Assembly: GCA_009192285.1 (NCBI GenBank)
Contig: CM018604.1
Span: 5,303,746 to 5,367,745, forward strand
Reading direction: 5' to 3'
DNA length: 64,000 bases
From: Morchella semilibera
Lineage: Eukaryota; Ascomycota; Pezizomycetes; Pezizales; Morchellaceae
Numbering within the stretch: the stretch's first letter is position 1; each line of letters starts with the position of its first letter. Positions 1 through 64,000 of this stretch are shown here, piece by piece. The notes under the pieces were generated by a model that was not told the DNA's origin, ran no database searches, and was given only the letters and a program-made list of their open reading frames with translations. Made by a program: the position numbers and the translations under genes.

Positions 1-23
1 ATCTCATCGTCTTCCTCACAGAA

Positions 24-775
24 ATGGCCCTTATTGGCAGCATCGCCCGTCGCTACGACGCCTACTTCGATGCCCACCCCATCGCCACAATGATGGTAAC
101 AAACAGTCTCCTCAACGGCATCGCCGACACTGTCGCCCAGTCCGTTACGGCGATCCGTGAGCGTGCCCTCCGCCAGCCCGGCGGCGTTCACGGCTCCGAC
201 CACCTCGCCATCCAACTCCACAACCTTGACACCAAGGCGCCGCTTCCGCGTTACGGTGACGAGCTCATCCCAGCGTCGCGTGTGCTCCCGCCGCCGTTCG
301 ACTTTGCAAGGCTGGCGAGGTTTGCCTCATGGGGATTCATCATCGCCCCATTCCAGTTCAAGTGGTTCCAGTTCTTGTCGAGGAGCTTCCCGCTCACGAA
401 GGAGGCGAGCACAATTCCCGCAGTAAAAAGGGTTGTGATGGATCAGCTGTGCTTTGCACCTGTAGGGTTGGCGGCGTTCTTTACGTATATGACACTAGCG
501 GAGGGCGGTGGTGGAAAGCAGATTAGGAAGAAGTTGGATCATGTTTATATCCCGGCTTTGTGAGTTTATCCATGGCCCTACTGCCATGTCCAGGGTCCAA
601 GGGGATGATAACTAACCAAGGGGTTTATAGGAAATCGAACTATATCCTATGGCCAGCAGTGCAGATGTTAAACTTTAGAGTTATCCCGTTACAGTTCCAG
701 CTGCCGTTTGCGAGCACGTGGGGCATCGCGTGGGGCACATACTTGAGTCTGACTAATTCTTCATCAGATGCTTAG
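24..775 (+). CDS. Mpv17/PMP22 (Sym1-like) family membrane protein
   Basis: Two exons, 24-559 and 631-775, joined through a 71-nt intron (GTGAGT donor, TATAG acceptor), give 226 aa. The C-terminal part has the family signature: NYILWPAVQMLNFRVIP followed by an STWGIAWGTYLSL segment. Mpv17/PMP22 proteins are small four-helix proteins of the inner mitochondrial or peroxisomal membrane, linked to channel or stress functions. Hydrophobic segments are visible near residues 95-110, 140-160, 185-200 and 205-220. An insertion rich in Arg/Pro lies between the first helix and the FARLARFASWGF stretch, as in many fungal paralogues. The ATG at 24 lies just inside the window edge, after a possible acceptor (CACAG), so an upstream 5' UTR intron or exon cannot be excluded. 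Family assignment is firm; which paralogue is not. Confidence 0.85.
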
Positions 776-2590
776 ATGGGGTAGATGGAGTTTAGGGGTA
801 TTCCTGTTTCTTTCTTTGGCTGCCTTTTTCTTTTGGGACATGTGGGTTATAAGGTGTAGATCATCATAAAAATATTGATGGGTTTTTTTTCTTATTTTCC
901 GTCACGGTCCTCGTGAACGGATGAATTAAAGATTGTGGTAGTAACTCAGCGCCCAGAATGACCGAGTGACAAATAGTGACTGACATATTGCCTTGGGGAC
1001 AGGGTATATAGTTAGTGTCTGTGTCACATGTGATACGGGACCAATGATTCCAGAAGCATGTAGGGAGAAAGGCATTAAGGGGAGCTCTAATCTTTCCATA
1101 GATAATGCCGGCCCTTAGGTGCTAGTAACTAAACATCCGAAATCACTGCATGATGCGTACATTTTGGTTTTATTCAGACCTCCCCCACTTGGTCAGTCTT
1201 CTTAGGGGGTGGATCGTCTGTTAAGCCCCATAAATCAACGTCCCGGGAAGGTGAACCGGGTCGGGATTAGCTGATACCCGGTTTTCTTACATGTTTGTTT
1301 TTAGCAGCTAGACGTGGACTAGTGGGGGTATATAGACCTCCTTGTCAAAAATCCCGGGACAAGCCCTGTAGCAGCTCGCGGTTGCGTTGTCCCAGGACTT
1401 TTGAACAAGAACTATACTACTGTTCAAAGTCTCTATATATAATTAGCCGGGACGCACCCGCACCGTTAATCAGGTTTAGGACATCTTCTGCCTAGTGGTG
1501 GTGGCCGTAGCTACCGGCTCTTGTTCTAGCTGAGCTCTGAGCAGGCACGAATGTTAGACCATCTACCAATAAAGGGTTCTGGTAAAGTTCAATAGATCGG
1601 CCCCGGAACCGGTTCTGGGGTTAGTAATAAACAAAATAAACAAGTTGATCCGCAGAGACAGCAGCCCCAAGAGGTATTCTGGAAAGGTTAGAGGTTGGTA
1701 ACAATGGGGAAGGGAGGGGAGGGGAGGGGAAGAAAGGACTGACCCCCTATGATACTTGAGCAGCATCTATGATGAGATAGGGGTACAGTATGAAAGAACG
1801 GAGTGAAATCACATAGACTACGGAATTCAGTAACGAATACCGAATGAAACCGGCACCAGAGAAAGAGTAATGTACCAGTAACTATTCTTACCGCGTTGCT
1901 AACGTACTGGCGGGAATACCGTGGTGATCCCGTCCCTCTTTCTGGTACTGTAGTTGTAGCTAGCAGAGGATACATGTATACATGTAGTACGCAACAAGTG
2001 AGGGGGAGTACTGTCAGAATAGGGAGATATCGACCTAAAAGATTGTGACCAAAGCAATATTGAAAGCTGTAGGGTTCGAGATGTCTGATGGGCGGCTGGT
2101 GAATGGGTAACATAAGGCGGTGTTGACGTTTGTGATGATTATCGAGGTGGCTGTTTCTGCTGGTGTTCGTGATGAAGGAGTAGAAGAGAACGATCTGGGA
2201 ATGGTTTAGATCCGCACCCCCCAATAAGAATCTTGGCTGAACTTTACTTTCTGGCAAGTACATACATGTAGGCCCAGGTGTGTGGATGGGACGGCGTGTA
2301 GGGAGTCAGAGCTAGAATGAGAGACGGAAAATGAGCGCTGCATGTAATCATCAGATATATACATTAAACGATTATATCTATCTATTTGTAACTTGAGAAT
2401 ACTTTTTAGCAATATCGTATCTCATATGGTACATACTGCGAGATGGGCAGACCCATGTCACCCGCCCGCGGTTTACATGTAGAGTCGAGACCAACACAGT
2501 GCCCCCGCGAAGCAAGGACATCCATCACACCTACAACAGCAATCATCTAACCAAGCACAATCGTGTCTATAACATATGAAATTCTTTTGA
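776..2590. other. Intergenic spacer, no gene supported
   Basis: This 1.8-kb spacer lies between two 3' ends. Open frames here have no recognisable composition or family. It holds one copy of the dispersed CGAGTGA-N6-RTGA motif (963-982) and several TACATGTA palindromes (two near 1972-1990, others near 2264 and 2474). Confidence 0.6.
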
Positions 2591-4042
2591 CTATATTTTT
2601 TTAGATTTCCAAGATAGTCCTCTCGTGTCAGCCGCCTCATTTTCCATCATCACCCTCATCTCCTCGGCCCACCTTTTTACCATGCCCGGTGAGAACTCTA
2701 CCTGTTCCAGGTGCTCCTTGAACTCTCTTTTTCTCTTTGCCCATTCCTCATCCTGTGTGGAATCCTGAAAGCTCTTTCTCCTATAGATCCATCCAAGCTC
2801 TTCATCAAATACCCGTCTGAGCACCGTTTTCTCCCAATTATCCAGATGCTCTTGTATCTTGTCCTTGTCCTTATCCTCATCATTCAGCGGCAGGGGCGGT
2901 GGCTTCTCCTCAACGACTGGTCCAGTAAGAAATTGTGGATATGTTTTCTCCTCCCAGCGGGGATGGATATTCACCGACTCCCAATCTACAAGACCGGTAA
3001 CCCTGAAGCGGGTTGGATCTACCATGATGTTGGTGAGTGAAAGATCGGCATGGTGTAATATGTATTGATGATCAAAATCGACATCAACGATTATCTCTCC
3101 AGTCCTGTTGGGACCATTATGAACCACGGTCTTTGTGACTGGGGGCCCGGGTGGGAAGATGTATGGGAGGAGGGAACTAAGTGAAGAGCAGGCCTCCAAG
3201 ATTTCGGGAACATCTGCGGCTAGACGTTCATCGAACTCAATGATGCTGTTTACTTCCTCGTCCCCCTCTCCCGCCGCCGCCCGGCTCTTCAACAGAAACT
3301 CCATATCGTCTACTTGCACCTGCATCTGCGCCATCATATATTCGTGATCCGAATGAAAAGGTCCCCTGTTCCTTTGCATCCTTGCACGCCGCCCCGTGAA
3401 AAAGAATGGCGCAACAATTGGTCCAATAACAACATGCGAGAACTCGCCCACAGACTCATATCGAATATCCGGATCTTCTTTAGCAGCTTTTTCCATCGCA
3501 CGTCGATAATACAGGTTCCCTTCTGATGCGAACCTCAACTTCTCCCGCAGTTGCGCAACGTACCCTGCGACCTCTCTCACAACGCCTGCCTTCTCGTCTT
3601 GGCCCCATTCCCGCCAGACTTCCAGCAACGTGCAACCAGGCAGCTTATCCATCAATATCCATTCGAACCCGAGTTCGTTCTCTGTTGATGAATTATATGC
3701 CAGGATGCGAGGGACAGGGATGGTAGTGCTGTAACGGACGTATCGCATTGTAGCGACTTCGCTCTCTGTCTTGTAGAATGGTTCTACTGGGAGCGAGACA
3801 CGGAAAACATAACTTTTGGGCTGGCCATCCCAGGAAACCGTATAAAGTTTATTGGTTACCCCCGCTGACAGGAATGTTATATCAATCGCCTGATCATCTG
3901 CTACTGGGAGATGCAGTCGGGAGAGACGACGGATTATATCGAGTGATGGTTCCTTTGTCCATTTTGGGGCCGGGGGTACCAGGCCGCCCTTCCAATACAG
4001 ACCAGGTTGTTCGAGGTTCCAAAAGGCTGGAGTGGGTGGCAT
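2591..4042 (-). CDS. Aminoglycoside phosphotransferase (APH)-like kinase domain protein
   Basis: A single exon of 483 aa starting at the ATG at 4042. The protein-kinase-like APH fold is supported by the Brenner-type motif HADLSLTN (residues about 331-338), with the expected catalytic Asp and the metal-binding Asn. It is followed by LVDWESV (about 351-357), the equivalent of the DFG aspartate. The hinge-like MDKLPG lies near 131. Such genes are abundant in filamentous ascomycetes; their substrates are mostly unknown, and the family name does not imply antibiotic resistance. The usual nucleotide-binding lysine is not obvious: the strand reads YVFRVSLP, with Arg at that place. The acidic/lysine-rich stretch after residue 385 is low complexity. 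No neighbouring gene suggests a pathway. Confidence 0.8.
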   Translation of the reverse strand: MPPTPAFWNLEQPGLYWKGGLVPPAPKWTKEPSLDIIRRLSRLHLPVADDQAIDITFLSAGVTNKLYTVSWDGQPKSYVFRVSLPVEPFYKTESEVATMRYVRYSTTIPVPRILAYNSSTENELGFEWILMDKLPGCTLLEVWREWGQDEKAGVVREVAGYVAQLREKLRFASEGNLYYRRAMEKAAKEDPDIRYESVGEFSHVVIGPIVAPFFFTGRRARMQRNRGPFHSDHEYMMAQMQVQVDDMEFLLKSRAAAGEGDEEVNSIIEFDERLAADVPEILEACSSLSSLLPYIFPPGPPVTKTVVHNGPNRTGEIIVDVDFDHQYILHHADLSLTNIMVDPTRFRVTGLVDWESVNIHPRWEEKTYPQFLTGPVVEEKPPPLPLNDEDKDKDKIQEHLDNWEKTVLRRVFDEELGWIYRRKSFQDSTQDEEWAKRKREFKEHLEQVEFSPGMVKRWAEEMRVMMENEAADTRGLSWKSKKI

Positions 4043-5708
4043 TATGAGATTCAGGGAGAGGAGGGGGATGAGGGGAGGGGAGAAGTGGGTTGCATGTAGT
4101 TGAAAGGGCTAGGGCTGATGGGATTAATGGATCATGAAGCAACACTAACGGAATTACCCGGTACTGAGCATTCCATGCAAGAATCCTACTGAATTAGATT
4201 ATTACGTGCATGGGTCTGCAGTACAACTCTTCTTATAATTGTAGGAAATGATTGTGCTACCAGTCCTGGAATCCTGGAAAAGTAGCACCAGAATTTCCTC
4301 GAACCTTGGTGAAGGTATGTACCTGTCCATGATGCGGCGGCGTCGAGTATGGTGCTGTGAGGCGTTGACAACTCAGAAAGTGCTGGTACTGAGGTATGGG
4401 TACTTATTCCTTGTTTATGTCTGTAATGGCTATATTATTGATGTCAGTAATCAAGTAATAGCAAATGGATCTGGCCCATCCTAAGACGGTTCCGTCAGGC
4501 TACTTCACTAACTAGTCGACACGATACCCGATTGAGAAAACTGTCGTCAACAAGTTGCGGGAAAGGTTTCTTGCGAGGTCTACTCGATCATAACAGGAAA
4601 TGATCGTCCATATGAAAAATCTGAAAAGAGTCTATAAGACGGGCGCTATACCAATTCTAGTGTAACAAGTCGTACAAGAGGTCTAGGCTTTAACCTCAGC
4701 AGTCTCAGTCTGGCAGGGCTATTTTCCAGAATCGGAATTTTGTAGCACCCGATTCACCTACTCAGCGCGTAGGACCCTTCTCTTGGCCCTCCTTGGATTG
4801 TCGCAGGTCTGTCACTGCCTATCTGAGGCGATGATTTTCCTCGGCCGTATCTCATCGGATTGTTTAGAATGAGGGCTTAGAGGTGTCGTACCTCCCATGG
4901 ACTAAAAAATCTAAATGATTCCTAGGTCAGCTGTCTGTTCTCGAGAGCTAACGGGCTGTGGCCTTGGGCCAGCTAGAAATTTTCAAATTTGCGCCTTCTC
5001 TCCAGAAACGCTGGCGAAATTAGTATGAAGACAGGTTGCAGAGACATAGCCCTACCGCCGCAACCCGACGACCCGGTCTGGCAAAAGTGGTACATACCTG
5101 CTCCCGCCAAAGGGGTATCGTAGCGATTATAATCTCGCCAACTATAGTGGCATTGATAGTTCCAATAGCCGCAGATAGCATTCCCGGGAGAGGGGGGCAC
5201 GATAGCTTCGTTTTTAGGGGTTTTTCTAGATCTACTCCTGGGTTGAATTAATGGGCACTCCCAAAGACAACCCCTTCTAATGTTACCTATGTATTAGTCT
5301 TTATACTCCATCCATTTAGGATCCTCTATCTCTATAAATGTATTTCCTCCGTGACAATGTTCCCCGGTTAAGTGAATATAGTGACGTTTTGAATCAGAAC
5401 ACGGGAAGATTGCGGAATAGATTCAAAGGAAAAGGCCAGATATTATTTAGCACTCCCAAAGGGCGTGACAACGATGCCCCGCACCCACAAACAGTGCCAG
5501 AGAAATATAAAAAGCGGTCACGAATTTTTAAACAATATCCGCACACCGAAACTAAAATGCGCACCACTATCACTACGACTACTATCTCCACCTCCAGCAT
5601 CAATATCGCAACAACCGTTACGAGTATTATAAAAATTACAGTTACCACTACAGATACAGAGCGCCCCATTCGCAATTTAAGCTTAACTCAACTCACTCAC
5701 TCGAAATA
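4043..5708. other. Intergenic spacer between divergent genes
   Basis: This 1.7-kb spacer separates the APH-like gene (leftward) and the small membrane-protein gene (rightward). Open frames of 60-120 codons are present, but their Thr/Ser/Ile-repetitive composition (for example 5554-5700) looks non-coding. The last 150 bp are C/A-rich and probably the leader of the gene at 5709. Confidence 0.5.
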
Positions 5709-5895
5709 ATGAGCTGGTGGCTTACCGTACGTATATGGTGCTACTAGAAATATGTTGCTCGGAACTGACCTACTTAATGCCCAGGTTCCCGCCTACTTGG
5801 CCGCTGAGTTCGCAGCTGCATACATTATTGGCCATTTTGTTGATATGAGTCGGTTTGAGCGCTCTCGCGATGGAATTGATGGCTGGCAGTATTGA
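5709..5895 (+). CDS. Putative 42-aa single-pass membrane microprotein, two exons
   Basis: Exon 1 (5709-5726) encodes MSWWLT. A 58-nt intron (5727-5784) with donor GTACGT, a branch-like CTGACC and acceptor CCCAG is followed by exon 2 (5785-5895), which encodes one hydrophobic helix (AYLAAEFAAAYIIGHFV) and a charged tail ending GIDGWQY. Codon phase is preserved exactly across the intron. Tiny proteins with one N-terminal helix and a charged tail are common accessory subunits of mitochondrial respiratory or import complexes, but I cannot match this one to a named subunit. It is convergent with the Lin1 gene, 317 bp away. The case rests on the good splice sites, helix and stop; expression evidence would settle it. 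Confidence 0.45.
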
Positions 5896-6212
5896 AGAGT
5901 GGTGAGGAAATCTGGGTAATTAGAGGGAAAGTGTGCACCAGATGTAGAACCCCGTACCAGAGTTAGATGCGATGCGAACGATTTACAACTCGAAAATATG
6001 ATGTAACTTTTAGTAATAATATCCCTATATGAATTAAAAAGAATAAGAAAGGAATCAAAAGAAGTACAGATCACAATCATAATTGAGCAGACTATCATCA
6101 TCACATAATCATCACCGCGCATCAAAGATGGTATCAACCATGCCACCAGCAAGCTATTGTACACGAAATATACAAACAGCGCACAAAAGAAGAGAAAAAT
6201 CCACAATTAGTA

Positions 6213-7550
6213 TTATTCAAAGTCGGTAACCCTAGTCCACCCCTCTGTTCCGTCGACCCATCGGAACTCTGCACCCTCATCAAAAAACCCGTGCTGATTC
6301 CAGCTCGCCATCTCAGCGCTCCCATATGGTCCATGCACACCCCCATCATCTCGGCCATCCGTCCACCGAAACTCCCAGACCTTGGATATCGGCACGCCAT
6401 TATCATTAACAGAGGCTTTTGGCTCAACCCAATCTTCGCCGCTCTCGCGACGGTATTGCCGGATCAGCGACTCGCGGGTTTCGTCGTAGATCTCGTTTTG
6501 ACCGCGGGTGAGGAGGCGGTCAGCAGCGCCGGTGATGCACTCTACTGCTTCTTTTCGGCGAGTTTCTACGGGGTCTTCGGGCTCTTTGCCTTTGTCGACT
6601 TCCATTTCGTCGCCGACGGCCGCCTTCTTTTTCTTCTCCCGCCACGAGTTCTTGTTGGCGGCCTTCTTTTTCTTGCCCGCGTTTCCAAGTCGTGCTAATG
6701 CCTCCAGGATTGTCTCGCCCTTCTCCATGAGCTTAATGAGATCTGCCAGCACCCCGCTGGTCGAGATTGCATCGTCCTCCTTCATCTTCTCCCTCAGCTC
6801 CTTGTCTCGTTTCTCACTCGCCTCCTTGGCCCGCTTCATGTCCTTTCTGCTAACGCCCTGCAACCAGCTATCATGAACAGCATCCTTCTCCGCCGCCTTT
6901 CTGATGAAGTTGCCAGCTTCGTCAAAGCGTCCCTCGTCCATCTCGCTTGTCATATTAAAGGCGTCGATCTTAGGTGCACGCTTCTTCTTCCCACCTTCGC
7001 CAACCTCCGAGTCAACCTCTTCTGGTTCCTCGTCTTCGTCTCCGCTATCATCACCTTTGCCTTTGTCCTCGTCGATGATATCGGCAAACTCTCGTCTACT
7101 CCCAAAGTCCTGACCCTCGATCTGCTCCAGGTCCATGAACTTCACGTTCCTTTTCGCCTTTATCCCCGGGCCCACCACCGGCTTTGCACCCTCGTCGTCA
7201 CTGTCTCTCAGGTCCGCAAACATATCATCGTCCTCATCTTCCTTCTTGCCATCTGCCGCCTCCCCCTCGGCTTTCCACACTTTATGCGTCTCGTCGAAGC
7301 CATCGCCTGAGGAATCGCTCTCGTAGCCCTCAATATCAACACGGTTCCTGCGCACGCGACGCTTGCCGACAGCGCCCTCGTCGACCTCGAGGAAGACGTC
7401 GTCCTCCTCGGGCGCGTCCGGGGCGAGCTCGAACGGGTTACGGACATCGAATTTAGGGCGCTTAGAGTCAGGGAGGCCGGCACCGGAGCGGACCGCAGCA
7501 TCGAGGGCAGCACCGGGGCGTTTGGGGCGTTGTGGACGTGATGAGGACAT
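6213..7550 (-). CDS. lin1: Lin1/CD2BP2-like U5 snRNP protein with C-terminal GYF domain
   Basis: The product is 445 aa when started at the ATG at 7550. The open frame runs 50 codons further upstream, but the MSSSRPQRPKRPG start matches the usual N-terminus of this family. The middle is highly charged (Asp/Glu/Lys-rich, residues 40-220), typical of spliceosomal linkers. The last about 65 residues form a GYF domain: WEFRW, then HGPYGSAEMASWNQHGFF, then FRWVDGTEGW. The diagnostic Gly-Tyr-Phe is Gly-Phe-Phe here. Yeast Lin1/Snu40 and human CD2BP2 bind proline-rich sequences and associate with the U5 snRNP during tri-snRNP assembly, so a nuclear role in pre-mRNA splicing is expected. Single exon. 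Confidence 0.88.
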   Translation of the reverse strand: MSSSRPQRPKRPGAALDAAVRSGAGLPDSKRPKFDVRNPFELAPDAPEEDDVFLEVDEGAVGKRRVRRNRVDIEGYESDSSGDGFDETHKVWKAEGEAADGKKEDEDDDMFADLRDSDDEGAKPVVGPGIKAKRNVKFMDLEQIEGQDFGSRREFADIIDEDKGKGDDSGDEDEEPEEVDSEVGEGGKKKRAPKIDAFNMTSEMDEGRFDEAGNFIRKAAEKDAVHDSWLQGVSRKDMKRAKEASEKRDKELREKMKEDDAISTSGVLADLIKLMEKGETILEALARLGNAGKKKKAANKNSWREKKKKAAVGDEMEVDKGKEPEDPVETRRKEAVECITGAADRLLTRGQNEIYDETRESLIRQYRRESGEDWVEPKASVNDNGVPISKVWEFRWTDGRDDGGVHGPYGSAEMASWNQHGFFDEGAEFRWVDGTEGWTRVTDFE

Positions 7551-10429
7551 TGTGAGCGTGTGATTGATGAGTTTGGGGGGTGGAGTTGAATTGAGGTTTG
7601 TGAAGTTTGTAATGTTCCATGCACGAGCCTTGATTACCCTGGAATGGCTTGGCAGTGACGACAGAGCAGGGATTGTGGTCGAGTGAGCAGTCGTGACCAT
7701 GGTGTGTGCTGGGGTGCGTTATACTGATTAAGCGTATTGATCCAGCTCCCTTTGAAACTATAACGTGAGTAAGTCTGACCGCGAAAAGTTGTATAAGCAA
7801 TTGCAGTGAAAAACGGGACACTTTTCATCAGCTAAAACATCTTCAAAACAACTGAACCCACATTTTATGAAACCATACTCTTTAATCGAAATCCTTAAAC
7901 AATTCCTAGCCCATCTACTTTCGAGCTCGGGCAGGCTTAATTAAAGGGTCCTGGAATCATAATATATTATATCGGGATAATAGTTGAGACCGTCATATGA
8001 GGCTAGCATCACAACGCGCACAACACTCTGAAAAACAGCATGTCACCTGTAACGATACATGGCTGTATATAGCTTTCATAGACCGCTTGGGCGAGGAACG
8101 GCCTACTCCCAAAACTGATGACTAATCAATATATCCGAGTGACCGTTCATGATGGAAGGGCAATGGCATAACATCGAGTTATTTGGGTTGTCAAAAGTGT
8201 CGACGATCCTCAGTATATCCTACTGTAACAGGTCCCGTTTCTGTTGATCTACTCTGATAATTTCTTGTAAATTTGATGATTTTCAGCACCTCCTTTTGCA
8301 ATTGGCAACCCTCTCATAACTCGAAAACAGCGCACAAGTGAATGCCCTATGATCTGCTCGCCGTGCCTTGATGACAAGCCGTGAAAGTGCGCGAATTTCT
8401 AGACTCACACGGTTGCCTTATTGATGCAGGAGAGTCCCAGTAATTCCATCATAGATATGATCTAGTGGCCTTTCGGTAGGGCGGGTCTTTAGGGCCTTAG
8501 GTGCTGTTACTATCTCTCTCGTGGTTGTTTGTTGGAAAATGTCCTATTCAAATTCACAAACCTGACGTTGCTAATAAATTCTTACCTACTAAATTTTATA
8601 TCGATTAGTGACCCCCCCTTATATGTCCTCAGTTCGAGATCTCTGAGATAACACTCTCATTCTGGTTCCCCAGAGCGACCTGGCGCCTCGCTCGTGGGCC
8701 GGCCCTCACCTGCCTTCCCCTCGACAAATCCCCTGATATCTGTTTCCTGCGCCAGGGTCTGGACTCTGGGTGCGGGGCTGGGTGGTTCTTGGATGCCTTC
8801 CAGATACTGACGACTTGTCGCAAACAAACTAGCGTTGTCCTATGAAATAGTGGGAGGAGTTCCCCCCCACCCTCCGATCTTTTCTGTTGCATCAACATAT
8901 CTCTGGAACTCTTGTGAGCCTGGAGCCATGCACTCGTGCCCATCTGACTTAGTTATAGATTTGATCTCATTGTGGTTAGTGTGCTGGAATTTTCCGGGTA
9001 TGGCCAGTGTAGTATTTCTTTCACCCTTTCTCTGGTGAGTTTTCGGGTATGGGCTAGTCTTCTATTATGTACTGGATTACATCCGTTTTGAAAGTTTCTG
9101 TAATATGATTGGTCGGGCACGACCGCAGCTGGGGTATTTGACTAAGCACCCAATAACAGCTGTAGTAGTACCAGAAGCCCAGGGCTAGAACTTGATATCC
9201 ATACTTTAAAGTAGAGAAGCACCTATAACTGGCGGTCGCGAGGTGGTAACCCCTAGTCTCTGGCGCATCATCTGCCGAACCATACAGAGCACTGGCACCC
9301 AAGGCTAAAAAATAATTAAATGATAAAAAGGCCGGCAACAAAAAGACTTATGTGAGTGAGTGTCATCCCTCAAGAGCGTCGCTACCATATTGGGCATTCT
9401 CATCACTGCTCCCACCAGGGTTTGAACCTGTCGTGGTCATATGACGAAGCCCAGTGTATTACCACTAGGCCACGCCACGATGCTTTTGATTGTGTCGTTG
9501 TAGTTTATGAGCCCCCCATTTGTGGAAAGATCCTTTCCTTGGCAACGCATCAAAACCTGTGAACTGAATTGCATCACAGGGCAATGAAATGTCTAACTGG
9601 CAGGAACGGGAATTGGGGGAAGCCCCCCCCAAAGTTTTTTTTTAGGTCACAGCACCAGCCATGGGCCCCTGGACACCTTCATTAATCTCCTTTGTCAAGG
9701 ATCTTTTCTTAATACCCTAGGGTTCACGCCTATATAGGGATTGACCTTTTGACCCTTTTTGTAGGTGGGTAAAGTACACTGCCGGGTTCCAACAGGCTGG
9801 CTAGATCTAAATGTTTCTCGTGCATACCCTTTCATTAGATAGGAATAAAAAGCTCTCTACAACTTGAGCCACCGCTGAGTAAAACCTCGCTACCAAACAC
9901 CCAACACTACGTGCATTTACTAGCCTTAATCGTCGCCCACAGCCAGAAAGAATAATAGCTCCCTACGACTTCCAGATCCTGATCCGGTGCGCGGGGGCAT
10001 GGTCAAGTATATATTTCATACATGTATTTTTTGGAAGTTAATTATGAATAGGTGACAAAACTCCCAGGCTTGGGGAATTGAATGGGTTAAGGGTGCAGAA
10101 TAGAATAATTATTGACTCGAATTATGCTAGACTTATAACTTTGCACAACTTCATAGGCGACCCCTCTGTCTCATAAAACGCAATCAAGATCAAAGATCAA
10201 GCTCAAAACTACATACCGTTATACCGAGTGATGGCTCATGATACAGTCCCAAGTCAAATCTTATTAAGTATATACAATCTGAAACGCTAGGAGATTTATC
10301 AGAACAGAAGTCGTAAAATTCCATAATCATAATTACAACTTCATTTCTCATCACCATCCCACACAACCTACAACCATGGGTATAAGCACGGGAAGAAGCA
10401 AAAAAAAACACCAATTATTAGGGCCCTCC
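7551..10429. other. Intergenic spacer with SINE copy
   Basis: This 2.9-kb spacer has no credible gene. It holds a SINE (9320-9551) and two CGAGTGA-N6-RTGA motifs (8136-8155 and 10225-10244). Short open frames overlapping the SINE on both strands are by-products of the repeat. Confidence 0.6.
9320..9551 (-). mobile_element. tRNA-derived SINE-like element, copy 1
   Basis: About 230 bp on the minus strand, homologous over most of its length to 46338-46559 on the plus strand. Read 5' to 3' it has a head segment (GATGCGTTGCCAAGG, then GGGGGGCTCATAAACTACAAC) followed by a tRNA-like part. That part has an A box (TGGCCTAGTGG) and a B box (GGTTCAAACCC, from the complement of GGGTTTGAACC). A unique tail ends in a short T run and ATCATTT. 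The acceptor-stem halves do not pair, so this is not a functional tRNA. Internal Pol III promoter boxes plus dispersed diverged copies are the hallmark of SINEs. Confidence 0.7.
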
Positions 10430-12752
10430 CTAGACACCGCTCCTGAACACACTTCCACCACCATTTCTAAACTGTATAGTCTCTCTCCTACTCATCACTA
10501 CCAATGCTCTTCCAAGCGCATTTTCACTGTATCCTCTACCCGCACATAACTCTCTCTTCAGCGTTGCCAGGCTCGTGCTCCATCCAATTGGCAATCTCCT
10601 CCTAAGCTCAGCCTCCACTTTTCCAACTTCTTCTAGCAATTCTGCACTTGTACCAGCGCCCTGCCCCACTGCGTCCATTGTACTTGCCAAGAACAGTCTG
10701 ATCGCCTCGTCAACATGCTCCTCCGTTGCGATGGGCTGTAATGACAATTTTGCGAGCGCTTCGGTGATACGGATAATAGCCTCTAGTTGTCTCACCGTAA
10801 TCGGGATAGAGGAGCGCTCGTTCGCATCGACTTCCACCTGGTGAACCTTCTTCCGGATTCCGACGAAGTGGGACGATAGCTTTTCAGCAGCATCGGGGGA
10901 GAGACGTGGCGCGCACCGTGTCTTGCAGTATGTGATATAGCGCTTCATACGTTCTATGCTGATATCTGCTGCCGCATCTTCGGGGGCAACACCAGCAGGA
11001 GTGCGATTCATGTGCAATGACATGACATGGCGTGCCATTGTTTCGTCTCGTGCTGCGTTATGCTCGTCTTTGACAATGAAGATCATATCAAACCTGGAAA
11101 GAATTGTTGTCTGGAAGTCAATGTTCTCGCCAGGCGACTTCATGTCATCGTAACGGCCGAAAATAGGATTTGCAGCGGCAAGTACGGAGGTTCGAGCATT
11201 AAGGATGGTGGTTATACCAGCTTTCGCAATAGAAATGGTTTGCTGTTCCATGGCTTCATGGATAGCGACTCGGTCTTCATCTCTCATTTTGTCGAATTCA
11301 TCGATACATACGACACCGCCATCTGCGAGTACCATAGCTCCACCTTCTAGGTAGAATTCACGGGATTGGGAGTCACGTTGGACAGACGCAGTGAGACCGG
11401 CGGCGGATGAACCTTTTCCAGAGGTATAGATGGCGATGGGCGCAACCTTCTCAACAAACTTGAGAAGCTGCGATTTGGCAGTTCCGGGATCACCAAGGAG
11501 GAGAACATTGATGTCACCACGAAGTTTCATGCCATCGGGAAGAATCTTCTTAGAGCCACCGAAAAGGAGGAGGGCAATTGATTTTTTGATATCTTGAAAG
11601 CCGTAAATGGACGGTGCAATACTCCGGGAGAATTTCTCGTATAATTGAGGGTCACGGGACATTTCAAGAAACTCCTGCTCCTCAGCTTCAGAAAACATCA
11701 TTCCGTCTTTGGAGGAGTGATCAACACTCGACTGTATACCAGTGAGGCGGATATACGGGTTTCGGATTGCAACAGCGCTTCCAGGGCCCTTTGCACCCTT
11801 GGATTGATAGATACTGAAGACACCCATCACCGTGCAACGGGAACCGGGAACTACTTTATTTGTGAGGTAGCGATCAGCAGATACAAGAATATGCCGGGGA
11901 AGTTCACCGACTGGGACCATATCCGGCGCTTCTTGAAGTTTAAGGACTTGTTGGTCGATAAATGTGCACTTTTCGTGGACTACGAAGTATGGATCCATCG
12001 GACAGCGTTCGCCTTCATCAGCAGGGTTTGGGGGGCGGTCGCAGGTACGAGGTAGAGAGACGCCAGCGAAACCACCAGCAACTGGAATAGTTTTGGAAGT
12101 GCGGCAGTTGCGACACATTATTGACAAAAGGGTGACCTTTGAAGATAGGGTAGAGGCACCAATGACAATTCCAGGGATGCGAACAAGCTTGGAAATGTAG
12201 GAAGCATTGAGATCTCGAATTGAAATGAGGTTTGCGGAGGAATGAAGAATAAGTTGGCATTCGGGAAAGGTTCGGGAACTATCGGCGCCAGGGAAGAACA
12301 TGCGGCGGGCACAGTCTTTGATAGCCATTTCGAACTAGAGAGTATTAGTGATCCAGTAAACATGAAAAGAAAAAAAAATAGTAGCTATGGTGGGAGAGCC
12401 TACGATGGGAATGATGTCAGCTGGCTCATTGGAAAGTTTGTGTGCGAGCTCTTCATTGAAGGAAATCAAATGGCCGATATCGACATCAAGCATATATAGC
12501 TTTACGAGAATGTTTGTTCTTAGAGCATCTCTATAAAACACATTCGGTGTCAGTAACTCAAGTAGGCGAAAAGAGGAATTGCCTGTGATGCAAATTGAAT
12601 TGCAATCCTAACCTGTATATAAATGTGTTATCAAGGCGAAACTCTAGAATGAATGACCTGAAGGCCTTCTGAATTTCACCTGGCTGATCATCGGGCTGGC
12701 TGTCATCCTTAGGTAGACCAGTGTCGATTGTGAAGACAGAAGCACGATCCAT
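10430..12752 (-). CDS. mcm5: MCM5 (Cdc46), replicative helicase subunit
   Basis: Three exons, 12752-12613, 12530-12404 and 12334-10430, give 723 aa with exact phase at both junctions. Exon 1 ends at LDNTFIYR and exon 2 begins [10 protein letters not shown], matching the conserved MCM5 N-terminus. Four cysteines near residues 163, 166, 187 and 200 form the zinc-binding motif. The MCM AAA+ core follows: Walker A GDPGTAKS (about 370-377), Walker [10 protein letters not shown] (about 431-439), and the arginine-finger SRFD (about 502). MCM5 is part of the MCM2-7 hexamer that loads at origins in G1 and unwinds DNA in S phase in the nucleus. Length agrees with human (734) and yeast (775) proteins. 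It is divergent from VPS54, and the shared upstream region carries an MluI cell-cycle box. Confidence 0.97.
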
Positions 12753-13302
12753 GACGGCCGAACAGCTTTAGAAAGCACTCTTTCTTTATCAAAGTTTAGT
12801 GAGTAAATGGCTAATGGTAAAGATATATCTGTGGTTGTAGATGGAGAAAAAGTGCGGGGGGGGTGGAGGGGACAAAGCAATTGAGAAAGAAACGGTTTAG
12901 CAAACACCTTCTAGGGTGGGAGGTTTCGCGTTTAGACGCGTTCCAATTACCGTCCCGAAAGGGTTCACGCACCGCCATGCAACCTTCCTTACATAATCAA
13001 CTTGAGCTGTGGCCATACTTAGAGGGACTGTGGCTTTAAGGCTTAGCGCGCAGGATTTCCGTTAGCGCACAAGGATATGTAGCTTCACAGCTTCAACGCT
13101 CAGCCTCTAAATTCTAAATATCCGCTAGGTAGTAGGTAGGGCTCGTTGTTTGAGGTGTAAGTTGACTACACCTCCCCCCCCCGACCTGCCTCCATCCACA
13201 AATATATATATATCGTCACTCATTACCTTTGACCCCCCCCCAACCCCTCCAGATACAATATCTCTCTCTCCCAACGTTTTTCATTATACCATAAACGCCA
13301 CG
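12753..13302. promoter_or_regulatory. Bidirectional MCM5-VPS54 promoter region
   Basis: 550 bp between two divergent start codons. Near MCM5 it holds an E2F/MBF-like TTTCGCG (12925-12931) and ACGCGT (12936-12941). The VPS54 side has long C-rich and (TA)n stretches (13176-13210) and a pyrimidine-rich leader just before the ATG at 13303. Confidence 0.6.
12936..12941. promoter_or_regulatory. MluI cell-cycle box (ACGCGT), MBF-type site
   Basis: A perfect ACGCGT lies 184 bp upstream of the MCM5 start, with TTTCGCG 5 bp away. In fungi, MBF (Mbp1-Swi6 or Cdc10 complexes) binds this box in promoters of G1/S genes, including MCM genes. Its position upstream of MCM5 makes a functional role likely, though the hexamer alone could occur by chance. 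Confidence 0.6.
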
Positions 13303-16300
13303 ATGGCCTCCCCGTCCCCTTCCCGTGGTCGACCCTCTCTGGACTCCATCGGCCTCCTCTCACCAATTCTCTCACCATCCGCTTCAATGACGGATCTCAC
13401 TACAGCCTTTGGTCCGCCTCGGTCAACCCGTTCCCCCAGGGACCGCCGTGGTTCTACAGCAAGCTCCATAATCTCCCTTGGCTCGACCATAGGCACTGTA
13501 GTCGACTGGCGGGCCTCAAAGGACTATCCCGGGGGTGGTGCCAACAGCTCATGTATGTCAAGCTGCTTCTCCTCGTCCCCTCTTCCACCCGTAAATCCCG
13601 TGTTAGCTGAACGATTTCCCCCCCAGCGATTGCCGCTCTTCTCGACCACCCGGTTACCCGTACGAGTAGCTCCGTTCGACCAAGACCTGGAGATATACCT
13701 CCGGTCACGCTCTCCTCTATCCCGAAGGTAAAGGCAAGCGAGTTTACGCCATACTTATCTATATCGGTAGAGTACGAAAAGTACCGTCGTGCAAAAGATC
13801 TAGGGCTAGAGGAGCATATCCGACTGAGCAGTGTTCCACAGCGACAACTATCCGGAGGTTCTGGGATATCACCGGCCCCGAGCGTTGTAGAGTCTTTGGC
13901 AGGGTTTGGGGAGGGTATAGGATCAAAGGATGCTTCGCCGAATGGATCTCCGAGGAAGCCGGGAAGGCCTAGGAGGGCATCGTTAGCAATGACACCATTG
14001 TCCACCGTTCCACTGGTCTATTTTGAAGAGAATTTCCATCTCGAAAACCCACGGACATTTGATGTGGTTAGCGAGCGTTCCGATGTAGTCCGTCCCACAA
14101 CCTCGGCGGAAAGCCAGGCAGAGTCCTCGGCTGCCTCTACTCCTTCCCTGTCTCAGCGTAGGGCTCTCGCTACAAATGCAATCCTACAAGAGAAGCTATC
14201 ATGGTACATGGACACTGTTGAGGTCCATCTTATATCATCCATTTCTACGGCATCGTCCTCTTTCTTCGCTGCCCTCGGCGATCTTAGAGAACTCCATAGT
14301 GAGGCTACAGCCTCTGTCCAAAAAATCCAAGGTCTCCGGAAACAGCTTGTTCAGCTCGATGAAGAACAAGCTGTTAAAGGCTTGGAAATTGTACGGCTGC
14401 GGCGTCGCCGCGACAATATAGCTCGCCTTGAACGCGCTGCAAAGCAGATGGAACGGGTACTTGCATCTTGCCATGGAGTTGAGCGTTCCCTTGAACAATC
14501 AGAAATAGAAGCTGCCCTTGCAGGGGTTGTCGAAACTGAGCGCCTCATCTCCGGTGAAGGTGAGGCCGATGCGATTGATCTTCGCCCCGTTAAATCTCTT
14601 GAGGCGGTTAATTCAGACCTCCACCACCTCCGCTGGCGTATCGGAAAGGCTTTTGAGGCCCGTTTTGTTGAGTCTCTCCTCTCAGATATTCGAAAGCACG
14701 TTGACCGTGTCCCTTCTGCCGAAACCCTTCGCCGTTTCGCGCAATCCTTTCAGCGTGATCAGTACCAACGGTTTGTATCAGCCAAACAACAGAATAATCT
14801 TCAACCTCCGCCACGTTCCTCATCACTGCCCCCCGAGTACACACAGCTGTCTGATAATCTTCGTGCATTGTTAATGCGACACCTCAACGGACTGCAGCGT
14901 GCTAAGCATGTCAATGAAGCTGTACAATCGTATCGCGACTCTGTCATAAAGGAAGCAAAGTCACTTATACGGCGTAACATGCCCAGCGACGATGATAATG
15001 AGTCAATAATGTCCTCAATGACCAATTCTCGTTCAGGGGGCGTTCGGAGCTCACAAGATAAATCCATGCTCCTCGCGCGCTCATTACGAAGCCTTGGTCC
15101 AGCGGATGCAGAGGACCTATTGGTAAGAATATACACCGGAGTATCTGAACTGATACGCAGGCTTGGAACACAGCAGAAAATGTTGCTGGATGTGACAATG
15201 CGAATGGGAGAGACAGGAGTTGGAGGCATGCTGAGTCCTCGATTAGAGCAAAATGGGTTTGGGGCTGTCACAAATGGTGATTCGAGAGCTACCTCTCCCG
15301 GCTTAGACCGTAGCAACGGTTTCCCGCACCACCCTGGCCCTGTGGGTGGAGATGCAATTAATATGGATATCTCCGATCTCATCTCTTCCGCTGTGGAAAT
15401 CGCGCAGTCACAAATCGTCAAGATTGTAAAAGTTCGGACCGAGCAAGTGACATCATACTCCCCCGAGTGGTTCCTGCGATATTTTATGCTCAATAGACTT
15501 TTTACACAGGAATGTGAGGCCGTGTCAGTCAGGGTTGGGAGTGGGTTGCAGAATGCGGTGAGTAACCAGATTAGAGAATTTCTCGAAAAATGGCAGAAGG
15601 AAAGGATCCGAACTTTGGCAGAAGGACTTGAAAAAGATCGATGGGCGCCGAAAGAATGGGATGAATCTCGGCAGGCGGGTGTGGACCGGATTTGTGAAAG
15701 TGCAACCAGAGACCCAGAAGAGTGGGTAAGAAGCGGGCGTATCTGGGAACTGCGAGAAGAGGAGAATGCCCCAATTGTTCCTATGACAAACGGGAATGGC
15801 CCATCAATCACAAACAGTACCCCCACTCCACCTGTGGAAAACGGTATTCCACAAACAAATGGCGAACCTCCAAAGAAGGCATACGCAACAGTTGATGAAT
15901 CGTCTTTCATCCTCCCAGAGTCTGGTCTTATGGTATTAAGAGAGCTTGAAATGTACTTAAGGCTAGTGGTGGTGATGCCTGGTATGGCGGCCGAGATTGC
16001 ACAGAACCTCCTTAACTTTCTAAAAGTTCATAATAGTCGCACTTATCAGTTGATCCTTGGGGCAGGAGCAACAAAGACAGCGGGGTTGAAGAGTATCACT
16101 ACAAAACATTTAGCAATGGCAAGCCAAGGGTTAAGCGTGGTAGTTGCGCTTATTCCATACATAAGAGAATGTGTCCGAAGACGGGCAGGCACCAACGCCG
16201 GGGGAGTATTAGCTGACTTTGATAAAGTAAAACGGGTATGTATTCTATTTCCACCATGGTTTATCTCCCGCTCACTAATTTCAACAGACATATCAACAAT

Positions 16301-16798
16301 ACCAAACTGAGATACACTCAAAACTCACCTCTATCATGTCAGACCGCGCTAGGGTGCATGTCAACAATTTGATCAAAATGGATTGGGAGCGTGACTGGAT
16401 AGACCAAGGAGGAGATCCAGAAAAATACTATATGGATACGTTGTGCCGCGAGACAACAGTACTACATAAGGTATTGAGCAAGCATTTGCCGAACGAGACT
16501 CTATTAAGTATTATGGAGCCGGTGTTCCAAGATTATAAGTGGCGGCTACGAGAGGGGTGGGCGGAAGTTGTAGTGAGGAGTGAGGCAGGTAAACAGAGGT
16601 ATGGGTTTCCCCTTCTAATATACGCTACAAATACTGATGTTCCGCAGGATTTTGAAGGATGCGCAGACTTTCAATGAACGCTTGAGCAAGTTAGATGGAT
16701 TCGGGGATTCTGGAGGGGCACTATTGGAGGCCGCGAGAGGGAAAGTGGTGAGGCCAAATGGATTGACTAGTAGAAGCGGAACGCCGATATTGAGATAA
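13303..16798 (+). CDS. vps54: Vps54, GARP tethering complex subunit
   Basis: Four exons, 13303-13552, 13627-16235, 16288-16598 and 16648-16798, give 1106 aa with matching phase at each junction. Residues 1-80 are Ser/Pro-rich and disordered. The region after the first intron (ALLDHPVTR, then DIPPVTLSSIPKV) begins the conserved part. A coiled-coil N-terminal bundle follows (ALGDLRELHSEATASVQKIQGLRKQL in pieces near 230-300, then FEARFVESLLSDIRKHV). The C-terminal Vps54 domain (LKSITTKHLAMASQGLSVVVALIPYI) continues across the last introns as TYQQYQTEIHSKLTSIMSDR and ends in SGTPILR. Vps54 belongs to the Vps51-54 GARP complex that tethers endosome-derived vesicles at the trans-Golgi. Length is normal for fungi. 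Confidence 0.93.
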
Positions 16799-17529
16799 GG
16801 ATATTCCAGGAAGGTTAATTATTTCTACTATTCCTTTTCCTTTCTTTTTCTTTCTCTATTTTAGGGGTTCCTTTTTTATTTTGACTTATGAGTTGATGTG
16901 GATGCGTGGGTCGGTTGGTTGTAATCTATTTGGTTTACTTGCTTAGTGTGTAACTATTTCTTTTCCTCTTTTACTTTTTACCTCCTTTTTCTTCTGTCGT
17001 TTGCATGTTCGGGGAATATTCTTTAAGGCCGGTTGTTTTTGGTGAGTGTTTACCTTGATTATATACTATATGGGTGTAATGAGGGTTAGGGATCTAAAAG
17101 CAATCATTTCAGTGGATGGTAATGCTAGAGGAGTTTCTTCTGCTTCTTTTTTTTTTTTTTTTTTTTTGGGGGGGGGGACTGGGCTGTGGGGTTTAGCAAT
17201 TGAAACGCCTGGTTTGGGGGGGGGGGGGGGTGTTTACAGAGTACTGAGGTGCGAGGCAGTAATACGAGTGATACCTTACGCTTTTGTCGAGCTTCAAATA
17301 CGAATAGCTCTAATCTAAAGACTTATAACTATAGTCTTCATGGGCTATGGTTAAAAGTAAAATACACCCGTCGATTTTGATATGCATACCCTACGCCGCG
17401 CATATGTACTCTGATCAGATCCCATACATTGACCAATTAGAACAGTAGGTGTTAATATGATCGAGGCAGATGAGGTACTTACATCCTTGAGCTGCTGTCT
17501 CAAAACTATGAACTTAGAGTATATGTATC

Positions 17530-17756
17530 TACTTGCGGTGAAATTAAGTATTGTCTTTCGCGCATGATTGTAACCGACCTCACCATGATGGTTAAGTTAG
17601 GGGTTCTAGAGCTCCACCATGTGATGATGAGTGCTTGAGTTTGGTATACTTGGACTAAGCTAGTGATTGTGATTCTGTAGGGTCTCAAGTCTGGTGGGGT
17701 TGAATGGTTGCCAGCATAATAAGTAATTGAGACAATACTTAATTTCACCGCAAGTA
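17530..17756. mobile_element. MITE-like element with 26-bp perfect terminal inverted repeats
   Basis: The left end at 17530 (T, then ACTTGCGGTGAAATTAAG, TATTGTC) is repeated as an exact reverse complement ending at 17756, giving 26 matching pairs. The 227-bp interior has no coding capacity. Size and TIRs fit a non-autonomous DNA transposon, but I see no clear target-site duplication, so a simple inverted duplication remains possible. Confidence 0.6.
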
Positions 17757-17839
17757 CAGAGCATTTATAAGCCCTGAGGATTGTTATCATTTTTATACCA
17801 TTTCTGATTTCATTGTGAAAAATCTTTTCGCAACCATAA

Positions 17840-17945
17840 CGGGCACATAGCCTAGTGGTTTAATCCCCACATTAGATTGACGATGCTACTTAAAGGAGTT
17901 CAACTCTCGATGCATGCGGCCAATGTTAATGTGGGGGTTAGCCAC
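17840..17945 (+). repeat. tRNA-like hairpin, possible second SINE family
   Basis: A box-like TAGCCTAGTGG (17848-17858) and B box-like GAGTTCAACTC (17896-17906) are spaced as in Pol III genes. They are flanked by an imperfect inverted repeat (TAATCCCCACATTAGATTG against CAATGTTAATGTGGGGGTTA). It does not fold as a proper tRNA. No second copy was seen in the window, so this is tentative. Confidence 0.3.
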
Positions 17946-20935
17946 TGGCGCCTGTTCAATTTTTGATTTTTTTTTAAAATATAAAGGAGACGTCTTGGCA
18001 CATGTAGGGCATGTATCCTCGATTATCCTCGGTGCTCTGAGGAGAACAGTTCCTGCATCCCTAGCGCCATCTGGAGTTTGGTCTTGGCTCTCAGGCTGAA
18101 TTATAGGGTCCCATAATCGGCGAGGATCGCAATAAAAACATGCAGCCCTTTCTGTAGATTCGCTAATATTATGTAATTAGAGCTAGTAAACTCACACTAC
18201 CCTCGTTCCGTCGGCCATTCGCCCACTACCGCCCCAAAAAAACACTTTGTCCTGGTTATAAGCCCCGAGATACTGTAGCGAGTACTGGGGTTGGGACGTC
18301 AACTGTCAGAAGTTACGGCCGTGTCCCTTAATTATAGGACAATGTCATGTCAGCAATAGAGGCTTTCAGGAAACTCATGCAGAGGTCTGCCCTTAGCACA
18401 TTGAACTATCGACAAACGCAGCAGCAGACCGAAAAATACTCGAGGACGGAATATTTAGCATTAAGTACATGTATTTATCAGAAAGTGACATGTCAGCTGC
18501 AGAAGCGGACGCAATTTTACCTGCATGAGTTTCCCTTTCACTTTGAAAATTCGGGTCAACTGAAAGCCTCTAATGAGAGAATATCATTTACAACCAAAAA
18601 GATTTCTATTTCCACCAAGCCCCGAAGTTCACCTTTTTCTTTTCACACTCACTGCCCTGTCCGATGCCTTACATGTTAGTGTTAGTGTTATTTTTTTTTA
18701 GCCCTGTCCCGTATTTCCCAAATGCCAGCACGGGGGCTTTTCCCAACCCAGTACTCATTACAGTGCTTGTATACTATAAGTACCTAATAGGGGAACACAT
18801 GCGAACTCACATGGTTCAGCAATTGGATGCCTGAAATCCCCAGAGCTGAAAAATTTTTTTTTACATATAAACCCCCAGGTCAGTCTGCACTGTGTATCTT
18901 CCTTCTTTCCCCATTACCTATCTGCTCGTTATTACTGCCTGTCCATTGTTCCCCTCCTCTTTTTTCGGTTGTATTGATACTAACATGTCTGATATATATA
19001 GCTAGCTAGCTATACCCCTTGTTTATGGGAAGAAAGGGGGCGGAGGTTTGATGATACTCAAGCTAGCTATCGGTGTTCATTGCATCCTCAACGCAATGGC
19101 TCTGATCAACTCATACCAAAGTCCCCTCCTGTGTGGGAGATGGAGATTCAATTCCAACCCATGCATTCTTCACCTGAAAATTCCACAAAACCCTGAATCA
19201 ATTCCAACTCGGTACCCCAGCATGACAAGCACATAAAAGTTCGTACTTCATTGTACTTCCCCCCTCGCATTGATTAACACTATACTTACAGTCCCATATA
19301 TAGAAAAGACAAAGTGTTTGGGTACTTGGAGAGGTGTTCCCTAAGCGGCGATTTTGTGGCGGGGGCGCTCGGAGATCTATCAGCTGGTGAGTACTCGTTC
19401 ATCTCTTCCTCCGGGGACTTTGGTATCGGAGCGATTCGAGCAGATAGTGTTGGGGCATCTATTAGTTATATATATTCGAATAAATGAACAAGCGCCGCTT
19501 AAATACTTGCCTCATTGCGACCTTAGTGACTCGGGCGTGACTGATCCTAGTCAGCAAGGCTTCCTTCGGTTCTTCGTGTGGTTTCTGCGGCTCCGGCGCA
19601 TAATTGTTATATATATACTCATTGATATGGCTATGTTAATCGTTCTATACATGTATGCAGGGGTAGAGACGTATGGGGAGTTCAGTGCTACTGTTACTGG
19701 CTTGACGCGAATTCTGACTTGTATTTTCCATCTACATACACCGATTTCCATTATATGTAGCCTTGCGTTTTCCCTCCTAGCTTCCCTCCACCATATATAC
19801 GGAGATCCGCCGTCCAAACCGACTTCCTTAGCAAGGCACGGGAGAGCTAGAGCGATTCTCGTGTTACCCCTTAAACTCTCTATACTTTCGCTTTTCTTCA
19901 GCTTTAGATATAAATGAATTATCTAATCAACCAATTGATCAAATTCCTAGTCTCACAATTAATGAATTAAACAAAAAAAAACTGCTAGTCTCTGTATGGG
20001 TCGAGTGATAGTTCATGACTATAAACATTTCTACCTTCAATTAGACAGCGAAGACGCCCGTTCCCCTTGAGTACGTTCAAGGGGCTCGGATACATGTATC
20101 TACAAGATAAATAGGGCTTCCACTTTCTGTTATCTACTTGAAAGAAACCAGGCTCCAGGAGGGGTCATCTCCGTGTGGCTGGCTATTCGATCATTACACG
20201 GGATCGATATTTGAATCCGGAACGGCAATCGATCAGAAAACTCTCGCGGAAAACAAAGGACGCAGCCATTGTACCTGAATGCTTAGGGGCCCGGTCCTAA
20301 GGTTTGTTGATCCCCCCCTTTTGGGAGGTTTGGCAGGCCTCGTCTTGGTTGTTCCTTAGATTATGAATAAATAAAAACAGATAATCGTTAAAACGAAAGT
20401 CTGCTATTTCCTATCTAAGATTATAAAGTACTTAGTAGGTACCATGAAGAAAGAATTAAATTTACGGATACTTATCGTCTGCTATGGGCCTTGCAATTTA
20501 GCGGGTTAGATTAACTAGAAGGTGTTTTATATTTAACTCTCTATGCTAGAGGCTGGGTCGATTGAATCTCTTGTACTCGCCCTCTACTCATTCTCTCTAG
20601 GCTTTAATTAAGCTTTTTTATTTAAAATTAAGAGGGTCGATACACTAGCACACTCTTCCAGAAAGACAAGGATCGTTGATTATACGGAAACTCACCAAAT
20701 GTCCAGGTTCTGCATATACACTGCGTACTACGTAACAAGAGGAACTAGAACTGATCATTCAGTCCCATGAGATACTACACTACAAGATCCAAGCGTACGT
20801 AGTCTTAGGGGGAACGCCTCATCTTGAAAGTCCTCCCCCTCCCGCCGAACCCCGTACCCACAAACATAACATTATCTCAATCTCACCCCCAATCAGATCA
20901 CGCTAAGAACCACGCTAATCCTCAAATTGCCAAAC

Positions 20936-21316
20936 ATGCTGAGAAATGAACACTTGGCCAAGATAAAGGAACTCAGCCAGCGTATCGATGCTGCTAAGAA
21001 GCTAAGCGCAGACCTTGCACGCCGCTACGAGCAGATGGACAAATGGGTCTTCAAAAGCGGCGTCTGGGGTTATGTCATGAAGGCAAATCCTACCTCCTCA
21101 AAAGTCATCATCACCGATGAGAAGAAGTGGGCCGAATTGGTCCAGGCGAAGGCCGAAATCGCCGGAGGCCTGGAGGATCTATCTGAGTTTCTCATGGTTC
21201 TTCAGGCAAAGATTGAGGACCTCTTAGTGACCCTCCCTCGCTGTAGGTACCCCCTGGCCTGGTCAGCTGGCCGGACCGGTCTCTTTCGGATATTTCGGTG
21301 GCTAATGGGTTCTTGA
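20936..21316 (+). CDS. Hypothetical small coiled-coil protein
   Basis: A 126-aa reading frame from the ATG at 20936. Residues 1-45 (EHLAKIKELSQRIDAAKKL, then ADLARRYEQMDKWV) and 65-100 (WAELVQAKAEIAGGLEDL, then FLMVLQAKIEDLL) look like amphipathic helices with codon use like real fungal genes. The tail after DLL (VTLPRCRYPLAW...) is less protein-like and may be read-through of an unspliced intron, since GTGACC follows the CTCTTA. No family recognised. The C-rich leader before the ATG is typical of local genes. Confidence 0.45.
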   Translation: MLRNEHLAKIKELSQRIDAAKKLSADLARRYEQMDKWVFKSGVWGYVMKANPTSSKVIITDEKKWAELVQAKAEIAGGLEDLSEFLMVLQAKIEDLLVTLPRCRYPLAWSAGRTGLFRIFRWLMGS

Positions 21317-23557
21317 CGGTTTCCTGTAGAGGACTGAAGGAACACGGCGTTTTCTATCCTCGGGAGAGTAATTGAGCTCTTTGGCTTTGGGCCTTGATAG
21401 GTTGTCCGGTCGTTAAGGTAGGTTGATGTCCCTAGGGCCGGGGCCTAAGTTATGAAGAAACCAATGAACTGACCAGGACAATGTACCAGTTAATAATAGC
21501 TATTATATCCTCATAAAATCTCACTCGGATGGAGGCTAATCCTCTAAAACTTTAAAAAAGTGCTTCTAGCTCTAAATAATAGAATAACAAAGTTGCAGTC
21601 CCTAATTACGTAGCTAGTCAGACCTCTTGATTCCTTTATCTGTGCCTTAGCCAATAAATGCCCCTAGCACCAGTCCCCATTTTAAATTCGTCTCCAGCCT
21701 CGTGTCTATATACATACAACTCGTGAAAGAAATTTATGGAAGAGACTGTATGTACATGTACATGTAGTTACCGTTCCCTTAAGCATGAATCCGATATCGA
21801 TCTTAGCTACGTAGCTACAGATACGTGTAATACTCAAAGCAAGCATACCATACATGTACATGTAGTCATAGTACACATACATGTATGTACAAACATGTAG
21901 TTACATACGTTTACAAACTTTAGGGTAATGTATATAAATTTTATGTGTACTCCCCGGGCTTAAAAGTACATGTATGTGTACATGTAGCTACTTCATGTAG
22001 TGACACGTTTTGAGGGCTCAGTGGCCACAATCGAGTTCACAACGTGTCTGGAGTTAGATATGGCCCCTCTTTCTATAAATTGAACCTAAATCTCTCTCCA
22101 GTCGACCATCAGGCTCTTCTCTTGTCTTCATCCTTTGGCTTCAATCGTTGGGACGGAGCAGACCTAGATTATATCACTGCTTTATTTGCTGTCTTTCTGC
22201 GTTTAGAAGTTGCTTACTACCTCAAATCACTTTATTGCCTTCTTTTCTCTTTCTTCTCTCGTGTTCATGGAGCTAACAAGAACTCTTAATATAGCTTCAC
22301 CCTGAAAATCGAAACCCAACCGAAATCACCGAAGAGTTGAGAGGCTTCGTTGATTTCACGGCAACCGAGTTTGACAGGAACCCGCTATTGGGAGGTTCTT
22401 GATTCACCCAGTAAAACTCACATGAAATCCCCAGGGGAAGGGGGGAATGACACCCCGCTGCCAGAAGCGCAAGATCATATCCCAAAAGTTGGTATTCCCT
22501 TTTCTTCTGATATCCTTTCTAATGCGATTGACCCACAGAAAAATCACAAATTTGGATGCACCTCTTTGAGAATCGTATCGGGCTACATTTTGGTGGTGAG
22601 ATTATCCCGGTTTAATTGAGCACTGCAGCGAGATGAGTACGGCCTGAAGTTCTGTTGAAAGTAGGTTTGAATGTTTCTTTACAGTTTTCTTTCCCGGTTC
22701 TTTTTATGGTTTAAGGTGGTAAGCAACATCTAGAAGATATCTGTATCTAGTTAGATCAAATCTATATCCAAGAATTCGGTTTTGCGGTTTGCCATCATGT
22801 GTCATGGCCTGTAATTGCGTAATTTATGTACTGTAGCTTACCTTAATTAGTTATTACTGTATTTTTTTTTAAACATGCTCACTTAAATCAACAAACTGTT
22901 GTCCCTGACACTTTCCCAAGCCCGAGGTGTTCCTTGTGTAGGCGCCTTACGTATCCTAGTGTCGAGTGACCGCATATGACGGGTATCTTCATGAATGATC
23001 ACTCGTGATGGCAGCACATGGTCCGGGTTTGTAATACATGAAGACGCATACTTTGAGGCTCGATATAGATACATCAAGTTCTTTATTCTGTCCTTATTAT
23101 CCTAAAAAAAGGCCAGTACTCTAATCCCAGGGAGGGAACAAATAAAGGTCTCGTACAGGCAGCTATAGACTCTAGACACCCGAAGAGCGGAAACACCGAC
23201 TCCTGGCATTTAGGATTTCTGCATATGCATATATATCGAGTCACCACCCCTGGGTATGCAGCTCCGAGGATCGGGTTATACGATAGTAGGGGGGTTTCGA
23301 GCATGGCTGTAGTTTTCATGGGCAATATTTTGATCTCTCTAGCTTGCTACTACTGAAACAAATGCTCAGGCATAACTGGCGTATGGCTAAGGCCACGGGG
23401 ATATAACAAACTCCGCACTACGGGAGAAGATGTGGCCCAAATGCCCGTCTCTCACGTCCTGTACATGTACATGTAACATCGTGAAGGGGTCTAGTACCTA
23501 CATGTATCTACCTACTTTAGTATACATCATCTCCTCCACTACGACCAGCACAACACA
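21317..23557. other. Intergenic spacer dense in TACATGTA palindromes
   Basis: A 2.2-kb spacer without supported genes. A cluster of seven TACATGTA palindromes lies at 21750-21990, and three more at 23460-23510 just upstream of the next gene. An inverted pair of the CGAGTGA motif lies at 22963-23005. Confidence 0.55.
22963..23005. repeat. Inverted pair of CGAGTGA-N6-RTGA motifs
   Basis: A plus-strand copy (22963-22979) faces a minus-strand copy (22987-23005), so the 43-bp stretch begins CGAGTGA and ends TCACTCG. It is the only place in the window where two copies sit together. Confidence 0.5.
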
Positions 23558-24193
23558 ATGGGTCTCCTCCGCCGCTTCTTCAAATCCCGGAAACATCAAA
23601 CCCCACCACCATCACCATCCCTCCACGAAGGAGAAACAGCAGGAGACCCGCACTCGCAGTCGGAGAACAGGCTCAAATACGCCTTCCCCTCGCCCTGGGC
23701 CAACCCTTCCCACGGGACCGCCGTGGTCCTCCACAATGCGCATCCTCCCCCACAAGACTCGCCCGCGCCGTGCGCTAGCTGCGGACAGGAGGAGGTGTAC
23801 ACCCTGCGGTATGGCGGCGCCGCGGCCCTGCATGCGGGCAGGATGGTGCTCTCGGTGCTGTGCGTTGTGCTTGGTGTTGCTGTGATTGTGTTGCTGGCGG
23901 TGACGTGGGTGCTGACGCGGGTGTTGGCGGTTCTGGAGGGCGTGGGCGTGGGCGTGGAGAGGGAGGAGGAGGAGGAGGGGGGGGTGCTTGTTGGTGTGGA
24001 TGTTGGTGGTGGTGAGGTTGTGGTGCTGCGTGAGGGTGAGGGTGAGGGCGGTGGTGATGGTGGTAGACAGATGGGGGTTGCGCTGGGGTATGAGTTTGTG
24101 GAGGAGGTGAGGCCGGTGGCGGGGAGGGAGGGGAGGTTGGCTTTTGCGGCGGCGAGGAGGGCGTGGCAGGGTTGTCCTATGGTTGTGGGGTGA
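23558..24193 (+). CDS. Hypothetical single-pass membrane protein
   Basis: 211 aa with MGLLRRFFKSRKH at the N-terminus (glycine 2 followed by basic residues, compatible with membrane association). A Pro/Ser-rich segment follows, then a CASCGQEEVYTLRYGG stretch, and a strong hydrophobic helix near residues 98-125 (VLSVLCVVLGVAVIVLLAVT). The C-terminal third is Gly/Glu/Val low complexity encoded by GTG/GAG repeats, so the true end is uncertain. No family recognised. Confidence 0.4.
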   Translation: MGLLRRFFKSRKHQTPPPSPSLHEGETAGDPHSQSENRLKYAFPSPWANPSHGTAVVLHNAHPPPQDSPAPCASCGQEEVYTLRYGGAAALHAGRMVLSVLCVVLGVAVIVLLAVTWVLTRVLAVLEGVGVGVEREEEEEGGVLVGVDVGGGEVVVLREGEGEGGGDGGRQMGVALGYEFVEEVRPVAGREGRLAFAAARRAWQGCPMVVG

Positions 24194-24470
24194 TGGCGTG
24201 CTGTAAGTAGGTAGAGTACATAGAGTAAGGTGTAGTAGGAGCTCTGGGTCTATACAGTACAGCAGGGCTTGAAGAATAGATTAATAACTACTTAGTATTA
24301 GTTCTTGTCGATTGCTATGAAACTAAACTAATCTCCCAAAATATAAAACTGAACACTAAACTCCGCCCCATGGACCCAGAAATGCTACACAATAAGGTAT
24401 CAAACTCCCAAAACTAAAGAAAGTATATAAAATAATAAATAATAATAAAAATAATAAAAATCTCTATACT

Positions 24471-25266
24471 CTAAGCATCCCCCGGGTGTCCCACAGGAGC
24501 TACAGTAGGACCCCTTACGCTATCCAGTATATCCACGACCCTATCCATCTTTTTTAACAGCGCGATATCCCTCGCCGTATATCCATCATTCGAGCGCAAG
24601 CCTGTGTCAGCCCCACTCTCCAACAGCAGCCCCAACAGCGCCGCCAAACCCCTATTGAACCCGACCAAGTGGCCCTGAAGCATTACACAGTGCAGCGCCG
24701 TCCTCCCGTCCAAGTTCCTCATATTGACGTCTGCGCCCCTCTGCAGCAAGAACCTGACCATTCCCGGCGCAATCACGTAGGCCGCAACGTACAGCAGCGT
24801 GTGCCCGCTCGCATCCAGCGTATCCAGCCTTGCGCCGTGCTCGACCAGCATCTGCGCCGTCTCGTGGTGGCCGTTGCGGATGGCCACGTGCAGCGCGTCG
24901 CGCCCGCTGACGGTGCGGTAGTTTACGTCTGCGCCCAGGTCCACGAGCAGCTTGGGGACGCTGAAGGAGACGCGGGGGTTGATTGAGTGGTGGAGCGGGG
25001 GCTGGCCGAGGAGGGCGTCGGGCGCGTTGATGTCAAAGTGCTTGTGGAGGACGAGGAGCCTGATGAGTTCCTTGTGGCCGCGCGAGGCGGCCCATTGCAG
25101 TGCGTTGAGGCCGGAGTGGGGCTGCGTGGCGCGGTGGTGGAGGTGCGGGGGTGAGGAGGGAGGCGAGGAAGCGGTTTGTCAGGAGGAGGGAGAGGGCGTC
25201 TTTGGCGAAGCGTAGGTTCTCGGCGATGATAAGGAGGAGCTCGTTGGGGAGGGAGAGGAGGGGCAT
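24471..25266 (-). CDS. F-box/ankyrin-repeat protein, broken by one extra base
   Basis: The ATG at 25266 opens an F-box (LLSLPNELLLIIAENLRFAK, then ALSLLLTNRFLASLLTP). The frame then leaves homology. The adjacent frame, from about 25145 to the stop at 24471, carries about five ankyrin repeats: SGLNALQWAASRGHKELIRL, then QPPLHHSINP, SGRDALHVAIRNGHHETAQM, SGHTLLYVAAY and DGRTALHCVM. One extra C in the C5 run complementary to 25147-25151 accounts for the switch; without it the product would be 264 aa. F-box proteins are substrate adaptors for SCF ubiquitin ligases, and ankyrin repeats would bind substrate. F-box/ankyrin families are large in Pezizomycotina. The break could be an assembly error or a recent lesion. 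An earlier in-frame ATG at 25437 would add a PA-repeat leader, but the F-box start is more typical. Confidence 0.65.
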
Positions 25267-25313
25267 TTTGGTTTTGTAGGTGGTGGGTGGTGGTGAGGGG
25301 GCGGGGGGAACTG

Positions 25314-25350
25314 GAGCTGGAGCTGGAGCTGGAGCTGGAGCTGGGGAGCT
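25314..25350. repeat. Hexanucleotide microsatellite (GGAGCT)n
   Basis: Six near-perfect units of GGAGCT just upstream of the F-box/ankyrin start. On the minus strand they would encode Pro-Ala repeats if the longer frame were used. Confidence 0.9.
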
Positions 25351-26173
25351 TGGTGTTATAGGTAGCTGAATTGAGTTGATAGGTATTTTGGTGGTATCTA
25401 GAGCTCGGGATCGATAGAGCTCGGAGCTGCGCTGCAAGATAACGATATGCAGCCAAGAATAGATTATTAACCGAGGGTTCCGGGTCCTTGAATCGATGCG
25501 ATAAACAAAATTGCTATGGAGAAACTCGGAGGTAGGTTGCGGAGACCTTCATATAGATACATGTAGCTATATGAGAGAAGGAGGAGTGACAAAAAGCCAT
25601 GATGATGATGATGCTCCAATATTGTGAGCGCTGAAAGGTGTCACGAGGTCGGTCTTATCAAAAGACATGAGACTATCGTAAGAGTTATGTTGCGCTCAGT
25701 TACCGGGCCCGACGAGATCCAGGCAGGGTAACCCGATCAACAATAGCATAATCTAATATATAAATAGATATATCTCCCTTGGTCATCTGTCTCAAATGCG
25801 ATCTTAACACTGAGCGCTCCTGGAGGTTATCTGGCGGGCGGACCGTACCTGAATTGGTCATAGGACGACGCCCCTCCGGTGATCGATCCAACAAACACCG
25901 ATGTTGGTACCATAAAACCAGGGGAGAAGGTGTCTCACCTCCATCGAGTGCCCCGGGCACGACCCGAGAGAAGAAGAGCTTTATAGCAATAACAACAAAG
26001 TAGTTTTCAGGCTGGGCCACTGACGCCTTGTGTACTAGTTAGTAGAGTCGAGTGATACACCGTGATGGACACCCAGCAGTCCGTTACCCTACGTCGAGCA
26101 TATTACCCCTACTGGTCCGGGACCAATCAGAGTACTCCCGGCTGACTAGAGTACGATCGATACTTCCGGGAGC

Positions 26174-26233
26174 GAGCCAATCCGTACGAGAGTGAGCCAG
26201 TTCGTACGAGAACGAACCAATCCGTACGACTAC
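26174..26233. repeat. Three-unit 20-bp tandem repeat
   Basis: Three diverged units of about 20 bp of the form GAGCCAATCCGTACGAGAGT stand head to tail, each containing CGTACGA. No copies were seen elsewhere in the window. Confidence 0.8.
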
Positions 26234-26777
26234 GAGTACGACATCCGGGGGGTAAGCATTAGGTAGAGCAGGTACATACTCTAATTCACGCAGCAGCATA
26301 TCCTACTATTCTGGTAAACCGATGCAACCCTTGGGTCACATTGCATCGACATCATAGTCAGAAAAAGAAAGGGCGTCATCTAACGAAGTAATTATTATTG
26401 AAGTTCCAGTGATGCCAGCCAGGGCCCGCAGTAATTGGGTGACGTGTTAAGTTCCAGCCACATCCCAAACCTGCTTCTTTCGCGGAAGAAAAAAAAAATA
26501 AAAGGGTTTAAACGAGGTCGCGTCCATTCAGGCTAGCTTCTAGAGTAGGGGGGAGGCGGTCTCTTGCGAGAAGAAGAAAAAAATGTTGCTCCAAGAGTTG
26601 ATTGGTTTGGTTTGGTTTTGGGGGCCCGCAGGTGGAAATGAGCATGTAGGTTTAACTCGGCCAGAATAGTAATGATGCCGAGAGAGGGAGGTGAGTGAGG
26701 TGACCTTGCAACCGCGGCGTGATGTTCTGCCTATGCACCCAGACTCCCAGAGTACCTACTCTAGGCTATATTTCATT

Positions 26778-26802
26778 GTCACGTCACGTCACGTCACGTC
26801 AC
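26778..26802. repeat. (GTCAC)5 pentanucleotide repeat
   Basis: Five perfect GTCAC units in a row in non-coding sequence. Confidence 0.9.
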
Positions 26803-27730
26803 TTGTTTATTTGGCCGTACGTTACTGGTGTGGATGGTTGACTTCAGCTGATCTGCTGGATCTTGAGGAATATTTTCTTTCCGAGACCAGGGTTTCGATT
26901 TCTCTCCTGCATGGGTTATCGGACCGGCGATACACGTGCCTGTGTTTCCATCAGAGAAGGTGGGATTACTATCAGAACCCGCCGCGGCGGGGGGGGGGGG
27001 GGATGTGATGTGCACTTTTAAACGTCGAGAAACTTTAGACATGTCTTAGCACCCCCGACGTTGAAAGAAAGTTGATAATGCCAAGAAATTATTATATCAA
27101 CATCAGAGTGCCCTGGGGCGGCGCGAGCGTTCACTCACATACGGTAAAAATCATTGACAGCAAACCTGGGCTCCGCTTCCCTTGGGTAACAATAGGAGCT
27201 AGGGGAGAGATATTGGTGTTTCAAGTTAAAAAACCCTCGGGAGATGCCGTTCGTCGTTGCAGTAGGTGACGCTCGGGTTTTTTGTTTCTTTTATGTATTT
27301 TTCTATTATTTTTCTATTATTTTTTTTTTGAGGGTGGGATCACATTCTCTACGATTTCACTGGTTCTGACCAATAACGCTGGGTAATAGGCAGTCAATAA
27401 TGAGCAAATCGATCAATCAATCGCACAACCGCACCAAACATGACTAAAATAAAAAAAAAAAACCTGGAATCCCCTATTACTACAAGAAATCGTGCCCATC
27501 ATTCATTGTCCACCACCGACCACCTATCCGCATTGTGTTGTTGTCGTTGACATGATGGGTGATATCTATGTCACATTGGTTCCATCTTTACACAACTCCA
27601 GCACCTCTATCAAAACCCCTACCCTCATCTCCAGCCCCTCCTCTTTACATGGATGCGTGAAAAATATTTATATATTTATAGTGCGGGTTTGTTATGCGGT
27701 CATTCGAGGCGCGCAAGGCCGTGGAGACCT

Positions 27731-28564
27731 CTACTTGTTCTCGGGGTAGAGATCCTCGACAAGGGAAACGCCCAACTCCTCCCGAAGGTCCTTAAGCTCA
27801 TCGAGGTACTGCTGGTATTGCTGCTTGTTCTCAACTTTGGCCTTGATACCTATTTTTATTTAACCGGTTTGGGTTAGTTCATTTCGGACTTAAGGATAAT
27901 AAGCAATGAAACACAGGTCTCGACAGAACAGGGCAATACCCTCGAAGATCCTTACGGCGGTGGGGAAATCGTTAACACGTCTAGCAGCCTTGAGAGCAGC
28001 AACTATGACGGAGGGAGATGGTACGAGATCATAAGCGAAAGCATTGTTGAGGTTGCGCTATCAATTTCGTTAATACTCGAGATTGGATCAACATGCGACA
28101 ATGTTATTTTATTTTATCTTATTTTATCTTATTCTTCCTTTCCGAGGGAAAATAGGACTACAAACCTGAAGTTCAAAAACGTCGTTGACATTCTCAAATT
28201 CTTTCTCGTACCTGGCGGGGTGGGAAATCGGGCGTTAGCTGACTGACCCGGTTGCTGCGCCTGACATCACCCCACACACGAGAAAAAAAAAGGCCGAAAA
28301 ACAACGGTCCCTCGGTTTTATTGGCCAACAAACAATTGAAGTCCCGACGAGGTAGCAGAGGACCAAACCGTCTTTTTGATATAAGACTGAAGATCGGGAA
28401 CCCTACCTAGCGGTGAACTCCTCGAAGCTCTCCTCGTGGGAATCGCTGTAGAATCTGATAGCGGAAGCCTTAGATGCAACAGTGGGGACCACAACTCTCG
28501 GAACCTGGGTTGAGGTTCTCAGGATTGGCCTAGCGGCGGAAGCGAGACGGAGGAAAGAGGCCAT
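27731..28564 (-). CDS. cox6: Cytochrome c oxidase subunit 6 (subunit Va homologue)
   Basis: Four exons, 28564-28407, 28211-28166, 28057-27940 and 27849-27731, give 146 aa with exact phase throughout. The first about 40 residues (SFLRLASAARPILRTSTQVP) are basic and Ser/Thr-rich, as in a mitochondrial targeting peptide. The mature part carries SFEEFTARYEKEFENVNDVF, LNNAFAYDLVPSPSVIVAAL, KAARRVNDFPTAVRIFEGIK and EELGVSLVEDLYPENK, the conserved order of yeast Cox6 and animal COX5A. The protein is a nuclear-encoded, matrix-side subunit of respiratory complex IV. One exon is only 46 nt. Yeast Cox6 is 148 aa, so the gene is full length. Confidence 0.96.
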
Positions 28565-29741
28565 CGGAATATGTGGTGGTCGGAGAGTAACAAGACGAAG
28601 ACTGAGGAGGGGGAGGGTATGTGCAATTGAGCGGATATAGGTCTGTGGTGGTGGTGGATTCGGCTGTCGTGGGGGAGATGGAAAGCGGGATTATGCAGTG
28701 GGCTGAGGTGAGAGGTTTCGCTATCGGAGTGGGCTTTGTGAGGGGTGATACGCCGAGAGGGGGTCATTCGGGGAACGGGTAAACTGCACTTGGTCTCCAC
28801 TGAAGAGTTTTGACGAGGATCATTATAGATCACGTGAGTGTGAATGAGTGAGTGACGCTGCTCTAACACTATCTATTTTTTTTTTTCCTGCAGCCAGGCT
28901 CTTATGGAATGGCGCGGCAGAGGCGCATACTTCTGGGCAAACGCGTAACTCTGGCTGGCATGTCACGTATGTGTTCTCGAACCTCTAACACATTATTACA
29001 TGTACGCAGGAGGCACTTTGCGATCCAAAACAACATCCCTCCTATCGTGTTGCAATTCCGGGGGGGAGGATGATGATGTACCAGAGATCGTCCCAAATAA
29101 TTATAAGATGTGTGTATCTAGATAACCTTTTTCTCCTTCTTCTTCTCCCCCCACCCCTAACCTTTCGCAATCGGAATCAAAATTAGTAAAAGTACATGGT
29201 TGCTGTATGTACTCTAGTCTGCCTTGTGATAGAGGATGTAACCTTATGGACCTCACTGTCGGGGTTTCGCACGCGCGGTATGCCGAGTATGTACCAATTG
29301 TTTTTTGCATGAAGTTCCTGGTCTTTTAGAGTATTTTCACATGCTTTTTATTGCATTAACGGTGGATCGAATCTCGCTCTGCCTACTTTCGGATGCGGAG
29401 GAGCTTTTTAGGCTGCGAATGAACAAGTCTACGCCGAATGAGCACGTGTGAGACCTTGCCCCTTTACAGCTGCAGATTCGTCCCTCCCCCTTCGCGACCC
29501 AAGCAATTGCCTACGATAATATCTTCCACCGCTCCCTTCTTCTCATCTTTTCTTCTTCCCTTCCATTTTCACTTCCAGCCTCCTTCTTCCCCCTTTCTCC
29601 CAAGGGACTCACTACTTTTAACCAACGCTCTCCCCCCCCCCCCCTCCTTACGTTCTTTTGTCCCTTATCCACTTGAACATTTTCCTGCTCTTTCTATCCA
29701 TCAACCATAGTACCTAATATACAAATCACACTCTTTACGCA
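28565..29741. promoter_or_regulatory. Divergent spacer between COX6 and ELO genes
   Basis: 1.2 kb separating two divergent genes. The last 230 bp before the elongase ATG are strongly pyrimidine-rich (CT-rich with a C12-14 run near 29632-29644), a common core-promoter feature in filamentous fungi. One TACATGTA lies near 28997. No gene is supported. Confidence 0.5.
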
Positions 29742-31003
29742 ATGCCAGTATCAGTGGACAGCCTCATGAAGGCTATAGATATTCAGAATCCTAGCATTGA
29801 TAGGCCATTTGGTATTCATCTATGGCCCCTATTCGATCAGCTATACACGGCGGTCACCGGGACATCCGCAAATGACTTCAAATTCCAACCTGGCGTCAGC
29901 CCGATTTCAACATTCAAGGATGGTATGTGCGTAATCGCGGCTTACTATGCCGTCCTCGCCGGTGGATCGTTCATTATGAAGGGGTTGCCAGCATTTCAAC
30001 TTAGGCTTTTGTTCCAGCTCCACAACCTGGCTTTGACACTTGTATCCGGAGGATTGTTGTTGCTCTTCATTGAGCAAGTCATTCCTACACTTTACAACAA
30101 CGGGCTGTTCTATACGATCTGCAGTGCCGAAGGTGGTTGGACTCAACCATTAGTCGTTTTATACTACGTATGTAATACGAGCTCACCTATTTTGGGGCAT
30201 CCGTTGTGGCTGTAACTGACAGACGCGTGGATTTTCAGTTGAATTACCTTACCAAGTACGTCGAACTACTGGATACTGTCTTTCTTGTCGTTAAGAAGAA
30301 GCCCCTTAGTATGCCCCCCCTGTAAACCCCATTAAATGCTTCAATTCTGACTGGATACAGCTTTCTTGCACTGCTACCACCATGGAGCCACCGCCCTTCT
30401 TTGCTTTACTCAGTTAATTGGTAGCACCTCAGTAGTGAGTAATCCGAAATTGCGATAAAAACTTCGTCCGGGGGTCCCGAACTAACGATTTTCTCTAGTC
30501 ATGGGTCCCTATCTCCCTCAACTTGATGGTTCACGTTGTCATGTACTGGTACTACTTCCAGTCTTCTCGCGGTATCCGTGTCTGGTGGAAGCAGTGGATC
30601 ACCCGTCTCCAGATTGCGCAGTTCGTCATTGACATTGGTATGCTTTACCCGCACTTTCCCGGAATTCCATTTCCGATAAGACTAACATCCAATAGGCTTT
30701 ATCTACTTCGCGTCTTACACTTACTTCACCTCCACATACTGGCCCCACCTCCCCAATGCAGGAAAGTGCGCCGGTGAGGAGTATGCTGCGTACTCGGGAG
30801 TGGGAGTCATCACATCTTACCTTGTCCTCTTCATCTCTTTTTACATTGCTACCTACAAGAAGGGGGGGAGGCCCTCCGCCCGGAAGGCTGTCCAGAACGG
30901 CACTGCCGCAGCCAACGGCAATGGAGTCAGCAACGGAAAGGCCGTTAACGGCAGCGCCAAGAAGGCCAACGGAAACGGAGCCGTCCGATCTCGCAAGGCT
31001 TAA
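29742..31003 (+). CDS. ELO family very-long-chain fatty acid elongase
   Basis: Five exons, 29742-30167, 30239-30308, 30361-30434, 30499-30637 and 30696-31003, give 338 aa with exact phases. Catalytic landmarks are intact: [17 protein letters not shown], the histidine box [22 protein letters not shown], and [13 protein letters not shown]. Several hydrophobic segments are present. The C-terminus is Lys/Gly/Asn-rich ([11 protein letters not shown]) and lysine-rich at the end, fitting ER retention. ELO proteins carry out the condensation of acyl-CoA with malonyl-CoA in the ER. Yeast Elo2/Elo3, which make the C20-C26 chains for sphingolipids, are the likely counterparts. The substrate range cannot be read from sequence alone. 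Confidence 0.95.
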
Positions 31004-31966
31004 AGAACTAGAGGCAGATTTTTTGATGACGATGAGGGGAAAGGGTTTATATGTCTGAATTTGTGAGGAGTTGGGTTGCGTATGTAATATTGAAGGGATT
31101 TTGGTGGTGAACTGGGAGCCTGGGGTAGGCTGGTAAACTAATGGGTAGTTCATGTCTTGATCTGATTATGAATTCGTGGGAGGTGAATGGGGGTTACATC
31201 TCATCATTGGGAAAGGTCTTGCAATTTCACTCGGTCAAACTGTAGGGTTTTTGTGTTTTATTTTTACCTCTTCTTTACACCCCCCCCTTTTTGTTTCATG
31301 TAGGTATATTTCTCACCTTTCTGATTTTGTTGCATTCTTCTTTCTATTTTTCTTCGGAAGGATTTTATGCACGACGATCTGATACAAATTTGTCTTCTTC
31401 TATATTCTGTTTGACCGAGAATAATCATTATAGAGAGAGGAGGGGCCTTGTTCCTCCTTACTAAAGGGATTTGGGCACTCCCGGAATATAAAATACTGCT
31501 TAATCAAAAAAAAAAGGAACAATCTGAGTTTCTCCCCATACACCGTGACCGCATTTACCTTCATCCGAGCCCTTGACTTGTCCAGTCTTGTTTTATTACC
31601 ACTATCCATCATGGTGTCTGTTGTGCAAAACACATTTTTGCACTATGTATAAAGATTGAAACTCCGGGGCGGCGACGACGGCGGCCCAGTCTTCTTCTCC
31701 ACCGACCGACGCCGGACGGTTATGCGTGACCATGCATTCAATTCACAAGCTCTCACTCATCAGTTACTTGTATATGATATACTCATCAGATAACCCATTC
31801 ATCACGCACACTACTAACATACAGACCGTAACTGACTTGACTTGACTTGGTCAAAACAAAAACTTAAAGGGGGGGAGAAGGGTGGTGGGGGCGGGGGAGG
31901 GACGAGGGTGGATGGGCAAAATTAATTACAATGCGCAAAGGCGCGCATCTGGGTATTAAAACTAAT

Positions 31967-31998
<32 letters not shown>

Positions 31999-32484
31999 GT
32001 ATAAGAAGGAAATGCGGAAGGAAAAGGGAAAAAGGGAAAATAAAAAAAAAAAAAAGAGAAAAAATAACCACACACTAAATGGCGGGTTGAAAAGAAAGAA
32101 AAGAAACCTTTATCGGCCCTCCTCCTCCCTCCTCCCTCCTTCCCCACCCCACCCCCACCAATCCGGTTTTAAAAAGAGGAAAGAAAAAAAGGACTCAACT
32201 ACAGTTCCCACCGGGTTTCCGGTGTTTTTTTTTTCCACGATTCAAAAATCAGCTTTCCTTATAAATTACTCACAACAAAATGATCGTCTGGTAGTAAAAC
32301 GAAGAAAAAAGAACAGAAACCAGGAAGAAACAAACAATAAACGGAGATGTAAGATAACACAAAAAGCCACCCAGGAATACAAGGAAAGTAGGAGGAACAA
32401 AAGAAAGAAGGGGGAAAAAAAGGGGGGGAGGGGGGATTTCCGCAGAGGAGCTTGGTATTAAACTAGGAATCATGGTGTAATTCC
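31004..32484. other. Intergenic spacer, low complexity
   Basis: 1.5 kb between convergent 3' ends. A (GAT)10 microsatellite (31968-31998) and A/G-rich stretches at 32000-32440 give lysine-rich or phenylalanine-rich open frames on the two strands; these are composition artefacts. Confidence 0.6.
31968..31998. repeat. (GAT)n trinucleotide microsatellite
   Basis: Ten perfect GAT units in the 3' spacer between two convergent genes. Confidence 0.95.
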
Positions 32485-33911
32485 TCAAATCTCACCGCAG
32501 CCCCTTCGGTACACTCGTATCTCCTTCTCTAACCATGCATCCCTGACCATGCCCTTCTTCATGGCCACAAACATCTTGGCCTTCAACTCGGATTCAAAGA
32601 TGGAGAGGCAGGCAACCAGGTCCTCTACGGACATTTTCTTGTCGTAGTCGTTCTGCAGTGTAGTGATTGCGCACTGGATGTTGTCTACACCGTTATACAA
32701 CGCTGGGCCAGGGGTGATAGGCGTCGGTGTTGGTGTCTGTCGCTGCGCTGCTGTCGGCGACATGCCTAAAGTCTGTGTGAATGTGTTGAGAAGAGCGTTT
32801 GCGACAACCTGGTTTGGTACCTCTCCAGCAAAGCTGCGCTTCATCCTCTTCATTGTCTGGTGGCCTCCAATGCCGGCACCCACACCAGCACCCGTACCCG
32901 CACCCGCACCGGAACCTACACCCACAGATCCCACAGCCACAGAACTTACACCAGCACCTCCTCCAATCGGCGCTGGCGTTCCGAGTACGATGGGTGGCCT
33001 GTTGGGAGGGACGGCTTCATCGTCGTTCTCGGAACCGGAGGTGCCATGCTCTTCGGCATCATCAAACTTGTCCGTGCCATCGTTGCTGGAGTCGTCAGAG
33101 TCGTCGCGGGAACGCTTCGTGGGGAGTGACTCGGGGGTCATGGCTAGGGCGAGCGTAGCTGGGGAGAGGGGCGCAGTGGAGACGAGTTGGCTGAGAAGAG
33201 CGTAGTTGGGTAGGGCTCGGCCGCGATACTTTTTGGCTATTGGGTTCGTCTGTAAAGGTTGTTAGGATAGCCAGGAGAGGGGGGGGGGGATAAGGTTTGG
33301 TATGAAGATACTTGCCTCGACATAGCGGTCCCACACTTCGTTGCTGGCTGTGGGAGTGCCAGTGGCTTCGTCCCAAGTGAATTCGCCGGATTCTTTCATG
33401 GCACTGAAGACAGCGTATTCTTTCTTAAGCTGTGGAATCCCGTAGAGTCAATCCCGTGGTTCCGTAAAGTTCAATTGATACATCTCCTCTCCTGCTGTCT
33501 CTTTCCCTCCCCGATCTCGAAGATGGTCCCTTTGGGGGGGATCAATATCGGGAGTTCCAGTTCGGAGCCGGAGTCGGAGGAGGGGGGGTCGGAAAGAGAA
33601 GCATGTGGGTAAGGAGAGCAACAACAATAAAGCCATCGGGGGGGAACCTGGCCAGAGATGCATGCAGGGAAACCACTCACAGCATTCGCCTTATTCTTGA
33701 TCTGCATGAGCTCCAACGACTGCTTTGAGTGCTTGTTGAATGTTGCATGCGCGTTCTGCCATCCCTCTTTTGTCATGCCGTGGCCATTCTCCGCCTTTCG
33801 ACCCTGGTGGATCTCGACGAGGAGGGCTTTGATCAGAAGCCGTTCCATCTCGGGAGTCCATGTTGCGCGGTCGGGTTTTGAGGGGTCTTTTTCTTTTCCT
33901 TTACGGGTCAT
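32485..33911 (-). CDS. Myb/SANT-like DNA-binding domain protein
   Basis: Three exons, 33911-33681, 33429-33316 and 33249-32485, give 369 aa in phase. The second intron uses a GC donor (GCAAGT) with an ordinary CAG acceptor. The N-terminal about 125 residues fit the Myb/SANT-like domain seen in transposase-associated and fungal regulators: TWTPEMERLLIKALLVEIHQ, then GWQNAHATFNKHS, LKKEYAVFSAMKESGEFTWD and VWDRYVETNPIAKKYRGRAL. A long acidic/Ser-rich and Gly/Ala-rich linker follows (residues 160-240). The C-terminal helix-rich module (SVEDLVACLSIFESELKAKM) may be a partner-binding region. A nuclear DNA-binding role is inferred. It could be a domesticated relative of transposon-encoded Myb proteins; nothing around it looks like a transposase. 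Confidence 0.8.
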
Positions 33912-36075
33912 GGTGTGCGGCGACGGTGACGACAGTGCGTTGGGGGGGGGGGGGGGTGTTGTTGGCTACTGTAGGTCGTAGTAGGTATGGAAGTAGTGGT
34001 TGTGGCTGATGCTGTTACTGCTGCTGCTGCTGCTTCTGCTTCTGTTGGTGTGTGTGGGGAGGAGGGACGTGTTGAAGGGACTGGACTGGACTGGACTGAC
34101 TTTCAGGTCAAGTCAAGTTCAAGTCAAGCCAAGTCAGGCTCAGGTCAACTCACGGGCTTTGGCTAGGGGGGGGGGGGTGGGGATGACGCGACTTGACCAC
34201 GCGCTAGGTATTGATGATGATTTGAGGATGAGAAGTGGGTGGGGGGGAGGTGGGTTTAGGACCTTAGGGTGACGTTCAGTCGTTGGGGGGAAGGAGGGGG
34301 GGGAGAGAGGAGGAGGAGAAGAAGAAGGGAGCGGAGCGTGGTTTGAACGAGTGAACGAACAAAAAAAAAACGGTCGTGCGGAAAAAGGGAAAGTGTATGA
34401 ATGAAAAGCAGAGAGAGAGAGAGAAAGAGCTGAGAAGGAAATAAGGGAAACCCCCCCAAAAAAATAAAATAAAAAAATAAAATAAAAAAATAAAAAAGCC
34501 GAACAAAACGACGAGCTGGAAAAATAAAAAGAGGCTTCCATTGTTTCGTCTTAGGCGGTGGACCCGGCGATCATAGTATAACAATGTTTCATGTTGAATC
34601 AAGTCCTTACCGCACGGCCTGCTGGCGGGGGGTGGGTTCCAGAGAGAATGAAGAAAGGAGAATCAAACGACGCAGCAGCAGCAGCAGCAGTAGTAGCAGC
34701 GGGGCTGGCGGCGGTGGCGTGCGTTGGCGTTTGATTGAAAACTAGATTCTAATATCATATCCTTTTCTCTCTTCTCAGATCATTGCGCTCTTCGAGTTGC
34801 ATAGAGAAGGGGGGAGTTTGTGAGGGGGGTCGAAATCGAAGAAGAGGGATTGGGGGGGGGGTGGGAGGTGTCGTCAGAATATATTAATTCCGGTGCATGG
34901 TGGAGTTTGGATGGGGGCGTTGGGAATTATTATATACTACTACCTACCTCCTACTCTACATGTATGTACTGCTTTGAGCGTCCCACATGCGCGATGTACA
35001 TGTACCTCCGCTTCCATGTACAAGTTCCTAAATATAAACAGTGACCCCCATACATACATTGCGAGTGAGAGACCGTGACAAATGTGGCGTTGAACATTGG
35101 TGTAGCTACTTGACTTTCTATGGTTGAGGATTTTGTGTTCCTGGCTGTGGGGGTGGGGGTCTGTCTTCCTGTCACGTACTGGCAAGTGTAGTCGTATATA
35201 CTGTAATGTTCGTAATGTTTTAAAATCTTTTGTCTGTGAATACATGTATGTACCCAGGGGAAACATACTGCCTCTATATAGCTTCCCCTGTAGGCTCACG
35301 GCAAGGCAAGGAATAGATATCTTAATACACGGGTAATATATACCGGGAATATACTCTGCTCTACAAAAGTCACAGGGGGGGTGTGTGTGTGTGGAGAATG
35401 AGGAAGGAAGGAAGGTAACCTCCAACTAATATTAAATGTATCCGGGTAACATTTTGACATGGAAGAGAGGGAGAGAGAGCGAGAGAGAGAGGGAGCAAGC
35501 ATGTGCTTTCTTTTTTACTGCACCCATCGGGTGATGGCACCCAGAAATTGTTTTTGTGTTTGATGATGCGGCTCGAGTGACAGGTGTTGCAGCTTGCGCG
35601 TGCGTGCGACTTTACCGATCTCTCTTTTTCACACCTTCACTTCTCCCCCTACCCTACTACTTTACTCCTCCTGGAACATTCCTCACAGACACCCATCATA
35701 GCTTACGACGACCACAAATCAATCCAGTAAGGGAACCGTGAGAGGGAATCTTGAAATACTGAAAGCAATATTACTTTACTTTACTTTACTTTTACTTACT
35801 CTTGGCAACGGTCAACTACGTGCAGCCACATAATCATCTCCTTCTTTCTACGTCTACGCACACTTCCTTCGTCCACATCCCATACCTACTACCCCCACCA
35901 CCACCACCATCACAATTCCTCAACCCTATTCATCAATCCCCCTTACAATATATACCGATAACAATTTCATCCGGAGATCTGAAGCTCCACAGATCTCTTC
36001 TGCGATCTTCCCCTCCCCTCCTTTTAATCCCAACATCCCCATTGGTTGTTAATTTATCCCAGCCGTAACAGCACA
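33912..36075. other. Intergenic spacer, simple repeats and promoter of the KRE2-like gene
   Basis: 2.2 kb. It holds (CTG)n/(CAG)n short runs (34018-34040 and 34672-34690), several G8-G17 runs (33939-33955, 34166, 34850), TACATGTA palindromes and one CGAGTGA-N6-RTGA motif (35062-35081). The last 250 bp, rich in C/T/A, are the likely leader of the mannosyltransferase gene. Confidence 0.55.
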
Positions 36076-37441
36076 ATGGTCGTCACGCAATCCAAAGGGA
36101 TTGCCCGGGTTGTGCTCTCTCTGGCTGCTCTCTCCGCCTTACTGATAGTCTTTTACAACTATTCGACCTCCATCCCAGGCGCCTCCTCCCTCATCCCCAC
36201 AGGCGACAAATTCGTACGACCAAAGACTGGTGGCTCGCTGAAAGGTATAGACCCGCTCCTCAATCCTGAAAAGGGGCCCCCAGGGAAACTATGGGCTCCC
36301 GGCGAGGCGAACCGAACATCCGCGACGCTGCTGTCGTTGGTAAGGAATAATGAGCTGGATGGTATGATCAGCGCCATGAGGGATCTGGAACGCACCTTTA
36401 ATCACAAATTTAACTACCCTTGGACATTCTTCAACGACGAGCCGTTCTCGGCAGAGTTCAAGGAACGGACGAGGAAGGAGACAAAGGCCGAGGTTCGATA
36501 CGGTAAGAGCGCGCTTGCATAAACGCTGGAGGGGGGGGTTGGATTGTGCTGATGGGAGTGTGCAGAGATTATTCCGAAGGAGCATTGGGAGATCCCATCA
36601 TGGATCAGCAAGGACTTGATGAAGGAATCTGCCGAAATCCTGACAGAGAAGAAAGTCCAGTACTCAAAGCTTGAGAGCTACCACCAAATGTGCCGATGGA
36701 ACTCTGGAAAATTCTACGAACACCCCGCTCTTGCCGATGTGCGGTGGTATTGGCGCGTTGAGCCGAAAGTCCAGTAAGCCCCCCCCCCTGGGCACGTGAC
36801 ACCAATTAATCCGCTTTATAGCTTCTTCTGTGACGTTGATTACGATGTCTTCCGCTATATGGAAGACAACGAGAAGACCTACGGCTTTGTCATCAACATT
36901 TACGACTCCCCCGAATCCATCGAAACACTCTGGCCCCAGACCCTCGAGTTCATTGGCAGAGCATCCGGACTACATCCACCCAAACAACGCTCTCAAGTGG
37001 CTCACGGATTCCAAGAACCGCCCCGCCCACAACCACAAGGCAAACGGATACTCGACATGCCACTTCTGGAGCAACTTTGAGATCGCCGATATGAACTTTT
37101 GGCGCAGCAAGAAATACAAGGATTACTTTGACCACCTTGACCGTGCGGGCGGTTTCTTCTATGAGCGCTGGGGCGATGCACCAGTCCACAGTATCGCGCT
37201 AGGTCTCTTTGAAGACAAGAGCAAAATCCACTGGTTTGTGCCCCCCGTATCTATCTTCCCAGGCAAGCAAGTTAACGGTAGAAATAGGTTCCGCGACATT
37301 GGTTACCAGCACATCCCCTACTTCAACTGCCCCTCATCACCAAAGTGCCGCGGCTGCATCGCGGGCCGCTTCACAGACGGTACCGGCCTCGACCAAGAGG
37401 ACTGCAGGGCAAACTGGTTCGAATTCGCACATATGGATTAA
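36076..37441 (+). CDS. KRE2/MNT1-type alpha-1,2-mannosyltransferase (GT15), one-base frame break
   Basis: Exons are 36076-36502, 36566-36773, 36822-37233 and 37288-37441. A short cytoplasmic tail and a signal-anchor helix (VVLSLAALSALLIVFYNY) mark a type II Golgi protein. The GT15 core is clear: YHQMCRWNSGKFYEHP, VHFFCDVDYDVFRYM, HPNNALKWLTDSKNRPAHN, the catalytic-loop GGFFYERWGDAPVHS and a Cys-rich end (CPSSPKCRGC). Within exon 3 the frame changes at about 36955: LEFI is followed out of frame by AEHPDYIHPNN, explained by one extra G in ATTGGCAGAG. The last intron (37234-37287, 54 nt) has no stop and could be read through in frame, adding 18 residues. These enzymes extend O- and N-linked mannose chains for the fungal cell wall. 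Function is sure; whether the break is real is not. Confidence 0.85.
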
Positions 37442-38859
37442 AGTACTGGTCTGGTATGGTCTGGGAAGGGAAGGGGGGCGTTATTGTCGTTTTCTTTTCT
37501 ATACAAAAAAAATATATTTTAGTAGTGGCCCGTGGATAGTTTGTAAGTGCCTATGCATAGGTGCAGTGAATGTTAGGGGGAGGGGCTGTAGACAAAGATT
37601 AGGACGGGGTTTCGTGTCATAATAACGTTATTTTCTTTTCCTTTTATCCTATTTTTTCGGTCATAGATTGAATGACATTTATGATTTATCAAAAGAAGAA
37701 TGTCAATTCCATCTGACTGAAGAGTTGCTTATATATACCGGCAGTAAGTATTTAGGGCGGGTGGTGACGGTAGTGGGGGCTGCAAATTAGGAGCCGGACC
37801 GGACCGGAGTGTTACCCGGGGTGAGCGAGTCTGGACACGGAAACACACTGTGATTAGATAGACCAACCCTCCATCCACATGCCCCCCCCAGCCCCAGCCC
37901 CACACCACCGCAATCATTGACCCAGGCTTGGCATCCGACTCCTGACTCTTTACGCCGGGGGGTCAAGACAGCGACATGGAATATCACTCGGTGGTGCCAA
38001 GCATGCCAAGCCATACCGGCGGGTCTCTGAGTGATAAGTATCAGAGTACGAGTCCTAGTATAGTGGTGGTGGGGAATGTGTGTATGAGGCTGGTTCCGGC
38101 CTTAGGACCTGGATACCCGGCTGCATGTCACGATGCCCTAGCGGTCCTTGCTTGGGGTATGTATGTAGGGTAGGTAGGTATAAACCTCCTCTAGTATACC
38201 GCCGTGTAAGTTGGGACTGTTTTGTGTTGTAGACCAGGCACAGAAGAGGTACGTGACCTCTTTGGGAGTGGGTTCTACTTCGCGCCGTCGATCGGGTGTT
38301 GGGTGTGGGGGTGGTGTGGCCCTGCTTATGGGATTCTCTCGAGGGTTTGGACAGGGTGGGGAGGGGGGGGCTGGACCTTAGGTGGGTAGGTGGGTAGGTG
38401 GGTATATTATGTCCTAGCTAGGCTCTCGACTTTAAGCTTTTGGACGATGGGCACGGGGGGGATAGGGGGGGCGTGGGAACAGGATCTGGATCCGGGGTCG
38501 CTTTTGTAGCTACATTGTATCTACATATCTATCTGCCTACACCAGCACACACACACACATATCTACATAAATAAATACGTAGATAACACCGGCGAACGAG
38601 TACCCGCCGGGGGATTCTACTTCTGCTGTCTAGCGTTTTGTCACCACATGGGGGCCGAGTGAGAGTCTGTGAAGCGGTGGTGGTAAATATACGCCGTAGA
38701 TCTACGGTTTCAATGTCACTGTCCCATATCACCGCAGAGGAAGAAAGAGCAGGAAGAAGAGGAAGAGGTAGGAAGTGGTAATTACATGTCCCTAACACAA
38801 AAACAAAAAAAGGCCCCAAAGCTACACACGACAAAAAAAAACAAAAAGACAAAACCCCG
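37442..38859. other. Intergenic spacer between convergent genes
   Basis: 1.4 kb with no supported gene. It contains a GGTGGGTA-type tandem stretch (38385-38405), a CGAGTGA-N6-RTGA motif (38656-38675) and an (AC)n run near 38549. Confidence 0.5.
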
Positions 38860-41800
38860 CTACACCACCTCCTCCAGCTCCTCCAGCTCCTCCGCATCAC
38901 GGAGCACCGCCGTCACGACCGACCCCTCGCCCTCGCCCTCGCTCTCGCCCCCCTCCACCTCCACCTCCTCCTCCTCCTCCTCGGCCCCCGGGACAAGCAC
39001 CGTCTCGTCGGCGCGCACCTGCGCCAGCTCGCCCACAATCCTGCCAGCGCAACCTCAACCTTGTTGAGCGAGTTGCGCGAGGGCGCGTCGGGCGCGACGC
39101 CCTCCTCGATCGCGCGCGCAACGAGCTCGTATAGCGCACGTAGCTTGTCGGGCGTGGCGTCGCCGGGGATGTATAGCTTCTGCAGCATGGTGAGGAGGCA
39201 TTTTCTCTCCTCTCCTGTGTGGGGTTAGTATCTCATATATATACGGGAGGGGGGGGGGAGGGGGACATACTCGTACAGCCGCCCACCAGCGCCCTCTCCA
39301 GCATCTCCCCGGCCATGACAACCTGCACGTCCGGGTCCACTACCTCTCCGCCACTCCGCCGGCGCCGGCGCCACCCACATTCCTGCGCGGGTCCGTCCAG
39401 TCCGCCAGCTGCGAGGACACAACGGTCATGCCGACCATCTCCTCCTCCTCGCCGAGGGCCTCATGCATTACCACGAGCGCATGCAGGATCCCCACTGCGC
39501 CGCGCGCCATGCGCGCCTGGTTCTCCGGCCGCGAGTGGCAGTACACGGGGAAGAAGTAGGTCAGGATCTGGCGCAGCGCGTGGTTGTCCACGGTGGCTGG
39601 GTCAAAGTAGCCCACGACCAGGAACTTGAGGAGCTCGTCGTCCTTGATGACCTGCGCGAGCATGAGCTTGCAGACGACCTCGACGGCCGTCGACTGCACT
39701 TCCACGTGCTCGTCGAGCTTGATGGCTTTGGCGAAGAGCCGGTAGAGCGCGCGTTGGTCCACGACTGGGGCTGCGGCGGCGGGGCTTGGTCTCGGCGAAG
39801 AGGGTGCTGCCGTGGATGGTCAGGATGTCGGAGATGATGTGGAGGGCCGAGATTTGTAGGGTTTCGTGGCCCTTGTTGAAGCAGTGGGCGAAGAGGGTGA
39901 GGTTTTCTTCGGCGAGGGTCTGAAGGGTTAGTATATATTGATATATCTTGTAGGAGGTAACTTACTCTATCGAGCAGGCAAGAAAGACCAAGACAGTGCA
40001 GGCCCCGCTCACGCACCGGGGCTTCGTGGGAGCGCACAGCAGGGACAATAAGCCCATTGAGCATACTGACGAGATGGGTATTCTGCTTCAGACTCCCCTC
40101 GACATTCTCGAGCATGCACTGGGCAATATGGAGACACTTGAGGTTGATCATCATCTCCTTGATCGCGCGTGTCTCCTCGTCGTCCTCATCAGCACCCCCT
40201 TCACCCTCCTCGTCCTCGTCCTCGGCGTCGTCAATATCCATCATATCGACGTCCTCACCCTGGGACGCCGCCGCCACCGCCGCCTTCCTGCTCTGGCTGC
40301 TCTTCTTCTCCTTCGCCCTCCTCTCCGCGGCCTCCCTCTCCTTGCGTCTGCCGGCGGCCGACTTGACCCGTGATACTGTCGTTGACGGCGCCATCGTCGA
40401 TATCGCTCTTCGCGGAATGGAAGCTCTCGGACGCAGCGTCGTCGCCCACCGTCTCGTCGCCCTCCTGGTCCTCCTCGATGGCGTCGTGCACCTCGGCGAT
40501 GACCTCGAGGATCAGCATGCAGAAGTCGCCCTCGCCCATGCTCAGCTTGCCCAGACACTCCACCACCAGCTTCGTCACGCCCTCCGTCAGCTGCGGGATG
40601 CCCAGGCTGTTGCGCAGCAGCGAGAACATCTTGCGCCGCCCAATCTCGTCGCCGTAGTCCGTGCGCAGCGCAATCATCAGCATCTGCTCGACAATGAACT
40701 CGAGCTCCGTCGCCTCCGACTCGGACCCGCCCTCCGCCTCGACCGCGGCGACGAGCTTGTTCATGTACTTTTGCAGCCAAAAGGCCAGCTTGGTGACCTC
40801 TGGCATCTTCTCCTCGAGGGCCTCGCGGATGCCCTCTGGCGCCGCCGTGCGCGCATAGTCGTTGAATGAGCGCGCCAGGAAGGCGGACTCGGCCGTCAGG
40901 TTCTCCCAATACTCGTCGTCGAGCACAATCTGGTCGACGACGTCCTTGCGCTCGGCCCAGAAGCCCTTCATGGCCAGCTCCTTGACGCCGCCCTGGGACC
41001 CGTCGCCGGCCACGTCGAGGCGCTCCAGCACCTCCAGGAGGTCGCCGCCCGCGTCCTCGACCCACCGGTAGTTGAACATCTTGCGGGCGGCGGCGCGCAC
41101 GCTCTCGTCGCGGTCGTTGAGCCCCCAGCGCAGCAGCTTCTCGCGCATCCCGATCGACAGGTGCCGGAAGTCGCCCAGCGTCGGCAGCAGCCGCGTAAAC
41201 ACGCTGCGCCGTGTCGCGCTGTCCACGTCGCGCGTCCGCGCGAGCAGATACGGCAGCGTGTGCGGCGTCGGCGCAACATTGTAGAGAACGGTCCTGCGCA
41301 CATCCGCCGAGGGGTCCCGCTCGATTGCCTCGAGGAGGAGCGCGAGCGCGCCACCACCACCACCTCCTCCTCCCGTCGTCGTCCCAGCGGGGGGACGCCC
41401 TCGTCGTCGGTACCCTCTCGCCGTCGGCGTCAACCCCCATCTCCAGGAGGCGCACGAGCGCAACGACGGCCTGCACGCGCACGGGCGCCTCCTTGTCTTT
41501 GAGGCGCTTGCAGAGCTCGGCGAGGGCCTTGGCGAAGATGCGTTTCGAGATGGGCGAGAAGTCGACGGGGAAGGTGGGGAGGGTGTTTGAGAGGAGGAGT
41601 GAGAGGAGCTGTGTCGTTCGGTATCGGACGGCCTTTTCGCGGGAGGCCAGGTATGGCGTTAGGTGTTGGAGGAGGGCGAGGACGAAGCGGTGAGGGGGCT
41701 GTGGAACAAATGTTGAGGGGTCGAAGGGAGGTTCTTCCGTTTCCTCCTCCTCCTCTCCTTCTTCCTCTGGGGTTCGGCGGCGGCTTCACCTTCAGCGGGG

Positions 41801-42322
41801 GTGGCGGCGGCGGCGGCGGCGGGCTTCGGTTTCCTGCCCTTGGGCTTTGGCTTTGGTTTATCTACACCGGCCAATTAATACATCTTCACCCTCCCTCTCC
41901 TCCGGGCAGACCGGGACAGACATACCCTTCTCCAACAGTCCCCTCACAAAGACATCCACAAACCTCAGGCACCGGTCCCCCACGACCTCTCCCTTCTTGA
42001 CAACGAGCACACGGTCCAGGAACCTAAAAAACTCCTTCACGAACGCCTTCTCGCCCTTCTGGCCGCCCCCGCCGGGCACCGTGGCGCCCACGGCGCCCGA
42101 CCCCGCAATGCACTGCTCGTACGTCGCGCGCAGCGTCACGGCCAGCTTGCGGTGCCCCGCCGTCGTCTTCTGCGCGCTGTCGAACACGCTGGCGAGCGTC
42201 GTGGACAGGGGCGTGTAGGGCGGTGGTGGCGGGGAGGAGGCGGAGGAGCCTGGTGGCGAGGAGGGGGGTGGGGGGGTTGGGCGCGGGCGGCGGCGGGGGG
42301 CGCGGGGGGCCTTGGGCGGCAT
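38860..42322 (-). CDS. ycg1: Condensin subunit Ycg1/CAP-G, frame interrupted at five sites
   Basis: HEAT-repeat condensin subunit. Modelled exons are 42322-41926, 41766-39966, 39919-39271 and 39214-38860, which would give about 1067 aa, the normal size. Conserved pieces in order: FVKEFFRFLDRVLVVKKGE; HRFVLALLQHLTPYLASREK; VRVQAVVALVRLLEMG; DPSADVRRTVLYNVAPTPHT; WGLNDRDESVRAAARKM; LIALRTDYGDEIGRRKMF-like core; HIAQCMLENVEGSLKQNTHL; HETLQISALHIISDILTIHG; KLYIPGDATPDKLRALYELV. After splicing the frame still shifts at about 41390 (C6 run), 40367 (GGG), 39781 (CCCC), 39348 and 39040, each by one base. Condensin compacts chromosomes in mitosis, and Ycg1 with the kleisin Brn1 forms its DNA-clamping module. 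The strong GC bias here sets it apart from most other genes in the window. Confidence 0.85.
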
Positions 42323-43092
42323 TGGGGGGTTTTGGTTTTTGTTTTCGGGGTGGTGGTGTTGGTTTGGGGTTGTTGTGGTGGTTATTGTGGTTGTGGTGTT
42401 TTGGTTTGGTGTTTTGGTGTTTGGAGATATCGAGTTGGTATCGTAGAAGATTAGATTAGATTATGTAGTTATCTAATCTGGTCTAATCTTATCAATTACA
42501 TGACATAAGCACATCAGCATGAATTGGTTGGTTGTGAGCATCGCCCTCTGCTGTAAAGACTGGAGCTGAAGTATATAGTTGACGCTAGCAAGATATTACT
42601 TCTTCTACAAGTGCTCCTTTCTCGCCCTGCAGCTTTCGAAGGATTATGTAAATTCGAGTATCAAGGACTCGAGTATTTAATCAGGCTTAAGGAAATGGTG
42701 ATCGAGTTGGTGGTTAATTTCATGCCAAACCTCTCTACTGTGCATGTGAGCTCACCTTAGTCTAAGTAGATGCCGCTGCCCTGAAATGATTGAGCAAGCA
42801 GGATGATGACTAAACAAATTGACTAAGCAATGTCTGCCTCCTGAGCGGTATCTAATCTAATCTCCAATCATCCATCTAATCTAATCCATCTCATCTCATC
42901 TCCACCACCACGGCAGGGATCATCGCCTCTCGTCCAATCAAAGAACCCGCGATTGATTGCAATCAGCGCCCGCACTTCTTCTTCTTCTCTTCTTCTTCTC
43001 CACCTACAAAACCCCGCGATCTCTGTCCGTGGGTGAAGAACAGACCACAAACCCCCCAATCTCTCTCCTCTTCTCCAGATTGTATATATACA
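42323..43092. promoter_or_regulatory. Divergent promoter between YCG1 and cysteine-synthase-like gene
   Basis: 770 bp. It has a TG-rich tract next to YCG1 (42330-42420) and repeated (TCTAATC)-like words at 42450-42490 and 42850-42905. The CT-rich leader (42965-43090) precedes the start at 43093. No coding signal. Confidence 0.45.
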
Positions 43093-44484
43093 ATGTTCCG
43101 GCGCACGCTCCTCAACCTCGTCCCCCGCCGCACTTATGCAACCGCCTCTGAGTGCGCCTCCCCTACTGCGTCAAGGTCTCCAAAGCGCAGCGCACCGTCA
43201 CTGGCTTCGTCGGAGGTTCCCTCCCCCGCCTTCCTCTTTGCTCCCCTTCTTAAATGGCTAACACACACACACACGGCAGCAATCGGAAACACCCCCCTCA
43301 TCCGCCTCGACAGGCTCAGCGACGAGACGGGCTGCGACATCTACGGCAAGGCAGAATTCATGAACCCCGGCGGGTCCGTCAAAGGTTCCCCTCCCCCCCC
43401 CCTCCCCCGCCTCTCTCTCCTCGGGGTAGCTAACGGGTGCACAGACAGAGCAGCGCTGTACCTGGTCAAGGAGGCGGAAGAGAAGGGGCTTCTCAAGCCT
43501 GGTGGGACCGTCGTCGAGGGCACGGCTGGAAACACGGGGATTGGGCTCGCCCATGTGTGTCGGTCGAAAGGTTAGTGTATTCCGTCTGTTCGTTCTGTGA
43601 TGTTGGCTGGCTGCTGATGGTGGTGGTGGTGGTGGTGGAGTGTAGGCTACAAATGTGTCATTTATATGCCGGATACCCAGAGCCAGGGGAAGATTGACCT
43701 GTTGAGACTGCTGGGCGCAGAGGTGTATCCAGTGCCGGCTGGTGAGTGGGCTTCCATTCTGTGTATTTGCGCCGGGGAGAGAAACATAACCTAACCCCCC
43801 CCCCCCCCGGCAGTCGCCTTCGAAAACCCCCAAAACTACAACCACCAAGCCGCCCGCCACGCCGCCGACCTCCCCAACGCCGTCTGGACCAACCAATTCG
43901 ACAACATCGCCAACCGCCGCGCCCACATCGAGACCACAGGCCCCGAACTCTGGTCGCAGCTCTCAGGCCGCCTCGACGCCTTCACCTGCTCCACCGGCAC
44001 CGGCGGGACCCTCGCCGGCGTCACCCGCTACCTCAAAGAGGTCTCAGACGGCCGCACCGAGTGCATCCTCGCGGACCCCCCCGGCTCCGTCCTCCACAGC
44101 TACATCTCCTCCGGCGGCAAGCTCGTCGAGCGCACGGGCTCCTCAATCACAGAGGGCATCGGCCAGGGCCGCGTCACCGACAACCTCAAGCCCGAGATCA
44201 AGCTGCTCAACGGCAGCCTGCACATCAGCGACGAGAAGACAATCGAGATGGTGTACCGGCTGCTGGACGAGGAGGGCCTGTACATGGGTGCCAGCAGCGC
44301 GCTGAACGTCGTTGCCGCCGTCGAGACGGCGAGGAGGATCGGCCCCGGGAAGACGGTCGCTACCGTGCTTTGCGACGGCGCGTATAGGTATGCGGATCGC
44401 CTGTTTAGTAGGGCGTGGTTGGAGGGGAGGGGGCTGTGGGAGGCGGTGCCGGAGGCGCTGAGGAGGTATGCGGTGCTGCCGTAG
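43093..44484 (+). CDS. Mitochondrial cysteine-synthase-like PLP enzyme (Mcy1/cysteine synthase 2 type)
   Basis: Exons are 43093-43215, 43280-43384, 43445-43570, 43646-43741 and 43814-44484. The PLP-dependent beta family is clear: [13 protein letters not shown], the lysine motif [12 protein letters not shown] (Schiff-base Lys in SVK), [24 protein letters not shown], and the [16 protein letters not shown] segment that marks the fungal second cysteine synthase. The C-terminus [14 protein letters not shown] is intact. Exon 1 starts with a basic presequence ([18 protein letters not shown]), but the conserved [17 protein letters not shown] lies in another frame. One missing G after GCCTCTGA would repair the reading, so a one-base deletion at about 43150 is inferred. 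Yeast Mcy1 sits at the mitochondrial outer membrane and its substrate is uncertain. Confidence 0.85.
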
Positions 44485-44930
44485 AGAGGGGGCGTGTGTA
44501 TGTAGATATCTAAATAGTTTTTATTCCACACCTGTCTAGCAAAGCGTAGCGTGACCATCGAGTGCAGTACAAGAAACATTAGACCCCCCTCCCACCCAAA
44601 TATGTAATGGGGGGTTCACCTAAAGTCTGAAGAATCACCCCTGTTTTACAGAAAAATCGGGCCGATCAGGTTATGCTAAACACCCGCCCCGGTCCATGTC
44701 CCGCCAAGACCCGGTGCCAATGATCAAACAGTCACCTTCCGAGGCATCACAGGATCGCACTCGCACCGGCCGGCCTGGCCCTTCCGCCAAGCTTTTAGGC
44801 ATCCCGCCGTGGTGCGGGGTGTGGGTGGTTGGTGGTTGGGGGAGGGGGTATAATAACCTCCTGCTTCTTCCTCTGCTCCTCTTCCTCTCCCTCCCTTCTT
44901 CAGCATTGGTTCGTTTGTGTTTTGTATATG

Positions 44931-45115
44931 CTGCTTGTCTTGTCTTGTCCTGTACTGTTTTGTTCTGTACTGCACTGCACTGTTTTGTCCTGTCTGTACT
45001 GCACTGTTTTGTTCTGTCTTGTCCTATACTGTTTTGTTCTATCCTATACTGCACTATTTTGTTCTGTTACTGCACTTTTTTGTTCTGTCCTGTACTGTAC
45101 TGTTTTTTTCTGTCC
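44931..45115 (+). repeat. Pyrimidine-rich minisatellite (TGTTTTGTCCTGTACTGCAC-like)
   Basis: About 185 bp of diverged tandem units built from TGTTTTGT, CCTGTACTG and CACTG. The long open frames over it (Cys/Phe/Leu/Tyr-rich) follow from the repeat and are not genes. Confidence 0.85.
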
Positions 45116-45916
45116 TATCGCGTGCTATATACCTCTATACCCCATCCCCGCTGTCCCGTCATGTATTATTACCCCCCACCCACCACCCCACACCCACCAC
45201 TGTCACCACCCACTAAACACCTCTCTACAGACTAATTTAGTCCACCCCCCCCCCTCCCCGGCAGCTAATGGCGCCAACAAACCGGAGGAGCAGCAAGGGG
45301 ACGGGCGAGAGGGGGAGAAGCAAGGGGACGGGCGGGAGAAGAGGCGAGGACACGGGCTCTTCACTGAGTCACGGTCAGCAAGCAACAACAAACAACGGGG
45401 CACCAGCACCCCCCACGCACTGAGTTTCGAAAGGGACCAGAGCGGGGGGGGGCGTCGGCGCCCTGCACCAATCACCAGTATCACCGGCCGTGCTGCGGGC
45501 AGTGGCGGCGGCGGACTAGAAATGGGGAGGGGGTGGAGGCGGTGGAGTGGCGGTGGAGGAATAAAGTACCCCCTTTCTCTTTACTTTACCCTTTACCCCT
45601 TTATTTTACCCCTTTACCCTGCGATGGTGGGCTAACGAGGCGGGAAGCAGAAAAAAAATAATTCAAAAATCCAAAAAAAAAAAAACAATAACCCAAAATC
45701 TGGATGTCTTGATGCTGTAAGCTTGGGACAGCGTTAAGGAGGGAGGGAGTGTCGGTTAGTTCCTCCTTTTTTTTTTTTTTTTTTTTTGTCTACTCTTGTC
45801 CTTTTGCGTGGGTGGGGTATATACATTCTTCTCTCCTTTTCTTTTTTTTTTTGCCGTGGTGGTGGGGGGGGTACGTAGGTAGTCTAGATACACTGCAATA
45901 ATATCATGTATGCAAG

Positions 45917-45942
45917 TCCATCCATCCATCCATCCATCCATC
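45917..45942. repeat. (TCCA)n tetranucleotide microsatellite
   Basis: Six perfect TCCA units in non-coding sequence. Confidence 0.95.
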
Positions 45943-46337
45943 TGTAGCCGTCATAGTGCCACGTTAGACCATAGCTCTCGAATCGGTGATTCTTCGTTCG
46001 GCCTTTGTGTGTGCATATGATTGGAGCGAAGCACAGTTAGTTAAAGCCGACGCTCGAACCCCCGAGTGACGGCCCATGAACCACGATGTTTCCTGCAGCC
46101 GCGTGCATGCATGGACTGTTGCGGGCTGGATGATGGTTGGTGGCGACGTGCTGTGTGCTCAAATAGATCACACCAAGTGGGGGGTGGGCGCGAGGCTAGG
46201 TGTACTTGCCGGATTTTCAAGTTAGGACGGTTGCCACCCAACTTTTGGTTACATCTCGTCCTAAACTTAAAAATTTGGCAAGTATATTGGTCTCGTACGA
46301 GCAGTGGAGGCCTAGGTGTATATACATGTATCTACTT

Positions 46338-46559
46338 GATGCGTTGCCAAGGAGAATGGGGGGCTCATAAACTACAACGGCACAAACAGAGGCATCGTGG
46401 CGTGGCCTAGTGGTAGTACACTGGGCTTCGTCATATGACCACGACAGGTTCAAATCCTGGTGGGAGCAGTGATGAGAATGCCCACATGGTAGCGACGCTC
46501 TTGAGGGATGACACTTACTCACATAAGTCTTTTGCTGCCGGGTTTTTTTATCATTTGAT
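46338..46559 (+). mobile_element. tRNA-derived SINE-like element, copy 2
   Basis: Homologous to the copy at 9320-9551 in opposite orientation. Here the boxes read TGGCCTAGTGG (A, about 46404-46414) and GGTTCAAATCC (B, about 46448-46458), with the head GATGCGTTGCCAAGG at 46338 and the shared tail ending GGGTTTTTTTATCATTTGATG. Differences between the copies are scattered substitutions and small indels, so both are old. No target-site duplication is obvious. Confidence 0.72.
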
Positions 46560-46838
46560 GTAAATTTTAGGGAACAGTGGTAGACAAATCCTCTCTCTAG
46601 CCACTCATCAAAAGTGTTCGTGATTCGGATTTAATGACATGTCCGGCTCAAGTCAGTTATCAAGCTGTGCATTGAAATGTTCAAAATCTCAAGCCACTAG
46701 TACTTAATGGAGGCTAAAATCAGTGTTGGATCTTCATGGTGTTTTTATTCTCTGTTATCAGGTTTCTATAACCCTATAGATACATTTGAGTTCTTTGATA
46801 CAACTCCGCAAACCACATTGAGCACTAGCCATCTTATA

Positions 46839-46959
46839 TACACGCTTACCAGCATAAGAACCAGTTGCTCAGGGCAAAGATAATTTGTGTGGAGTGGCGC
46901 CGTTCTCTCATACGGTTCCGTTGCTTGCATTTTCTGGTTCTTTTGCTGGTAAGCGTGTA
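46839..46959. repeat. Fold-back element with 26-bp arms
   Basis: The left arm (46839-46864, TACACGCTTACCAGCATAAG then AACCAG) matches the reverse complement of the right arm (46934-46959) with one mismatch. The loop is 69 bp with no coding potential. It could be a tiny MITE or a structured RNA. Confidence 0.65.
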
Positions 46960-47915
46960 CATACATGTATGAATCGCGAACACTTTTGAAATGTTGTCGT
47001 GCCTAGTCAATACTTCCGTCACCATCAACTAATAAGTTTGTGGGGCGCAAAAGGATGTAATCTAGTATATAGTGGACTGGCAGCAGATAGTCGTGAGGGC
47101 GTGGGGGGGGGGGGGGGGCTTGGTACTGATGTTCTCGCTGTAAGGATGACATCTGTGGTCGTATCCCATAAACCGTCGATGCTGACATGATGCATCCCTC
47201 ACGTCTAATACTACAGTACCAAAAAGGGGGGTGTGGTCACTACGGTATTCTCGTTGGTACGCTAGCAATGCGGTAAAAATACGGTATCCGTACAGTACTC
47301 TTCCTCTAATGCCGATTTAATTCGGTATCTGTCACTAAATTCCGTAGTCCTATGGTAGTGATTTCACCCCATTTTTTCATACTGTATTTATGTAGTTAAC
47401 CATTACATTTAAAGGTTAGGTTAGCAAGTACCTGGCTAGGCTAGATTCGGATCGATATGCTGGCAGAGTCTGTGGAATTCTTAAGCCATTGGCGGGTGGA
47501 GGAAAGACAGGTAAGTTAGTAAGTCGGTAAGTATGTGCTACTGTGGGATTTGGTAGCATCACAGTTCAGGGTAAGTACTGTGATAGGTTTGTTTCCTCCC
47601 TTTGTTTTTTTTGTTTACAGTTTCTGGCGCGGGTCGGCCTGTAAGAAACAGAATTTATTGGCGCTAGCCACCTGTTAGCATTTTAGGAAGGTTTACCATT
47701 TTTTCGGTCCGGGCCCCACTACAGCAAGAGACGTCTGTAGCTACAACGTAGTGTGCATGATAGGGGGCCCCCCGTTGGAAACCCAAGCCCAGAAGCAACC
47801 GAGTGATGGGCCGTGATGTTGCAGGGTAGTGGTAGATAGGTCTCCCGCCCTAATCCCACGGACAGGCCGGGTAATATATAATTCGCTGCATGTAGGTACA
47901 TAAATGTAGCTACAT

Positions 47916-48022
47916 GTACCGAGTGTTGAGGGTAAATACGAAGAATCTGATAAGAGAATCTTGCCATGAAATAGTGTGTTTATCTTATCAGATTCTCGGT
48001 ATTTATGGTTAACCCCCGGTAC
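47916..48022. repeat. Imperfect 40-bp inverted repeat
   Basis: Arms 47916-47955 and 47983-48022 both begin or end with GTACC/GGTAC. They pair over about 31 of 40 positions, with a perfect inner block GAATCTGATAAGA and a 27-bp loop. Confidence 0.6.
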
Positions 48023-48689
48023 ACACCACACTTGGAGAAATGTAACCGTGGGGGTTCTCTGCACGGTTCTGTGGATGGTGAGATCGAGAGAGAGAGTGTG
48101 AGAGTCACATAGCCCCGAGCATATGGTAGTGGTGGTGGGTGTCATGTTCACCGGTCTCGTGATCCCCAAATAACAAAACAGAACCGAGTTCTCCATCAAT
48201 CAGGGACCACCACCCCATAATCCTACATCTCCATGCTCTCTGACCCGAATACCATGTAAGTACGCCGGCCGGTGGATGTATCGGGCTGTTACACAAGCGC
48301 CATTTACAGCCACGATCGCCACCAGTGTCTTGGCACGGCGTCTTGGTTGCATCATCAAAGGAGAAAGAGGATGCCTGAACCGACGGGCCAAGTGTGAGTA
48401 TAAATACCACCTCACATCCCCCCCCTCTCTCCCCACCTCTTTGATTCTTCACACACACACACTCTCTCTCTGTCTCTCCACACACACTACATGTTTTTTT
48501 TGTTTTTTTTCCTTACGTTGTATTTGTTATGATTTTGCCAGCCATAGGGGGGGATGAGACTAGTTTTGAGCTCTATCGTAGAATGTTTACTGACAGATGT
48601 CACTAGATCGATACCTCACTTCCCCAGAGCTCACTACCACTGGCGCTCCTAATCTGGATGCCCCGGTACACATGCCTTGTCTAGCCTTG

Positions 48690-48783
48690 CTCGCCCGCCC
48701 GCTCGCCCGCCCGCCCATCCGCCCGCCCGCCCGCCTGCTCGCTCGCCCGCCCTGTCTAGCCTTACTCTTCGCCCGCCCGCCCC
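48690..48783. repeat. GC-rich tandem repeat (GCCCGCCC/GCTC units)
   Basis: A 95-bp stretch of GCCC, GCTC and CGCC words with two copies of TGTCTAGCCTT, sharply GC-rich against its surroundings. Confidence 0.8.
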
Positions 48784-50500
48784 CGCTGAGCGGTGCCCAT
48801 CACTGAATGAATACACATTTGCTCCTGGTCCCAGAACTATATATTTAGATAGTCTCTGTTGCCTCCCTGACCGTTTTTTAAGGACGCCTGCCGCCCTTTT
48901 TGCCATCACATAGTCACTTAGTCCCCTGGCAATTTCTGTCCTGGCGACTTCGAAGAAGAAAAAAAAAAGTTTTAAAAATCCTCCTCAATTCTGTTGGAGG
49001 TTTCCCACACACTGGGAATCCGAAGATTTGTGTCTGCCTGGATCGAAAGTCCGAATGCGCAAAAACAACCTGAAGTTAGCCGGTAATTCCCCCCATCGAA
49101 AGACAGGGAGATACAAACCCGCTTTGGCGCGAATCACTCACGCCCCGACAAATAAAAAATAAAATAAAATAAAATAAAAAGTCAGTAGTTCCATATCCTG
49201 TGTATGGTGGGGTTTGGTGGCTAACTTGCGTGGTGGTCAATAGAAAAAAAAAATGAAAAATTCTGGATGCCTCCTTGCCCCTAAGGTCGCAGCGATTAAT
49301 GCTTGGTGGAGGGTAAGTTTGCGATTTTTTCTTTCCGTCTTTTTGCTCCCTGACTGGCTGGTTTTATCTCCCCCTCTTCTATTCCCTTAATTGCGCGCGC
49401 GAGTGCGTGTGTGTGTACGTGTGTGTGGGAGGTTATTCGGATTAGATAGTTTTTAATTTATTGATACTTGTGCCGAGCAAACGTTAGCAAAATTTAACTC
49501 CCTTTTAACTCCCCTTAAATATCAATGAAATTATCCTTGTGCAAACCTCTCTGTTTGGTAGAACCAAAGATCACTCGTAGGTTAGACTTTCGGCAGGTGC
49601 GAGTGATAGTCTATGATGCATCAACCCTACCATTCTGCAACTATTTGAGAGAGCTAGAGTGCCCGACTACATGTAACCCCGCATACATTTCCATAAGCAC
49701 AAGAAGCTGTATAATAATTTCTACTTGCTGCCAGATACGTTAGCAACTCCAATAGCATGCATAGCTTTATGCACTCTTATTATAGATTGCCGTGGTAGCA
49801 TATCGTTGGGCGAGCCGGTACGTACATATCACACCATGGTGCCCGATACACACATGTACATCATACACACGTATCCACCCTACTGGCCAGCGATACCAAC
49901 TTTAACATGGCAGACCCTAATTAAGGCTTCACATCGATACGGGACCCCCGTGCATATCGATCCGGGAGGGGGGGTCCTTGACACGGTTTCTAAGGATTCA
50001 AAGTGAGGGTTCTTGCTATATATATAAGTACATGTATGCAGCGTATACCATGTACATGTAGTACTAGTATACGTCGCCGGGTCAGTAAATACATGTACAT
50101 GTACTTTTTGACCTCCCCACACCCCCTCTTCTTTCCCCTCATCCACTACATGCATTATCGATCTACCATATCACCATGACCGTCCATCGGTCCATCCCCC
50201 GAACGGAAGTTGCTCCATCGGCCCCTCCCTCCTCTGAGGTACGTCCTGACCGTGATGATAAGGCAGCCTATTTTAGCTGTAGCTACTAACCCGTTAGGTT
50301 TAGGTATCAACATCATGATCACCAGTCTTTCAGTTCACCGCAGAATGTTACCTTAGGTACATACCCCAGATCGATCCCCTGCTCTTGAGGAATTGCTAAC
50401 CATAGTGACCAGAGCTTCCCCCCCTCCTTTTCACCACACGATAGCTGCTGGTGGTAGTAGAGGAGGGCCCAGATTGCTAGCTAGCTTCGTTACATACGAT

Positions 50501-50579
50501 ACGGTTGCCAAGAACTTAAGCAATCGGTCATTGAAACTAAAGGGCACAAACGATAAATAGGATGTCCCTTGGCAACCGT
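50501..50579. repeat. 12-bp perfect inverted repeat
   Basis: ACGGTTGCCAAG at 50501-50512 is repeated in reverse complement at 50568-50579. It lies 80 bp from the larger fold-back at 50659. Confidence 0.5.
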
Positions 50580-50658
50580 CTGGATGAAGTGTAGTTATAT
50601 GGTACCTGTGCCAGCCCAGTCTGGATCCCAGGAAAAGCCTATCTGTTGGTGATAACTA

Positions 50659-50783
50659 GACTCACTTATGGGGGGTATGCCGAACATGGGGGAACGCCCA
50701 ACAGGCAAGGGTAGCTGGTTGCAGCGTCGAGTTTGAGTGTAATTCGGCATTCCCCCATGTTCGGCATACCCTCCATAAGTGAG
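50659..50783. repeat. Fold-back element with about 35-bp arms
   Basis: The left arm (from 50659: ACTCACTTATGGGGGGTATG then CCGAACATGGGGGAA) pairs with the right arm (50749-50783) with about two mismatches around a 55-bp loop. The high arm identity suggests recent origin or selection on structure. Confidence 0.7.
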
Positions 50784-53475
50784 TTTACTTCACGAAAGCT
50801 TATTTGTTACTTATTAACTCTTATAGTCATCAGCCACGAATTCATTGTAGCAATGGCTCCATCAAGCCGTCATGCTGGGACGCGCATTAATGGGGGGGGT
50901 TAGTTACGCCGGTGAGAGTTGGATGCATATGATAATCACCCATTCCAGAAAATATGTGAGTTTTTTCGTCCTATAATTCATGTTGGTGAATGTGTTGGTG
51001 AATGTGTCAAATTTAAAACTGGTAAGATTTTTTTTTTTTTGCTCGGCTACTAGGCAGAATGCGGTTGTCCACCTAGACTCATCCAAGATGGCTGATATTT
51101 CTTTCGATATCGTCAGCTCAAAGCTTAGCACACTTATAGCTTACAGCAGAACGTCTAGACCCGGATTTCACACAGCCGTTTGAGGTTACGGACCAGTTAT
51201 GTACGGTCGAGACACATTATAGACTTGCTCCGGATAAGCAGCTATGTGCATACATATACACACCACCTTACATGCTTGGGACAAATATCACGCGCTTACC
51301 CACGGTCTAGTATGTAGTCTCAACACGAGTGATCGCCCATGCACCACCACGCGTTTTCCTCCCAAGACCTCGACAATCGGGTCCGTTCCTACATTTAGGA
51401 TCCCATTCCCCGTACCAACTTGCATCACAATTACGCTTCACGGATTTCCAGATATATTTCAAGCGGCCCAAATCTCAATATCTGAATCCCACCCACACAC
51501 CAACCTACCTTACCTGGTCGCCGCCGCAGACTCTTGTCGGCGACTGCGATGTCGATGGGGCAAAAAAAAAAAAAAAAAAAAAAAGAGGGAGGTCTAGACC
51601 TTTAAAAAGCAACAACAGATTGTAACTGCTACCATTAACCGATTTTTTTTATGCAGGCTACTACCTACTCAACTAACTCCCATCACCAATTCCCACAAAA
51701 ATTGTCAAAGCGTAGACAGCAGGATCTACTTTGCACCAAGGCTGAAAGAAAAAAACATGGATTCTTCCTTCGCAGCGCTTACGTAAAACAGGAAAATGGC
51801 TACACTACATATGTACGGCGAGATAACCTGGGCCATGAGCGGGAGTAACCGTTCGGGGCTGCTGCAGAGAATAAAGAAGTATAATAAAATAAAAAAAAAA
51901 TAAAAAAGAAAAAAGAAAGAAGAAAAAGAAGAAGAGAAAAAGAAGAAGAAGAAACGACGTTGACGAATCCGCGGGGGTAGACGGAGAAGGGAGAAGGAGA
52001 AGGAGAGAAGGGTGCGAACACCGAATGGTGGGCTAGATTGCATAACCCAAAATTGCAAATGAGACTAAAATAACACGTGTGTTATCACATTGTGCCACGG
52101 TTCCGCATTCAGGGGTAGTTTTTTCTCTCTCCGGAGTTCGGAGAACATGATGTCAGACGTCAATGGTGGTGGATATATACCGAAGAACTCTGCATGCATA
52201 TATGCGCATGTAGATGTGGTGCTGATACTCAAAGGAGAAGAATGTTGTTACTGACTGGACTCTTTAAGCTTAAAGGATCGAATCTCACGCTCTCTACGAA
52301 ACACCTTTGTCACACGCCAGCGTCACCCTCAAAGATATGCATCAACAGGGCAACGCCACGAGTGACAGGTCATGTTTCAAACTCACTGCAGGAGATTCTC
52401 ACTGTGGTCCGATATGTACGCAAAAAAAAAAGAGCTGTTATTGTTGATTAATGATCATCTTTAAGTTACTAAACTCACATTATAAAAGTATGTATATCCA
52501 GAGTTGCAAAGCACTTATTTTAAATCAATGAAAACACACACAAAAAAAAAAAACCCAGAGGAAAAAAGTTAGGAACTGTAGTAACAAAAATACACTGGCC
52601 ACAGTATATCCAAATAATGATGACTCCCGGCTCCCCATGCACCCCCCCCCCCCCCCCAATCCCGCCAGCCAGCCAGCAAATGTTCAATCACCAGTACACT
52701 CCCGCCCCATACAGAACCGAAAAGAAAGAAAAGACTTTTAAACTCTCCCCGAGTTACCCAACCAGCCGGCACACACCCCGCAAAATTTCCATAGAATGCA
52801 AATATATGAAAATAGAAGAGAAAAGGACAAAACAAGTAGAAATAATGATAAATTCAACCCACAATATTCACTCCCCTTTCCCACCCCATCCCCGCCAAAA
52901 AATGCCCCCCAGACAAAAACCCCAGAAAACCTATTCGATCGAGTTTGCCAAGATAAAAGAAAAAGTTCAAGGAAAACGACGAGCCCCCACCGGTATACCC
53001 ACCAAACCAACTACAAAGAATACAGAAAAAAAAGACAAATTCCCGTTCTAACCACTTTTATACCCGTGCAACCCATGCCACTCCTTCCCGCAATGACAAG
53101 ACATGAAACAGAAGGAATAAAAGGTGTAAAATATATTCGTTTCCACATCGAGAATCAACAGCCAGCATTTTATGATTTTTGTTTCCTTTTCTCCTTTAAA
53201 TATAGAGAAAGGAAAGGGGAAGGAGAGTTTGATAGAGAAAGGATACTCATTTTTTTTGTTTTTGTTTTTGCCTATAGCCACCAACACCACCCAAATGCCC
53301 AACCAAACCAACCGGTTTCGCTCGTTTGTTCGTCCCAGTACAGCCGTTTAATCCCGTTGTGAACAAATTAATTTTTGAGGAGGATTTCCCCATGTATCAT
53401 CCCACTCACACACCAACCCAACTCCAGATGTCCCGTTTACCCACCCAAATCCCATTGTACAGAGAGCCTTTTTGT

Positions 53476-55494
53476 TTAAGCGCCGGGGGACCTCCCCCCA
53501 CCATTAATTTCCTTCCTTCTGGAATCGTCAAGCCCAAGCCCGCCTAATCCTCCCGAGAGGAAGGAAAACGCCGCTTCGTCACTGCCCATACCACCATACA
53601 TTCCGTTAGGCCCGCTGCCTCCGGCAGAGAAAGCTTGTTCAGCTCTTTGGTCAAATGGTCCAGCTGAGCTGGGCCCGACGCCAGGACCCATTGAAGTGTT
53701 GAGAGGTGGGAACGCGCCGTTACCGCCACCGAGACCCGAGGGTAATCCAAAATTACTTTGACCTCCAAACTGCTGGCCAGGGAAGCCCCCACCCCCACCA
53801 AATTGTCCGCCAACTGGTCCAGATCCACCACCAAGCCCTTGAGGACCACCTAATCCTACTCCTCCATATGGCGAGGGTCCATCTATAGGCGAGGAAAATG
53901 CAGTGTCCGCAACTACTGCAGCACCTGCGCGACTGGCCCCACACCTCAAACAGCTAACATTTTTGGCAAAATTGTGGTAACCACATCCATCAGAGCCACA
54001 TTTCCAGTCCCCTGCTCTGAAAGGGACCATCCCTCCACTGTTCGGCATAGTTCTAGTTGGTAATCCATGGCCAGCACCATGCCCCATTGATGGGGGTTGT
54101 GATGAAAGAATAGAGTTCTGTGGGTATCCTGAGTAACCATAAACATCGGGACCTGGGCCTGCTGGGACCGCTGGAAAAGAGCAACGGAAGCACGCAGTCC
54201 TGCGCTGGAAATTTGAAAAACCGCACGACGGGCAGGTCCAATCACCTGGCCTTGGCCGGTTTTTACTAGGCGGGAAAGGTGTTAGGATTTCGGCAGCTCT
54301 GTCCAGGACCCTACTACTGCTGGGAGAGACTTCAATTGCCTTCTCATTGAGAGCACGCCCATTCATGCAAAGTGACTCGGCGGCCTACAAAAGTAAGCGT
54401 ATGAAACGTTGAAAATACGAAGTTTATGAAATTACCTCCTCGTGGGATGAGAATACGGCAAACCCAGTCCCAGTCGGCTTATGTTGATCAGGGGTCCTAA
54501 GAGTCCAAAATGCAATTGGACGCCCACCATACTGTGTAAACCAACTCTCTAGCTCAGATTGTGTTGTGTCATGGGGAAGCCCACTCATGTGAAGGACTTT
54601 ACTCCGCTCACTCAAAAAGGCCCTGACATCCGCTCGTGCATCCATGGGCCTGGCTAAAACATCAGGGTGACCCTCTGGAGGTTGGGATTTCTTGATCAGG
54701 CCACGAAGAACTCTTGCTAAGGTAATCGCCTCCTCCATAGCTCTACGGGGGGAGGCCGGCGCCAACGCCTGGAGGTGAAAGGGTAAATTATGTTTTATGG
54801 GCGCCGAGGACTGAACGGGCTCAACTTCTAGAGCTGCACAGATATTTGCCAAGGATGAAGGTCCAAAAGGTAGTGATTCCGGGTGGTGAGATTGCCAACG
54901 AGTATATTCAGTACGGAGGTCAAAGGTTCGGGAATGTTGGAGATAGGGGGGTAGAACAACGGCCTTGTCTCTGGCCTCGCGGGGCAGCTGGACACGGAGA
55001 TCCCAGGCATCCAATGTCACAAAAGTAAAATCTAGATGCTGCGCCATTAGGAATTCTTGGGCAAAAGAGTCGAATCGATTAACAGCATCCCTAAAAGAGC
55101 CGGCAGTCCGTACATGCTCCCAAGTGAGAGTAGTCAAGCTAGCTATATTACAGATATAACAGTGTCAGCTCGCAAACATTGAGCCACGTTGAGCATACAA
55201 GTTCGATTTGATACAGGGTACGTTTGATAAGTTGGAGGAAGGAAGGGGGAGCTTCATACTGCACAGTGGGGTGATTGGGGTATTGACAGGTCTGACAAGA
55301 ACGCTTTCTCTGTGGAGCTAATGGCTCGTCAGTGGTAGGTTTCACGATCTAGAGACTCGGAATCCAACCTCTTCCAGCGTTTTTGCATTGAGCAGAATCC
55401 AACCAATTTCGATCACTTCTGCAGAGTCCTTCGTGACGTAAACTCCATGCTCATCACAAGTAGTGGCCACGTGAATAACCACGTAACGATCCAT
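53476..55494 (-). CDS. Nrp1-like RNA-binding protein: exonuclease-like domain, RRM, two RanBP2 zinc fingers
   Basis: Exons are 55494-55346, 55309-55260, 55142-54436 and 54384-53476 (604 aa). The first intron would be only 36 nt, so that border is uncertain. Residues 1-240 resemble an ERI-1-type DEDDh exonuclease (VIHVATTCDEHGVYV, then SVLVRPVNTPITPLC, then TFVTLDAWDLRVQLPREARD), but the DxE pair is replaced by His and Ala, so it is probably inactive. An RRM follows (KVLHMSGLPHDTTQSELES to GTGFAVFSSHEEAAESL). Then come two RanBP2-type fingers (DWTCPSCGFSNFQRRTACFRC and DWKCGSDGCGYHNFAKNVSC, then LRC) and a Gly-rich tail. Yeast Nrp1 is a stress-granule RNA-binding protein with RRM and RanBP2 fingers. 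A cytoplasmic mRNA-binding role is inferred. Confidence 0.9.
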
Positions 55495-58400
55495 GGCTGA
55501 ATGTTCTTACTGCTAGAGTACAGGATTTCAAGTCTGACAGCTGTGTTGGGACTCGAGATATATTTGTGGATGGATAGTTTGCAGGTCGATATATATAGTG
55601 GGTTCCTCGAGGGTTCCGTGGTTGCTACCGCTAAGATGATGGCTGACTGTAATACCAAGAAACCCAACAAAACTCGATTATGGGGAAGACAAGTAAAGGG
55701 AATCAAAAAACAAGCTGTGTATGGTATGTAGTGCACAACGAGATAATCACAGAGGGCGATGGAGAAAGAGAGGAGTAGAAGAAAGAGAGGGAGGAAGAAG
55801 GAAGGGTGGGAGGAGGAGGGGGGGGGGGGTGTGATGGATGGGTGATAGATACAGGGTAAGAAGGGGAGGCGAAAATGCAGATGGGGGATGGGACGGATGA
55901 CTGGCGGAGTTGGTGGATGGGGTGGTAGGTTAGATAGTGCCAGTGTGTGGTAAGAGGTCGAAGCAGCAGATGCCAGTGCAGAAAATATGAGACGATGGAC
56001 GCAGGCAGTAAAGGGCAACCAGTTGAATGGAGGGGGTTTATTAGGTTTCTACCAACTATTCCACGTTGAGTTTCCTTCTCTATGATGACTTTTCACCACT
56101 TTTTTTCTTCCTTACTTTGGTCCAATGATCTTCCTAATCGGATCTAGCTCGTCTCGGCCCACACGAGAGACAGAAGAGCCACAGAACAACGAAGTCACGA
56201 ACATCAGCCCCTAAACCACATCCTCACAAACGCCATGCACAATTGGACCACGAGCTCAAGCATAACTTGAGGTCCCGTGCTCTTGCCGCGTTGCTAACGG
56301 TGCTTCTTTTGCTCTTCCTTCTCCTATTCTACACCGCCGTACCTGTATGTACCTGTTGTATTCTTTTTCACTAGTAATTCTATGTCCAACCAGGACACCC
56401 GTTCCGGTAACCCATCAACTTACCACAATAGTCCCACATGCATGCCCGTGTCTCAGATTGAACCCTCCTCATTAGAAATCTAGAATCATTGTCATCACCA
56501 CTATTCTGACCTTGCAGGTTGAGAGAAAAGACGACTTCTGACCCAATTTGTTTGTTTATTTATATAATATACCCTTTCGTGTCTCATCATGCAGTGTGGC
56601 ATTCTGTACCATTCAAAATTCGTTTCAGACCAGGCACATACTGAGAGTTGCAGTTACCCAATCATGTCTGATATACGAAGAGCCTCTTCCCATGACGTGA
56701 ACACCGAAACAACTTTTTTTGTTCTTTCCAATCCAATGAGAATAGGTTGAACCAGCCAACCAACCCTTCATTCATTCCTTAAGCCTCTCGCCATCATCGT
56801 CATGTTCATCACCAGATTAGAGTATTAGAGCCGAAGCCCTGGTGGCAGACCGAGCGGTAGATTCTCCCGCCACCTTCTGTGGATCCTTAAATGCCATTTC
56901 CCTAGAGAACCGAGGCGTTATGTGCGCAGAAAGCATTATGTACATGTATGTATGTAGTACATACAATGTCATGTACATACCCGTGTCTGATACGCTTCTT
57001 ACAGGGGATGTATTTGGTCAATAGAGTAGAGTACATATGTAGATACATGTACTTTGTATTTGACACTGTCATCGTAGAAGTAAATAAGAAGGGACCGGCG
57101 CGTCACGTCACCACCTGCCTTGCACCACTTGCACCTTGTAGGAAGAAAGTAATATGCCAACGAAATGCCGAAATTGATCAATTTTGTTGGAATTTTTGCT
57201 AAAACCCCTGGTAAATTGAACCGGTGCGGTGCTTAAGGTGGCTCTGAAATCTTTAAAGTCAGTTGCTGCCTGGTGATGCTTGAAAACCAACCCCTCATTC
57301 GATAACGATAAAGACTACTTCGCAAAGAAAGAGTAGCGGTGAGTCGGCAAGAACCAGGAGTTGGTTGCTCCGGCAATCAGACCGAAAATCTGCATAAGCA
57401 TCTTTTTCGGTATGGTCCCTCAAGGACTGGGTTATCTTATCGGTCACAAGAAATAACTGAGTGATCTCGGCCCCCGATTCGCTTCATAAACTTCCGAAGC
57501 CACAACCGTTGATACCCCGAAAATACCCAAGTCCCGCAGAAAGGGTATAAGAGACATCAATATTTCACTATAGTTAGCTTATTGCTATGTGAGGAATCTC
57601 ACGCGTCCATTCCGTGGAACGGAATTTAGGTGTTGGCGCTGAGCAACGCGATCTGGTCAATATAAAAAAAAATATCAATGTAAGGGCCTTAGAGTGGGGG
57701 AGAAAGGGGGGGGGGGGGAGGTCGTTTATGTCAATTTTCCCTACATGAATTCCATCCAGAACATGCTTCCCCACATGGATGGAGATCGCTAAGCTGCAGT
57801 CTCGACCTGGCGGCCGTTACATATCCTTCTAGAATTTAATGTTGTTCCTGGAACAAGGGCTTAATAATACATGTAGCCACGCGAATTCCATAAAAAGGTT
57901 ATTTTGAAAGTCTGCTAGAAGCCGGTAAAGTTCATGTATCTAAATTTGAGATTCTGAACAAAGACTACAGCCTCTTGCTGCTGAGGTAATAATGAAGTCT
58001 AGCCAGATTCGCTTAGAGACAGGAGGAGGCGAGGGCGGCATTCGGTGAGACTTACCGAAAAGCCATTTAGCGAATTGACGTCAAGCTAACAACTACTCAA
58101 CATGTAGGGCGGCTCTACTTGAGAGAGCATGAACGACTGTCCTGTAGAGAGATTAGCAAGGGAAGAGTCGCACCAGTTAACCTTTTGCTGTGCCAGGGAC
58201 TCTCGATATTATTGTAAACAGAGACCCCTCCTTCATCCAATCCCTCCCACCCCCCCAGAGCCCATCCCAGACTGATAGTCACCATCTAGGCAAGTGCCAG
58301 ACAATGTGCTGCCCCGAACGGAGGTGCCTCTAACAAATCTATTTACATACGATCTTCTTTCTATTCACGTAGGATTGATCAAACAGTACATCGCCTCATT

Positions 58401-58582
58401 CCCTCATTCCCTTTTTAAAACATCTCTCCCCTCTTCTTCATCTTTGAAACTTTCTCCTCCATTTTAATTCTGGCCGTTGCTACATCTGCTACTTCACGGC
58501 CCGTCCTCAAATAACCTCTTACTTTACTTCATTTCATCAATCCCTACTCTAGTCTTCTCTTCATCACCTCTGCCCCTCTACA
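55495..58582. other. Intergenic spacer between divergent genes
   Basis: 3.1 kb between the Nrp1-like gene and the F-box gene. No gene is firmly supported. An ATG-less open stretch at 56140-56374 encodes a hydrophobic segment (see rejected items). The last 250 bp before 58583 are C/T-rich, a likely leader. TACATGTA occurs near 56941, 57042 and 57869. Confidence 0.5.
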
Positions 58583-60256
58583 ATGAAGTCCGAGCGTAAC
58601 AGAGCCCGATCGCCATCGGGCGAGACGAACTTCTTCAAACGCCTCTTGGTGATGCTCAAGTCTCAAAAATCGCGTCAGCGACACGGGCATTCTCAATCAG
58701 TCCCAAATAATACTCTTGCTCCTCCAGCTTACTCGAGCAATTATGCTGCATCATCAACATCGCTCTATTATAATCGCGGTGGTATGAAACAAGCATCCCC
58801 TGCTGCTAAACCTCCTCCAGAGGTGCTACTCGCTATCTTTTCTTACATCTGCCCGCATGCCCTTGACTACACCTACGAATCTGCAGAGGATAGCGTTACC
58901 GAGACTGGATGCATGCTCTGCAACATGCGGGACCTTGCGCGAGTAGGTCTCGTCTGCAAGGAATGGCATCGAGCGGCTCAACTACTGCAGTACCGCAGCA
59001 TTCGCCTCGATAGTGTCCATTACTGTGGAATGGAGGGTGAGCTCTCGGAGAGGCGTAAGAGGAGTTCATTTTTCCAGAAACAAAGTTCCCCGCTGGAAAT
59101 TCCCGAGCAGCGAATGCGATTGTTGTACCGGACGTTCCAGGAGAGCGAGTCGATCGCGTCGTTGGTGTGGCTACTGAAGCTTCCTTACATGACACGGGAA
59201 ACGTGCAAGCAGGATTTGGCTCGACTTGTGTCTCTTCTACCAAATCTACGTTATGTTGATCTACCTGATGGTATCTATTCTGACGATTCTTCATGCGCAT
59301 CGTTGAAAGCAATCCTTTACACCAGATGCTCTGACCTACGGAAAATGACTTGGATGTCCGGGTCCGAGAAGAACTTTGTCGATTTGTGGTATGAACCACC
59401 GTGGGTATCACTTGAAGTGGTTGAGTTATCGAATATGAGAATTGAAAACGGAGATTTGGTGCAGGCTCTCTCAGCAATGCCGTATTTAAAACACCTTAAA
59501 TTGAAAGATATGCGGTGGGCCACTGACGAAGTCTTTGACCCGGCGTTTGAATTCGGCCAATTCCGGGCCATCAAAAGTCTAGAACTGGATGGGAACACCA
59601 GTATCACAATTGACGGGTTATGCACCTACCTCTCTCGCCCTGAAGTTCAAAAAACTCTTGAATCCCTTACCCTCATAAACACCCCAATCCCTACTCATCT
59701 CATCTATCGTATTCTACCTCTAGCAACATCCTTAACTTCCCTCTCAATTAATCAAACCATTTCTCGAGTTATCCCTAGAAATGAAGTTCAGCTTCTCTCG
59801 TCCCTGACTCTTACCCATCTCTCTTACGAGATCATCGGTGAAGATACTAGGCTTACAAGGCCATCTCCAAGCTACTATGCATATCTTTCCGAATCGCTTT
59901 GGGCTGGCGGTCTTCCCTCGCTCACAGACCTCTATGTCCGTGAAACGACCTTCCACAAGCGTCTCCAAAACGAGCCTACCGGTGCCAATACCGGCGTCTT
60001 TGCTACGGGCGGATGGACGCAGAAAATGACAGTTTTCGAGAAGAACCTCGATCATATGAACTGGATCAAGTACAGAGTCGGTACACTCAGTAACGGGAAA
60101 CTTCTTGTTAGCCCAATATATGAGAGACCCACGACTTCGGCCTTCGATTCAGACCCAAATGAAAGCGAAAATAGGGCAAACCTGTTAACCGTCCCTGGCG
60201 CCTCCAACATGGGAATTAGGGAAAAGAGGTCAAGCAGACAGGATCTGTGGAGATAA
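58583..60256 (+). CDS. F-box protein with leucine-rich-repeat-like C-terminus
   Basis: A single exon of 557 aa. After a basic, disordered N-terminus, an F-box-like segment covers residues about 75-145: PPPEVLLAIFSYICPHAL, then a loop with CMLC, then LARVGLVCKEWHRAAQLLQY. The rest has irregular leucine-rich units: LARLVSLLPNLRYVDLPDG, SLEVVELSNMRIENGDLV, YLKHLKLKDMRW, AIKSLELDGNTSITIDGL and TLESLTLINTPIP. This is the architecture of fungal F-box/LRR proteins, which recruit substrates to SCF ubiquitin ligases. The substrate is unknown. The long CT-rich leader upstream and the clean frame argue for an intact gene. Confidence 0.8.
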   Translation: MKSERNRARSPSGETNFFKRLLVMLKSQKSRQRHGHSQSVPNNTLAPPAYSSNYAASSTSLYYNRGGMKQASPAAKPPPEVLLAIFSYICPHALDYTYESAEDSVTETGCMLCNMRDLARVGLVCKEWHRAAQLLQYRSIRLDSVHYCGMEGELSERRKRSSFFQKQSSPLEIPEQRMRLLYRTFQESESIASLVWLLKLPYMTRETCKQDLARLVSLLPNLRYVDLPDGIYSDDSSCASLKAILYTRCSDLRKMTWMSGSEKNFVDLWYEPPWVSLEVVELSNMRIENGDLVQALSAMPYLKHLKLKDMRWATDEVFDPAFEFGQFRAIKSLELDGNTSITIDGLCTYLSRPEVQKTLESLTLINTPIPTHLIYRILPLATSLTSLSINQTISRVIPRNEVQLLSSLTLTHLSYEIIGEDTRLTRPSPSYYAYLSESLWAGGLPSLTDLYVRETTFHKRLQNEPTGANTGVFATGGWTQKMTVFEKNLDHMNWIKYRVGTLSNGKLLVSPIYERPTTSAFDSDPNESENRANLLTVPGASNMGIREKRSSRQDLWR

Positions 60257-63200
60257 TGTCCCGGTTCCCTTTAATCTTACTCGCATTTTTTCCTATTTCC
60301 TTTTTATGTTTTTCGTATAATTAGGGTGGTTAGGTCTTTCATCTGGGAGTTATCTTTTTCCGCAAATTTTTCCACTATTGATATCATTGCTTGTCAGGTG
60401 TTTTTCTTTGATGCATTTTATGTATTGATTTGCTGGGTGGTTTTGACCCTTCAAATATCGTTAACCGTTCCTATCTTGCTCATCTGCCGTGTTTCAAACG
60501 CAGACATATACCATCACTCGCTGTTCTCGCATTTGGAGATCTGGCGTGTTTATTTCCGCCAAATATGTAGCCGTTTACATATCTGATATTCTTTTGTAAA
60601 AAATTAGCCTATTACATGTAGGTACTGATATAATCATAGTCAAGGTTAACTCGATGTTCACTACATATGCTTACTCCTACATTGCACGAATTTGAGGCCA
60701 GCTAGGTATCCTACCAGTTACCAATACCTAACTTGAAATACATTTACCTATTCGATAATTCAACTTAGGGTAGTGATATGTTAATTACATGTATTGTACG
60801 ACTTTGGAATGGATCATATTAAATTAGACGAAAAGTTTCTTGAAACAGCCCATCGTTGGTTATTATCCGGAGGGAAGCTCTTGGCTCGCCGCGTCTATAA
60901 CACGCACGGATATTTCCAACTGTGTTTGTTTAATTTACAATTCAGGCCAACATTTTTTTTTTTCAAACCAAGCTTGGTGGTAAGAGATGACGGGTTTTTT
61001 TTTATGCCACCATGCCTTGCGGGTAGGTCCGCAGCGGCACGGGAACAAATCGTTTTTAACCTTATTACGTCCGAAAAGGTGAGGGAGGCATGGGACGAAA
61101 AGCAGTGGTTCGTTTCATTGAGATGCAGGAAGCCGGACTCTTCAAGTGGGGTGTGAGAGCCCGTGGCACAAATAGCCCTTGACTTCCGATGCGCCTTCCA
61201 CCCCACCGGGTTCCGAAAATTAGTATTTTGAAAGTGCCCACATATATACATGTATGTACTTATGAAAATTGTTTGCCGGTAGCTATAGCTGCAGCGTTTA
61301 AAAGGGTCGTTTACCTAAGAGGCGACCCGGTTTTTGGTAAATTTATCTTGCGCGATACGCTTCGGTCAGAGTATCAAAGTGATACCGATGAGCATGAGGT
61401 GTTCACGGGTTCTTGCATACAGCAGATTGTTACTCTCGTTCCATGCAGTTACCATTTTTTGTTTTGTTGTGTATGTGTACTGGAGTGCACGCATGATGAA
61501 ATTTGAGCGATGGAATAAGATTCATCTTCAGGAAGTAGTATTAAGGTAAGTATGTACATAACCGCCGTCGCTTGCAAGGAAGGAGGAGATCGACAAACAA
61601 AATGATCGTCGATGTTTCAGATAGGGTTAGGGTATGGGTTCATACGTCTATTTTTATTGTTGCCGAGTTTGCTCTCCACCCGAAAGTAAAAGTTAACAAG
61701 TTTGGCTTTTTAGGACTGATCGACCTATTATTTTTTGGCCATGTGGCAGAAAGGGGCGTCGACTAAGAAGATATCAAAGTTTTTTTTTTTTTTTTTTTGG
61801 TCCTGTCAGATATGTAGGTACCTTGTACTAGTACGTCAGGGTACTTGCCAAGCCCCTTGAATCACTACCGACCAACCAACCGGCATATCTAGAAGAGATT
61901 CATCGACCCCGTCTAGACTACCATTCAAAAAAAAGTCTCTCTCTGACTGTGCGCCTGCACTCAAGAGGGTCTTCTGGTGGATAAAGCCATTTTCCCGCTG
62001 CATCATCGTGAGTCTTTAAGCCATTCTTCACTGGCAGAGAGTAAACATCTTCAAATAAGCACATACGTACTCTTCTATACAGTCATTGTACTACCTATTG
62101 CCACCAGGTTTAAAGGCTTTTTTCGCTCTCTTTCATACGCTAGAAGCAACATGTGGCCTCCCATTGGATCTCGATGCTCTATTACTGAGGTAGTTTACCC
62201 TGCAGGGTTAAGTCAGAGCTCGAGTTCAGGAGTAATTCGCCTAACTCCCGCCTCTGCTTTTTCCTCTCTTTTTTTTTTTCGAAGGAAGATGACATGATGG
62301 TGAAAAGATGCCGGTTCTTAAAGGTAATGTGACTAGCCTCCGTGCAATAGTTTGCTCTTATATGGGTTAATTTTCAATTGGAAATACTTAAAAGTGCAAA
62401 AATCCTTTCAGCGAAGGGGGTTTTTCTTTGGGTTCTGAGCTATAATGATTGGTCAGGTTCCTCTTTCCTTTTTGGTGTTCACCGAACTTTTTGCTGTTTA
62501 CGCCCTGAGCGCTGCCGACCAGTCATTGTAAGCTTAGCAGAGACCAGATCTACTTTCTGCAGCTGGCTAACGAAATAGGTTTTTGGGGTGCAAAGATGCT
62601 GCTAAAGATTGCAGTAGCAAGATCACAACTGGACTAGTCTGGCCTGGGATCACGCACATATGCTCTGCTACTGCGGAAGAAAGTTTTCAACCCAGCAGAA
62701 GGGTCTATAACGTACATGTACGTACCTGGAGAGTTAACTGTGGCTTATGTAAGAGCCAAGCGTTATGAATCGAGTGCTTAGCTGTGATAGAGCTTGATGG
62801 GATCTTTTGACACCGTTCGACTCCATCCTGGGACGCAGGTCGGGGTTTTTTTTTCTACGAGCGACTCGTACTTGGCTTTTACGCCACTCGGGAGGTTGAT
62901 ATTCTCGATTGCTATATCATGCGGTCATTTAAATGCCTGTCATTGCAATTGAGCCTGACGCAGGCCATATGTATAGGCTTGAAATGGACGAAAGCTACAT
63001 ATTGATCTTCATACACCCAGCCTTTTTTGCTACCGGGCGAACACAGCATAAGCATATTTGCCAAGCGAACTACCTCGATGTCTTAGAACCATACAACCGA
63101 AATCAGTAATCACCATACTCTGAAATAATAATTTCTGGAGTTGTTGATAAATCCTTTTTCCGGGGGCAAAATCGATCGGTGGAGGTGCCGGTGGTTGGGC

Positions 63201-64000
63201 ACTCAACGAACCAGAACCGCCAATGCAACGGAATAAACCACAAAAACAACACTGACCGTCCTTGCAGATCCAGCGCTAAAATCTTTGCCAGTGCCTGGAG
63301 TTTCTGTATACCGTTTCCCTGAATGATCACGAGAGCTATATCCCTGCGGCACTCTGTCAAAGTGTCACCTGGGCCGCCGATGGGGAATTTGCCGCGCCTA
63401 CTGTGGCGATGGTTATGCGCGCCGGGTGGATCTATACATCATCTCTTCCTCCTTGCCATCTTGATGTGGCGTGCTGATTAGTAGTGATCCCTCCCCCTTA
63501 ACTGTACTTCATTGGCGTTGTACTTGTCCGTTAACTAATATACTCGCCCCATCTCTTGACTTCCAATACTACAGGTCAAGGGTACAAATCCCTTAAACAG
63601 GCCAGACACTATGAGAGAATTAAGATGCATGTTTGGTCTCTGATAAGTACCACCCCTAACTTTTGTTACTGTGGGGTTCCGTATCTGCATACCGGCACAA
63701 TGGTAGAGAGAGACTGATTCGTTCACCAGGTAGGTTTTAAGTTGCCAAGAACCTCTATAACCTGCATGTAACCTGCAGCAAGCATAAATAACACTGAGGC
63801 GTACTATTAGGCTAACCAATTAAAGAGGTCCATTCACGCCTTAGTGTTTTAACTATTTGTAGATATTGTGGCTTTATGCGGTGAAGAAAACCCATGCTTT
63901 TATGTAAGTGTGGCCTGAAACTTGGGTTTGGGAGCATATGTATATGCATGTTCGGCAAACTAGGACTTGGTAACCTTCTGCTCGAGTTCTACAAGAAAGG
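60257..64000. other. Intergenic spacer to the window end, no gene supported
   Basis: 3.7 kb. Open frames up to 120 codons (60794-61156, 60895-61251, 61977-62297) show no domain, biased composition or splice support. It contains a minus-strand near-match to the CGAGTGA motif (60503-60520), TACATGTA near 60613, 60786, 61247 and 62713, and T17 near 61782. A promoter or gene could begin beyond 64000. Confidence 0.5.

Follow-up and report, generated by a model that had tools for sequence, protein, structure and literature searches.

The window, by which we mean the whole 64-kb stretch of Morchella semilibera DNA that was analysed, contains 14 exact matches to the gapped 17-bp word CGAGTGA-N6-RTGA, 12 on the plus and 2 on the minus strand. 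The first-pass annotation had claimed at least 12 exact copies, and those that it listed, with 11 starts on the plus strand and one minus copy whose end is at 23005, were indeed all exact. Two copies, at 7680-7696 (plus) and 21511-21527 (minus), had been overlooked. Its two near-matches, placed here at 51326 (plus) and 60504-60520 (minus), each carry one mismatch, at the last base. The sites are the following:

963..979, plus: exact site CGAGTGACAAATAGTGA, intergenic, convergent gap
7680..7696, plus: exact site CGAGTGAGCAGTCGTGA, inside open frame 6213-7718 (minus); newly listed
8136..8152, plus: exact site CGAGTGACCGTTCATGA, intergenic
10225..10241, plus: exact site CGAGTGATGGCTCATGA, intergenic; the 3' end of an MCM5-domain gene is 197 bp away
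20002..20018, plus: exact site CGAGTGATAGTTCATGA, intergenic
21511..21527, minus: exact site CGAGTGAGATTTTATGA, intergenic; newly listed
22963..22979, plus: exact site CGAGTGACCGCATATGA, intergenic, first member of a head-to-head pair
22989..23005, minus: exact site CGAGTGATCATTCATGA, intergenic, second member of the head-to-head pair
26049..26065, plus: exact site CGAGTGATACACCGTGA, intergenic
35062..35078, plus: exact site CGAGTGAGAGACCGTGA, intergenic, divergent gap
38656..38672, plus: exact site CGAGTGAGAGTCTGTGA, intergenic, convergent gap
46063..46079, plus: exact site CGAGTGACGGCCCATGA, intergenic, convergent gap
47800..47816, plus: exact site CGAGTGATGGGCCGTGA, intergenic, convergent gap
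49600..49616, plus: exact site CGAGTGATAGTCTATGA, intergenic, convergent gap
37974..37990, minus: one mismatch, last base T
51326..51342, plus: one mismatch, last base C
52359..52375, plus: one mismatch, last base T
60504..60520, minus: one mismatch, last base T
44747..44763, minus: one mismatch, seventh base C instead of A (a substitution in excess over the whole genome)
62771..62787, plus: one mismatch, seventh base C instead of A

The statement that no copy lies in a coding exon holds for the 13 of 14 exact sites that are predicted to be intergenic, whereas the site at 7680 falls into an exon of our homemade gene model, frame 6213-7718 on the minus strand. The true start codon of this frame is likely to be at 7550, and the protein translated from there has a GYF domain. 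The site would then be situated 130-146 bp upstream of the start and therefore probably belongs to the 5' leader or promoter.

A chance origin of the word was ruled out. In 100 shuffles of the window, exact copies numbered 0.09 on average and 2 at most, and copies with up to one mismatch amounted to 26 in the window compared to 1.69 expected. Genome-wide counting against a background, which the first-pass annotation had suggested as a check, found the exact word 8,470 times in 56.76 Mb and the reversed control word 44 times, an enrichment of about 190-fold and a mean density of one exact site per 6.7 kb. The preponderance of one strand was confined to the window; over the genome, 4,226 copies face 4,244 on the opposite strand. 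The spacing proved to be as constant as had been proposed: in 279 kb, a spacer of 6 gave 70 matches and spacers of 5 and 7 gave none. Alongside CGAGTGA-N6-RTGA there is another word, TACATGTA, which is more abundant. The distance between the two was inconsistent: its median was 358 in the window, where random placement gave 737 (sd 333), and 678 in the C1 block, compared to a random 668.

The core of the word is sharp. Each single-base variant occurred in 0-6 copies compared to 70 exact ones in 279 kb, and the genome contains 5,227 one-mismatch copies versus 1,469 for the reversed control word, which served as background for these counts; the excess is 0.45 per exact copy. The spectrum of variants was position-specific in the sampled 264-279 kb, and the same was true of two types of variant over the whole genome. 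Base 7 tolerates a change from A to C (326 copies in the genome, control 55), whereas bases 4 and 6 hardly tolerate one from G to A (jointly +226, control increment 142). The A to C variant was commoner in the 279-kb sample (6 per 70 exact copies) than in the genome (326 per 8,470). Between the half-sites, a middle of the form B-A-N-Y-Y-Y is loosely preferred. Its first position was A in 0 of 214 sites, and the remaining positions showed graded preferences, among them the previously noticed pyrimidines before RTGA, which occupy the last two positions in 171 and 183 of the 214 sites, respectively. One-mismatch copies in the sample (n = 35) had a middle preference similar to that of exact sites. 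Some middle positions depended on each other. Little sequence information was detected outside the 17 bp. A recent neutral burst of copying was rejected since the middles differ and the transversion from A to C at base 7 outstrips the transitions from G to A at bases 4 and 6; the position-specific variants thus point to recognition and not to the decay of such a burst. The information content of a site is about 23 bits from exact matches alone, which is an upper bound, and about 20.7 bits by our own arithmetic with the one-mismatch excess spread evenly. As 13.2-13.7 bits are needed to locate the sites, they carry some 7.5-9 bits more.

Structured RNA was rejected on a mean fold z of −0.32 over 64 sites. 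The suggestion of an A-box-like Pol III element found no support either: the window had no tRNA and no Rfam match, and a B-box within 250 nt 3' of the site was present in 0 of 64 cases. A search for 5.8S yielded a single match, which scored under the cut-off of the family.

The flanks, which had been described as unrelated, are mostly so. Similar pairs among 69 flanks were due to overlapping windows, two matches of 20-21 bp and one local duplication, and eight of nine groups of identical 17-mers had unrelated flanks within about 300 bp, the ninth being a repeat. In this local duplication, at about C1:49.6-56.1 kb, the versions of the site differ in the middle, the alignment there being ambiguous. 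Pairs of identical 17-mers numbered 38 versus 20.2 expected, an excess that the one repeat group and the dependence between some middle positions do not account for in full. These data largely refute the idea, put forward in the first-pass annotation, that the word is a terminal remnant of a mobile element; an origin from such ends, from excision footprints or from element fragments is highly improbable. One repeat family does carry the word, which is exact in 12 of 14 aligned copies; in the other 2, T replaces the initial C. Nevertheless, a recent spread would predict identical middles and an old one a decayed core, and neither was found. Gene context was evaluated in 264 kb of this one species, with models from a homemade HMM without UTRs. 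Of the 63 placeable sites, 60 were intergenic, and the approximately 80 kb of predicted coding sequence held one of 64 sites, namely the one that is probably a 5' leader. An ordinary promoter element, read by a single transcription factor whose regulon is unusually large, would be in line with the core and middle, which resemble a binding site. It is nonetheless unlikely given the placement: the 400 bp next to 5' coding ends contain only 3 of 60 sites, where 8.1 are expected at random, 7 sites fall into the 42.7 kb of divergent gaps compared to 15 into the 29.1 kb of convergent ones, and the positions along tandem gaps are even (n = 28, KS p 0.95). The somewhat higher density in convergent gaps, the intergenic location and the freedom of orientation would suit a site for the origin recognition complex or another replication-origin element. 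We regard this as still less probable than a promoter element, since GC content is flat around the sites (0.44-0.48 in 50-bp bins, 300 bp to each side) and replication origins would be expected to be sparser than one per 6.7 kb.

At least one site was present in 31 of 59 gaps, with 30.3 expected; this Poisson-like occupancy excludes a rule of one site per gap. Orientation relative to genes followed no rule (10 of 28 in tandem gaps), and close pairing was not evident, with 7 neighbours less than 200 bp apart and 6.4 expected. On C1, neighbours were on the same strand in 99 of 187 cases (shuffle mean 93.3, p 0.22); for neighbours 1-2 kb apart, one of seven bins, the figure was 26 of 34. C1 also comprises a stretch of 138 kb without any exact site.

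From the word itself, its abundance and its sharpness, and from the intergenic scatter, mostly unrelated flanks and position-specific variants in 264-279 kb, we infer with a probability of about 0.68 that the word is recognised by a putative abundant and very selective two-half-site DNA-binding protein and that it is kept by selection. The guess of a protein-binding site made earlier is supported by the excess of the word over the whole genome, for the most part in spacers, by its sharp, position-specific core and graded middle, and by flanks that are mostly unrelated. The putative protein is probably of the general-regulatory or chromatin-organising kind. It would read both half-sites, CGAGTGA and RTGA, which face the same side of the helix because the TGA that they share recurs at a distance of exactly 10 bp. 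Purifying selection on the core would keep the site at thousands of intergenic places. The site would act independently of orientation and not specifically from promoters, which suits the activation of particular genes less well than a role in spacing, insulation or the organisation of nucleosomes.

Two observations count against this reading. The Poisson scatter over gaps and the even positions within tandem gaps are not what locus-specific selection predicts, and the sites carry more information than they need. Both, together with the balanced strands and the lack of an orientation rule, would be accounted for by a word whose place does not matter. Such a word could serve a function that requires mere site density, such as genome-wide partition, pairing, repair or an uptake signal, or biased conversion could turn near-matches into exact copies wherever coding permits, by a logic like that of bacterial DNA-uptake sequences, Chi and KOPS. 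Each intergenic copy would confer a similar small advantage or share the conversion bias, again with a putative two-half-site reader. Exact copies did far outnumber near copies without flank homology, as would mark a driven word. We consider this eukaryotic place-independent word improbable, albeit the most serious of the alternatives. The near absence of sites from predicted coding sequence speaks against it, the siteless 138 kb indicate that not all non-coding DNA acquires sites, and ordinary selection on a protein-binding site accounts for the sharpness without any drive. Furthermore, we know of no fungal drive of this type.

The recognition site of a selective protein is the reading that we retain, and some 8,500 exact 17-bp copies offer a direct handle on the putative genome-wide factor, the word being usable as bait. 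Sets of morel genomes can show whether the sites keep their places or turn over. Should they prove sharp despite free turnover, the usual view that regulatory words are maintained locus by locus would not hold for them. Were the place-independent alternative true, the morel word would be analogous in its logic to the uptake, Chi and KOPS words of bacteria.

To our knowledge, no CTCF-like or Abf1-like genome-wide factor has been described in filamentous ascomycetes, and none appeared among the literature matches listed, which does not prove absence. For the core word, no title on a fungal motif was among the matches listed, and no match joined the word with an over-represented motif of Morchella or Pezizomycetes, neither of which is mentioned in PMC10985990. 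In 264 kb, eleven binding words of known factors, including those of Tbf1, CCAAT, GATA and Sap1, were near or below expectation: Reb1 21 (22.4 expected), Cbf1 80 (79.0), Rap1 4 (2.5), Abf1 44 (35.3; strict form 4, 2.6 expected), the CTCF core 2 (7.1) and the CENP-B box TTCG-N4-A-N2-CGGG 2 (1.2). The ABF1 family PF04684 had no match in the genome, nor in any of 14 control genomes.

DNA-uptake sequences of Neisseria and Haemophilus share with the morel word an abundance of near-perfect copies in unrelated flanks, but are bacterial and tied to transformation; we know of no fungal equivalent. The CENP-B box, bound by tandem helix-turn-helix domains, likewise has 17 bp and two separated half-sites. 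Its sequence differs, however, and the morel copies are in gene-bearing spacers and not in satellite arrays. CTCF and other insulator sites of animals, which are read by a single factor, are long, polar, dispersed and intergenic, as is the morel word, although their core is not enriched here and no clear preference for convergent pairs was observed on C1. The sites of budding-yeast Abf1, Reb1 and Rap1 differ in sequence, and the morel word is not concentrated at promoters and has the surplus of about 7.5-9 bits. Yet they, too, are numerous, stringent and mostly intergenic, and the Abf1 site consists, like the morel word, of two half-sites held apart by a fixed unspecific spacer.

The exact word CGAGTGA-N6-RTGA occurred 14 times in the window, C2:5303746-5367745 of the assembly (12 plus, 2 minus), against a mean of 0.09 in 100 shuffles. 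The first-pass annotation had reported at least 12 exact copies and overlooked those at 7680 and 21511. The genome-wide count that it had suggested, over 56,756,124 bases in 23 contigs (7,341,407 of them in C1), yielded 4,226 copies on the forward and 4,244 on the reverse strand, versus 15 and 29 for the word read backwards, our control. This total may be somewhat inflated since two pairs of scaffolds, C9/C10 and C12/C13, look duplicated: their lengths are nearly equal, sampled alignments were identical in 3,000 of 3,001 and 1,959 of 1,966 columns, and the disagreements were single-base gaps only. Both pairs were probably assembled twice; by our own arithmetic about 6% of the assembly would be affected if they were redundant over their whole length. 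The Morchella crassipes genome paper (PMC7014384) lists 11,565 predicted genes and a repeat content of 15.34%; the term 'motif' is absent from its main text. A search of our assembly for 5.8S rRNA reported a sole match, C19:2699587-2699758, a 5.8S-like fragment scoring under the family cut-off in surroundings unlike rDNA.

We profiled 214 sites, namely the 14 of the window and 100 listed ones from each strand. The first base of the middle was T in 150, C in 35, G in 29 and never A; the second was A in 115, the third almost any base, and the fourth to sixth were C/T-rich. The R of RTGA was A in 136 and G in 78 sites. As read from the sequence, the TGA of CGAGTGA and that of RTGA are offset by 10 bp from start to start, which is one helical turn. 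Outside the 17 bp, none of the 40 positions to the left or the 40 to the right reached 0.2 bits of information in 70 sites, GC around the sites was flat and no RNA fold was found (mean z −0.32, 64 sites). Two side features of the window, at 40001-44000 and 44624-45635, are a GC content of up to 0.61 in the former and repetitive open frames of low complexity that come after the pyridoxal-phosphate-enzyme (PALP) gene.

The word was sharply bounded. In a 279-kb sample (the window, C1:140001-340000 and five flanking loci), the exact word was counted 70 times, each single-base variant between 0 and 6 times, and the forms with spacer 5 or 7 not at all; 70 of its 97 occurrences of CGAGTGA belonged to an exact site. 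Tolerating one mismatch genome-wide added 5,227 copies for the word and 1,469 for the control, an excess of 0.45 per exact copy versus about 32 under unconstrained drift. From a simple equilibrium estimate, the implied scaled advantage would be near 4.3. So few mismatches are also compatible with a recent spread of copies; two further results speak against that explanation. The six middle bases varied widely and the core did not, a contrast that leans on the single-base variant and one-mismatch counts because core invariance in the 214 sites was imposed by the search pattern. Furthermore, the mismatch spectrum differs from neutral decay: the transversion of A to C at base 7 was found in 326 copies genome-wide (control 55), and the G-to-A transitions at bases 4 and 6 jointly added 226 (control 142). 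In 26 of the 35 one-mismatch copies in the 279 kb, the mismatch was a T in position 1, an A in position 2, a C in position 7 or any substitution of the last base; the changes at bases 1 and 2 could also be explained by CpG decay.

The flanks had been described as unrelated, and this held for eight of nine groups of identical 17-mers picked from the C1 lists, the exception being a dispersed repeat; one local duplication on C1 showed up separately among the 69 flank sets. When 69 flank sets (300 bp on each side) were aligned mutually, 15 rows emerged. Two came from the local duplication; the others were two matches of 20-21 bp and windows that overlap between adjacent sites. Searched against 264 kb, five of the 69 aligned to other places over short lengths of 25-98 bp, in 7 rows altogether. 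The single related group is the dispersed repeat, with 51 match rows. Among 14 aligned copies, 12 chosen from these rows plus the two through which the family was detected, 12 carried the exact word and two had T at its first base. One copy (L043) contained many single-base insertions relative to the others, which may reflect sequencing error. This mobile-looking repeat bears the site but leaves the thousands of copies unexplained.

Placement relied on a self-trained gene model over 264 kb with 64 exact sites. A single site where the C1 block begins lacked a left-hand neighbour and is intergenic; among the other 63, 60 were intergenic, two were intronic by prediction and one occupied the 5' extension of a GYF-domain gene. 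Of the 60 intergenic sites, three were no further than 400 bp from a 5' coding end (expected 8.1) and ten equally close to a 3' end (expected 7.5). By gap type, the counts were 7 for divergent (42.7 kb), 15 for convergent (29.1 kb) and 38 for tandem gaps (101.0 kb). In tandem gaps below 8 kb, positions were uniform (n = 28, KS p 0.95) and the strand matched that of the genes in 10 of 28. At least one site was present in 31 of 59 gaps (Poisson expectation 30.3). Over C1:1-1,097,700, 99 of 187 neighbours shared a strand, against 93.3 on average after shuffling (p 0.22), and only the 1-2 kb bin appeared skewed (26 of 34).

A gapped 4+4 word scan of 178 kb of predicted spacers returned, in its top 70 rows, mostly CGAGTGA-N6-RTGA and a second word, TACATGTA, with its overlaps and relatives; an A/T-tract word was also present. 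TACATGTA is a palindrome with the extended form TAnnTACATGTAnnTA and is the more abundant of the two (22,206 sites genome-wide versus 3,723 for its reversed control). It was found at 38 places in the window, for example:

23462-23475, TACATGTA, two overlapping copies
23499-23506, TACATGTA

Of 152 sampled sites, 151 were predicted intergenic. Only one of 147 was 200 bp or less from a 3' coding end (expected 9.9), and the counts by gap type were 41 for divergent (42.7 kb) and 18 for convergent gaps (29.1 kb).

No exact CGAGTGA-N6-RTGA was found across C1:635,606-773,910 (138 kb), and a 10-kb sample of this stretch also lacked TACATGTA. The sample contained several diverged repeats and open frames resembling, by eye, Gypsy-type gag, reverse transcriptase and integrase; these look like diverged, nested Gypsy-type retrotransposons, and the stretch is possibly a pericentromeric cluster. 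Two further arbitrary 10-kb tiles (C3, C5) were also free of exact sites, which is unsurprising at a mean density of one site per 6.7 kb.

The best account of CGAGTGA-N6-RTGA is a binding site of a putative protein, held under purifying selection. Two features sit uneasily with it: the scatter of the sites is random and independent of location, and they carry, partly by our own arithmetic, about 20.7-23 bits when 13.2-13.7 would be required for locating them. Both leave room for the word being maintained by a drive resembling conversion or by a function independent of position, a reading that we consider rather unlikely.

As for known motifs, counts of eleven such binding words were near or under expectation, the largest excess being that of Tbf1 (119 versus 97.6). 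Among five papers listed for TACATGTA, two deal with motifs of Phytophthora infestans.
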